Shown here: positions 1 to 64,000 of the stretch, in pieces
Numbering within the stretch: position 1 is the first letter of the stretch
Layout: every line of letters starts with the position of its first letter
DNA from: Liolophura sinensis
Taxonomy: Eukaryota; Mollusca; Polyplacophora; Chitonida; Chitonidae
Direction of reading: 5' to 3'
Length of the DNA: 64,000 nucleotides
NCBI RefSeq assembly: GCF_032854445.1
Contig: NC_088300.1
Coordinates: 36,375,608 to 36,439,607, forward strand
The notes under the pieces: generated by a model
Databases searched by the model: none
Told to the model about the DNA's origin: nothing
Seen by the model: only the letters and a program-made list of their open reading frames with translations
Program-made: the position numbers and the translations under genes

Positions 1-414
1 GTATGTATGTGTATGCTTGAATTGTTTTTCATATCGTTATGAGGTGTCAAGTCGACGAATATTAGCATGTGCTCCTAGAGTGAAGGATGACTTGACCTAA
101 ATTCCATCAACCATGAAATAGGAGATAACGTTAAGTTTTTAATTGACTTAAGCTATTTATATAATATAACGAATAATTTCGTGAGACGAAAACTGTGCAT
201 GGAGGCGTAACACCATGCCTTAAGTTTTAATTCTCAAGCGGAAATCCGACACATACTCTGTCGATGAATCGATTTGCCAAAAAGCCGTGTAAAATACCCC
301 TGTTTTCTACTACTTCCCTCGAGACATGATCAGGTCGCTTGATGGGGAGTTGTTCATGAAACAGAACCACTCGTGGTAAGTGACGATGACTGGCACAGTT
401 TAAGGAAAGGCTAA

Positions 415-557
415 TGACGTCAGCCAAAGTTCCCGCCTACCGTCTGGATTCTGACCACTCAGGTCGCTTCATCGCTCGCCATGGTTTCCTATAAAGCTTG
501 AGAGAGATGAAACTTTAATCCATATAGCGATATCAGAGGAAATACCATCGCATAAAG
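415..557 (+). promoter_or_regulatory. Putative promoter and noncoding first exon of secreted CBM14 gene 1
   Basis: A TATA box (TATAAAG, 490-496) lies about 60 bases before a splice donor (AAAG|GTAAGC, donor GT at 558). This would make a short untranslated first exon of roughly 520-557. A perfect CRE-like palindrome TGACGTCA sits at 415-422, about 70 bases upstream of the TATA box. The first coding exon begins with a good acceptor at 2711, so an upstream 5' UTR exon is required. The same layout (TATA, short exon, 1.5-2.5 kb intron, signal-peptide exon) is seen at the two paralogues. The assignment is inference; no transcript is available, and another donor-like GTAAGT at 680 is possible. Confidence 0.5.
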
Positions 558-2730
558 GTAAGCATTTATACGCTTTCTAATATAGTCAACTTTCTCTGCT
601 GATGTATATACGTTCAGGTAATGCTGAGTATACTTCTAAGGACATTTCGAGATGTTTTTTTCAACGGCATTCTGGCAGGTAAGTGAACCAGCCAAGTGTT
701 TCTTCATACAGAGAAGTCAGTGGTTTTATGCCAAATTTTTTATGCTAAATGGGAATAATTTTACTTCTATCATGTAAGATGTCATTATGCCTAATTCAGG
801 CAGTCCGATAAGCTGGAAGATTGTAGCCACCCAGCTTCTCTAGCATTTGTTTAAATACATTTCACAGATATATATCTCATCAGAAGGCCCCTCTCTCTGA
901 CAGACAGATAGAGCTACCTCCGACGTCTTCACGTTAAAGTGAACGAGGTTTTTTTTTTTTAAGATAATCTAGGCCTAGAGAACTACACGCTTGGGCGGGA
1001 TCCGTCATGCGACTATGTAACACGGATGCTGGGTGGAGTGTGTGTATATTTAGATATAGACCTATATACAACGCCTGCAGGCATCGGCTTTATCAGCCTC
1101 AGATGACGCATGTATGGACAGATCCATGACAAGGATTTCAAATGTATATTTAACAAACATACGGCCCTATAATCTGAGACACACAACGCTGGGATGAATG
1201 TGGATTCAAAGTGATTTGTCCAAGTATCGACGTAATACTAATTAGTCGTAATTTGTATAGCTTAACAGATTGAACTTTGATCAAGCCTAAAACTCCAGGC
1301 TAAATATGGTTATAGGCCTAATATAATCATTCAGATGGTAAATAAAATTGATCGCTGGTCAAAGGAGTCTTTGTCAATTTACCGAGCGATTGTAGGAATC
1401 ACTGGACTTATTTTACCAATTTTAAATCTGCAAAAATTGAATTACACTATATACAAGGGTATATAGACAACGTTTTAATTTGAAAGATCGTTTAATGAGC
1501 ACAGTGACCTTACATGCTAATTGCGACATTAATTACATTTCTTTACCCACGACGTTCAAATACAGTTTTGTAGTTAGATTCAGGTTCTTGGTTCTAGGCC
1601 TTACGCCGTTCATATGTAGGTAAATTCAACTGTGTAAGGTGGATTTGATGTTCACGCGCAGTCCATGTGCACACATCAAGGGCGATTTTATTTCTAGCCG
1701 CGGGACGTGTTCTTTTTTTAAGTCGCTAAAAATATGCTACACGATTTTCTTTTTTTTTCTTTTTTGTTTTTCTTTTCTTTTTTTTTCTTTTTTGCCATTT
1801 ATCACCTCTGCGTCATGTTTTTTTTACCACAAAAGGAAAAATAAAACAGGATGTTTTATTATTCTGTTACTAGATCTAGATTTAAACTCACGCTTAATAA
1901 GAATATTATTGAATTTATCAGAATCGATACATGATCAAACTTTGCCCCGAAAACATAAATGTAAATATTTGTGTGGTGCGCTTAAAATGATATCCCTCAG
2001 GGAACATGAATCTGCAACGTCGGCTAAATATATATCTGATTTTTGGATAAGGAAAGAAACAAGGATAACACGTGACCGATAAATATCGTCTGCAGTCATA
2101 CTCTTAAAACACCGAAGTTTAATTCATGCTTGAGGAACCGCCCAGTGTATTTAAGGAAACTTTCTTCCTTCTTATATTACCTTTTTTGTTTGGCAGCGTC
2201 CTCTGTCCTGTATACAACGCTAATGTTTTTTTTTATCCTATCGCAACATTTTATGATTTTTTAAAATAAGTTCATTGTTTTACTTCACAGGGTTCACGAA
2301 GTATTCGATCATTCTAACAGACAAAATTAATGTTCAAGTCTTTAACTAGAGGCGTGAAAATGTCAGTCTATATTTAGATATACACAGCAACAAAGCCTCA
2401 TATTATAAACAGAAATAAAACATTATGTAGTGAACTAAAATGTTTGTAAACAGAGATGTCATTGATTCTCATCAGATATACGTTTACAGTGATAAACATT
2501 GCTTTTCCAAATTATGACCACAAATCGTACTCTCGGCTGATTTACTTCAGTTAAACAAGCAGTTTTGACCTTCCATTGGACATGAGTTATGATACCCGAG
2601 GTATTCACCGTATACTGGCAATTGCCCAATAAGTACTTGGTGATGTCGGTATGGAAATTAATGTATCTTATGTGTTTTTCCTAATATTTTTTCTGCTTTT
2701 CCTTTTCACAGGTTATATTTACTGATAACA

Positions 2731-4720
2731 ATGGGTGCTTCTCAGCTTTGCAAATGTATCTGTTTGACTGTTCTCATTGCGGCCGTGTCCGCTCAGAATG
2801 AGATTCGCAGACCGTTGGTTCAAGCCCCACCGGCGTCCGACAGCGACATGAACGCCATGATTGGTAAGTTGTCTTCCGTGTGTCGAATAAATGTAGGATG
2901 ACATTCACACATGCCTTCTGGTGGTAAATGTCTATCAGCTCCATGTCATTTTACATGTGCCCAGATACCAAAGTTTCTTGCTTGTGCATGTGAGCCTAAT
3001 AAACTGTCGAGAAGTAAAGGGCTGTTTCCCATCGAGCGACTATGTGGACACGTGTTCGAATCCACTGGGCGGGAGTTTTTCTCACGTACCAGTTGTATTT
3101 TTGTCAATTAGGGTGATCTTATCCCCTCTGTAAAAATTGTTGGCACCTTTGCCAAGAATACATTATGTAAAACTGGTGTAGGTTCAACTCGCTCTGTTCA
3201 CCTAGTCAACATCACATGAACATTCATCTCTTGTATTTTCAGCTGAGTGTAACAGGCGTATTAGCATCAACGATACCATTAGCCACTATGTACGATCACC
3301 ATCCTTCTGTGGCGCGTACGCTATCTGTGAGCACCCAGAGACAGGTGTAACGCCATCAATGATGTTGTGTCCCGCTGGTTTGTTCTTCAACGACGACATG
3401 GATATACTGACATGTGTGAACCCGACAATGGCAAACTGTCCAGCTGATGCTGGTAAGTTATTCAACATGCACAGAACGATTGTGATGTAAAAGATTAATA
3501 AAATTAAATTAAAATTATTTTAATACCTTGGCCACATGTTGGATATAATTGACATATGAACGTGTGTAAAGTAACCTAATGTTGAAGTTCATTTTTTCAC
3601 TCGTCACATTTTCACTTGTGTCTACGACTGGATAGCACTCGTCGATCCAGCTCTAGCAAAGAGTGCTGTCTTGCTCAAGGCGTCTTAGCGAGTTCTTGAA
3701 AATGGTTATTATTGGTTTGGTAGGTTTTTATCATGCCAAAATCTCTATCAATTTATTATCCCCTTCGTCATTTAGTGTTGGATCCAATTGCCCTCTTCAA
3801 AGAGGTTTTAGAATCTTCGTCAAACCAGCACCCTCTTCTTTCCCTAGATCCTTGCTCTGGCCGGCCTGATGGATTTAACCAGGACGTCATCCGCACACAG
3901 ACGATTCAGGGAGCATACTACGTGTGCAGTGGTGGACGGGCCATTGGTGGAGGATGGTGTGAACTTGGGCAACAATACCTGAAGTTTGACCAGGCTTGTT
4001 TTAATATCCCTGATCTGCCCCCCCAGACTCCCGCCCCTCGGGACCCTGTGCGTAAGTAGACTTTGCTCAAGACAAACTTCTTATATCTGTGCCATAATCG
4101 TCTTCAAACTTCATACACTTCTTTTTATTGTATTCTATTTATTATAATATTATATATATTATCTATTATTCTATTTATTATACAAACTGTCAACATCTAT
4201 CACATTGTATAGAAATAAAAATAAAAGCAAATGCATTTTTAGAAGAAAAACTTATAAAGATAGATAATGCAAGAAAGCCTATTGCTCACTAAACTCTATT
4301 TGAGAAAATGCCAGATAGAGCACGCATATTAGAGTATAATAAAGTGCAAACAGTACACTGACCAACCTTATCCCACAATGCACCTGTTGTCAGCATTATT
4401 GCAACAGTCCAAACTTACTTATCAAACATCTTCAAACGTTTGTAAGAAATATAGCTTGGCAAATTGTTTTCAAACTCATTAAAGAATCCAAATTGTTTGA
4501 TTCCTGTCTTTGGTAATTTTGCGATTGTAAAATCTACAACGGACTAAATGTCACTAGATATAAGTATGCAGATCTTCCTTTGAGGTGTGCTTGTTTTTTA
4601 TTTCCAGCTTGCCATTTACAAGCTGTAGAAGATCGGGTTTCTTCTTTTATTCTTGGTGGAATGGAGATGGATTGCGCTGCTGGAACGGAGTTCAACCAAG
4701 CCACATGCGGTTGTTTATAG
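2731..4720 (+). CDS. Secreted cysteine-rich chitin-binding-type protein, paralogue 1 (four coding exons, 219 aa)
   Basis: Coding exons are 2731-2863, 3243-3452, 3848-4051 and 4608-4720, all with GT-AG introns in phase 1. Residues 1-21 are a signal peptide, with cleavage likely before Gln22 (VSA|QNEIRRP). Exon 2 encodes a peritrophin-A/CBM14 pattern, C-19-C-5-C-13-C-14-C-7-C, with the typical CPAGLFF segment and an N-D-T glycosylation sequon at Asn54. Exon 3 carries PCSG, AYYVC, GGGWC and DQAC, a divergent second chitin-binding-like module. The last exon ends in MDCAAGTEFNQATCGCL. The mature protein has 14 cysteines, so it is probably disulphide-stabilised and extracellular. Acceptor AG at 2710-2711 implies a 5' UTR exon, probably near 520-557. 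After the stop a donor-like AAA|GTAAGT at 4726 suggests a spliced 3' UTR; a possible acceptor is at 5341-5342. Family knowledge supports chitin or other glycan binding. The tissue role is unknown. Confidence 0.85.
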
Positions 4721-5889
4721 TTAAAGTAAGTGTATCCTTTCAATGTGATGTTTCAGAGTGTACCATTTATATAGAAAAACTTTACACGGTTTCACTGCGA
4801 TCACTACCACACCTTTTCGTCGAAACATTCGTATACTAGGCGCCAACCGATGAAAGCGCATTGTTTTTAAGTGATGTTCTTTCTGCTGGTTAGAAAGCGA
4901 TGTACCCTGGATGAATGGACTAATATCAGCGGAAAGTGTTAATTATAGAATAGCGTTTTAATTGTGTTAGTATGATACAATATTTTTAAATGATTTCAAG
5001 TGACTAAACACGATCAGTGTGTATTTTGAAAGATATTTTTCGTTTATTGCTTTCCAGTAAACTGTGAACAAATTATGGGACAATTTGTTAGAAACTGTTT
5101 TCCAAACAAGGCACTTAAATGTGGATGAGATGTCCTTTATTGAACAATGTGCATTCGCTATAACCATGCTTATTAGAACCTACAATCCAGCTCTCAGTGG
5201 GTTGCTTTGGCTTTTCTCCAAAAGATTTGTCGAGAATGAACATAGCAAGTTTGGAAATTTCATCAGATGTGACATAATTATGATTACGTCGTAACAGACA
5301 GTCGAATAAATAAATTAAATATGTTTTTCCTCCTCGTTTCAGAAATAGACGTTTCACCACGATCGTCTGCAAATCAGTGTTTCTGCAGAGTAATGGATGA
5401 AGATGCGAGGTTAAAAGTGACTGCTTTGAATTTTGGATGAGATAAAAATTTCGCGTAAATGTTATATTTGTACAGAATTTTATAGAAAAAAAATATCTAT
5501 ATGTTTTCAAATCTTAGTTTTCATCTATGGATTTATTTCTGGTAATTTCGTTATTGCCCTACCCTGCATGACCTTCAAAGGACCTGAAAAGACAATAATT
5601 TGAGAATAGAATCTCACCGGCCAAACCTTCGAAAAACGACATTTGGTAATATTGGTGTCGCTGTTCATGCAGTATCAACATTTGACTTACTGGTATTCCT
5701 CCAGTTTCGAGAGTCGTGATAGTGGATCTGTTACGGAAGACAACAGATTCTGCTGCCTTGTCAGCTCATGATAAGCTATAGATAATTTATATAGTAGTCG
5801 TTTATCAGTCTTTCCCGTAAACAGCCTCTAATAGATATAATTCACATACATGTTTTCCATTTATTTATATATTAGATTTGTTTTTTTCA

Positions 5890-6430
5890 TTTGTGTTTTA
5901 TACCGTATTCGAGAATATGTCACTTATACGACGGCGACCAGCATTATAAGAGGAAACCATGTATCAACAGTGCATGCTGTAACACCTATACTTGTACAGG
6001 TATTCTGATGGGTACAAATTGTGCCCTCCTTTTGGCTGAACTATACCTGTTCTCGAATGAATGTGCAGAAACTATTAAGGAGTCACCCTCTCCAGGTCGG
6101 ATCTCACTCACTAAACAGTATATTGATGATCTGCTACCTTAAACAATCCATATATAGCAAAGGCTGTGAAAGATTTTTACCCACCTTCGCTGGAGTTAAA
6201 GGAAACCACAGAATCTACAGATGGTACATCTGATCTGGACCTGTATTTGTTAAAGGTCAAAACGGTTTCCTCTCTCAGACGCTACAAGAGGGATGACTTC
6301 CAAAAAAAAAAAACTGCTGTGCAACTTTTTGTATGAGCCCCTACGTGGATTAAAACAGTTTGCAAGGTTTTTTGCGTTTTAACCCAAATAAACTCAAAAA
6401 TATTACAGTCAATCTTTAAATAAACAAGTA
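5890..6430 (+). mobile_element. Penelope-like retroelement remnant (reverse transcriptase fragment)
   Basis: The reading frame at 5891-6142 contains GILMGTNCALLLAEL and, about 35 residues on, the reverse-transcriptase catalytic motif YIDDLL. After a frameshift near 6140, another frame continues with KETTES and DLDLYL and then RRYKRDDF. This order (GIxMGTNCAPLLA, YIDD, KETTES, YLDL, YDKRDDF) is what I recall for Penelope-like reverse transcriptases of marine invertebrates. Frameshifts, stops and a poly-A run at 6301-6312 make it non-functional. The 5' and 3' ends are not clear. A SINE fragment follows at 6557. Confidence 0.65.
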
Positions 6431-6556
6431 CATAAACTTGTCCAGAGACCATATAGCCTTAAATGAATGCTTGGTTAAGATCGGTGAGGTATTATACAAA
6501 GTAAAGTCTCGAAAACAGGCTGGGAACACCGAGTGCTGTAGGCTGTTGTCAGAGCT

Positions 6557-6719
6557 GGCCGTAAGTGGGAAGCTCTTCCAGCAACCTGCGGATGGTCGTG
6601 GGTTACCTCCGGGCTATGTCCAGTTTCTTCCCACTATAATGCTGGCCGGCGTCGTATAAGTGAAATATTCTTGAGCACTGCGTAAAACACCAATCAAAGA
6701 AATAAACCAAAGCAAATAA
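6557..6719 (+). repeat. tRNA-derived SINE (AAAT-tail family), 3' part
   Basis: The segment carries the conserved body CAACCTGCGGATGGTCGTGG, then CATAATGCTGG-like text, GTCGTATAAGTGAAATATTC and GCGTAAAACACCAATCAAAG, ending in AAATAAA. Similar copies lie elsewhere in the window; the one at 23981-24226 keeps the tRNA-like head. The head is missing here. Confidence 0.85.
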
Positions 6720-7290
6720 ATAGTCGAAAAAATGTTTACACCATGCATTGTAGATTCAGTAACTTTGTTTGAGAACACGTTTGTGAACACGTTACAGCTG
6801 GAAAGTGGATATAGGTCAGACAGTCTAGATTAACTGTAAGAAGGAGGTGTAATCCCAAACCCAGCCCTGGGCATAATTGAATTTGTTGATCCCTCCTATC
6901 TCTCTTGATGAAAATATGAAGCGGTTTGTACAGCATCATTTCCATTGAGACCACTTGTCCACCAGTATGCATGGTGTGAATATCTGTACGTCAGGCGATA
7001 AAAAGCTCATCTGTAGCTTGCCAATAGTCAGTGGTTTACCACATGTATTCCAACTCCATCCACAAAACGTCTTGAGTATGGCATTGAATAGTGATCAAGC
7101 GAATGTATACGTTATTTTCAGTTTTAGCCGCATTATACATGAACGAATCTTCCAGAAATATTTGCATGTCACGCGTGGAAAACGTCGCCAGTAACTTTAG
7201 ACAGGTCTGCTGCTTTACTTGTTTTGATTGGGATGCACTTCCTTCTCTACACACCGGTGACACACTGGTTTTGTAACCAACTATAACCTT

Positions 7291-9290
7291 TTGTCCGATA
7301 ATCAGTTGAATTTGTATACAGATGCAGCTCACAGAAAACTTTCGGAAATATCTCCAGCTATCGACCCGATTTTATGTAATGATCGTGTCTGTGGTTGTAA
7401 ACATAATTATATTATATCTGACTTTTACTGTGAAATTGTTCAGGCGATTAATAAGGCGGTAATAGAAACTGTGGCTAAAACGTGTAGGTAAGAGTACATT
7501 TTACTTGGGTGGTCAGACTATGTTGAAGATCTATATTCCCTTCCTAGAACAACATTTCTAAATTGGAAGGAATAAGGCAGCCCGAGGAGTGAAGTTATTG
7601 CTGATAATATGTGGAAAATAAAACGACAATTTAAATATGCCTAAGGGGTCTGTCGTGTAGAAGAAAAATGCACCAAAGCACATAAAATGGCAGAAGCATT
7701 GACACAAAACTCAGCTGATGATTTGTGGAAAGAAGATAAAATATCCAACAATAAGTGTACAGCTCACCCTAGTAGAATAGATAACGAGGAGGGTGAATTA
7801 GAAATTGTTAACTTGTGGCGTGGTCAGTTTAAAGGCATCTTAAATTGTATCAGAGGTGATATTCATGAAAAGAGTGTACCAGACAAATTGGTCTTTTCAT
7901 TCGCCTAGTCAAATATGTGAAGTAGTTTCTAATACGAAAAGAAATAAGTCACCTGGTTATGACGACTTAGCTGCTGAACACAATTGCAAAATGCACCTCA
8001 CATATTATTTGTTCACTTATGTGTTCTCTACAAATTCCAAAGTTGTAATAACTCCTATTAACTAGAACAAAATGGGTAATACTAATGAATCTGATAACTA
8101 TATGCCAATTGCTTTAGCAAACGTAGCTTCAAAGACTATTGAACATGTCATTCTATATCAATGGGAATTAAATTGCTATAGTGCCGACCTACAGTCTGAT
8201 TTCAAACGTGATCACTCCACTGACCACTGTATTTATCTTCTTAAAGAGGTAGTTAACTTTGACAGAAATAACGGTAGTCCTCAACTGGTATGTTTTATGG
8301 GCGCCAATAAAGCGTTTGACTAGGTAAATTTAGGACGTTTTTGCAAAAACTCATCAACAGTAATGCACCGTTATATATTATATATCTGCTGAATATTTGG
8401 TTCAATGCCCAATTGTGTGCCGTTAAACGGGATTCAGCCATTTCACAGTTCTTTACTCCATCAAATGGGGTAAGTCAAGGTGGGGGTTTTGTCACCTGCT
8501 CTTTATTCTGTATATTTATATGATATGGATGGATGTTTAAGTAACGCTGGTGTCAGGTGTAATATTGCTGGACGTTTCATAAACCATTTGTTTGTTATGC
8601 CCATCGGCAAAGTCTTTCCAGCGTTTGCTAGACATCTGCTCTGACTTTTCAATCTCACGTGATATTCTTTATAATTGTAAGATAATTGCTTATGAATAAC
8701 GCCCAAAATCTATAATAGCTTCTTATCCCCGGCTGTAAGGTTCGTGGAGCCATCAAACTGTATGTGCGTAAGTACACACGATTTTAGTGATAGCGATGAC
8801 ATTGACGGACAAGGCAGAAAACTTTGTATTACAGTGAACATCATACTTTGTAAGTGCAGGGAGTGTTCTCTTATTGTGAAGAAAGCGCTGTTTAAGTCGC
8901 ATTGTTGACATATTTATTGTTGTTCACTGCGGTCATTATATTCCCAGAAAAGATTAACAAAATGAAAGTAATGCGTAAAAATGCATTCAGGTGGATGATG
9001 AACTCAAAAAGCTGCTGTAGAGCTTGAGAAATGTTTGTCATGCACACGATGATGTGATTTGGAGATACTCCTTGTTAACGAGACTCGAATCCAGTAACAG
9101 TCAAACGATAGCTACTGTAAGGACCTTAGATGTCCGTGTTCATTCCGTAATATGTGCTAAGTGGAGTCATACTCTGTATTAATACACTATCTGGTTATAA
9201 GCTGTCATCATATGTAATCTCAGTATTTATTATCACATATGTTTGTATTTTATGGACTGGAGCTGCAATAAAACCTAATAATAATAATAA
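7291..9290 (+). mobile_element. Degenerate non-LTR (LINE) retrotransposon, reverse-transcriptase part and 3' end
   Basis: Broken frames in LINE order run through this stretch. They include SISPAIDPILC-like text, a connector with WKE*GSPRSEV, RNKSPGYDDLAAE, DNYMPIALANVASKTIEHVI, LQSDFKRDHSTDHCIYLLKE, CFMGANKAFD, NGVSQGGG and GRFINHLF. These match the RT blocks of a non-LTR element (NYRPI, FGFKxGHST, DxSKAFD, NGVRQGG, NHLxYADD) with substitutions and many stops. The YADD catalytic block is not intact. The 3' end has a CTGCAATAAAACC segment followed by an (AAT)n run at 9280-9300, a usual LINE tail. It is an inactive fossil; the clade is not resolved by eye. Confidence 0.7.
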
Positions 9291-9319
9291 TCATAATAAT
9301 TAACCCGGGCAGTGCAGTT

Positions 9320-9415
9320 TGCTCGACCAGTAGACCCGACCGCCATCATATAAGTGAGCAATCCTTGATTATGACGTCAGGCAACAATAAAATAAATACA
9401 TAAATAAATACATAA
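9320..9415 (+). repeat. Degenerate SINE 3' tail
   Basis: CGCCATCATATAAGTGAGCA, then TTGATTATGACGTCAG and an AAATAAATACATAAATA tail, resemble the 3' end shared by the local SINE families. The homology is weak and the head is absent. Confidence 0.45.
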
Positions 9416-9699
9416 ATTGATCTCATGAAGTGAAATAGATTTAATTTCCATGGGTTTTCTGACACGTCTTGCACTGTTTTTTTTTCTTTTTCTCTCTCTC
9501 TTTTTCTTTTGCTTATATAATTTCCTTGACGTTTCCCTCGCCATTTATAATGAAACAAAACAGAGTTAATTTTAAGAAGACACTCATCAAACCATATCAT
9601 GACTGTGTATGTTTTCCAAATATAATATCCGGATATCCGGCATGATTTTATCTGAACTTGACTTCAGTTCATAATTATCAGACTTATCGAGGAGCTGTT

Positions 9700-12600
9700 G
9701 TTGTTTTGGAGATATCTCGACAGTCAACAGTGGCTAGATGCGGGCTGAAATCTGACCCAAGAACACCCAGTGAGTGATTGAATTATAACCAATCAATCAC
9801 AATGCCTCTCGGCAGCTTCGACTCTCAATATGCCTAATTGGCTGCCATGGTTACATCCACGAACATATACAGGTTAAAAAGATACATGTACAAGCTTTAT
9901 TGCTAGCTTAACCCTTTTTAACCGCTCAATATTAGATGATGGATCTGTAATGTTAACCGTTGTCAATCGGGATCTGTGCAGTAGGTGACGTCCGTATTAT
10001 GTTTTATTAAATTGGATTTGAAACGTTTCAACACACTGCAATGGCCAAGTGGTGAGATCACCATTCTCTCACAGGGAATGGGGTAAAACGTAAAGAAAAG
10101 CAAACAACTGTTTCCAATGATGGCGGGCAGACGCAAGGAATGCTCTACACGCTTACATTTAATGACTTTCCAATGATAGTTTACAAGTGATCGTAAACAT
10201 GCATCTCTGTTACGGTTTCATTGCAACTATTCATGTCCCCAACGTGGAGATATCTTTTGTATTTGTAAGATTCATATTCCGGAGGTCGGAACGGGTTTCC
10301 AGATAGAGTTCCTCCAACCAAACGGCCGCCCAGCGTAAGTTTGAGTGCATACGATTTGTCTTGCACTATACATTTCTGAGTGCATGGTCAGACGGACACG
10401 ATCAGGATCTGGGCGCATATTTGGGTCGATCAAAATAAAGGGTTGAAACTGCGGCTTTTCGCCACGACGGAAGAAAAGGCTAACTGATCCACGCCTATGC
10501 TATTTGACTTTATCCCAGTAACAAATTTGTGGTGTTTTGGGCGATATCGTGGGCTCATACTGTTGTTGTTGAGCGTAAATGAGCAGGAAATTTTGAATGT
10601 AACAAAGCGATATGGCCTCGTGCAAAGTAAAACACAACACGTATTGTATGGGACTGGCAATGTGGTGTTGTTTCCGCATGCATCAATAAATAAAGGGAGA
10701 CAACCAAAGTATCGACTGCTGCAGCGAGTCAATCGGTTTCTGGATACATCGATGCTGATGTAAGGGCACATAAAAGGTGTTATTCTAATCGGTAAAACGG
10801 CCGTTTGGGACAAACATTTAAACCATGAAGTTAAATTTTAATTATATCTCGGGGAATCAGGTTCCAGTTTCTGTAAATTAGAATCATATCATACGACTAT
10901 AAACAGCTTTGTCTATAGCTTCACCATATTAATACAAACTCTTGGCTGCTTTTGTCAGGTATACCAGGACGTTTGTTTTATATATTTTTCAGATACTTTG
11001 GTTTTAGAGACATTTTGGTTTTAAGTGGAATTTATATTGGAACTACTAACCTGGAATATTAATTATAATGACTGTTGATAAAGACTGACGATTACTACTG
11101 TACTACGGGTTAAGAAAGGTATCTAAATTTCTAAACATTATATAACATAATCAAAAACATAAAAACGTTTAATGTTTCTTATGTAGGCATAATTGATTAA
11201 AGGGAGAGAGAAAATAAAATTACACGAAGTTCACATGAAAGAGCACGAAAAAATTATTATTTTCAATGTGTTTTTTAATTTTTTTTTAAAGAAAAAGACA
11301 CCCAAAATACTTTTTGTATGATATTGATATATGATATTTGGGACCACCTGCTAGTATATATTGTCTTTGCGTGTTAAATGTATAGATGAAACCATTAAAT
11401 CACTGACTTCACACTGCATGTTGTTGTGTCACAGAACACAATATTATTACTAATTTCGGTTTTTGGATTGGTGTTGAAGAATTACGTTTCAGTGATGTAC
11501 GGTGGTGGTCAAGTTTATAGATGATGAAAAGTTGACAGAGCCCGGCGAAACCACCGCATTTCACGATGCACCTAGCTGTATAAGCATGACGTAAAAGAGC
11601 AGCCGATTTAGGGACAGCTGGTTTCGAACTGTGACTGTGACTGTGGCTGTATGGAGCAATTAACGTTATGTCCTGAACATGCACCCTATTGGGGTATCCG
11701 TGCTTCAAGCCGACACATGACCATTAAAGACGCTTGATCGAGTCCCGCTTTCGCTTGTTCGGTTGCGACTTTAAGTTAGGAAGTTTGTTAGATAAGTGGA
11801 ATGGCTGAAGTATTCTTCATTTTGAGAGTCACCATCCAAAGAATATGGAAATAATACATGCATGGAGCGAAATAAAACCCCGAACAAAACAACAGCTCCA
11901 CAAGTATAATAATGAATAACAATTATGCCAGATGATGACATAGAGAAGTGACATTCCGATTGTGGTTTAGGTACCTGACACTTAGTTGTCTGATTTGCAA
12001 CACGGGTTAAAGGTATATAATTCTAGGAAAAGAGATTTTCAAGATCCCCAACTCCTTATTGTTCTCTGGAGCAATTCACGGTACTCGTGTGGTCGCTGGG
12101 GACCACTTGTCTGCCACCAATACAACATATGTTATACTCGGAAACTTCGCCAGCATGATTTATCGCACTCGGTGCCTTACTCCTGGCAATCCGGTTTTTT
12201 CCCTCTCTAATATACTTGCTGCCATCATATATGGGTAAAACTTCTTGAGTACGACATTAACCAACAATCAAAAACAAACTATTCATTTGACAGTAGAATA
12301 GCGTCACAAGCACATCCGAGAAGATCTCGACTTATCTATTTTGTTATTTCTGATTTCAATTATACGATGGCGATCGTATGTGTACGAGGAGGAAAACAGA
12401 GAGACTGGAGGAAACCAACGGCTTTTGGGAATTTACTTTCCGACTTGTTACGCACAAATATTTTATCCGCATAGAAAGCGAATAGTGTAAGCCATTCCCA
12501 AGAAAACCCTTCGCCGCGTTATTGCCTCCAAGGCTCCAAGACCATGGGAGTGGCGGGATCTGAAGGACCCCTTTTTTACCATTATATTCCACGACTCACT

Positions 12601-13500
12601 CACAGACTGTCGAAATGAGGGAACAGGCGCCTAATTCGCTCACCACCTTCCCATGCAGTGCACAGTCATGTACAAAATTGCCTTGGGTCATGCTATGATA
12701 AGCCCTTAATAGCTGTAACCACTCTTATCTGTGTCGTAAAACTTATTTTTTCCACCTGAATATCCCTTGTGAATAAGGCAATCAGGGAAACTGTCGAGTT
12801 TGATGGTTTTGAACAACTTGTGTTGATGCGTTATTACGTTATTACGAAATCGACCGGAATGTAACGAAACGAGGCACAAACGAACTGAAATGGAGATTTG
12901 TCAATCATGCATATAGACTCCGCCTTCTAGGTAGATTCTGGCCACCTACCTAGGAATGCCTCCATACAAACTCAAAATACCCTTACCCTCTTTGTTTTAT
13001 TTATTTTCGGAGATTAACAAAAAAGAACACTGACATAAGTTTTGAAACTTATCACAGAGCTGATTGTGTAAAAGTAAATTAGCCTCAAATGAAGGATAAC
13101 GTTGTTGTTTTTTAATATAGCTTTTTTGTGTGTGAGAAAGAAAATAAGACACAGATTCACATACCAGTAATGGACATTTACAAACCTCCACAGAACAATG
13201 GCCCACAATTCTATTTCCCTGGGGGGTCTGAGTGAAATGCATACAGGCTGACGAGAGATAGGCTGCTAAACGGTCGGTATTGTCAAAGGTGTGACTCAAT
13301 CACAATACGTGTAAATTTTTAACAAATAAACTATTTCATGCACAATTAAATGTATAGTCGCGTTGTTTTCAATAGCTTACCTTGCAAAATATAACTATTT
13401 GATGTTTATATGATATTTGATGTAAAAACCAAGATAAAAGACACCAAACAGGTTTTCTCCTGAAAAGTAGTCGATTTTTGCAATTAAGTCCCTCCCTAAC
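9700..13500. other. Intergenic stretch without a supported gene
   Basis: Short open frames here (for example 10430-10813 on - and 11409-11708 on -) show no domain, no signal peptide and no convincing splice partners. The only structure I recognise is SINE debris at about 11520-11650 and 12140-12275. Confidence 0.5.
12140..12275 (+). repeat. Degenerate SINE fragment
   Basis: The text GCAATCCGGTTTTTTCCCTC, then CTGCCATCATATATGGGTAA and TTCTTGAGTACGACATTAAC follows the order of the SINE 3' half (CCGGTTTCC, GCCGTCGTATAAGTGAAA, CTTGAGTACGGCGTAAAAC). It is strongly diverged, so it is an old copy. Confidence 0.5.
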
Positions 13501-13511
13501 TTCAGTTCTGA

Positions 13512-13614
13512 CCAATCGTATGTTCAAACTTTTGCAAAGGGATGACTATAAAACAAACCATAAGATGCAAATCAAACATTACCTGTAGAGGATCCGCCAG
13601 AGTGCAAGCACAAG
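13512..13614 (+). promoter_or_regulatory. Putative promoter and noncoding first exon of secreted CBM14 gene 2
   Basis: A CCAAT box (13512-13516) lies 30 bases before a TATAAAA box (13547-13553). About 60 bases further on is a strong donor (CACAAG|GTGAGT, exon end 13614). The implied first exon is about 13577-13614. The next exon begins at 16085 after a good acceptor (TGATTGCAG) and carries the start codon 19 bases in, giving an intron of about 2.5 kb. The arrangement parallels genes 1 and 3. The transcription start is inferred from TATA spacing only. Confidence 0.55.
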
Positions 13615-14159
13615 GTGAGTGATAACTTGCGCATATATTTTACATATACGTCATAACAACTGTTATGAAAACGCATAATTGATAAAAACGTATTTGAATC
13701 ATATGGGTCTTCTAAACTATTTCAACGATCGCTTCATGAATCTCTTTATGTATGAAACATTTTGATAAGTGATCTAGAACACAGGTTTTTTTGTTCTCAC
13801 ACCACCTTCTTCAGCTGAGAAGGCAATAGAATGTTTGGTCAGATATGAATCAAAGTTAATGATCAAGAGGATAGCGTTTTTATTGTGTGACTCCACCTAT
13901 CAGAAACTAGTACCTTAAGAACGCAGTAAGGCGTTTACATTTATTTAACTATTTGACTAAAGTTTAAAGCCGCACTCAACATATCGTCACCTGTATATGA
14001 CGGTAGTCATGTATATGAGTGGAGAAGTGCACCACATTTCGCCAAGTGCATAACAATCCTCCTCGGTGAAGACCGCAGCCGAAGCAACGAGAGCTTGAAT
14101 TTAAACTCTTATCGTTATCTTATCGTCGCTCTTTAACCCTCTAAGCCTGCAAAGGCCTT

Positions 14160-14400
14160 AGAAGTTTATACTAATGGTAAAAGAAAACAAAACTTCATTG
14201 TGATAGTAGAAGCCATTTGTTCCAAAGAGAACTAAAAGTTAAACCAAACTGACACTATAGTGACCAATAGACCAGATAGGAACTAAAATTTAAGCCCAAC
14301 TTCGACTTAATAGTAGTGGTCAGTTGTTTAAAAAGACCTAAAAGTTTTTCCGTCTAAATGGTGGGAGTCAGTTGATTAAAAAAATCTGACAAACAAGACA
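14160..14400. repeat. Possible degenerate minisatellite
   Basis: Loosely repeating blocks of about 50-55 bases share (A)GAACTAAAAGTT or ACCTAAAAGTTT openings and CAGTTGxTTAAA-like endings. Identity is low and the periodicity was judged by eye, so this may be coincidental. It lies in the first intron of secreted gene 2. Confidence 0.25.
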
Positions 14401-15200
14401 GAAATCAGTAATCACTCACTCCAAAAAGCTAAGATAAATTTAACGTTATAGTTTAACTGGAAGACTCAGTCTAAATGGACTCATTGTTCCAAGGCTTATT
14501 CAGAGACACAATTAGTATTAGCTTTTGCGAGAAGTTCTGGTATTCCATGGCTTATGCGTTCAGATAGTACCCGTGTGTTTGACATGTATCCCTCGGGAAT
14601 TATTTAGTGTAACACTTGAATAGTCATTTTTCGTTAAAATTACAAATTCCTAAAATTAGAAAAAACTATTTTTCTTTTCTTTATTGTTTACTGTTGGCCT
14701 TATTTATTGCCTGTTTGGAAAGTTACACCGTTTTATTGGCCCGTTGCCGATGATAATCGGCCTATCATAGTCAGTAACGGCCCTAAAGTAAGAGGGTCTT
14801 GAGCGTCACTAATTGATTTATCCACGGCTGCCGATCATTGATTAGAGGTCAATGAAAAAGTATAACGTCCGCAAACAATACTACTTTTTCATGCCATACA
14901 TACTGATTAATAGGAAAAAAACAGATGTTGTAACCTCGTTTAATCTGACAATTAAGCCGTTTTGCAACAGTCTTTTGATCGATAGCAAGTCGCAGACAGA
15001 GGTCGTCCAATAAATAGGGCTGTTTCTTTCATTCAAATGGAGACTGACTTGATTCAAGCGAAAGCATCTTGACCCTATCACTCATCAGTACAGTTTAAAT
15101 GCATTGTGATGTTTTTTGTCAGAATATCTATCTAACGTATTACACAGAATTCTAACCTCTTTAATCTGGATTCTCCGTAGAACTCTATTTAAGATTCATC

Positions 15201-15339
15201 AGGTACGTGGGAAGGTTTTCCAGCAACCTGCGGATGGTCGTGGGTTTTCTACGGGCTCTGCCGGTTTCCTTTCACCATAATGCTGGACGCCGTCGTATCA
15301 GTGAAATATTCTTGAGTACGGCGTAAAACACCAATCAAA

Positions 15340-15402
<63 letters not shown>
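15201..15402 (+). repeat. SINE 3' half with long (AAAT)n microsatellite
   Basis: The body CAACCTGCGGATGGTCGTGG, the CGCCGTCGTATCAGTGAAAT segment and the GTACGGCGTAAAACACCAAT tail are followed by about 16 AAAT units (about 15337-15402). It lies inside the first intron of secreted gene 2. The tRNA-like head is missing. Confidence 0.88.
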
Positions 15403-16103
15403 AATTCATCAGTTTCAAACATTGATTACATCTGTGCAATCACTGACGTCTCTATTAACCTTAACAGCAAGATTATTTATAGTTCACGCCCTCCTTACCT
15501 GTAACACTACGTCTCCAATGCAACAGGTGCTTTGATAAACAAAAAACTTAAAATGATCACAAAATTCGATGTGGGTAACAACATTAGTTAATCAGTAAAA
15601 ATTAGTGAGATTATTAAGGATTGCTTGATGAAGAGAAAGCACATAACTAACCAGCTGCTTAAAACTGACTCTCTCCCTCAGGCGTTATAAAAAGCCTCAC
15701 GTGATTTAACACTGATAACGAGAAAAGGTGCATATATGTGTAAGTTATTATAGTCAGCATTTGTAACCTTCGCCACAATTCCTTAGAGCTGCAGCCTTTG
15801 AAAGCCCATTATACCAAACCTGCCTGTGCAAAATTTCCTCTGTTTTTTCTTTCTTTACTGATTAAAAAGTTTGACACATACATGTATACATACTGATATG
15901 TTCTGCAGTTTTCACGTGTGTTTTTATTAAGGTTCTAGTTTAAGCTCTAGCGAGTTTACTTATCTTAATTTATGCTCTTATCTTAAAAGAACCCCACAAA
16001 ACCTATCTGTATCCTCTTAACTTTATTAGCTGTCAGTTTTATAATTAGCTTGTTATTTCAAGCGTTTTTGTTCTCTGATTGCAGCAAGCATAGACCGGGA
16101 AGA

Positions 16104-19100
16104 ATGACTCTATTACCATTATGTACGTTTGTTTGTCTGTCCGTCCTGGTGGTGAACGCTCAAAATGAGATCTTCAGACCCATGGTTGAAGCCAGACCTG
16201 TCAGCGATAATGAAATGGATGCAATTGTTGGTATGTAAAATAGAACTGAGGCATGTCTGCCCTTTGGCAGGCTACTGAAGAACGTTCCCACTCACGACGT
16301 AGAGATACCCACACGACAAGACAGGTGGTCTTCCACAGATATTAGAGTTAGCGAAAGGCAACATAAACTTCGCCGACGCTTAATGCTACCAAATATTGGC
16401 CCCACAAGAAGTGAAACTTTTGACCTCACGTGTTGCTTTAGTTTGTAACGTTTTAGACGCTTGAATCCAACGAGTTGTTTTCCTCGTTTTCCTGACGTCC
16501 TCATTATTGACCAGATTAACTCTCTCATCGTTATATATTTGCTATATGTTTGCCATCATTGTACATCAAACAGGTCAAAAGGTGAAAACAGTTACAGTTT
16601 TGACAATCTTAAATCTTGGTAAGGCCGTGGACCAGTATAGTTAATTCTGTCGATGCAAACCGTACTGCGAAGATCATTGCGAAACGACGCCATTCACACC
16701 AAAAACAAGAACCCCGTTATGCCGGTTAATGTGAGAAATCGCATCTAAGTACTTCTAGACCCGTCACGTCTAAAGAATTACAATGAATTACATGAATAGC
16801 TAGGATAATACCCTAATTTAGGTAAATTGACAAAACGCTGTATTTCACCGGTTACATGAGACAATGGTGTGACCATTTGCGATCTATCACACTTCCTTTC
16901 CTGCTCTCGTTCTACTTTCGGTGCTGTAGTCTAAAACCACCCAACTACAATACGTCACATTGTTCCTAGATATGTTTTTTCAGTTTGCTTTGGTATATCT
17001 TTTAAATTTCAGCCGAATGCATTCGCCGTATAAACATCAACAACACGATCGCTCATAGCACTCGTGTTCCCTCGGACTGCAGTGCGTTCGCCTTTTGTGA
17101 GCATCCGGACACGGGTGTTGAACCCACGCTGATGTTGTGCCCTGCCGGTCTGTTCTTCAACGATGACATGGATGTACTGACATGTGTGAGACCCGCTCAG
17201 GCGAATTGCCCTGCCGCGGAAGGTAAGTATATATAGGTGTTTGGCAGTTTATTTGTGCGATCGGTGACTTCGGATAATCCAACATTAGTGATTTTTGTAA
17301 ACCCCTCCATTTTGTACTGGACGATTTTGTTTATCGGGTCAATCTTTAAAAGACACTTCGTTGATGAATGTTATAAATAACAGATAAAACAGGTGTGACC
17401 AGACTGCAACGAAGAATTATGTAGATTTTTACATTTCGAATAAACAAAAATCCAGCAGTCTATGTGATGAGTACAAATCGAGCACTGATCTGCAGTTGGG
17501 TGTAAAGATTATGAGATTAAAGTCCTTATCTAATTTAAAACAATTCCGAAGTCAAGCCAAAATTGACTTTCCGTGTTAAGTCCGAACAAATGCGTAAGTT
17601 TTCATTCTCCTTTTATGGTAATTGATACTGACCATCAGGTGTTTTTGTACTTGCGCGTGATGAATGTGCAATATCTCTTATTGTGTCGTAATTTATGCTC
17701 AAGCGGAAGTAGAGCTCTTCAAGAAGCGAGTGATTTCAAATTTCAATGGCACGTCATCGTGTTGTTGTTTCATAAGCGGTATATTCTAAAAAGGTTTGAG
17801 AAAAAATAAACGTCTATAGCGTTATTTACAGCATTTTCTTTAGGTCATAGCCATGACCCCCCAACTCCCCACGCCCCCATCCCCGAGAAAAATATTTTAC
17901 AATTAGCTTCCCGAGTGTTATTAATCATGTCGACGTTAGATACGTTAGATTACCTTGAAAACACGCTTTTTATCTAACAACTCTTTATTTAAATAAGAGA
18001 TGATAACATTTTATCTTTTCATTTTTTAAAAATATATCATTACTTAGAATTAACAACAGAAGAAATTGTTTCTTGCTGATATATTTATTTATTGATATAT
18101 GACTTCTTTTTGTGCAGTTTTTACTATCACAAACCACTAAAGGTGTATTAAGTAGAGAAATGTAGATTGCATTGTCAGCTGAAGGCTGTCGATTGCATCA
18201 TCACAGATTGTGTATCGACGATGGCAACTATAGGGTAATAATGCGGATAAGATTGGAAAGTGATTGCAAGCTACGTGCTCAGCATCACCGCTTGTATTGC
18301 TCCTGTATCAATGAAAATTAAGCTTAAAGGTTTGTGCATTGTTTATTTTCAAAGTTCTTTTGGGATTAATGTTCAACGTCCATTATTGCAATAAATGACA
18401 TTGCGCGTTCAATTCGCCAGTGGGTCTTTGCCACACCTGGGGTCTGTTATACAAAGTGCGTCGAAAAACTATACGACGAGCGCATTTACAATGATAAAAT
18501 AATCGATTATATGCCTGTTATGGGGCCTAGGTATCTATACGTCTAAATTCAGCCATAACCATTTGCTATAGGTATCCCTATACCATTCTACGGGGGAGTA
18601 ACACTTTTCTTTCACAGATCCCTGCTCAGGACGTCAAAACGGGTTCATCCAGGACGAGGTGCGCAGTCAGGCGTTTCAGGGAGCTTTTTATCAGTGCCAG
18701 GGAGGAAGGGCAGTTGGTGGAGGATGGTGTGACTACGGTGAACAGTTTGGAGGAGGCAACCAAGCATGTTCAGCCATACAGGACAGACCCGTTCCGACTC
18801 TCGCACCCAGAGATCCATCCGTTAAGTCTATGGTCAGAACGTTCGATTCTCTATAGGTTACATTTGATGGTTTGGGAATCTGAATGATATTTCGATCAAT
18901 ATTTCACTAATACAACCGTGTTCAAAACTGTCCCGAGGTTAGACACCGTATCAAACCAAGATCCAAGGTTATTCTAAACTTTCCAGAATACTGTTCTTTG
19001 CTCAAATGCACAATCGGTCGTTTTGTATTCTGACGTGAAATCTGACCTATTATTCAAGAATTTTCAACTAAGCTGCAATTTGCCCTAAACTTTCGTGATG

Positions 19101-19771
19101 AAACAAACTAAGCCCCTCTTTAGAGTTTGTATTCAAAAATTCAGTGCCAAAGTCAAGGCTGGGAACACGAAGGCAAAGATAAACTTGATTGGAGTTTCAG
19201 TTCGTTTTTGTTTTCAGTTTAGGCACACAATCCGGGTGAAACCCATAACTTCCACAGATTTAGCGTTTTTGGCATCTAAAAATCTCTATTTTATTGTCCT
19301 GGGTGCAATAGAGGCAATTTTTGAAATTGTTATATATCTGCTTTTAAATTATAAATGTGGTCCCATTGGTGTATACGATATGCTACCTTAGCGCTGTTTC
19401 AAATAAATTTTAACTCTTGCCTTTGCACACATTGCAATATAATGGTCCTTCCCTATAATTATTTGTTCGATTCCTGTTTAACTTCATACTCACCAATGAT
19501 CTGTGAGGGTGAATCTACAAATTCCTTGTCCTAAGGCCAGGTTTGAACTCACAACTCTTTGGTTCTATCGACTGAAAGATATGCAAGCAGCTAAATAATT
19601 CGGCTTCTTCTCAATATTGTCACATATAGTAAGTAACAGGTGTGCTCTTCTCTCACAGCTTGTCACTTGAGGCCTGTTGATGGGGCACCCTCCTCGTTCC
19701 TCCTTGGGGCAGAGGTCATGCAGTGTGCTGGCGGTACCACGTTTGACGCTGTCAGTTGTGGATGCTCGTAA
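16104..19771 (+). CDS. Secreted cysteine-rich chitin-binding-type protein, paralogue 2 (donor defect before last exon)
   Basis: Coding exons by homology are 16104-16230, 17013-17222, 18618-18821 and 19659-19771; the product would be 217 aa. A signal peptide (residues 1-19) is cut before Gln (VNA|QNEIFRP). Exon 2 has the CBM14 spacing C-19-C-5-C-13-C-14-C-7-C with an N-N-T sequon at the position of the sequon in the paralogues. Exon 3 has PCSG, FYQC, GGGWC and QAC. The last exon has CHL, MQCAGGTTF and SCGCS before TAA. Exon lengths 210, 204 and 113 equal those of gene 1. Oddity: the donor expected at 18822 reads TTAAGT instead of GTAAGT. The only adjacent GT (18821) shifts the frame and would end translation three codons into the last exon; without splicing the frame stops at 18854. 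This is either a single-base assembly error, a non-canonical splice, or a truncated allele lacking four cysteines. Confidence 0.8.
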
Positions 19772-20070
19772 GGTAAGAAACATTCACAGATAAGTTTTGA
19801 GGCTATTATGTTGACCCTGTCCCATCAGATAGATATTTTTTATTTTTGTCTTACTGTTTTGCTAACTGACTCATTTATAATAGTCGTCACGATTTAACTG
19901 AAATACATCAGAGTGGTTAAACCTCAATTCATTCATTCATTTATTATTTGCAAACATTTCAACGCACGGCGTGCACATGTATTTCTTTTAATTACTCATA
20001 TGTTGTGTATTATATTCCATTGCCCGTTTTATTTCCCTTATATGTGTTATGTTTATTTTTTGTCTTGCAG

Positions 20071-20225
20071 GGCCGTATCACAATTGGATGAAGATTACCC
20101 ACACAGTTTATAGTTTGCGTGCAAAGCCTTTCGAAGCCATGCAGTTGCAGGAATTTTATTGGATACGCCTATCCTTAATTTCTCTTAATATGAGTCCATT
20201 CAATAAAACCTGATTAAACTGTTAA
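20071..20225 (+). other. Terminal 3' UTR exon and poly(A) signal of secreted gene 2
   Basis: The stop codon at 19769-19771 is followed at once by a donor (TAAG|GTAAGA, exon end 19772). A strong acceptor with a pyrimidine tract (TTTTTTGTCTTGCAG) ends at 20070. The exon from 20071 contains AATAAA at 20202-20207, so cleavage is expected near 20220-20230. This supports the gene being, or recently having been, a functional transcription unit. Confidence 0.65.
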
Positions 20226-20784
20226 TCGATTACGTCTCTTCTGTGTCCCAGTTTTCTATAACCCTCCTGTTTGCCTTAATAACCCATCATATTTTCAGAC
20301 GACATTGGCACGTCATCAGATGAAACCACGTGGAGTGAGGTGCACATCAGTTTGACTCAGTAAAAAAAACTGTTTAATTTCAGGGTTCAGGTTTTCAACT
20401 ATTGGAGAGGGTGAAACTTAGATAAAACTTAGATAATTTGTCACCTTATCTCGTAATATTAACTATTATTGATTTATTAACTTAGGATTGATTGAATGAT
20501 CGATTGATTGGTTGGTTGATCGATTCCCAGCCCTGGTCTGATGTCCTCTCTACTATAAGCCAGTCGACTTTATGTAAATTATCCTTCTGTGTGTTTATCA
20601 AATAAACAGCAAACATCAATCGAGCGGTTGAGTTTATTTTTAATAGTTTATTTTTGCTTCTGTCCTATGGCACGCAGGATGAATGGATACATTAACCCTA
20701 TTAAATAACCAGTCAACAGTGACATCTTGTCCTTTTAAAATAATCGAAATGTCAGAAAAGTTATCAGGCTAATGGTAATATTTA

Positions 20785-20830
20785 TTTACTTCATTTTATT
20801 GGTGTTTTACGCAGTCTTTAAGAATATGCA
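20785..20830 (-). repeat. SINE tail fragment
   Basis: TATTGGTGTTTTACGCAGTC followed by TTTAAGAATAT is the reverse complement of the SINE 3' tail (ATATTCTTGAGTACGGCGTAAAACACCAAT), diverged. Only the tail is recognisable. Confidence 0.5.
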
Positions 20831-21159
20831 AGGTAATAATGAACAGAAAGTGATATTACAGTATAACATTTGTTTTAGTTTGCGAAAGCGACAGAGGAAT
20901 ATCCAGGAAGGCTATAGATATCAGTCCAACCGAGCACTTTAATCAATTTTTGGAGCTACTTTTTCCCTTTTAGTGGGAAATGGTAACATGAATACTATGT
21001 ATAAGACACAAGATCCGGCAGTGGATAAGAAATCAGTAAATTGCTCGTCTCACTGGTTGTGGGGCGTTAATGACAGTAAGCCGTCGACAATGCTCGTATG
21101 GCCGTTTGCAAAGCCTCATGTTCCTCCAAAAACACTGGCTTCCCATCAGTCTATGTGTG

Positions 21160-21400
21160 CATATCTATATACGTCACACGTGGCAAAGTTCGTCAGTAGT
21201 TTGTGACAGGTTAGTGGTTTACATCTGGCACGCCGTTTTCGTTACATAACCAAATGTTTTCCCCAAATATTGTACTCATACATGTACGTCACATGTGGTG
21301 AAGATCGTTTGTAACTTGCCAAAGGTCGGTCGTATACGTCTAACACTTCGTTTTCCTTCACCTATAAAACTCGCATCGTGTAAGTGAAAAATCCTTTTTG
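21160..21400 (+). repeat. Old degenerate SINE pieces
   Basis: Two related blocks are visible: ACGTCACACGTGGCAAAGTT with GTTAGTGGTTTACATCTGGC, and ACGTCACATGTGGTGAAGAT with GTAACTTGCCAAAGGTCGGT, the latter followed by AAACTCGCATCGTGTAAGTG and AAAAATCC. Similar debris is seen near 6985-7060, 28300-28400, 39300-39350 and 59440-59550. It looks like an old SINE family that shares part of the tail of the younger ones. Confidence 0.4.
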
Positions 21401-23122
21401 TAATTCTTCTCAGTAACTATAAATCATTCAATCATTTAATCAGTCTTGCTAAGAAAGACCAATTTTTGTTTGTAGTTTGTAGATTATTACCAGACCATGC
21501 CGATACGGGGGCATCTGATACGGGGGTACTGCATGTTTGTATCATGAGAAGGCCTCTTTCAGTGATTCTACAAACAAACGAAAGTTGGAATAATGTTTCC
21601 ATATTAGAAATTTATATTTTATATTTATTCATGGAAGATTGCATATACAACCTGTACAAGATCGAAGAGTTATTTTTTGTAATGTATGACATACCCAACA
21701 TAAATTAGCTGGAATTATTGCTTAAATATATCTCTGTTATTTACTGAGTGACCGAGTACTGTCAAAAAACAGCTATAATAAGCGTAGACATGTTAATGGA
21801 TAAAGAGTAATTCAGTAAAGGTGTCTGTCTCACATATACAATTAGCCCCGCTAAATCTCGTATTTTCCCGTGTTGTTCAGATTAATGCCACACATGAGAG
21901 TTTGTACACGAGACTATTAAACAGAGAGCATTTCTGGATAACTGAGATCTTAGACTGACTATAAATACACCTATATAGATACACGAAAATTGAGGATTTA
22001 CTATCTCCTTGGCAACTTAACCTTATATCTAAATCCGTACAAAGGAGTCCTGACGAAATCTCGCTCTCGCGCGTCTTCAAGTGTTGACGCAAGATTCGGG
22101 ACATTGGATATCCCCTTGATGTTCGGATAAATAAGACATTTCAACATTATTAAAAGTAAAACATTTATAAATTTCCCGTAATGGTTGTATCCCTGAACGA
22201 TAAAGAGAATGGAAGCCCTCCTTTTCGGCCTGATAAATGACGTTCATTGTGCACCTCTACCGTTGATCGCCTGCATCCTGAAAATAGAAACAGACATACG
22301 TGTAAGTTTTTTTTATTTTATGCTCTGTTGCTGAAAACACGGGCTTTTATCTTTTCAAGTATCACCTATTTTGCTTTAAAATAACACCGAAAGTATAAAA
22401 CTCCAACCAAATTCATCAGTTGATGCAGGCAAGGTTTTACCGTTAATGACGTCCTCCGCGCTTATCACGAAATCCTTGACACATTTCAAGGTTAGTTAGT
22501 TCCTTGTAGATCTGTTATTTGACCTTCGCACACAAAATTGCATTTGCATATTTTAAGATCAAGTTTCAGTGATTAACAATTAGTTTGACCTAATTAAAGT
22601 TTACTCAACTAACACAACAGAAAAACAGTCCTCAGACTGAGAATTCCTCAGACTCTAGAATTATTGGATTTGGAGCCATATAAAGTTAATCATTTGAACC
22701 AATACAGCGCTGGATTTCGTGTTGTTGTGAGCTAAGCTATACCAAGATGATGATAACTTCCTTGCCTTAATAAATACTAGGAACTAATACCTTAATAAAT
22801 AGTCATGAAAAACATATCACGTACCTACGTATATTTAAAATGCATGAATAATGATGGTAACTTAGTACAACGTATTTAACACTGGGTGAATAATGTATAA
22901 TATTCAAATTACGTTGCTGATATATTCAAGCAAATTTTCAACAGAAGGCTTTGGTTATTCCTCTCAGCGACGGCATTCAATATGCAGTACTACATTCTTG
23001 GGTAAAGAACAAAAGACAATCACAAGAAACGCCTTTGTATAGATACTTTCAAGCTAGACAACTTAAGAAAGGTCCTTCCACATTTCACCGGGTACATGAT
23101 GATGTATATCAAGGTGAATGAT

Positions 23123-23214
23123 TTGTGCTGCTGTGTGCAACTGTATAAGTTATCTCATGTATGCTCATGGGCAAGCTTATTGTGCTGCTGTGTGCAACTG
23201 TATAAGTTATCTCA
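23123..23214. repeat. Two 35-bp direct repeats
   Basis: The segment beginning TTGTGCTGCTGTGTGCAACT and ending TTATCTCA occurs at 23123-23157 and again at 23180-23214, identical by eye, with a 57-bp period. It is a local duplication with no coding link seen. Confidence 0.85.
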
Positions 23215-23557
23215 AGCCACAGATACACCAAGAAAGAAAATAGCGAGTATTCCCCGCCCAAAACAATTACGTCCGCACAAGTCGTGTAATATGTCACTGT
23301 TTCTGTATAGTTGTGTTCCTTAGGCAAAGATTTAGCGCACACGCTTTTTGGAACCAGGCATCATGTAATAATGTTTAGTAGTCAATTTCAAAAAGTTGGG
23401 AGGACCAAGACTGGTCAGTCGACAGTGAACGAGTCTCCTGTGATTTGGTAGCGGTTTAGTATTGTCGGTGTGCGACAAAGTGCGATGGTTTCCTCTCGGC
23501 ACTTGGAAGCCGTGGTTTCAGACATGACGTTACTAAATCGTGCGCACTGCATCTGCT

Positions 23558-23712
23558 TTTTATTTATTTATTTATTTATTTATATGATTGGAGTTTTACG
23601 CCGTACTCAGGAACATTTCACTTCTACGACGGCAGCCAGCATCATGGTGGTAAGAAACAGGGCAGAGCCCGAGGGAAAACCACAACCAACCGCAGGTTGC
23701 TGCCAGGCCATC
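23558..23712 (-). repeat. SINE (AAAT-tail family), partial, reverse orientation
   Basis: A (TTTA)n tract at 23558-23582 is followed by TTGGAGTTTTACGCCGTACT, CACTTCTACGACGGCAGCCA and ACCGCAGGTTGCTGCCAG. These are the reverse complement of the SINE 3' half. The tRNA-like head is absent. The intact + copy at 23981 lies 270 bp away in opposite orientation. Confidence 0.88.
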
Positions 23713-23980
23713 TGCTTTTCACAATGGACATCTGAGACGGGAGTCAGGTGCTAGGCACAGGCCCAAGCCCGGTTGATCAAAACTGTTTGAAGACTTAACA
23801 CCAGATTTAACTTTAAACCAAGTCTTTTGTACTTAGCCCAATTTTGTACCTAGCCCAAAAATAATTGCATAACAGTATATTAAATATGCGCTAATCCTGC
23901 TACAGTTTATATCCCAATACTTTAGAATTTGGTCAGCTGTATTGGCTGCTGAATTTGTCTAAAATCTTAATTATAAAACT

Positions 23981-24226
23981 GGGGGCCTCCGTGGCTCAGT
24001 CGGTTAAAGTGCTAGCGCAGCGTAATGACCCAGCAGTCTCTCATCAATGCGGTCGCTGTGAGTTCAAGTCCAGCTCATGCTGGTTTTGCGATAAGCAACC
24101 TTCGGAAGGTCGTGGGTTTCCCCAGGGCTCTGCCCGGTTTCCACCCACCATAATGCTGGCCGCCGTCGTATAAGTGAAATATTCTTGAGTACGGCGTAAA
24201 ACACCAATCAAATAAATAAATAAATA
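23981..24226 (+). repeat. Full-length tRNA-derived SINE (AAAT-tail family)
   Basis: The copy starts GGGGCCTCCGTGGCTCAGTC, giving an A-box-like TGGCTCAGTCGG. A B-box-like GTTCAAGTCC follows about 50 bases further on, typical of a pol III tRNA-derived promoter. The body contains CCTTCGGAAGGTCGTGGGTT and CCACCATAATGCTGGCCGCC. The 3' end is GTACGGCGTAAAACACCAAT plus (AAAT)n. This is the best reference copy in + orientation. Confidence 0.92.
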
Positions 24227-24750
24227 ATTATAGAATTGACTTAATGCCACTTTTAGATAACACACTTTCGAACAATTGAGTCCAATTACTGAGCACACGT
24301 CATGCCTGAACGCAGAAGCAAAAAAAAAACGGTTTCCCTGGGTTCACCCACAACTTTACATGCAAGTGAAATGAAAAGGTAACTAAATCTAGCCAGAACA
24401 CCACTCTGAACAGTTTAGTATTGTAATATGTTACTTTTCTCTCCTTGGGTAATTTATGTCCAAACCAGTTAAACTTTGTCCGTTCTTGTAAAATAGAGTT
24501 GATTTTTAATTTGGCGAGGTTGATTAGGAAATGAGGTAGAAAGTTTTTGTAATATATTAGAGACTTTTAGTTAGATGTTACAAGTTCAACAACTTCTAAT
24601 TTGTACTTACAAGTTACAAGCTAAATGTCTCTTGACAAGACTAACATCACTTTCCCATTTGAACACAACTAAAAATGATGAGCCCCGCCCCCACTCTACA
24701 TGACCATAATATTTACCGTTGTGGATCCAGCTAGGCTGTGTCTCTAGTAA

Positions 24751-27700
24751 TTATAAGTTTGAAAACACACAGGTACATTGCGCTTGATCAAACACCGTTC
24801 CTGGAGAGCAGCTCATTTCTATTCCACCGTTTACAAATTTAAACGGATCCTCAGCCACAGCAAACAAGGTACACTCTGAAATCAGTAATAAAAGGATTGT
24901 GATATAAAATGATGCTTATCAAAAAATTTATCAACAGTTTTAAATCTAGTATTTTAACGTATTGGTGTTTCAAAATATCCTTATGAAATGTACAAGTTGT
25001 TACTTTGCTTGTTACCTAATAGCGTATTATAGCTAGTATATATGATCTTGTATACCATACGGGGATATTTTTTATCCGTGGGTATGGATATAAACGTAAT
25101 TAATATAAATCTAGAAGCTGTATGTCTGATATGCATTTTGTATGTTTTACTACTACACAGCCTAGTTCGACAGGTTTTTCGCCATTAAAAATATCACATC
25201 TACCCTTCAATGTTTCATTGTAAAACCTGATAGTTTCAGAGAGGCTCGCCTATAATCGAGATCTGAAGTTCAAGATGTTAACAACGCTAAAGCATCCTCA
25301 TAATTCGCAGGCTATACTTGCCTTATTCGGCCACTCAATTTTGCTACACCTGTTTTATGTATCCCTATTATTAGGCCTTATTAGGCCTATTACAAGGATT
25401 GTGTAAGACATCCCTTTATTACATAAACCTTATGAGGCCTATTATAAGGATTGTGTAAGACATTCTTTTATTACATAAACCTTATGAGGCCCATTATAAG
25501 GATTGTGTAAGACATCCCTTTATTACATAAACCTTATGAGGCCTATTACAAGAATTGTGTAAGACATCCCTTTATTACATAAACCTTATGAGGCCTATTA
25601 CAAGGATTGTGTAAGACATCCCTTTATTTCATAAACTACTTAGAATACATGCGACGTAAAACTCATATTTCCTTAGTTGAGAACGACCAGAAAGAAATTA
25701 TTGGATTATTCTCTGAAGTAGTTTTTCCTGACATTCAAGCATAAATCTGAAGCATCGTGTTCTCTTCCTTTAACTGCGGTATCTTGTGTTACTTACCTGG
25801 AAGGGCAGCAGCAGTTGTCTGAGGTGGGACAAAGTTTGGAATGGGAAGGCATGGTTGACCAAAGTTTCCGAACTGTTCGCCCAGCTCACACCAGCCCCCG
25901 TTCACAGTACTGCCTCCTCGACAGAGGTAGTAAGCGGCTTGATTTGGCTGACTGCGGACGAAATCCTCATTGTAACCATCCAACAAACCGGTGCAGGGAT
26001 CTGTTTCAAAACAACAACAACAATTGCGTCCCACACTAGAATACTTTGGTAAAAATTTCCACACATTAGGCCATCGTTGAAATCTATCCACCGGTCATCA
26101 TTGAAAACTGTTTACTACTTTCTTTCTTTTAGACAATAGGCGGTTAACATAACGATTTGTTCTGCAGCAATTAAGAAATCAGGTTCGAATCCAGCTTTTC
26201 GGCTATACCTAACATGAACCCCATTGTATAAGTGAGAGGTGACTACGGCGTTAAAACCCAAGTCAATTTTAAAAGAATCAATCATATAGATATAATATAC
26301 AGATAATGTATATGACTGTTACACCGGTAAAGAATATCGTTTCATATGTACGTCAATAGCCATTTACCCCACTCTTTACTTTACAAATAAGCAGACGATG
26401 GGGAGTGGACAAGGGGAGATAACGTCAATATAGTAGAATAAATGCTGGAGATAAGCGTAATATCGTTGACTATTAACGTTAATTAGTTTACCATCGATAC
26501 ATAGCGAACATTATGTTATAGTGTTTAGGCCTATGAAATCAAACGATGTATGGATGAGGTATAATAACTATATATTTATAGTCTAAATTATTGACAGATA
26601 TGTCTCAAATACTGTCATGTATTTCTGTAAATGAAACAGTTTTTGAAAAACTAAGATAGTATTATGTTTGTATGACATTGTGATATGCGCTCGACCTTCT
26701 AACTGCCCTTGGATATTTCAAATCCAAGGGCATGTCCCGAGAATGAGGAAACGGGTGCATAACTTGGACGTTGGAATAGTTTTGACAGAAAAAGGACATA
26801 ACTAATCCGGAGGTGCGTTCTTACCAACAGAGCTGACACAGGTGACTAGGCCTGGCCTGTTACAGGTGAGAATATTTGGCTCAAGGCTATCGTCAAACAA
26901 GAGACCCGCGGGGCAGTTCATGAGAGCAGGGATGACGCCCAATTCTGGGTGCTCACATACGGCGTACGCGCTACAGTCACTCGGTACGCTGACAAAGTGC
27001 GTCACGGTGTCGTTCTCAGCGATGCGACGCTGGCAGGCATCTGGAAGAAGAAATTGTGTCAAGTGTCAGTGTAATGAGCAAACTATCTGGAAAAAGAACT
27101 GAAAACTTTGATTTATTCTGTATAGTATAACTGTCTAGTTGAGAGTTTTTATTTCTCCCACTCGCTGCTAAGTCGAAAATCCAATCTCAGTGAAGTCAAA
27201 TCTCGATGCCGTGCATGCACTTCCTATATTGACTTGTCGCTACGTTGGTCTACCAAAAAAAAAAAAAACAAAAACACCTTTACGCTATCAGCTAGTGCGC
27301 TATTATAGCCCAACAGAATTCTTGTTTTTGTATTTTGAAAAGGGAAATTCTGAATGGTGTTTGATTGGCCTTTCTAACCGAAGTGGGGTCGTCCCACGGG
27401 ATAGAGGCACGTGTTACGTCAAATCTAGAAAGCAATATGCGTATAAAGTTAGTATCGGAAGCGGCCGCAAAATCTGACTGCATTGAGACTGGTGGCCAAC
27501 TTTTCCATTTTCCATTTTAGGTAATGAAAATGTAAGAACTATTGTTTGGATTTGATATTCTTTCTAACGTATTAATAGGCATCTGATCTAGTTATCTCAG
27601 AATCAATGTACACATGTACATGTACCGCTCTATGGTTTGTGAATGATGGCCATTAAGTCACTTAAATGTAACAGCCTGAACGCTTAATCCAGAGCAGCGG

Positions 27701-27923
27701 TAGTTGGCAAATGGTCACACGTAATAGGTGAAATCTGGTCACCTTGCCACATCTTTAACCACTTATTTTCGATGATGTAATACATGTTTACAAACGTACC
27801 GATAATGACTTGCATTTCACCGTCACTGACGGCTCTAGCTGGTACCTCCGGTCTCTTCACGTTTTGACAGCGCACAACTGTGACGAACAGACAGACGCAC
27901 AGGCTTGTGATTATAGTCCTCAT
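24751..27923 (-). CDS. Secreted cysteine-rich chitin-binding-type protein, paralogue 3 (four coding exons, 222 aa)
   Basis: Coding exons on the minus strand, in order, are 27923-27800, 27040-26825, 26000-25797 and 24875-24751, all with phase 1 GT-AG introns. A signal peptide (about residues 1-19) is cut before Gln20 (VRC|QNVKRP). Exon 2 has the CBM14 spacing C-19-C-5-C-13-C-16-C-7-C, two residues longer than in the paralogues, with an N-D-T sequon at Asn51. Exon 3 has PCTG, AYYLC, NGGWCELGEQF and QPC. The last exon gives ECTL, then MSCSPGTVFDQAQCTC and FSNL before TAA. In all there are 14 cysteines, as in gene 1. The ATG exon begins after an acceptor at 27937-27938, so an upstream 5' UTR exon is needed (candidate 29472-29511). 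It is inverted relative to genes 1 and 2. The last intron carries a five-copy 52-bp tandem repeat. Chitin binding is inferred from the family. Confidence 0.87.
25383..25642. repeat. Tandem repeat, five 52-bp units
   Basis: Units begin with AGGCC at 25383, 25435, 25487, 25539 and 25591, so the period is exactly 52. Each contains AAGGATTGTGTAAGACATCC or a close variant, then TTTATTACATAAACCTTATG. Units differ at a few positions only, which points to recent expansion. The array lies in the last intron of secreted gene 3. Confidence 0.95.
26705..26731. repeat. Short inverted repeat in an intron
   Basis: GCCCTTGGAT and its exact reverse complement ATCCAAGGGC are separated by 7 bases. It could form a hairpin in the intron between exons 2 and 3 of secreted gene 3. 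No function is implied. Confidence 0.6.
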
Positions 27924-28057
27924 TCTGACGGTTTACCTAAACGCACAAAAAAGTGAAAAACATAAAATATTAACAATACAAAGAACACAGAGTTTCCTTG
28001 TTTATTTGTTCTTATTTTTCTATAAAATTGAACGCCGTGACTGACAAATTTTCCCCT

Positions 28058-28420
28058 TGACGGCGGTCAGGTTTTTGGGTGAAGAAACCCACAGAAAATC
28101 GACGTTTTAACATAGCTGACAAACCCATTGGCAGCGCTGTAACCAAAAATGGCAAGAGCTTGATTTGAACACGCGGTGCCATTAGTCAAGTGTTTACATG
28201 ATAATCTGTGCGAGCCAACGCTTTGACCACCCCAAACAACGAGGCCCCTGGCAAATGCTAGGCATAAAGTGTATCTATGGCGGCTAGTCTGTGCGTGCCA
28301 GTTCCTTAGTAACTTGCCCAAGATCTGTGGTTTACTCCGGGATTGTTCAGCCCATAAAACTTACTGCGATTGTATTAATGAAAAATTCTTGATTATTGTG
28401 TTGAACAAAAAAGAAATGAA
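28058..28420. repeat. Degenerate SINE debris in the first intron of secreted gene 3
   Basis: On the minus strand, 28058-28190 shows remnants of a SINE (GGCGGTCAGGTTTTTGGGTG, then a B-box-like GCTTGATTTGAACACG). On the plus strand, 28300-28420 has TAACTTGCCCAAGATCTGTG, GGTTTACTCCGGG and TGAAAAATTCTTGATTATTG. Both are old and diverged. Confidence 0.45.
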
Positions 28421-29471
28421 TTTCATTTCTAACACCTAGTCCGCTAATGCAGCTTAATGGTGGAATTAAAAATGGGTAAACCACCAAAATTATAAGATGC
28501 ATGCAATTTGTATAACATATATAACATTAATGCCAATTCCAAACACTCGGTAATGCATTCATTATATATTCATGCAAACGTAACTATCCGGAAGAACACC
28601 TATCCGCGAGCATGGGCTAATCAGGTAATGCACACTGGACGTATGAAGTTTGTCTAGTCTCATGCTTCGCTTCGCTGAATTTTTTCCACGAGCATTTCAA
28701 TATGTGCAAATTAACGCTAGCCTGATTCACACATGTAGAACAAATGGCATTTTAAAGTGTCGTCTTTTTTCGTAAATGCTTTCTCATGCATATGGAAGAA
28801 GCAGGCTATATACAACAGACCTTAAAGGCACGAGAGTATATACTTTGCATGGGCTAAGTATATATAGATACATAGCTCTGGAACAAGCTGGCTTAACTAT
28901 GAGTAGTCAGGATCAGTATTGTTACACGCATGGGTGAAGGCAGATGCAAAAAAAAAAATCAGGTTTTCAAGACTTCAATAATGACGCCGTTTTTTTTTTT
29001 TTGTTTTTTTTTGTTTTACTTCAAATTTTGCCTTCATGAAGAATACAAAAATGTGTAGAGAGCATACATTTGAATAAGAGCGCCTCATTTATCAAAGGGA
29101 ACGATCATATAACGTTTAAAGCAATTTATAAAATCGTAGAAAAATACATTCCACAGTTGACAGAAATAGATATAGATAAAAGTTCGAACAGACATGTTCG
29201 AATTTTATTTATATTTGCCATAGGACAAAAATGTGAAAAAAAAACACCGAACTGTCAAAACATGAGGATGGTCAACTTTATCTACGATGTATACATCCGT
29301 AATATAGAATTAAGCTGCAAAACTTTCAAGCTGCAGGAGTATAAATCAAACAATATGCAGCAAAGAGACTTACATGTGAGAAGTAAGGTATAGACGTTTT
29401 ATGTGAAAGAGATATAATATCATTCACTTACAAATCGAGTGCATACAATTTAACTATCTACACAGTCTTAC

Positions 29472-29628
29472 CTTGTATCTGGTAAATATTCCGAGCTGAA
29501 AGATGGGATTTACTCGAAATGCGAAAGCACGTGCTTTATATATCGGAAATTTTTCATCCGGGATCGATCGGGACTGGTCGGAAGCGTCAGATGGGCGTGG
29601 TGTCTGATTTAGGGCAGCGCCGACGTCA
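29472..29628 (-). promoter_or_regulatory. Putative promoter and noncoding first exon of secreted CBM14 gene 3
   Basis: On the minus strand a TATA box (ATATATAAAG, 29543-29534) is followed about 60 bases later by a strong donor (GATACAAG|GTAAGA, exon end 29472). The implied first exon is about 29511-29472. A CRE-like TGACGTCG lies about 80 bases upstream of TATA (29628-29621), at a spacing similar to that of the perfect CRE of gene 1. The intron to the signal-peptide exon (acceptor 27937-27938) would be 1.5 kb. This is inference from sequence layout only. Confidence 0.52.
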
Positions 29629-32600
29629 TAAGCTTCTGCCCATATCTTATCATAATCAGTTCTGAATAATCTGTGCTACCCAGTTTCTAAAAAAAATTCC
29701 CCCAAATATAGGTCTATTTTATCGGCGTCATGCAATCAGGCTTATTTCCATACGATGGTTCGTAATTCAGCGTTTACACAAAAGCCTTTCATATTCAACA
29801 ATGATGACGATAATTAAGTCATCAAAATTTGCTTTCATGTATCGATTGGTGGTGAAATTATTGGAGCGATGCCAAACTAAATTGCATCTATATGTGTAAG
29901 AAGTCTGAAAAAAAGGAAAAGAAATAACCCCCGTAGAGCTACCCTGTATCATCTATGGAATTATTCATCCATGATACGGCTGTAAAACCAAGCATTCCTT
30001 CGTTTAATATTTTAAAATATTTTATCACATTTCATCAGATCATGCTTAATTTGACATCTTGGTGTCATGGTCGAAGAAAATGCCCTCGAAAAGCTAGAAG
30101 TGCCCGAGTGCCCGGTAACTCATACCTATACAGGATGATGTCGATCACTGAGTATAAAAAAAATCAATAAATTAGTTAATCGATCACACAATCGATGAGA
30201 GTTTATTGATGAAACCTTTAACGTTAAAGGCCTATGTGCACACAGCCACAATGGATTTGTTCACTGGTAATGTCAAGTTTAGAAATAAATTTGACAAACT
30301 TTCATCTTTGTTCGCATGTGTTTATGTTTCAGATGTAGAAACTTTGTATTTTAATCATGTTCTTTTCATTTCAAAGCTGTAATTGCGACCAAGCCATAAT
30401 TTATTATCTAATAATAATGTAATTTATTATCTAATGATATTATAATTTTTTAACTTCATTGCTTTCAAAAGAAAAAATAATAACGCAACGGAAAATTGAT
30501 GATATTGGAGTAAGCCAAAAAATATGTACGTCTATATAGCTGAAAAGCAAGAAGTGGGGCACACGTAATGTTTTATTATGTCATAATGTGCTATAGAATC
30601 CGGTTTTTATCTTCACTCAATTACGTAACAAAACATCAACAACAATAAAATCACTGATATATACAAATGAAACAAGCAGACTGTGTATAGGCTTATATAG
30701 CTTATAACCAAATTGGCGTATACCCCTATGTTGTTTCAAACTTCTTAGGAAGCTTTCTGCAATTGCACTTTAAACTTCACGTCGGTTTTAATCTCATTTA
30801 ATTTTAATCAAGATTTAATCAATGTTACCGAACAACATCATGTGATTGTGTAATTAGAGCCTTTACGGTATTCGCATACAGTGTAAACACTTCCAGGACA
30901 TATGCCCTTCTCTAAAACAAACAGCTATATAAAGTACATGTATAAGTCATAAAGTGAAGAGCTCCCCCACCAACTGCACCTGGTGACCTTTCCTTCCACT
31001 CGACAGTGCAAAACACGGACACAACCACGGGTTTCCGTTTCTTTATTTTTGTTTTCTTGTCAGCTGATTTTTAATTCCACATCCGGCACAAAGGATGCAA
31101 CGATTGTGGCTTCTTTGTGCCTTTCTCCTACGTACATAGAACACAGGGAATGTCGTCAACGAAAACAACGATGGGAATATTAAAACACGCGAATGCTAAA
31201 ACAAAAGTACATGATACGATCGCATATCATCAAGATCAGTCTACTAAGGAATTGTTTCTACTCCCCAATAACTGTCATTATTTGCTTAGACACGCAGCTC
31301 CTTCACCCTGTCTGTCAGTCAGTTGATCGGTCTGTCAAATTTTGCAGTACGTCGCTGCCGTTGCGATTTCGCGCTTTATTTGACTGCTTACAGGATCATT
31401 TCGTTTGACTACTTTCTAGACCGCTTTGACTGTTCGTAGGATTGCTTTATTTAACCGTATGTGGTCTCTAATGACTTCTTATCAGCCTTCATTAGACTGC
31501 TTGTGGTGCATTTGTATGAAAAATCGGGACGGTCTTGTTTTATAAACCTTATAGTCAGTCGTTGTATGGGTGCTGGAGATCGCCGTGTTAAACGACGCTT
31601 GCATTTATAAGCGAGTATGCTACAGTTGAAGATATACACAATTATTATTAATACCCAAATGGACGTTTCAGGTTACGTATAGGACGTCGCCCTTTCCACC
31701 ATAATGCTCAGGCCATGCATATTCATGTGGCCTGGGTGGTCAAATAAATTATATCATTCGATTAGATGTTAATTTGATACGAAGTAATGTAAATGAATTC
31801 ACTGAATAAATGTGGAACTATTCAGAGATGAATACTGATCAGATTGGCAAATGTATTCCAGTGCACCATACAGTTGTAGAATAAGTTCACATGCATATAC
31901 TGTGGATGGAAGATAGCAAGCAGTACAGGCACCTGCTGGTATAACATTAAAAACTTCGGGTATAGGCCTGGAAATGTAAGCAACAGTAATTTCCTACCTG
32001 TTAAGTTAATGTACAATATACGTGGATGGCTTTCGATATTTTGCAAAACTTATGGTAGATTTAAGGGATATAGGGGCTAATCAGATATTTTCCTTATTAT
32101 TATTATTTATCATTTTATAGCAAATTTAAAAATCTTCAAATCTGGTGCGAAAATATTCTAAAATAAGGTGTATATAGTTATAGTAAACTGACAATTTATT
32201 ATATACCGTTAGCATTTCTCTTCTGTATATTACATAAAATCTGGGAAAAGAACTCGATTTCCATTGATCAGCGCTGTACACTAGACCTAATATTTCCTAG
32301 TATGAAATTTTTGAAAGTCTTTTTATGCAAGGCTAGGCAGTTATTTACAGCCTGGGTTCGCAAAGCAAGATTTTTGCATGCCTAATCCTTCTGTATGTAG
32401 TATTTTCTGCACTGCCGTGTCCTAGAGCAATGAGAACAGTTGAACTTTTTGTGAATAAGTATGTCAGAAACGCCAGGCAATTTACATAAAATATATATGT
32501 CTTTTGAACAACATAAAACCCCTCAGGATTTGAGTTATAACTCAGTTGCACTTATAAAGAAGGGCGACAGTAACAATGCCTGATTACAGCACGACATTTG

Positions 32601-33945
32601 TAAAGCAAATAGCTTGCACGCCTTGTGTCTCATGTGAGACAAGCCTATATTTGCCGTGAGTACGCAGCTTGTGCTATATACTGAATGGCATCAACCAGCG
32701 AAGCTCTTTGAATATATATACATTTTAACTTAGATTCAATCTTTATCTCCCCTGGATAATCACTAAGTGTCCGTTTAATCTGTTATCTTTTTAATTGGAT
32801 GAATTTTAGATTTTTCAGATTTATCAGACGATAGTGACTAGCATCGCTCTAATGCTTTAGCTAATCGCTCCATGGCAGTCCGCTCTATGAACACTTCAGT
32901 GTTATGGACAATATATGTATATTATGTTATATTCTAAACGCATCTGGGACTTGATACTTATTTCAACACAACTTTGATATACCTCTATATCTGATGGATC
33001 AAAGGCGTGAGAAATTGGTAATTTTCTTGGGTTCGAGGGTTTTATTCTCTGCCTATATATCCACATAATACAAACAACGTTTAAAAAGGGTGCAAATATT
33101 TGCGATAGTCGGAATATATCGTGATGTAGCATTTAATACACAGCAAATCCATTGTACGCCAAGGCTTTTTATTCGACCAAGACTAAAGCCGACGCAAATC
33201 ACGTGTTTTGGAGAAGACTTGTTTTTGTTTGAACTTGAATACTCAACCGGCTTTCGATTAAGCCCACTTAAGCCCACCAGCTCAGCGTCCAGTTGATTTA
33301 TGCCTTATATACGTACGGATGTTCATGCTATTACCTGGATATGTATATATGTGTCAAGAATTATGGGCAATAAGTACATGGTTACATTGCTTCTATATGT
33401 ATATACACCAGTACACACGATATAAACAGGCAATTATACTTATGTGACATATTGCCTTTAGTGGCGAGACCTTCAGTGCAAGATCAAGGTTGTATAGCTG
33501 TCCACAACACGTATAGATAGGATAAGACGTCAACAGAATAGGATCAATCTGGTCATAACATAAAATAACACTCTGGGTGCAGTTATATGAGTGAATTATT
33601 ATCTGTGTACGTAGTGAGGCAAAAAGGGACAGTGTTGTCACTTAATTACTTTGTTACTGTGTGTATTAACAAATCCAAACATCTGCTTTATTCGTATATA
33701 GCCTTTAAAGACTTGAAAAGTTGTTTGTTATTAAATGACACATGTTGTCTGAATGTTTAAAAATGTTTGTGCATGTCTCTTTTTTTTTATTGCTGAAAAG
33801 CGTCAGTAGTGGGAGAGGTACCGTAGCACATGTGTTTAGGATGTTAGAGAAAAACACAAAGCCTTCATAAAATGACAAACACTTTAAAATACGTGATAAT
33901 ACATGATAGTGATAAGAATGCATTGCTTGAATATGAACTATATAG

Positions 33946-33970
33946 GTGTGTGTGTGTGTGTGTGTGTGTG
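33946..33970. repeat. (GT)n microsatellite
   Basis: About twelve uninterrupted GT units are present, followed by GCCTGG. No gene is nearby. Confidence 0.95.
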
Positions 33971-34484
33971 GCCTGGAACAATAAGCAGACGACTTCATTT
34001 ATTTCCCCATTTTCTTTGGACAAAGAGCTCAAATTGCCTGACGATTCGCGCTTTGTTTACAAGCAGAATTAACTGGCTTAGTGGGCTGTGGCTCCTTTCT
34101 CAAGTATGCATACCGTCTGTAATTACACTGACTGTGACAAGGCGGGTGTTTATAATGGACACACTGAAGTTATATGTCTTGTAAACATAACTGTCATGAG
34201 CTATAGTACACATGGGCGTTAGCTTCAGAAAAGTATTTTAATGTAAATGTAAGCCTATATGGACATGGGAAAGTAAAGCATTTCTCATCGATGGGCATCG
34301 GACAGATGGGAGTATAATTTCAAGTCACAACAATTAAATTCAAGGCATATCTCAGTGCAGTGCTCATATACAGCGTTTGTGTATAAGTTAGTTGTGAATC
34401 TTATAGTCGATAACTGTGTTATAGTCGCAAAGGTCTGTGTTTTTATCCTAGCAATCCGATTTCTTCTATACCCATAAGCTTGAC

Positions 34485-34550
34485 CGTTGTCATATATAAC
34501 TGAAAAAATTCTTGAGCATGGCGTTAAACAGATAAATAAATAAATAAATT
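34485..34550 (+). repeat. SINE 3' tail with (AAAT)n
   Basis: CCGTTGTCATATATAACTGA, AAAAATTCTTGAGCATGGCG and TTAAACAGATAAATAAATAA form a tail intermediate between the AAAT-tail and CACT-tail SINEs of this window. The head is not recognisable. Confidence 0.6.
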
Positions 34551-37069
34551 CTAGTACAGTTGAATTATATAGTATTTACAGGCATGAACTAAAATACACA
34601 TCAAATACGCATATAACATCCGCTGTGCATGGGTTGGGACAAAATCTGGTCACTCGGGCATGCAATTAAGTAGAGCCTAACTTTGTTATGACCGCACACG
34701 ATTCTATACACTTTTCATAAAACGCTGTCCTTGTCACTTCTCAACAATGAAAAAAAAAATAAATAAATAAACATTTGTAATCTCGTATTAATGTCTGTAT
34801 TATTCTGAAGAGGGCTTTGATATGCTTTTTCGGGCGTGTTCTGTCAAGAAGAGCATCAAGATTTGTCACGCGTGCAGTTTTTACATTAAATACGTGAATC
34901 TGTGACTTTTTCAAACTATTAAATGGGGTGTTCACCTGAGCATATTTAAGGTCAATGCCTTGTGTGTTATATGTATAAGTAATGCAAGTCCCATAGGTAA
35001 AGTTTCTACTATTTGTTGTATATTTAATATATATTAAGGCCCTAATTGCCTTATACTGTAAAATATTATTGCTCGAGTCTTATACACTGCAAAATAAAGC
35101 GTTCATCGGTTGACGGCCTTATCTGTTCTTTGGACACTTTAATTACTATTGTTTGCTTTTATTTAGTCAATTCAGCCCTGTGTGATGCATAGGAGATGGT
35201 ATGGTCGTTTTCTTTGCTTCCAAGCCTGTAATGTTGATTCATTGTACAACACTGCAAAATAACACCTCACATAGTGCGTAGCAAGCGGCAGAGAATGTTA
35301 GGGGGTGTTTAATGATCTCGCAAGTTCCATGCACTCAATATTGGTGTCCAGCACTTGACAAATTTTCCCACGTACATTTATATACAAGTGCACAAACACT
35401 AACTCGCACGTCATTATAGAAGTCCTTCTATCAAACAATGAAGGGTGGTTTGAAAGTGGATGAGGTACTTAAAACCGCAGACGAAACCACACGCCCACAG
35501 TGTCTTCACAAACGGAAGGTGTGTTGTACGTGGGTCGCCCCGATACCGGCGTAGATACTTACACCGACAAACCACATTTTGCGACCGACAGGAGATGAGC
35601 AGTTCTAAATACTGGATGCCTATGATTTTGACCTCTTTTTTGTTGTTGCTTTCTTTCCTTCTTTTCTTTTGTCCACATTTCAAATGTCACTTACGGACGT
35701 ATGCCCTTCCATAACCTAAACAGTGAAATGTTTGGACCCTATCAATATATACTTCACATGCAGTTTTTATACGTTGACTTGGGAATGGGAATTCCCAGCA
35801 CCCGGCTATCTCCTATATTGTATGTCGTTAGTGACATTGGCTGACGCATGGATTGTTGTTTAAAACAATCAATTGCATTGATACATGGAGGAAAACAGAG
35901 TGCTGGGAATAAACCACCAACCTTTGGCAAGGCGATGAACAACACCCAGACATGCATCCAGTCTTCAAAGAATGCAAACGGTCATATAAGCGCCGATGGT
36001 CGATTATTGTTTATAAATCGACCTTAGTTATCCATTGAGATTGGACAGAAATTGCTCTAGCCCGTATATCTGAGGTGAAGCATAGCCTTCAAAATGTGGG
36101 GTTTTGCAAAACTCGTAAAAACTAAAGGACTGAAACGAACTTGGTAGAGTAAACTGTGACCATATTAAATTAAGTAAGGTTTTTTTTAATGCAATGATAA
36201 GTTTGCGGAACGGCAAAGCAGTTCACGTGGTGCATGTATTTAAATTTCCATTCACGTGCACCCATGTGGATGAATTTTAATAAGGCAGATTTATATTTTC
36301 TGCATGGCATTCCCTAAGGGCTTACATGTGAGTATCACTTGGCCCACGAGTTACATAATGAAAATTAAGTTTGTCGCACATACACATCACTGACTACCAA
36401 GAACGACAACTCTCACCAAGTTCGCGTCGTCATTCAGTCTGTTTACATGGGGATAAAACCGTAGCCAATTTTGGTATATATCAAAATTAAAAACGTCTGT
36501 TGCCTGTTGTTACCTGTATCATCTTTTTGTCTTTGCCTCTCGGAGACAAATTTGTAAACATACAACAATTTATTAGATTGTTGTTTCGCCCCATTCTCTA
36601 GAGTTTAATATAGTAATTAAAGTAAGTAATATAGCCTTGGTTATTTCGTGGAGGTGTGGAAATAGCCTTAAGCATAACGAAGTGGAATCAGTTGCCGTTT
36701 CGGGTTATAGAAATAACTCGCGCCTGACTGGTTAAAACTGATAACATTGTGGCTTCTTCTATTTTTTTTTTTATGTGTGAGATTTTGCTCACTCTTAATA
36801 GTGATGTCTCGGTTATAGAGCATGACAAAAGCAAAAGGGTGTGCTTTTAAACTAATGTGGGATATTTTATCGATGTGTACATTTGTGAATATGTACATTT
36901 GGTGTGGTGTTGTCTTTTTTTTTTTGACTCACTGTGAGTGGATGGTTAATGAATCCTCGTACTTTTAGCAAGCCACTTAGAAACTTATATTGGTGTAATA
37001 AACATCCAACCCTTGAGGGTAAAGGTGAACAAGACGACAATACCTGAGCCATACAAACGTATACATGTA

Positions 37070-37180
37070 TGTATGGGGCAGGGCGGTGGTTACTCCAGGC
37101 ACTCGTTTCCTCCATACATAAACCTGAATGCTGTCACATATGTGAATGAAGCCTTGAGTGTAGTACGGCGTATAATCTGA
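37070..37180 (+). repeat. Degenerate SINE 3' half
   Basis: GGTGGTTACTCCAGGCACTC, TTTCCTCCATACATAAACCT, GCTGTCACATATGTGAATGA and AGTACGGCGTATAATCTG follow the SINE order with many changes. It directly abuts a reverse-oriented, better conserved copy. Confidence 0.55.
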
Positions 37181-37181
37181 T

Positions 37182-37318
37182 TTATTTATTTATTTGATTT
37201 GTGTTTTACGCCGTACTCAAGATTATTTCACTTATACGACGGCGGCCAGTATTATGGTGGGAGGAAACCCGACAGAGCCTTGGGGAAACCCACGACCATC
37301 CACAGGTTGCTGGAAATC
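37182..37318 (-). repeat. SINE (AAAT-tail family), partial, reverse orientation
   Basis: A (TTTA)n tract is followed by GTGTTTTACGCCGTACTCAA, TCACTTATACGACGGCGGCC and CCATCCACAGGTTGCTGG. This is the 3' half of the family; the tRNA head is absent. Confidence 0.9.
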
Positions 37319-38023
37319 TGAAATGAAATAAAATAAATAAATATAATACATGTACTGTGCACATATGTAAGTTTGCAACAGCAGGTAATATCCCTGCTTG
37401 ATGCTTGTCTTCATGAGTCCAAATCCAGTTTTGTTGCTGTCTTTTTTTCAAGAATTATTAAATCATTAATAAAAACAAGATTTTCTGCTTATTTAAGATC
37501 ATTTTATGTAAAATGGAGTATAAAAACGTTTGGTCGGCTAAAATGGATCTTTTTTTCTAATATTCTTTTTAGAAGCAGTATGCATCTAATTATTATCCAG
37601 GCAATTTCACTCTATCATGTATTAGAGCCTAACCTGTTTGCATGACATTTTCTAATTTTAATCTGTTTTTTATTTACATAAGAAAAATTAGTCCATTATG
37701 GATGCTTGGCTTTTTCCGTCGTGCTTATCAGTTTTTCTGTCATATGACGAGGAGGAGTCATTCGATGAGTGTGCATATGCTGTGTTTCAAGGCGAGCCAA
37801 TACCGCCTCTGACGTATCATGATTAAGATACCAGACATGACATCCCACCCAGTCACATTACACTTACCCCGGGCGAACCATTCCTATTTCCTTGCTCTAA
37901 TCTCTCAGTGCTGAGCGCCAAGCGAGGCAGCAACAGGTATAATTTTAAAAGTCTGTGGTATGACTCAATCTGGGAAAATATTAGTGTATTATTATTAATG
38001 TCAATTGTATATACATACATTAT

Positions 38024-38053
38024 ATTTATTTATTTATTTATTCATTTATTTAT
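38024..38053. repeat. (TTTA)n microsatellite
   Basis: Several TTTA units with one TTCA interruption. No adjoining SINE body is recognisable on either side. Confidence 0.8.
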
Positions 38054-38939
38054 ACTATCGATTTCAAGAATACATCCACATCTTTTTTTCTAATTCAACT
38101 GTTTATTTTTTGTTATTATTGTTTTTTAATAAGCTTTAAACACTCTCCATTCAGAAATTATTTTTTCTTCTTGTGAGCAAAAATGTTCAATGAAACCTTT
38201 ATAAATAAACCAAATAACCTGAATCAAATGAACCATGAACAAGGATTGTCCCCCAGCGGGCTGCAAATGTGTGTACGTCTTATCAGCCTGATACGCCTTT
38301 GACACCCTCGTCTGTTCTATACAGGTCAGTAAGATATTCAGATATTGGACATGCTAGAAATATCTACACGTTTCATCGATTTCACTGATTTCATCTAAGA
38401 AATCAATCAGCGGATTTATCGTCAATTTCTTTTTTTTAGAACTTCTGACACAGATCATTAAAATATCACTAACCAAAAGATAAAAAAAACCTGATGAGGA
38501 TAAATTTATTAAGTTTAAATTTTCTCTTAGAATGAAAATACTTACCTTGATGAATCAGTGTATACTGGGATATATGCATGTATAGCTGATTTAGTCAGTC
38601 GAATCACAAGCTTATTTTTTGCTGTAAGATACAGAAATATTTGTTTACAATGGAGAGCCTGAGAGTAAAATATCAAGCTCTCATTCCGGTCAAGCTGAAC
38701 AATTAGTTAGGAATTTATTCTCTCGAAGTTTTGATATTTAGTATTACACTTGGTATGCCACATCATATTGAAATCATAACAGGTAATTGGACAAGCATGA
38801 GGGTTTAGCAGAAGGCTGTGCATGTCTGCTGGGTGAAGCAACCTATACTTGGTTTATTCAAACGCCATCTGGTGGTCTCTACCTGGTAATAATCCAAACT
38901 GATTGTGCGATTATTACACCGTTTGTAAATGAGACATTT

Positions 38940-39036
38940 GATGTTTAACTTCCTTCTATATACCCTGATGCTGGTCGCGATCAAATAAATGAAATATACT
39001 TGAGTACGGCGTAAAACACAAATAAGGCAAGCAAAA
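38940..39036 (+). repeat. Degenerate SINE tail
   Basis: CCCTGATGCTGGTCGCGATC, then AAATGAAATATACTTGAGTA and CGGCGTAAAACACAAATAAG match the SINE 3' end with substitutions. Confidence 0.7.
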
Positions 39037-39989
39037 TAAAGATATGCACATGTATATATCCCCTGACTGTACACATACAGGCCAACATGTTTTCCTTACC
39101 GCAAACCATTACACGCCCGCTGCACTCATATATACGCTGTAAATACAGCAATAACATGAGTTAAAAGAAGTCGCAATTTTTACGTTAATAGGCAACTTTT
39201 TCAGCACAAATACTTAATATTGTCATAATTGTGTCAGCTCTACCGTATCCACTGTAATTAACGATTTATATCATGCGATACAAGGGTGTACTTCAACATG
39301 CATATAACTGGTTACAGAAAGTCGTCAATAGTTTGCAACCCACTGCATGACAAATACGAGATGACTTCCCATGCCCACCCAGACATATCGGTTCATGTCA
39401 TGACATGGGTATTATATTAATTCTAATTAGCCGGTCATCAGCTGTCTTATGTCTTCTCTCAGAGGCTTCACTTCAAATGTAAATAGTTCAAAGGCCTTAT
39501 CACCGGGAAAGTTTAATCTGTCAATCGGCTGTAAAAAGAAAATACCGGATGATATTTAGTATGGAAGCCGAATGAGGACAACTCGTCCCGCGCCTCGCGG
39601 GAAATCACCCGTTACACGAGAACAGTACTTGTACATCGCGCGTGGTTTGCATTGTCCTCGTGTCGCGCACCATGTGCAGGATGAATTTGTCTCTTTCAGC
39701 ATCCATAATTTAGTGCATTTTGTGGCTTAGTTTTTGGCCTCATCGATTAACCAGTGGCTTGACTGATCTATTATACAGGTATTTTTTGTGGATTATCCAT
39801 ATGTACTGTGATAAAAGAAATACTCGGAAAATTTCGTCCAAAATACTGTTTTCACTTGAACGGGATTTTAATCAGTTGAGTCGATATAATGAGAACACCA
39901 GTTAATTTTCATTCCATGTTATAAAACCAACCAACATATATACGCCAATGTACACCCAGATCAGGTGTCTATACAACATAACAGAGTTT

Positions 39990-40065
39990 AGCTTATTTCT
40001 TTATTTAATTGGTCAGGCTTTTACGCATTCTTCGCTCCATGATAATATTTCACTTAAACGATAAT
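39990..40065 (-). repeat. SINE tail fragment
   Basis: TTATTTAATTGGTCAGGCTT, TTACGCATTCTTCGCTC and TATTTCACTTAAACGAT resemble the reverse complement of the SINE tail. It is strongly diverged. Confidence 0.45.
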
Positions 40066-41078
40066 TAAATGTAGGCCTATACATGTAAAGGCTAAACATA
40101 TAGAAATTCACAAGAAAGCAGACCCGTATCCACCAAAGATGACCGAAAGAAAACGATTAACATCACTTTGCCTACCTGCCAAGATTACATGTGAAACGAG
40201 CAGGTGGGCTAAAGGGGGATAATTCAAGAATGCAGTGTTGACACACAAGTTGTAAAAAATGTCAGTCTCTCTCAAATTAATCAAGTTGTATAAGGTAGAT
40301 TAATCACGAGATAAAAAAAAAAAAAAAAAAAAACTTGCATGAAACTTTTTTCTACAAGAGGGTGCGTGTAACAACACACGTAAAAATTCCTGTAATCGGT
40401 TAGTTCTGACAGCTTAATTGGCTTTTGTTGAATAAATTCATATTTAAATTCATAATCTACTAGGCAATAATGTGGACAAAGCTGAAGTGATGTCTGATTA
40501 TACATTATATCAACAAGACCGCTGGGCTAAGACATTGGCTTAATAACGACATATGTATGTATAGCCAATATGTACAGGTCCTTCACATCAGCTGCAAAAT
40601 CACTATTTTCACTGATAAATTATGATATTTACAAGTATATACGTATAAGTTTTCAAGTTTATTGACCTATAGATATTTGTATATTTACGCCACACATTAG
40701 ATGCAGTACACATGGGCTATACGCTTAACTCTCTTAACTGCATGGCTGTGATCTCTCCACGCTCGGTTGGTCACACAGAGGGTATCAGTGAGGATTTACA
40801 CCACCATGTAATAATGCTTCAGGACTGGCTATGTTCCCCAGAATAATTCACGCGGCTCAGTCGTATATATACCCGCAGGCATTTTGGTGGGGTTCATTCA
40901 AACTGTAAGCAAGCTACAGTCGAAGCCACATAAACACAATGTAGATATATGTATATATTTGATTTACTATTATATACTTCTGTCTGTTAAATATCATATT
41001 TAATAAAGTATACATGTATTCATTTTCTATCCGCACAACTTTTGGAGGCGGTGGTATTATAGACACATTTAGGCCTAC

Positions 41079-41210
41079 CCCGCTTCAACTTTTTTAACAT
41101 GTCATCATCTAAACTTGTATAAAAAGGAGGTGCTTAGCTTGTTTTACTGTGGAAAGTCTTTGTTCACACCAGTATTTAAGGAAAGTCTGTAAAACTACGC
41201 AACATTAAAC
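41079..41210 (+). repeat. Dispersed repeat of unknown family, copy A
   Basis: It shares with 61989-62126 the blocks ACTTTTTTAACA, AAAGGAGGTGCTTA, ACCAGTATTTAA and GAAAGTCTGTAAAA, in the same order and at nearly the same spacing. I know no named family. It has no coding potential, no obvious terminal repeats and no tRNA-like boxes. Confidence 0.7.
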
Positions 41211-42786
41211 CACTCAATACCAAGCTGAAAATAGCATTAAACCGTAGCAAACAAACATCTCTGTCACAAGACTTACCACCTTTCTACGTGTATAGTACAC
41301 CGCTATTGTACTCCAACCAATGTTCAGTCACAGGGTTGTTCTTACTGTGAACTTCTGTTTCCATTCAATAAAGTAATAATTAATGCAACAAGAAAATAAA
41401 AACTGACCCAAAGATATCATGGAATGGAACTTTTTAATCATGGGAAAGTAATAAATAAACATTTCAACTGAACCGTATTACCATGGAAACAACGATGATA
41501 ACGGGGAATACATATCTACTCTGTTCACCTGAACTAAATGCTTAAATTAATACAGCTACATGCAGTAAACATAATGTAATAACGTACATGTATTTTGTGC
41601 ACAATCCATAACCTCAATGTATGTCAGTCTGCAACTATAATGGTTCCAGACAACTTTTAGAAACTCATTACTCATAGACATTGTCCATGAAAACATAATT
41701 TACAGATAACTAAATACTGAAACTGTCAGTCTTGTTCCGGTATTACGATAATGAACTGACTTTCTGTATGCCACAATTTACCACCTTTACAAATCCTGTG
41801 TCACGTTCGCTTCTCTACAGTAGGCTGAATTGAACACTGCAGGTAGGCCTACGTGTTGTTCGACTTCGTTACAGGTGAGTCTTCACTAAGTAGGCCACTG
41901 AAATTTCTCAAGCTCAGCACATATCTTCTGTCACATGTCATGTTGTTCCTATAGAAATCCAAGTGTGATTGTTGTCAGCGATGCACACTTAAGACGAATC
42001 ATCTAACTCGCCACAGCACGTTCTTTACTCTAATACTCCATTTGTTGAAACGTGCTACCTATATTTGAACTGAATTCAAATTACAGATGAAAGATGCTTT
42101 GCCAAACCCCGAAGTGACAAAGGAGTATGATCTTAAAAACTTGAAACACAATGTATGGGCTAAAAAACAGTCAAAACAAACGAGATGTAAGCAATGAATT
42201 TTGTAACTTTGAAATTATGCTGTATACATGAACCAAAGCAGTTACCAGCATTAGCGGTTAACATTTCTTCTCGTCACTATTGTTAGACGGAATTATCAGA
42301 TGTAACTTACTCGTAGCATACAGTAAAATTGTTTATTGTTGGTAACTATTTAACGAATTTAAAGAGTTATCTGGCATGGAATTCATATTATTGTATTATT
42401 ACCGTACAGCATATATACAAACAGAATCTCACACAATTCTCAATCATCAGAAAACTTTTCTTATGTATTTACTTGCATGCATTGGGTTAAATAGCAGGGA
42501 TTTTGCATTATTTTTGTGTACTTTATACATGGTGATACTGTCATCTTACTCCCTTACACCAATGAAATACTCTTTTTAAGCGAGAAATGCAGTCATAATG
42601 ATATGCAAATGCACTAGAGCAAAATAACATTGCAATCTATATTACCTCTACAACAAACATAAACGGGAGAAGTCTGTTGGATTTTTCCACATTGTCTTCT
42701 CCAGGCTTTGAACAGCTTCAATTCATCTGAAAAACAAATTAGTGACTTTATTTTATTTTCAAACAGTACAACTGGTTTACAACCAG

Positions 42787-42895
42787 TGAGCCCGGGGGAA
42801 ACCCACGACCATCCGCAGATTGCTGACTGACCTTCCCTGGTACGCCCGGAGAGGAAGCTAGCATGAGCTGGACTTGAACTCACAGCAACCGCTTG
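42787..42895 (-). repeat. SINE (AAAT-tail family), internal part, reverse orientation
   Basis: GAGCCCGGGGGAAACCCACG, CCATCCGCAGATTGCTGACT, GCCCGGAGAGGAAGCTAGCA and TGGACTTGAACTCACAGCAA correspond to the reverse complement of the body and B-box region. Both ends are missing. Confidence 0.85.
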
Positions 42896-45800
42896 ATCAT
42901 ATTGCATAAACATGCGAGTCATCATACATGCTGATTAACACACTGACTGCTAAAATTAAGGCTGCGTGTCATGCATGTGGCTTTAGTGATGTTTTTTTTT
43001 TTTTTTTTTTTGAAGCTAATTAAAATGTTTCAGAATTTTGCCGGATTTGGACACAACTGTTTGGGCTTTTTACTTTTTAGTATTTCTGAAAGCTAAGCTG
43101 GGAAGACTGAAACAGATCTCGGATCTACCTAACCTACAACACACCGACCACATCACTACCCGCCACAACAACTACGCGCCTAAATTGTGCAGCAGACATA
43201 AACACAAACAGTTTTATGAGAAAAGATAAAACTAAATGTGACTGCCATCGTATGAGAGGTATGATCATGAGAAGCGTATAAAATCAGAATGAAATCAATA
43301 GATATCTAGGGATGTATATATTCTGCTACATATGCACTCTACAGAAACGTTCTCGCGAACTTTTTTCTTTTCTTAGTCACAATTCCATTTGAGCATACAG
43401 TTTGGATTACTGATTGAACTGCAAATGAGAAGGGAGGTAACCACATGAAACGGTTCAATTTGTTACTGTCATTAGAGTTATGTACCTTGTCACACCAGTG
43501 GAATATGCTATTTTAGACCTATACCACCGCTGATCGTTTCATCCAAATGGATCAGTCACATACCTACTCTGTCATAAACAATTTAACACAATGTATACAC
43601 AGAATCAGCTAGTATTCACTAATCCAAAATTTCTTAACATATAATTTAAGTTAAGATTTTATTACATAACATGTGAATTAAAATAAAAGTTAATTTTTAC
43701 CGTTATTTGTTGTAACAGCTTTTGGTCTGAATCATAATTGTACTAAAAATTGTAATTATGGTTATGATATTGTGAATAGTGATATCGTTGATGGTGGTAG
43801 AAGCTCAAACTGCCCTTCAAGTTGCTAAGTAAGTCGTTTGAAACAACAGCGTTATGCCCTTAATGGGGATATAGGCCTACATACCAGTGAAAGAAAACGA
43901 TATACATCTATAGCAAGTAAATTGCTAGGTATGCAAAGTGAGTCAAATAAAAATGGCGAGGTTTCATCAGCCTTGTGAAATCTAAAATATATGTACGAAA
44001 CCTCGGGTCTGAGGATTACAAGGCCGTTGTGAATAGTCTAGTAATCGTTCAGGATAAAGAATTCACTCCCCATATATAGGCCTAACACTGAATTTATTAT
44101 TTTTTTATGATTAATATTTCTTTAAGCAAATGTGCAAAGCCATGTAATACAAACTGTTGAAGTTCATAATAAAAACTTCGGTGCGTGTATTTTTCTGAAA
44201 AGTATGTAGACATCCTATCTACAATATGCTTAAACAAATATTTGTTCATCTCTTAAATTAAGCCTATAGCCGCGTTAATATATTGCAGTGGAGTCTTCGG
44301 CTGTTTTATTTTTATAGTGAAGTGCATAAATATAGTGCTCTTAAAACACCTCTGGTGTATTTGACATACGGGTGTTCATATTTAGCCCACTAATGGTGTA
44401 AGTAAATATTTTATAACCACGCTCCTCCATTTTATCATCACGCGCGCATGAACTTGCCTGCCCGGGCCTATCCCTGTTGATCTATTATTACCTGAACTTG
44501 ACTTTCAGATTTAAACTTTAGTCTATTCACAGTGTTTAAGAGTATTAAACTAGTGATATAACAGGCGTTTTGTCTGGTTTCATATAGAAAGTCGGCATAA
44601 AAGACAAATATCCGCTGGACGGAAACATTTCAAATGTGAACTTAAACGTTTGTTCATTTAACATCACCATATCTATGAATACGTCAATAAATAAATTAAT
44701 TTAAATTTATCTGATGCACCTCATCTCTTATATTACACAACACGTACAGAAACTGATGCTACTTTCTTTAGCATTGATTTACTTTTTCCGAAATTATCTT
44801 CAATATAAAACTCACATGCATGTTGTATCATTTATATATGCAAACAGATTTCCAGAAAAACTGTAATGTTGACATACAGGTATTTTCACCTTATGCAGGT
44901 GGTTGATTACTGTATCAGGCCTACGTACTTCTGATTATCGTAATTTCTTCTACCCATTCGTTGTGTATACATGCAGACTGACATGTATACGGTGAACATT
45001 TATATTTCCAGCGAGGCGTTATTTTCACCTGTACTACACCAACAGGCATCTTAATGGCTTAAATCCATGCACCATGCAAAGATCACTGAAACCAAAAGTG
45101 AATGAATGCAGCTAGACTTTCTGTCCTACCGTAATTTTTATGAGCTGTACATTGACAATGTCGAAATGATACACGATTTTTTGTCTCGCTATACATGTAT
45201 CATATAACCCTTGAAGGAAGAGGCTGCATTTAAATAAAAACACGCATGATGCGACACGCCTTTTCAAACAGATTCCAAATTTGGTTTTCTTGATTATTTT
45301 TTACATTGAGGTTCTACGTGAACTTTTCAGGTTATGTTGATCACGCTGCAGAGAATGTTTATAGCAGCTAGAAAAATAAATTGCTGACGTCTCTACAAAT
45401 GCTTCATACAGCTTGTTCAACATTGTTTGTTCAGTCGCGAAAACCCTGATTGGATTCAGCCCGAAATGACGTTTCACATGATACACACTTTATTTAAAAG
45501 TGGTCTGTTTATTTTGAAAGTCACAATGCCATCTTACAAATGAAATGGACTTGGAGTAAAGAAAGCAGTTGTATTCTGTCTTGTCTTTGAATATCAGGCG
45601 TCACAAATGATACCACGCCACCATGCACGAGTTGCCTGAACTATATATCTGTCCCAGGTAAAAACAATACCACACTGAGTGGGTGGAAATTATCTGTTTT
45701 TTAAAATTAATATGGATTGTTGAAAAATTGTTGGGAAGAGAAATATTTTTTTTTAACCCCCAACTTCAATGACGGGGGACTGAGTTAAAAAGTCGCGGCC

Positions 45801-47039
45801 CCCGACATAATGGACCAATGATAAGGGTAACGCTATAATCTCATCTATATTCTGGGACACCCTGTAGGCCCTATAGAGGGCTATGCCCAATCATCAGAAC
45901 CATTATGTCTCTGCAAATTAACTTTCATCGCTTTCAAATTACACTTTCTCAGTCCCAAAATGTTCTTTTAGATGACGACGGACGCCAACACGTTTTACAG
46001 TATAACCTCCAACAATCTGAGATTATTATTAACAAAGTAAACATTCAATCAAATATTACGATAAGATTAAAACTGATCACAGCCGTCCTTAGACATGTAT
46101 GTGACATGAAGATAAGACCTTTGGTCCTAACGTATATACAGTTGGCCTTAGTTCCACCATGGAACGAATAGAACAGGTGCATGTATTCGGATAGTGTCTC
46201 CCATATAGTCTGTTGTAGTTGAGATTGAAAGAATTCAACTATATAGGCTATATAAGAGCGGGCTGCACGCTGTATTTTGTATTTCATTATTATTTACTCC
46301 ATATATGTATCTTTGAAATCTGTTTATTAATAAGCTGCCTCTTTGATATAGGGAATACATTGCCCGCCTAGAAGTCGGTCTAAAGCATTGCACTGTTTTA
46401 TTCTTTCAGTACGTCACTGTTCCTAGACGTTCCCGTCAAGTAAGGTCGTACATAAACATGCAGTTCATTAGCACTGTAGCGTGGCAGCTGAGAATATGTG
46501 TATTTAAACAGACTGGAATTGACCTTAGCTAGTCAAAATATGTGGTTATCAGTAAGACATATTCGTCTGTGGCTGCCATATTGGCTGATTGATGGCAAAC
46601 AACCTGTGATTGGCCAGTTAAACTGATTTTCTCTTCCCAAATGTATTGTTTTTTTTTATCTTGAAAAAAAAAAATTATTTTTTTAGTATGTCACTTTTTT
46701 CGCTCCGTAGGTTTGTGTTTGAAGGTAAATAAGCTTTTCGGTTATTACTTTTATTTGTAAATCTGTCATATGTCGCAATAAGCCTATATACTCATATAGG
46801 TATGTACTGATGTGCATGAAAGCATTGCTAAAAGGGTAATCTTATATCTTACATACATGTATATCTATAAATATCTTGGCTATTCGTGTAACCTGGGCAT
46901 GTTTTTCCAGCGGTTGTTTAATGAAGCTGACCTATTTCTGTGGAATGATTTTTATGATCAATAGAAAATACAGACCAAAATGCTCAAAATCAGGCCGTGC
47001 CTGGACAAGTCTCACATTACCTCCCTTATAATCGGATTG

Positions 47040-47520
47040 CTGTTTACACTTTTACTCCGCTAGTCGCGTCTTTCACAGTGAACCGGAAATGACTCTGCTC
47101 GGACTTCTCCGAGGCTCTTGACGGAATGTCCCGAACACTTCGACGTGTATGGAATGGCTGTCACTTGATCCTTTCGGCAGGGAACAAGCCCTTGCGTGTA
47201 CGCGATCTGCAGGCGATTTGGAGTGGCCGAGAAAATAAGAAATGTGACTAAGCAGCGTGCAGGCGGGTGGCTTTCGGCCAAACATGTATGGCTCAGTAAT
47301 TATCTCGCCTCCCGCTGATAATTATGAGGATATTCGTGTTATGTTGACGGACCTGTCAGTTCCGAGTTCGGGTCGTCTGCTCTGAAAAACAACTATCGTC
47401 TGTCAGCTTCAGGGGAATTTGTTCCAGGCAGTCGTGAAGAAGTCAAATGAGTGGAGTAAGCTGTTATCAACCGTAATACACACTGGCTCTGTTCACGGTA
47501 AAGAAAGACGGGGTTTTATA
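47040..47520. promoter_or_regulatory. CpG-richer upstream region of the GPCR gene
   Basis: Compared with its surroundings this stretch is visibly richer in CG dinucleotides (for example CGCTAGTCGCGTC, CGACGTG, GTACGCGATC, CGCCTCCCGC). It precedes the GPCR start by 0.3-0.8 kb. It may contain the promoter and 5' UTR start. No TATA box is evident. The short open frames in it (47060-47285) are not convincing genes. Confidence 0.3.
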
Positions 47521-47802
47521 ATACTACGATTACGTTTGTGGTAGGCCTACACAGGCTCAGTGAGAGATGAGACGGATTGAACAGGGAGCTTGCAGGTCTA
47601 AGCGGTTCCTTGATTGTCAGCTGGCGTGATAAATTATTGATGTCAACAACTGTGGAAAGGTGAGCGCGTGTAAATGAATATTGACCCTTTAAAGATAGTG
47701 TAAACATCACCTTCGATAATGGATGTCTCCTGAAAGAGTATCGGGAAAAGTGAAAAAGGCAGTGATCTGTTTGAAAGCCTATGTACTGATGACCGGAATG
47801 AA

Positions 47803-50094
47803 ATGAGGATGGAAGATGCTGTGAATAGCTCGATACCATGGATGGAAAACACTCAAGGTCAGCTTGTAGCAGCAACCACTTTCATTTGGATTTTCACTAC
47901 TGTCGGATTTTTTGGAAACTGTCTACTGATTGGTTGTTTATTGAGGAACAGGAAGGATCGCTGGAAAGCCTTGACGTTATTTACAGTAAACCTTTGTGCA
48001 GTGAGTTTATTGGACTGTGTGGTGAATCTGTCAGTCATTGTCAGCACAAGTTTAGCCCAGTCATGGATATACAATGCTTCGGTCTGTCAGTTTCATACCT
48101 TTGCAATACAGTTGCTTAACATTCAGATTACGCTAGCTTTGACAATTCTTTCGATTGACAGATGTGTGGCAGTTAAAGACTGTGGGCAGTATTCAGAGAT
48201 TCTGTCCTTCAAAAAGATCTTAGGCATGATAGCTTACACATGGATCCAAGCTTTAGCAATGTGTTTCCCTATCATCACTGATGTAATTCCGTCCACTTTT
48301 TACCCATCAAAGTATTTATGTTTTATTGCTAGTGAAGTACCTTTACTGTATGTAATATTTATGTGCCTGTTGTGTTTTATTATACCGTTTTTTGTATTGA
48401 CTGGAGTTTATATATATATTCTTAAAGTGGCTGTTTTAGAGAAATCCAGAGATAACCTTCAACATGGAAATCTTTATGACATGGATCAACACCAGACTTT
48501 GAAAACCAAAGAATTACACCAAAGCAGATTTGCCTTTTTTACCTTTTTGATGTGGTTACTTTTGTATGTTCCTTATTTGTTGGCAAACTTCTATGAAATG
48601 GGACACAACAGTGCAGAAGTTTTAAATAGTGATCATGTTGTAATGAAGTTTTCATTACCAAGTGATGTAGACACAATTTTGACATGGGCAAGATGCAGCT
48701 TTCCTGCTGTGTTTGCTGTTTTTAGCCTCTGTCGAAAGGAACTTCGCAACATTGCCAAAACACTTTTCACATGTCGAAGAAACAACTCTGTTGTAGACCT
48801 TGATAGTGCTTCCAGAGGGCAAATGTTGGACAGGCAAGGGAAGCCTAAACTGCATGTAAGCATTGGGAAGTTAAGGGAAAAACATCTTGCTCAAGGCAAG
48901 GAATCACCTTTAACTCCAACAACATTTCAGGTTCCTGTACTCTTTGCTACATCTAAAGGTATCCACTTGCACAAGTTTGACCAAGAGAAAGACATAACAG
49001 GTGCAGATATTTACTATACAAAGACATCTGTTCAGTCTCCAGATATCCCAGCGGGTGAGGTAACAAAGTGTGATGTGCTCGGCTCTCAGTCTGACTTAAT
49101 TCAAGTTGAGGATGATACCAGTGACTATGACTCCAGTAATGAGGCAGACAGATTTTCTGTCTCTAATCCTGTCTCCTTGAAAAGACCCGAGCCTACAATG
49201 GTGGAAGGCATTCACAGATCGCTGTCTAACCCAGAGGTTGGCAGAATTAAGCGTAATATGGTGAGACCCTTTGGAGAACCTGTGCATGGGAAAGAACGTG
49301 GTGTCATGCCAAGTGACTCTGGTATAGACATCAGTAGTAGTGCTGGTAATAGTATGAAGAGAAAGCAAAACTGGTCTAAAATTAGGTCAAGTTGCCCTCC
49401 TGACACCCCGGACAATATGACAGAAATGACATTACCTTCAGTAGTAAACAGCATAAGCAGTGTTGTTTTGGCCCAGGCTGGAGGCCGTACCTCTATAAAC
49501 AGTTGCAGGAACAGTAGCTCTGAAGCCATACTAACCCCTGGCTCATCGTTGAAAGAAGGTTGTTTGGACCATCATGATATTCCTTTGAAGAATGGGCCAG
49601 TGCCATGTATGCAAGATGCCTCCTGTTGCAACAGAGCAAAGAAGCATAGAAAAAGGGATATTAGTTCAGTTACACATGAGTTGCAGTCTGGAAATGTTAC
49701 AAATGTGCAACAGGAATGTGTAATAACTGTTAAAGGCCATGCAAGCAGTATCACAATGGACAAAGTCAAACCAACGAGATTACAACCGTTAACATATTGT
49801 GTTTCTCCCTCAAAAAAAAAATTCAAGCATCCCAAAAACCACGGAGATGGCGACTCAAAGTCAAACACTCTTAATTCCTGTACACATGGAGACAGCCTCA
49901 ATGACAATCTTTTTAATGACACCTTTTCCAGTACCAGTATCTGTGGTTTTGGTACCCTTAGTTACAGGGATGGTGACTGGAACAGACTATCAGGACATTT
50001 CTGCTCTCAGTGGAATGAACAAGACAAACTGAACACACCACAACACTTACAGCCGGAGTCTGTGTCATCAGAAATCAGAACATTCAGTAGTTAG
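47803..50094 (+). CDS. Rhodopsin-like (class A) orphan GPCR with long C-terminal tail, 763 aa
   Basis: A single-exon frame encodes seven hydrophobic segments within residues about 20-310, then a cytoplasmic tail of about 440 residues rich in Ser, Thr, Lys and acidic patches. Class A landmarks are Asn39 (TM1), Asp71 (TM2), Cys95 and Cys173 (the TM3-ECL2 disulphide pair), Trp147 (TM4), Pro195 (TM5), Pro257 (TM6) and Pro301 (TM7). Signature motifs are altered: DRY is DRC (119-121), CWxP is LYVP (254-257) and NPxxY is FPAVF (300-304). Sequons are at Asn8 and Asn91. Cys324 after the helix-8 region may be palmitoylated. The start is the first ATG after an in-frame TGA at 47731; a second ATG lies two codons on. 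The ligand is unknown. TM4 and TM6 recall orphan receptors such as GPR176 or GPR161, but I cannot assign an orthologue. It would act as a plasma-membrane receptor. A donor at 50125 implies a spliced 3' UTR. Confidence 0.93.
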   Translation: MRMEDAVNSSIPWMENTQGQLVAATTFIWIFTTVGFFGNCLLIGCLLRNRKDRWKALTLFTVNLCAVSLLDCVVNLSVIVSTSLAQSWIYNASVCQFHTFAIQLLNIQITLALTILSIDRCVAVKDCGQYSEILSFKKILGMIAYTWIQALAMCFPIITDVIPSTFYPSKYLCFIASEVPLLYVIFMCLLCFIIPFFVLTGVYIYILKVAVLEKSRDNLQHGNLYDMDQHQTLKTKELHQSRFAFFTFLMWLLLYVPYLLANFYEMGHNSAEVLNSDHVVMKFSLPSDVDTILTWARCSFPAVFAVFSLCRKELRNIAKTLFTCRRNNSVVDLDSASRGQMLDRQGKPKLHVSIGKLREKHLAQGKESPLTPTTFQVPVLFATSKGIHLHKFDQEKDITGADIYYTKTSVQSPDIPAGEVTKCDVLGSQSDLIQVEDDTSDYDSSNEADRFSVSNPVSLKRPEPTMVEGIHRSLSNPEVGRIKRNMVRPFGEPVHGKERGVMPSDSGIDISSSAGNSMKRKQNWSKIRSSCPPDTPDNMTEMTLPSVVNSISSVVLAQAGGRTSINSCRNSSSEAILTPGSSLKEGCLDHHDIPLKNGPVPCMQDASCCNRAKKHRKRDISSVTHELQSGNVTNVQQECVITVKGHASSITMDKVKPTRLQPLTYCVSPSKKKFKHPKNHGDGDSKSNTLNSCTHGDSLNDNLFNDTFSSTSICGFGTLSYRDGDWNRLSGHFCSQWNEQDKLNTPQHLQPESVSSEIRTFSS

Positions 50095-50601
50095 CAATTG
50101 CAGCTGATTGGTTTCAACATTTAGGTAAGTTTCTTGTCCTTATTTTAATATTAGTTCATATTTTAATTATGAATTGATTCATAACATAAAGAAATAATAT
50201 ATTTGCATTTATATACATACAGTATAGTATTTGAGAAATCTAGTGTTTGGAAAATCCACACAGTGCGTTGTAATACCATACCATGATGAAAGACTTGCAA
50301 GAAAATTATATTAAGTTGTACATGAATATACTTCTATCTTGACGAGCTTACACTCTGGAAATTGGCCACTGTTTACAATATATGAAGAATGGATCAAAAT
50401 TGTTCTTAGACTTGCGTTTCTATCAAATTGGTTCAGGATCACAAGAGAAGGACTTCAGAATATCACATACATGAATAATTTGTAGTTATTTTTTATCTTG
50501 CCATCTTAATAATAGGATTGGAAAAATTGGTTTTGGGGTGATTTGTATGCACAGATGTCACATTAAGCTTGATTTTTACAGCCATGACATGAGATTGTGC
50601 A

Positions 50602-51087
50602 GGGTTATTCTTGTTAAAGGTGACAGGGTATAGATATAGGTTGTCTTGCGCAAGACCCTGGGCCAGCCTTTTTTGGAAATATATCTGATCACTCATTGAA
50701 TTACATGCACATGAGTGTCTAAATGAATTCATCAAAGTGCTAGGTGACTGTGTTACTGTACAAATTCTTTAAGTCATTAAGGGACATAGTGCTGTACACT
50801 TAGTACACATTGTTTCACTGTGTTTTAGCTGTTTTTAAAGTCTTATTGACAGGCTGACCATGCTCTGGCTGATATTGAAGGATTGTTTGTGCACTCCATG
50901 TCTCACAGGAGTTGGTATGCCCGAGCTTACAGCTCTCAAAGACAATTTCTTCCCCACAGATAAAGATCCAGTCATGCGTGGTTTGCCTTTATGGCATTAC
51001 ACCAATAATAGTAAGGCCAAACTAGGGTGAGTCTTGTGCAAGACAACCTATATCTACAACCGGGCACCTTTTACAAGAAATACCCCA
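50602..51087. mobile_element. Foldback / MITE-like element with about 55-60 bp terminal inverted repeats
   Basis: The left arm (50602-50661) contains TATAGATATAGGTTGTCTTG and CGCAAGACCCT. The right arm (51026-51087) is its imperfect reverse complement (AGTCTTGTGCAAGACAACCT, ATATCTACAACCGGGCACCT, TTTACAAGAAATACCCC). The interior, about 365 bp, has no coding potential. This fits a non-autonomous DNA transposon or foldback element. A target-site duplication is not clear by eye. It sits in the putative 3' UTR intron of the GPCR gene. Confidence 0.7.
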
Positions 51088-51172
51088 CGCAATAGCAATT
51101 TGCTGTTGTCATGAATTGGTGGTGAATAAGTGCATGTGTAGCCAATGGTATCTTAATACAGCGTACATTTAA

Positions 51173-51455
51173 TTTATTTATTTATTTATTTATTTATTTA
51201 TTTGATTGGTGTTTTACGCCGTACTCAAGATTATTTCACTTATACAACGACAGCCAGCATTATGGTGGGAGGAAACCAAGCAGAGCCTGGGGGAAACCCA
51301 CAACCATCCGCAGGTTGCTGACAGACCTTCCCACTTACGGCCGGAGAGGAAGCCAGCATGAGGTGGACTTGAACTCACAGCGAACGCATGGGTGAGAGAC
51401 TGCTGGGTCATTACGCTGTGCTAGCGCGCTAACCAACTGAGCCACTGAGGCCCCA
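51173..51455 (-). repeat. Full-length tRNA-derived SINE (AAAT-tail family) with target-site duplication
   Basis: The order is a (TTTA)n tail, GGTGTTTTACGCCGTACTCA, the full body, TGGACTTGAACTCACAGCGA (B box), and AACCAACTGAGCCACTGAGG (A box) at the far end. It is flanked by GTACATTTAA at 51163-51172 and 51458-51467, a 10-bp duplication. This supports insertion by target-primed reverse transcription. Confidence 0.93.
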
Positions 51456-51494
51456 ATGTACATTTAAAGTGTACACTGTACCAAGCAGCCATTT

Positions 51495-51700
51495 TGCTCA
51501 AGAAGTTTTTCATTTATGTGATGGCAGTCAGGTTTATGGTGAAGGAAACTGTATTGCATGATGTAAACCTCCAGCCTTTGCCATGTACCTGACAGACCTC
51601 CTGACTTAAAGCCATAGCTGAAACAGCAAGAGCTGATTTCGAACATGCAACCTCATTGGTCAAGTGCCTGATAGTATCAGTGAGTCAGCGCCATAAATAT
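51495..51700 (-). repeat. Older tRNA-derived SINE, degenerate
   Basis: GATGGCAGTCAGGTTTATGG, TGTAAACCTCCAGCCTTTGC, CTGACAGACCTCCTGACTTA and a B-box-like ATTTCGAACATGCAACC follow the SINE body order with a different internal sequence. It is more diverged than its neighbour and may represent an older subfamily. Confidence 0.6.
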
Positions 51701-54659
51701 CTGAGTCAGCACCGATCCAACATCCAAAGGACATGTACATTGTATGTTGCACACTGTGATTGTCACTGCTGATGCATACTGCTATGGGTTTAATTGCAAA
51801 ATTCTTTTCTGAGTATTATATTGCTTTACAATATTTAGCAAGCACATTTTTTGTCTTCACATATAAGCTCAGCCATGATTTTGAGTCAGACTCAGCATAT
51901 GTTCACATTAAAAACTTTTGGCTTCATGTATGTACAGTGAAATATTACTGTGTTCTAATTTAAGTGTCTGGTTGACCAGTTGGGAGTAGTTTGGCATACC
52001 ATTAACACTAGCCCAGGGCATTGATATAGTCAGAAGCCTCAGCTGCAAAGTATGTTGAGTTTTGGTAATTTTAGACTGAACGATACATGAAAGGGCAGTG
52101 TACAGTGATCATCCTGACATCACACTCTTTGCATGCCACCAATCCATAAGAAACATGTGTAATTGGACATGCATGCACATGTATAGAGTATACAGGTAGA
52201 GTTCATAAATTATGCACATAAATCAGTGTACCGTCAATGTAAACTACAGCTTTCTAGAAATTAAGAGTATATCATTTCCACTAGAAAAAAAAAGTTGATA
52301 AGCTGAATTTTGCTGATGACCTGAGAGTTTTCTGATGTAGGTTTAAGAAACACTAATTACTTCAGCATATGAGCACAGCTGGGTTATTTTTATGACTGGT
52401 GGAGGCACCTATAAGTGACTCCCGATGCTTGGAATAAGCTGCCCATTGTATACATGTCCAATTGAGTTATGTGTAAGACTCCACCATTTCTCTCTATCGC
52501 TTCTGTTACAGATTCAGCTGTTTGAAGTGCACTGGCAAAGGATCTGGGACAATCGGATAAACACATATGGTTCTGCTGGAGCATTTGATGGTATGTCAGA
52601 GATATGTTAGAAGGCCATCTGCTGACTTAAGATGTAAGCCTACAGAGAGCAGGCTGTATGACTGGTGCTGACGGACAGTTTTCATGGAGATATTTTCTGT
52701 GAAAAAAAAAAAAAGAACTTGTGTGCTACTATTTAAAACTACGTGTGTTTATAAAGGAAACTTGTACTCTGTCCATGACTTGAAGATTTTATGCTTATGG
52801 ACATGTATTTTAATTTATGTATGATCTACTAAAGGCTGAAGTGGTGCACAAAAATGGTAGACGTAAATAGAATACTCCTGGTAAATCATAGATTAAAGTT
52901 TTATTGTATATATATATAGGGAGTACCATCATGGAATAGCTTAGAGATTGTAAATTTACACTGTGCAGTTTGTGTTATTAATGTAGCATGAATTCAGTAT
53001 CAGTATAATATATATACATGTATATTATTTTGTGACAAGTTAAGCCAGCCTTATACAGTCATCCATACTAGATACATCAGTCTTCTTTTTGCTAGAAATC
53101 ACAGGTAACGAAGTTTTGACACAAATTTCTTTATATATATATATATAAATGCTTTTCTTGATATTTTCTTACTTTCATGTTTTGGTTTGTTTTTTTGTTT
53201 TGTTTTTTGGTGGTGGGTGGGGTCATTTTTTGCTCATTGTGATATTTCCAAGTCTTGTATGCTACTGTAATGTAGGGTGTATTTGTTTCCTGCTAGCTAT
53301 TCCATTTATCCCCCTCCACAAACCAAAGAAAAACGGCCAGGTAATTTATTATAATGGGCCATATAAAGCAGAATACCATTGCATGGAGTGAAAATCTACA
53401 GTTTGATTGTACACTTTAAAAACCTCCAATTTTGTGCACTGTATAGGTATGTTTTACAGTTTATAGACGCTGGTTATTTTGTTGGTGCAGTGTATATTTG
53501 CAAGTTTTCTGTATGAATTGTCATGTAACATTGATTATACATGTTCATTTACGTTCATTGTTAACATTAGATTGCTTACAATAGCTAAACCAGTAGGCCT
53601 ACCTAAAACTATTAAATAATCTAAAAGACACAGCAGAATACCTGTACCAGCCTAGGGTTGCTAACCTTGCCAACGTGTGTATATGTTTTGATTCATCAGA
53701 CGTTCCTTTGAAGAAGTCCTATAAAAAGCAAAGAGCATCAGAGGATTGACGGCATTCCGTGGCGGTGGTATAGGCTGTACGATTGGATTGCAACAGATAG
53801 ATTTATTGCGTTGGGCGGTTACCTTTATATCTCAGTACCTCCTACTTTGCTTTGTGTTATTCAAGTTGCGAACAAACCATTTCCACATGTGTCTGATAAT
53901 TTTCACTGGCTGGGGTTGAGCTGGTTGTGCAACGTGTGGATAACAGAGTCATTTGCCGATCGGCTGGTGCTTGGCCCGTCGGCAGATACCTCAAGACTGA
54001 CAAAGGCGTTGAACTTATAACGATGTTCGCTGGTTGCAGTTGACATTTGCCAGCTGCGGTATTGTTGTAGGTGATCAACAGAGAAACGAAATCCATCCTG
54101 TTGGCGTACGAACAGGAAGACCAGTTGTGCTTGTGAAAGAGCAGACGTAATTACACTAATCACCGTTGCATCTCTATTTACACATGCGCGCAGTGTGGTA
54201 ATGCCGTTGGCGGTTAGCTAATTCACGTAATTACAATGATCGAGGTTTGGACTAATGTGTTCCGTTTAAATTAATTCCTTTAATTGTTCTTTATAGGATG
54301 CGTCGGAAGTTGGCTGGTACAGATTTACACACACATAATTAGTACTATGAATAAAATCGTTGTGTGATATTACATGAATCGTCCCTATATGTGTTATTTT
54401 TAACACTAAAACCGTCCTTGACCATGCGTGCAGTCCAGTCCCTAGTCGTGTTTCAGTATTGATATGTATACATGACCGGAACTAATAAAACTATACTGTT
54501 TATGAAAAGACAGATTATATTTGTGTTTTTGTTGTTGACGGAGGTGGCGCCCTGTATAAGTCTTTCTCTAGAATATTTATGACGGCTTTCAGAAGGGGAG
54601 GGTATGGATACAATTGTGATACGTTATTGTTTGCTATATTTTAATGATGTATATAATAT

Positions 54660-54765
54660 TCATTTAGTTGGTGTTCAACGCCGTAGGCTCTGTTTAGCGC
54701 TTTCTCATTTGTACACCGGTGGTCAGGTTTATGGGTAGATGTAGCTCTGGGGGAATATTCTGACA
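54660..54765 (-). repeat. Degenerate SINE tail and body
   Basis: TTAGTTGGTGTTCAACGCCG, CATTTGTACACCGGTGGTCA and GGTTTATGGGTAGATG resemble the reverse SINE 3' half. It is old and truncated. Confidence 0.5.
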
Positions 54766-55595
54766 TAGTAATCTATTACAGCCTATTGGGATCTTATCGC
54801 TCACCTGTGACGATTAGGTACCTGTGTCGCGTGTTGTATCCATCGATGCTTTACACTGACAAAAGTTAAAAAGTGTCTATCCATACTCATAGACGTCTCA
54901 GCTGCACATATGAGCATTTCCCCAAAAGTTGAAGTATGGATTAGAGCGATTCTAATGCAAAGGCGACAACTTTCGGTTAACGAGAATGAGGGTACTTTTC
55001 AGTTGGACTTGACATGAATTTGTCCAGTTATTGCGGAATCCTTTCTGAAAGCTGCGTGTGAGTTATTTAACTTTTGTCTGAAACTGAAGACAGTTATAGC
55101 TGCACGACGATGGTCGAACCATGCACTCTTCATTGAAGAATCCAACTTGGCTAGAGACCATCGCAGGTGGAGCAAGGTGCCAACTGGCATAAAAGGTGTC
55201 ATATTGTAGATGGTGCCTGTCTGCGCTATGCTTTCCAGGTTTATACCGAATCAATGGGTGTGTTGGAATCCATATTCGCTTATGAAATAAAAAAATTCTG
55301 TATTTGCTAAGAATAGCTTCAACAATTGCCTTTCAGTAAATATCAGACTCGCACCTGTACTATTTACAGTGTTAAAATGATTCAAAGGTTTGCAAATATA
55401 TCGTGCAAGCCGCTGTACAATTTTTTGGAACCATAATTAAAAACCAATTTAAAGGTTAACCCATGCGCAGATGAGGCTGATGTTTTGTGAAAGCTAATTA
55501 TTTTGGCTTGGGCATTTTCTTAATACCCCTGCTGCATTGTTCTCGGAACCTTAAAGTGGTATTAAGCGATGGACGGTAAGAGTACTGTTCTCTGT

Positions 55596-55855
55596 ATTTA
55601 TTTATTTATTTATTTGTTTGATTGGTGTTTTACGCCTTAATAGTTCACTTAAAATACGACGGCCGCCAGCGTTATGATGGGAGGAAACCGGCCAGAGACC
55701 GGGGGAAACCAACGATCATCCACAGGTTGCTGCAAGACCTTCGCACGTACGGCAGGAGAGGAAACCAGCATGAGCTGGATTTGAACTCACAGCGACCGCA
55801 TTGGTGGAAGGCTCCTAAATCATTGCGCCGCTCTGGTGTGCTAACCTGTTCATCA
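55596..55855 (-). repeat. Near full-length tRNA-derived SINE (AAAT-tail family)
   Basis: A (TTTA)n tail, GATTGGTGTTTTACGCCTTA, ACGACGGCCGCCAGCGTTAT, CATCCACAGGTTGCTGCAAG, TGAGCTGGATTTGAACTCAC and a decayed A-box end (GGTGTGCTAACCTG). Moderately diverged. Confidence 0.88.
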
Positions 55856-56194
55856 GTATCTCTTGTCAGCATCAAAAAAAAAAAAAATGCTTATGGTTAG
55901 CCCAAGTTTAGCGTCTGGTCAAGTGTGTTGAAGGAACCAACAGATCTGGCACAGGTCTGAAAAAAGCCTTCATAATCGCCGGGCCTGAACAATGCATACA
56001 CAATTTTGCAGTGTTATAGCGTGCTAAGGTTGAAAGAAATGTCGAAAGCGAAAGTATGATCATGGTGCAGTTCTGCGGTTATTAACAGCGGAATCATACA
56101 CGAGTGAATACTAAAGCAAAACTAAAATTTCTTAACACGAGTGAGCTGGGATTAAGATACAATTAATGTAGCCTATCTTAATCTTAGGAGTTGG

Positions 56195-56412
56195 GGGGCC
56201 TCCGTTGTTAACACACTAGCTCGGCGCAATGAGTCGAGAAGCCTCTCACCAGTGCGGACGCTGTGAGTTCAAGTCTAGCTCATGTTGGCTTCCTCTCCGG
56301 CCGTACGTTTGAAGGCCTGTCTTCACGGTTTCCACTCTCCATAATCCCAGCCACCGCCGTATAAGTGAAATAGTTTTGGTACGGCGTAAAACACCAACCA
56401 AAGAAATAAATA
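56195..56412 (+). repeat. Full-length but diverged tRNA-derived SINE (AAAT-tail family)
   Basis: GGGGGGCCTCCGTTGTTAAC head with a damaged A box, B-box-like GTTCAAGTCTAGC, TGTTGGCTTCCTCTCCGGCC, a shortened middle, and a GTACGGCGTAAAACACCAAC tail with AAATAAATA. Confidence 0.88.
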
Positions 56413-56519
56413 ACATGAGAAACAAGCTTAACTTGAGGAAAATAACCAGGCAAAGGCCAATAGGAGACCATACATGATGTCATAAAAGACTACAACACAG
56501 AAAGTAAAACCAGAGCAGC
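56412..56519 (+). repeat. Dispersed direct repeat, copy 1
   Basis: It shares AAAATAACCAGGCAAA, GACTACAACACAG and AGAGCAG with 57873-57956, in the same order; this copy has about 20 extra bases between the first two blocks. The family is unknown. It starts right after a SINE. Confidence 0.65.
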
Positions 56520-57872
56520 TCGGCTGTCTCTCGTCAATTATATGACGTTGATCACTTTTGCTAATAATTACAGGCCGTTTAAATTCTGTTAGCTTAACGT
56601 ATCCGGTTTATGGAAACTGTTAAAACGATTTAAACATAGTTTAATGTCAATTCCCTGAAAGTTTTTCAGCTCAACAGAAAGTGTCTTCGGTGAAGCTGAC
56701 TGTTCTTCCAAAGAAAAGCCTGTATGATGCCTGCACACGGTATATATAATATGCATGGCCAATTAAGATGTTCACGCTATGTCCACTTTAATATCATTCC
56801 TTTTGGTCACTTGACCGTTTGACCGGTGCATGACGGAATACTCAGTGGTGCATGACCATTCCTTGCAAGCAGACATGCGATCTTATTGGTACATATGCCT
56901 GCAAGGCACAATGCAAATCGAATATTCGCATACTATCAGCAAAGACTCCAAAGGGTTAACATTGAACGATGACTTACCACGCTAGCCTAACAATACGGTT
57001 TCACCCTTTGGAACTATCCAATGCTCGGTCAGCTATAAACCATTTGGCTTTTCATCGCTTGGGTATATGTACTTGAGTTAATCCCTTCTCTGAACCAAGA
57101 CACAAACGATTCTGCTTTATTTGCATCTTTTCATGCAAGATCAAATGTCTCTACGATTCCAAGTGCAGCTTTAGTCAATCAGAATAAGTAAATCGACGCT
57201 GTGTTCTGTAGACAACGCTTTTGCCCTTCTTTGTGGAAACAGAGCCTTCCCAAACCCATGATGACCCTTGGTTCGACGGCACATGCATATGGGCCTATGC
57301 CTCGTGAGTAGGTACGTAATGTATCCGTGACGTGCATGTGTGTTTGCTGCGAGGTGTTCTTGGCGTGTATATATTTTTATACACGTAGCCTGCTGATCTT
57401 TGTCCAGAACATACCTTTGAGCCGTAATTAGACATGGCTGATTACACTCATGTTTGCTTCAGTGTCTACAGGGAATCTATTCCAATTGCCCTAGTGTGAT
57501 CTACTGTCGAAAACATTTGTGCAGGCTGCGTGTCCTAATGCGATTCCATATTTATGCACGCGTGCATTGAGCACCATATATTCATTTTTACAAGTGTTGA
57601 TGCTCTGTATAGAAAAAAACATTCATACAAACTAATAAATCGCAATATTCACATCTGCGGTTTTCACTATCAATTAGAAAAGTCTACAGAGTAATCTACA
57701 ACGTGAATGTCCAAAGTATGTACGTGTGCGTATAAGAATATAGGCCTATTACGAAGGCTGTCTTAGATGCTACCATTGCTAAAACTGCATACAAGTCCTG
57801 TTATGGTACCGATCAAAAACAATACAACACGAACTCATGCATCAATGAAATATGAAAGTAAAAGTGCAACTT

Positions 57873-57956
57873 AACACGAATGACAAACTTAGCTCGACAA
57901 AAATAACCAGGCAAAATCCGATAGACTACAACACAGAGAGTAAATTCAGAGCAGTG
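57873..57956 (+). repeat. Dispersed direct repeat, copy 2
   Basis: Partner of 56412-56519, 1.45 kb downstream in the same orientation; about 20 bases shorter internally. No terminal structure or coding potential is seen. Confidence 0.65.
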
Positions 57957-58379
57957 GTGACAGTGTGATATTACAGTTGACAAATGGTCACTCATATCAC
58001 CGGTGAAATCCGACTTCTTTTCAACTCACCCCAGTTCGACAAGGTTAGGCCTACTTGGAAAAGGTAGCTCGGATTCACGATGAACTTTAGCTGTGCAATA
58101 TACACACACTAAATATACTCGACATCTGATTTAAATGGATTCCAACTCTTACAATTTCCTATATTCACTTATACTGATCAGTATTATTGACAATCCATAC
58201 CCATTTATCTCCCTTTATTTATCTAATTCTTCAATCTTCTCTCCTCGCAACGGTAACCATTTGATTATCCGCTGAATTTCTGTTTCCGCGTGTTCATCTA
58301 GGCCTATTTCACTATATGAGGTCTAATGCAACCGCATAAAAGACTTTTGAAAGCCACAAAGGTCATTTTTAACTTTTCT

Positions 58380-58490
58380 CATATATACATGTGGCCAAGA
58401 GGTAAATAAGGTGTTTGACTTTCAATCTCTTGGATGAAATCTCTAGGTTCAAACCCGGCTTTGGAATTTGTATAAATTCTCCCATTCTAA
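58380..58490 (+). repeat. tRNA-like sequence, probably an old SINE head
   Basis: GTGGCCAAGAGGTAAATAAG is A-box-like and GGTTCAAACCCGGC is a good B box 50 bases later. No acceptor-stem pairing or anticodon arm is convincing, so it is not called a tRNA gene. Confidence 0.4.
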
Positions 58491-59240
58491 ATGATCGTTT
58501 GATATCGGTGACAGTAAGCGATCGACTAAACCCGTGGGACCGTTTGCTCACTGTTACGTTTCGTCGTTGAAGACCACGCATCGTTTAGTGGTATTTCATT
58601 CACCGTTGAAGTTTGTAGGGTTTTGCATAGCACGGCAATGCCTGTAACTGCCAGTGATGTTTTCCTGACTGTTATGATCGGTGAACCATCTGTGGTCATG
58701 TCAGCTTTTTGAATAGCTCTTATATACATCCACTCGTACATTGAAACGCCAATAACACGATTGGCGATAAACGGTTAGAGCAAAATTAACCGAACGAATG
58801 ATCCGTTATTAGTTTGATGGCTATTACATCCGGACATCTTTGACGAGCCGAGAGCTGGTGCACAGCGGACCACCACCTGCGTGCGTCACGGTGATTGCCA
58901 GGTTGAACTATTGAAGGCTAACAGCCGTACTCACTATGACGTCCTCAATATTCTCACCGAATTCTAAAAACTGACTCGCTGTGTGATATTGTGCTAGGTT
59001 TTATATGCGTACAGTTATTTGGTTACTTAATTGGTGTATTTCACCGCATCCCCCGCCCCCGAACAATAGCAACTGGTGTATTTAAGTGGAAAATGATTAA
59101 ATACTACGTCACCTGCTGTCTCGGTATCTTAATGAACGATGAGTTTAAGTATACATGTTATCCAATGCGACTTCAACCCGAACAGAATAAATTCAGAGTG
59201 AATGAAAGTAAGAGGGGTGAAAACGAAGGGCTCGTGTGAG

Positions 59241-59560
59241 AGCATGTCAATCGGTAGAACACACGAGGTACGGGTTAACTTCATGCAAGGCCGGTCTTAT
59301 ACAGCTAGAAAACTGCTGGTTTTCCACTCCGGCATGAACTGCTTGTGGAGCCTTGGTGGAAATAAGCGGTCGTCCAAGCTCATTTGATCATTACCATACC
59401 GTGACTCTAGAAAATGTCCACCAATGTAATGCCCGTATCTGTGCGTCAGATGTCACGTAGGAAATTTGCCAAAAATCAGTGGTTTACCTCAGATTTCCGG
59501 CCTTGGCCATGCACCTATACAATTGAGCGCCACTCAAAAAGAAACAAACTGTAGAGTATA
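59241..59560 (+). repeat. Degenerate SINE debris
   Basis: AGAGCATGTCAATCGGTAGA resembles an A box. Further on, AGATGTCACGTAGGAAATTT, GCCAAAAATCAGTGGTTTAC and CTCAGATTTCCGGCCTTGGC match the old SINE debris seen near 7000, 21200 and 28300. No gene is present. Confidence 0.4.
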
Positions 59561-60956
59561 GCTTTAAACAACGATCAAATAAATACGTAAACAAGAATGG
59601 AAAAAGTGTTCTTGTCTTCTAGATAACCCCTGAATAGCGCAGTTCTCTGCAGTTTTAAGCTACATGTATACTAAACTTCTTCAAAAGCTATATAATCTAA
59701 ACGTCACGGCTATGATTTGCGTGACTAAAAAACATTGTTTTATGTTGTTGGTATACACACATGTATAGTGTCTGAAAAGCACACGTCTGGTATTTCATGT
59801 CACAAGCTTTATATTCTATATGGTAGACCTTTAGCTAGAAATCGAAGGGGGCAGGCGAAGGGGACAAATATGTGATCAGTCCTCAAGACCTATAGGACAT
59901 GATGGCAATTTGTATCCACTGACATTTTGCCTAGTAAAAAAAAAAAAAAAAAAAAAGGTTGTGGTGCAACACCCTTCTTAAAATGAGGATCTGTTGCGAT
60001 ATGACCGATTAATTTACCCTAAAGCCAGATCCGCGTGGTCGATCTTTAATGGGCTTATTATTGCATGGAACACAGTTGGTTCATGAAAGGTTATATTTAT
60101 AATGTATATGTACACCGGCTCTTAGTGAATCATATAGGTTATATGGACCATAAGGGGAATATATCGATTGATCGATCCTGCATGGTCAGATTGATTTTGC
60201 CTTGAGGCATACAGGTTATCATCAGCTCCTTATACAAGAGTCTTATCGGGAGATCGGTTATATCAATAATGCATGTATTGTTCTCGAAATGAATTGCTTG
60301 CTTGATGATTATATATTTTATAACAATGCACTAGACCGGGATATATTGTGTTTTATATGGATCGTATTATTCCTGTGCATGTATACATCACTAGAAAAGG
60401 CAGGATATATTAAAATCCCGCGCGTATACAGAGAGAAAGGCAATTATACCCGTATTTAATTGTCAAAACGCTTAGTGAATTTACATAACCCAGTCTCTCT
60501 CTCTCCTCTAATTACGTAACAAATGTCTCAAAAAAATCTGTGCATCAAAAAAATACACGTCAACACTCTATATGATGTGTTTGTTTTTTTATACTGAAAT
60601 ATTTCGTATTCATTTTATAAATGTACCTGACATCATGATGGCGTACATGTATTTCATTGATGTTTGCTTAATTTACAGTGGCTGTGACACAAGCAATCAT
60701 GTCATAACGTGATACTATACCCTTATATACAGCATATGCACGCAATATTTGTAACATCAGTAAGGAGTTATCTCCGGAAAAGTGCAGTGTAGCCCAAACT
60801 GACAACAACTTTAACGGTAAAAATATACTATATGTTATTATAGTGTATTCATACTGGTGGAATTGGTGCTATCAGAACGAAGAACTACATATGTACAATA
60901 TTATGCACATCCTATGCACAGTATATATTCAGTAATCGACCTTCAATTCTCATTTA

Positions 60957-61170
60957 CCGGCCCGGATAGCACAGTTGGTAGAGCGTCCGCTTCGGGACCG
61001 GTAGATCCAGGATCAATCCTTGATCGAGTCACACACTAAATAAAAGAGCGGTGGAAATCCGTCCTGCAACAAGGAGGCACATTACACGTTCATGCACCCT
61101 AATGATTCCTTCGTCGTCATATGACTGAAAAATTGTTGAGTATGACGTTAAACCCCAAGCACTCACTCAC
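60957..61170 (+). repeat. tRNA-derived SINE (CACT-tail family), internally deleted copy
   Basis: The head GCCCGGATAGCACAGTTGGT (A box) and GGATCAATCC (B box) is followed directly by CACTAAATAAAAGAGCGGTG, so about 145 bp present in the next copy are missing. The 3' end is TATGACGTTAAACCCCAAGC plus CACTCACTCA. It is preceded by the target sequence TCAATTCTCATTT at 60943-60955. Confidence 0.92.
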
Positions 61171-61183
61171 TCAATTCTCATTT

Positions 61184-61545
61184 CACCGGCCCGGATAGCA
61201 CAGTTGGTAGAGCGTCCGCTTCGGGACCGGTAGATCCAGGATCAATCCTTGATCGAGTCACACCTAAGACTTTAAAAGAGGAAGTTGTAACTTCCTCGCT
61301 TGGCGTTCAGCATGAAGGGGATAGTGCAACGACTGGTTGACCCGTATCAGTATAATGGCTCGGGCGGGGCGGCTTACTTGCCTTCGGTAAGTCGTCTCAG
61401 TGAGGCAGCACTAAATAAAAGAGCGGTGGAAATCCGTCCTGCAACAAGGAGGCACATTACACGTACATGCACCCTAATGATTCCTTCGTCGTCATATGAC
61501 TGAAAAATTGTTGAGAACGACGTTAAACCCCAAGCACTCACTCAC
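61184..61545 (+). repeat. tRNA-derived SINE (CACT-tail family), full-length copy
   Basis: The same head as the preceding copy, then a body with AGAGGAAGTTGTAACTTCCT (a hairpin), CGACTGGTTGACCCGTATCA, CCTTCGGTAAGTCGTCTCAG and TTGTTGAGAACGACGTTAAA, and a (CACT)n tail. It is flanked by TCAATTCTCATTT at 61171-61183 and 61546-61558. The open frame 61300-61503 is part of the SINE and not a gene. Confidence 0.94.
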
Positions 61546-61988
61546 TCAATTCTCATTTCCAATAGCCTGGTCATATATGTACCTGTGCCGAACCACTTGT
61601 GTTACGAATCGCGTCCATCTTCCAGATACCGTATACATGACATATTGCTTGCAATGTAGAAAGTTTAATATTCGTCAATCGCACATGTTATTGCATGTTA
61701 TTGGAAATGAATAAATATATTGATTGATTTGACTTATATTTTACGGTCTAAGATATGTGTGTAGAACCTAACACAAAGCTCCACACGATTTTGCTTTCCC
61801 TTTTTAAGTACATGGTTGGCTAAAGATGTAATGGGAAAAGGTGTTTAGTTTGAAATGTAACGCATGAAACATGTGAAGGGCAGAAAATATTTTTGTCCGG
61901 GAATCCTAGCCATGTTTACCCCTAAAAACACGGTAAGCTAGATAGGTTTGACACCCATGCACAAAGCAATAGCAAACCTCCACGCATT

Positions 61989-62126
61989 ACCCGCTTCTAC
62001 TTTTTTAACACGTGATCATCTAGACTTAAGCAAAAGGAGGTGCTTAACTTGTTCTACAGTCGAATTAATCGTCTTCATTCATACCAGTATTTAAAGAAAG
62101 TCTGTAAAAGTATGGAACATTGAACT
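61989..62126 (+). repeat. Dispersed repeat of unknown family, copy B
   Basis: Partner of 41079-41210, 20.9 kb away and in the same orientation. Shared blocks include AAAAGGAGGTGCTTA, ACCAGTATTTAA and GAAAGTCTGTAAAA. No coding potential. Confidence 0.7.
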
Positions 62127-62905
62127 CGTCAAAAATTCAATTCATGTTTTATTTACACATTTTTTTCTTTAATAATTTCTTTGTTAGAATTTTTTCTGTT
62201 AAACTGTGAACAGCAGTAAGAAGTCGGCTGTTTTGTTGTAATTTCTAATTCCAGAGTGCAGTCCTACAAAGGCAGATGTTGAGAACTATTAAAATATTAG
62301 ACATCTATATGAGTAACAAGACGCATTAAATATTGCTCGGAGTGTCTTCAGTTATTTTTGTGTTTATTGCATTTATTTACAACACTAAAATAAATTGCGT
62401 AATAATATGGAGTTTATAGCGCAGAAGAATAATTAACTATAAGCAGGTGTAAGGCTGGTGGAGGTTGGTTCGATTTGATGTTGATAGAACATATGGATTT
62501 GGCATCGTATACTTACTTATATATTTAAGGGAAGAGAGTGAAAATGTGCCATTCAGTTCCGACTGAATACTGTTGATTTTCATGCGAGTGGTGAAGCAAA
62601 TTTTGTACACATCAGATCTGAGTTTAAATGCTAATTTAACATTTTAGCCCTCTCTGTTATTGTAAACTGTCTTTACAAAAACATTTGTTTTCTTTTGTAG
62701 TGATGATTACTTATGCCTCGAAAATCCAGAACTGAGAAGCCAATTTTCGTCAACCAGACAAGTCGTACACTGAACAAGCCGAACTCAACTCAGATGTCAT
62801 CCTGTGTGTGGCATCAATGTAGTGGCTTCTTATTAAAAGAAATGTCGAAGCCATTCTCCAATTTAGTGAAATGACCATAACTCTTCAGACACCTCAATGG
62901 ACTGA

Positions 62906-63154
62906 TTTATTTATTTGATTGGTGTTTTATGCCGTACTCAAGAATATTTCACTTATACGACGGCGGTCAGCATTATGGCACAGCCCGGGGGAAACCCACG
63001 ACCACCCGCAGGCCGCTGCGAGACCTTCCCACATACGGACGGAGAGGAAGCCAGCATGAGGTGGACTTGAACTCACAGCGACCGCATTGGTGAGAGACTA
63101 CTAGGTCATTACGCTATGCTAGCGCGCTAACCAACTGAGCCACGGAGGCCCCCT
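62906..63154 (-). repeat. Full-length tRNA-derived SINE (AAAT-tail family) with perfect 13-bp target-site duplication
   Basis: A TTTATTTATT tail, GGTGTTTTATGCCGTACTCA, the body with a deletion of GAGGAAACC-type sequence after CATTATGG, TGGACTTGAACTCACAGCGA (B box), and AACCAACTGAGCCACGGAGG (A box). CTCAATGGACTGA flanks both sides (62893-62905 and 63155-63167). The intact duplication suggests a fairly recent insertion. Confidence 0.95.
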
Positions 63155-63167
63155 CTCAATGGACTGA

Positions 63168-64000
63168 GGAACTCATTCTAAGTGACATGGACCATTTAAA
63201 GTGCTATCTTTCTATATGATCAGAACCGGTTCATCTGACGCTCACACTTAAAAATTGTGACAAGAATCGTCGTAAGTAAAATATTCCTCCGCGCAACAAA
63301 ACATATCAGTCAAAGAACATGCACATGCCTGCAGCAAAGTTTTTAAAGTTATGAACACGGATCAAGACAGAAAAATACAATAAATGATAGCAAAGTAAGT
63401 AATGCATAGGCCAAAGACCTGGTACTGCGAAAACATGACAGCCGCGCATAAAGTTTTGCGTGTGTCCTTGCTTGACCTATATAAGCATGCACAAGAAAGT
63501 GATGTTTTCCATCATTATACTCCAGGGTATCGAACGTACACACAATTCGTTTATGACAGGACATAACACCCTTTTTTCTACTCCGTGAGTTATCAGTCAG
63601 CTCCAGGTTGAACAAAAACTATCACATGCGTTCTGTATAAACACCAAGACTATATTAAAAGCTGTAAATTACACAAATCAAACGAACACACTATCGCTGA
63701 CATCGATTTGAAAATAGGCATTTTTCTGTATAACATTTTGCTTGACGAATTTCTTGACCCACCCTGTTTGTAACCAGGGAAATCACCTGGTCTCTAGCTT
63801 CTGGGTTGCCTCATAGAATAGCGTATAATTTCACACAATTATCTCTTGGTATCAGGAGTTATACTTTTCCATGTATGTGAAGAAGTGAACAGCGGTAGGG
63901 GATTTGACCATAACCTAGCGGGCATTATGGCAATAGGCGTGTTGACTATATTGATCAAGTCTGTCGGATATGACATCGTCTCTGTCAGCGTAAACATCGG
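63168..64000. other. No recognisable feature
   Basis: The open frames here (for example 63349-63615 on -) show no domain or splice context. I see no repeat of the families listed above. Confidence 0.5.

Follow-up and report, generated by a model that had tools for sequence, protein, structure and literature searches.

The 64-kb window (the whole stretch of DNA analysed) carries three adjacent paralogous genes, A (+ strand, 2731-4720), B (+ strand, 16104-19771), and C (- strand, 27923-24751), encoding proteins with one canonical CBM14 domain and two further modules whose descent from CBM14 is probable, not proven. With a probability of roughly 0.5, we read the products as acidic, cysteine-rich secreted proteins of three CBM14-superfamily units, which would serve a matrix or lining role, with module 1 as the main anchor on a GlcNAc polymer. 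Most likely, the trio is a new example of a known protein kind rather than a new kind.

Splicing the exons as read from the sequence gave in-frame products of 219 (A), 217 (B), and 222 (C) amino acids with 14 cysteines in each mature part, which confirmed the three paralogues proposed in a preliminary description of this DNA. The coding exons hold one module each and the introns are in phase 1. In copy A, the coding part of exon 2 (+ strand, 2731..2863, donor GTAAGT) supplies the start codon, a putative signal peptide, and a QNEIRRPLV head; exon 3 (3243..3452) encodes the six-Cys canonical CBM14, or module 1; exon 4 (3848..4051) encodes a four-Cys CBM14-like module 2 and a linker; and the coding part of exon 5 (4608..4720) encodes a four-Cys module 3 and the stop. 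Copy B has the same layout on the + strand, with the start codon, signal peptide, and head at 16104..16230, module 1 at 17013..17222, module 2 at 18618..18821, and an open module 3 with four cysteines at 19659..19771. In copy C, on the - strand, the corresponding coding parts are at 27800..27923 (start codon, signal peptide, and head), 26825..27040 (module 1), 25797..26000 (module 2 and linker), and 24751..24875 (module 3 and stop). Each copy has three introns that separate coding exons; all nine end in AG, and eight begin with GT; the ninth donor, that of B exon 4, shows TT at the homologous place where GT is expected.

Over the alignment, B is 59% and C 50% identical to A. In the three pairwise comparisons of the mature part, pN was 0.25, 0.32, and 0.35 and pS was 0.83, an indication of old, constrained copies despite the saturation of synonymous change. 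No convincing fourth copy was found in the window, either by tblastn with the nine exon peptides or by running profiles of modules 1, 2, and 3 against its 2,963 six-frame open reading frames (ORFs) of at least 15 amino acids.

The mature proteins are 198 to 203 residues long, with a calculated pI of 4.2 to 4.5, and their cysteines are arranged 6+4+4. Spacing is near-identical in A, B, and C, with 19, 5, 13, 14 (16 in C), and 7 residues between the cysteines of module 1, 6 before module 2, 23, 10, and 12 within it, 18 before module 3, and 20, 10, and 1 within the latter. The sole tryptophan of each mature protein sits in a GGWC motif. Signal peptides, judged by eye, suggest that all three proteins are secreted, and together with the score of module 1 they support the earlier view of secreted proteins with one canonical CBM14 each. 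The QNxxxRPxV head ascribed to the whole trio was found in A and B but not in C, where it is one residue shorter (QNVKRPEV).

Module 1 is a CBM14 (peritrophin-A; PF01607) domain. It has six cysteines in every copy, and the exons searched alone scored 26.8 (A), 29.7 (B), and 31.6 (C) bits against Pfam CBM_14, all above the curated cut-off of 22.1 bits. According to work on chitotriosidase (PMC4844120), a Trp two residues past Cys5 is probably involved in chitin binding; at this position, module 1 has N in A and R in both B and C, which speaks against a chitin-binding role. When the module 1 profile was run against the window ORFs, the top non-self match was exon 5 of C, which encodes module 3 (E 0.017).

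Module 2 resembles a CBM14 that has lost two cysteines. It matched CBM_14 in B (18.6 bits, E 0.002, profile positions 1-46 of 53) and in A (13.6 bits, E 0.078, positions 1-44 of 53) but not in C, and in no copy was the cut-off reached. Both matches begin at Cys1 and stop at Cys5 or two residues later, excluding the Cys6 end, and Cys1, 3, 4, and 5 are placed in A and B as in PF01607. In all three copies, module 2 has four cysteines, with x10 and x12 between Cys3, Cys4, and Cys5 compared with about x9 and about x12 in CBM14, and thus lacks the six-Cys arrangement with its 2-6 bridge. Pairing in EHEP and like proteins is given as 1-3, 2-6, and 4-5 (PMC10619976); module 2 would therefore be without both halves of one bridge. 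Shuffle controls with cysteines held fixed were run on B for module 2 and on C for module 3, in each case the copy with the best score. CBM_14 was matched by none of 10 shuffles of B module 2, and one of them matched a different, glycine-rich family at E 0.046, so the E value of 0.078 for A module 2 means little by itself.

Among non-self matches of the module 2 profile to the window ORFs, module 1 of A ranked only third (E 2.4), and the two matches to PDB sequences (E 1.4 and 8.4) were not recognisable as CBM14. AlphaFold modeled the full exon 4 with a pLDDT of 47; for the trimmed module 2 of B, one of five models reached 71, with three strands, and the others remained at 42 to 44. Foldseek gave 120 matches to the predicted fold up to E 10, and the 50 that were listed included no CBM14 protein. 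PglL_A, the sole Pfam family found in the second half besides CBM_14, was rejected as a domain there: it matched 7 residues of module 2 of C only, at E 0.19 to 0.2.

Module 3 looks like a shortened unit. In C, it matched CBM_14 at 19.3 bits (E 0.0012), with 21 residues on the 21 profile positions 27-47, which by coordinates is the Cys4-Cys5 end of the domain. Pfam gave no match to any family for module 3 of A or B, and again no copy reached the cut-off; none of 10 shuffles of C module 3 matched CBM_14. Its profile placed module 1 of C fourth among non-self matches in the window ORFs (E 1.6) and retrieved only two PDB sequences up to E 10, EHEP (E 0.16) and Blo t 12 (E 0.17), both named as CBM14-type in PMC10619976. 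Comparisons between the modules by hhalign gave probabilities of only 0.7, 0.4, and 3.8%.

The preliminary description placed the second half of these proteins outside CBM14 and considered it novel-looking. The former is true with respect to the curated cut-off but not to sub-threshold similarity, and the latter is not well supported, given sub-threshold CBM_14 matches in two of three copies of module 2 and one of three copies of module 3, as well as a cysteine pattern in module 2 reminiscent of Der p 23. This mite peritrophin-like allergen, a CBM14 protein with two bridges, has them at Cys27-46 and Cys56-69 (PMC12609036), that is, C-x18-C-x9-C-x12-C versus C-x23-C-x10-C-x12-C in module 2, a comparison of residue numbers rather than of sequences; Der p 23 was absent from the PDB matches of the module 2 profile. 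A new fold in the second half is improbable. It is rather unlikely that exon shuffling joined two small disulfide modules of other descent to a CBM14 and that their short Cys/Gly/aromatic patterns converged on CBM_14-like scores. Such an origin would fit the restriction of sub-threshold scores to some copies, the weak hhalign results, the lack of a CBM14 structure among the Foldseek matches listed, and the symmetrical phase 1 exons, through which any domain could be shuffled. However, the matches of module 2 span Cys1 to Cys5, that of module 3 falls on the Cys4 and Cys5 positions, and none of the 20 Cys-fixed shuffles matched CBM_14.

A second alternative, unlikely though conceivable, is a soluble binder resembling EHEP, the 25-kDa polyphenol-binding protein of Aplysia kurodai (8in3), present in mucus or digestive fluid, in which three CBM14-type units would form one compact body that has lost chitin binding and whose central cleft would hold a molecule that is small or aromatic, such as a polyphenol from the diet. 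Aplysia EHEP has a cleaved 20-residue leader, is seen over residues 21 to 227 plus two disordered ones, consists of three peritrophin-A domains with linkers, and does not bind chitin (PMC10619976). The trio is comparable in its predicted secretion, in its mature size, and, provided that modules 2 and 3 are counted, in having three CBM14-type units; EHEP was also the top PDB match of the module 3 profile, and the trio lacks the chitotriosidase Trp associated with chitin binding. Yet every unit of EHEP carries the six-Cys motif, versus 6+4+4 here, the match with module 3 covers 16 residues of a generic CBM14 end, module 1 matched EHEP only at E 4, and a whole-protein profile retrieved a single PDB sequence up to E 10, 6bn0, which is not EHEP. 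It appears more improbable still that a tandem CBM14 protein was rebuilt by cysteine loss (six, four, shortened four) into a single body for a ligand other than chitin, in a putatively lophotrochozoan family. The EHEP mode of action would then have arisen a second time, or this family would be an older offshoot of it, maintained in three or more neighbouring copies that diverged long ago.

Whether copy B makes the full protein is a nearly even call, falling slightly in its favour: the loss of the exon 4 donor may have left a pseudogene or a shortened form that stops after module 2. Besides the TT at the donor, read-through of exon 4 would add an 11-residue tail before a stop, and use of a GT one base upstream would cause a frameshift and an early stop. 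On the other hand, exon 5 of B is open and keeps its four cysteines and 12 of the 17 residues common to A and C there, and module 3 shows pN of 0.32 versus pS of 0.91 with A, and 0.46 versus 0.76 with C. Any loss would therefore be recent, allelic, or a sequence error.

In the reading that we favor, each phase 1 exon would encode one CBM14-superfamily unit. Module 1 would retain all six cysteines; module 2 would have lost Cys2 and Cys6, which form one bridge, and kept Cys1, 3, 4, and 5; and module 3 would be a shortened unit with the Cys4-Cys5 end and two further cysteines. The likeliest role would be that of a structural or lining component of an extracellular matrix, whether the shell organic matrix, the periostracum, the cuticle, or a gut or mucus lining, with module 1 providing most of the putative anchoring to chitin or another GlcNAc polymer and modules 2 and 3 acting as stable spacers or partner-binding surfaces. 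If so, cysteine positions would allow seemingly unclassifiable cysteine-rich halves of invertebrate matrix proteins to be recognised as reduced CBM14 units, and the trio would offer three natural variants for asking which bridges and aromatic residues chitin binding requires. The trio does not establish a new class of system.

Parallels with known molluscan proteins are drawn from published descriptions. The Lottia shell proteome lists secreted proteins with two, or two to three, peritrophin-A domains (PMC3374290), and Pif/BMSP proteins have, beside regular domains as in the trio, recognised CBM_14-like ones with weak scores (PMC11291548). Pif/BMSP have a VWA domain, whereas Pfam found none in the whole trio proteins up to E 10. 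NCBIfam returned no family up to E 1 for the three proteins, Rfam no match at gathering score for the window, and our literature searches, among the papers listed, no publication that we recognised as describing this family. Of five trio peptide strings sought in paper texts, one or more occurred in 128 papers; among the 15 of these that were listed, GGGWC alone occurred, in papers unrelated by title. In viral and prokaryotic genome contigs, the whole-protein profile gave 84 and 66 pattern matches, respectively, and the module 2 profile gave 135 in the viral ones, with no confirmed relative; given their viral and prokaryotic content, these collections have no bearing on animal relatives.

Upstream of each gene, we noted a candidate promoter or first exon. 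For A (+ strand), the putative promoter region (415..558) contains TGACGTCA from 415 and TATAAA at 490, and a putative non-coding first exon ends before GTAAGC at 558. For B (+ strand, 15686..15740), a TATA-like box at 15686 and a donor-like GTAAGT at 15740 suggest a putative non-coding first exon. For C (- strand), the presumed promoter region (29471..29628) has TGACGTC from 29628 and a TATA-like box at 29542, followed by donor-like GTAAGA at 29471 and a second donor-like motif, GTATG, at 29446.

The three neighbouring paralogous genes, here called A, B, and C, encode predicted secreted 14-cysteine proteins. Their coding exons, mapped on the genomic sequence and assembled, lie at 2731-2863, 3243-3452, 3848-4051, and 4608-4720 (A, + strand), at 16104-16230, 17013-17222, 18618-18821, and 19659-19771 (B, + strand), and at 27923-27800, 27040-26825, 26000-25797, and 24875-24751 (C, - strand). 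The joins, predicted from genomic sequence, are based on splice signals and on agreement among the three copies. Phase 1 is shared by every intron that separates coding exons, which places each module on an exon of its own: the six-cysteine module 1 on exon 3 and the four-cysteine modules 2 and 3 on exons 4 and 5. Acceptors are AG throughout the nine introns, and eight have GT donors; the exon-4 donor reads TT in B versus GT in A and C. The exons of the preliminary description can be spliced in frame, giving two complete predicted products (A, 219 residues; C, 222 residues) and one of 217 residues with a donor fault (B), none with an internal stop. Judged by sequence, the gene trio is real, with A and C apparently intact and B showing one splice-site departure. 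Intron 4 of C also contains a 52-base unit repeated five times head to tail (25376-25636, 94% matches).

Reading through beyond exon 4 of B would add an 11-residue tail before a stop, and use of the GT one base upstream of the TT as donor would shift the frame. Exon 5 of B is still open, keeps its four cysteines, and retains 12 of the 17 residues common to A and C. The TT could reflect a recent loss, an allelic variant, or an error in the sequence. Copies of a short interspersed repeat (about 24148-24217, 15275-15344, and elsewhere), presumably a SINE, adjoin genes B and C with TTTA or TAAA runs alongside; its core, ACGCCGTA[CT]TC, occurs three times per strand in the window.

Searches of the window by tblastn with nine exon peptides, and by hmmsearch with one profile for each module against a set of 2,963 six-frame open reading frames (ORFs) of at least 15 residues, recovered A, B, and C in order and no further convincing copy. 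Identical residues in the aligned mature proteins number 120/198 (A-B), 100/196 (A-C), and 97/196 (B-C). Over the mature part, pN is 0.25, 0.32, and 0.35 in the three pairs, with pS at 0.83 in each; the values are 0.24 to 0.29 versus 0.73 to 0.92 for module 2 and 0.32 to 0.46 versus 0.76 to 0.91 for module 3. We give no whole-protein pN/pS ratio because synonymous change is saturated. Low pN against high pS points to long purifying selection on the trio.

The mature N terminus was placed by eye before QN, and the signal peptide is thus predicted by inspection. The predicted mature proteins A, B, and C have 198, 198, and 203 residues and calculated pIs of 4.39, 4.45, and 4.23; all three share one N-x-T site. 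CBM_14 (PF01607) is the sole Pfam family found when the full-length products are scanned (32.8, 38.6, and 42.3 bits; cut-off, 22.1 bits), and the module 1 exon scanned alone passes the same cut-off in A (26.8 bits), B (29.7 bits), and C (31.6 bits). The single classic six-cysteine CBM14 that had been proposed for each protein was recovered, and all 14 cysteines were counted in each mature protein.

Modules 2 and 3 are probably reduced CBM14 units, descended from the CBM_14 domain. Scanned alone, module 2 matched CBM_14 in B (E 0.002, profile positions 1 to 46 of 53) and A (E 0.078, positions 1 to 44) and gave no CBM_14 match in C, while module 3 matched in C (E 0.0012, positions 27 to 47) and gave none in A or B. 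By the match coordinates, the last cysteine of module 2 (A and B) and of module 3 (C) falls at profile position 44 and the cysteine 13 residues earlier at position 31, which suggests that these are Cys5 and Cys4. Shuffles with cysteines fixed, made for the best-scoring copy of each module, yielded no CBM_14 match in 10 for module 2 of B or in 10 for module 3 of C. One module 2 shuffle hit a different, glycine-rich family (E 0.046), so E values of such size do not count as evidence on their own. When hhalign was run between modules, the probabilities were 0.7, 0.4, and 3.8%. In ORF scans of the window, the best non-self match of the module 1 profile was the module 3 exon of C (E 0.017); among non-self matches, module 1 of A came only third with the module 2 profile (E 2.4), and module 1 of C fourth with the module 3 profile (E 1.6). 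The two PDB matches of the module 2 profile, at E 1.4 and 8.4, could not be identified as CBM14. The predicted model of A exon 4 was poor (pLDDT 47); a trimmed module 2 of B, which reached pLDDT 71 in one of five models, was predicted to form three strands, and its Foldseek search (top match, E 2.8) had no CBM14 protein among the matches listed, the best 50 of 120 up to E 10. The hhalign, ORF-rank, PDB, and Foldseek tests, with thin alignments of three rows each, do not support descent of modules 2 and 3 from CBM14.

The cysteine pattern bears on the same reading. According to PMC10619976, CBM14 cysteines pair 1-3, 2-6, and 4-5; aligned to CBM14, module 2 is missing Cys2 and Cys6, which together form one of these bridges. 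The mite peritrophin-like allergen Der p 23 has bridges Cys27-46 and Cys56-69, and the third bridge of chitotriosidase is a different, local one, Cys460-Cys462 (both from PMC12609036); the third bridge therefore varies within the family. The second half had been described as off the standard CBM14 spacing: each of its modules does have four cysteines, but Der p 23 provides a precedent for the spacing of module 2. Module 3 is shorter, with 20 residues from its first cysteine to Cys4, versus 31 (15+1+5+1+9) between Cys1 and Cys4 in the motif of EHEP, a polyphenol-binding protein of the sea hare Aplysia kurodai, and has an extra cysteine two before Cys5.

By plan, EHEP is the nearest known protein: PMC10619976 describes a cleaved 20-residue leader, residues 21 to 227 seen plus two disordered, and three units. 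It lay beyond the reach of the whole-protein profile of the trio and gave only short matches, to module 3 (E 0.16) and module 1 (E 4). The same paper states that critical chitin-binding residues are not conserved across CBM14 proteins, and that neither EHEP nor Der p 23 binds chitin; chitin anchoring of A, B, and C would for these reasons be no more than the default guess about a secreted CBM14 protein. Two residues after Cys5, module 1 has N (A), R (B), and R (C) at the place of Trp465, described in PMC4844120 as probably involved in chitin binding. The GGWC tryptophan is the only one in each mature protein. No paper describing the family was recognised among the results listed from searches of largely open-access literature, and other resources may well already carry it as a chitin-binding or peritrophin-like protein.

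Each of the three copies has a candidate TATA-like box and a possible short non-coding first exon, with box and donor at 490 and 558 (A), 15686 and 15740 (B), and 29542 and 29471 (C). TGACGTC lies upstream of the TATA-like box by 75 bases in A, 86 in C, and 242 in B. Window-wide, the motif occurs 14 times on both strands, each full palindrome counted twice, versus 4.4 expected, and 14 was reached in 1 of 100 shuffles. Two open frames, at 5876-6139 (+) and 8066-8320 (+), had no Pfam match up to E 0.01; by their motifs they look like reverse transcriptase fragments. An uninterrupted frame of 786 codons, stop to stop, at 47734-50094 (+) has a Pfam 7tm_1 match (E 4.1e-20), the seven-helix domain of rhodopsin-type receptors.
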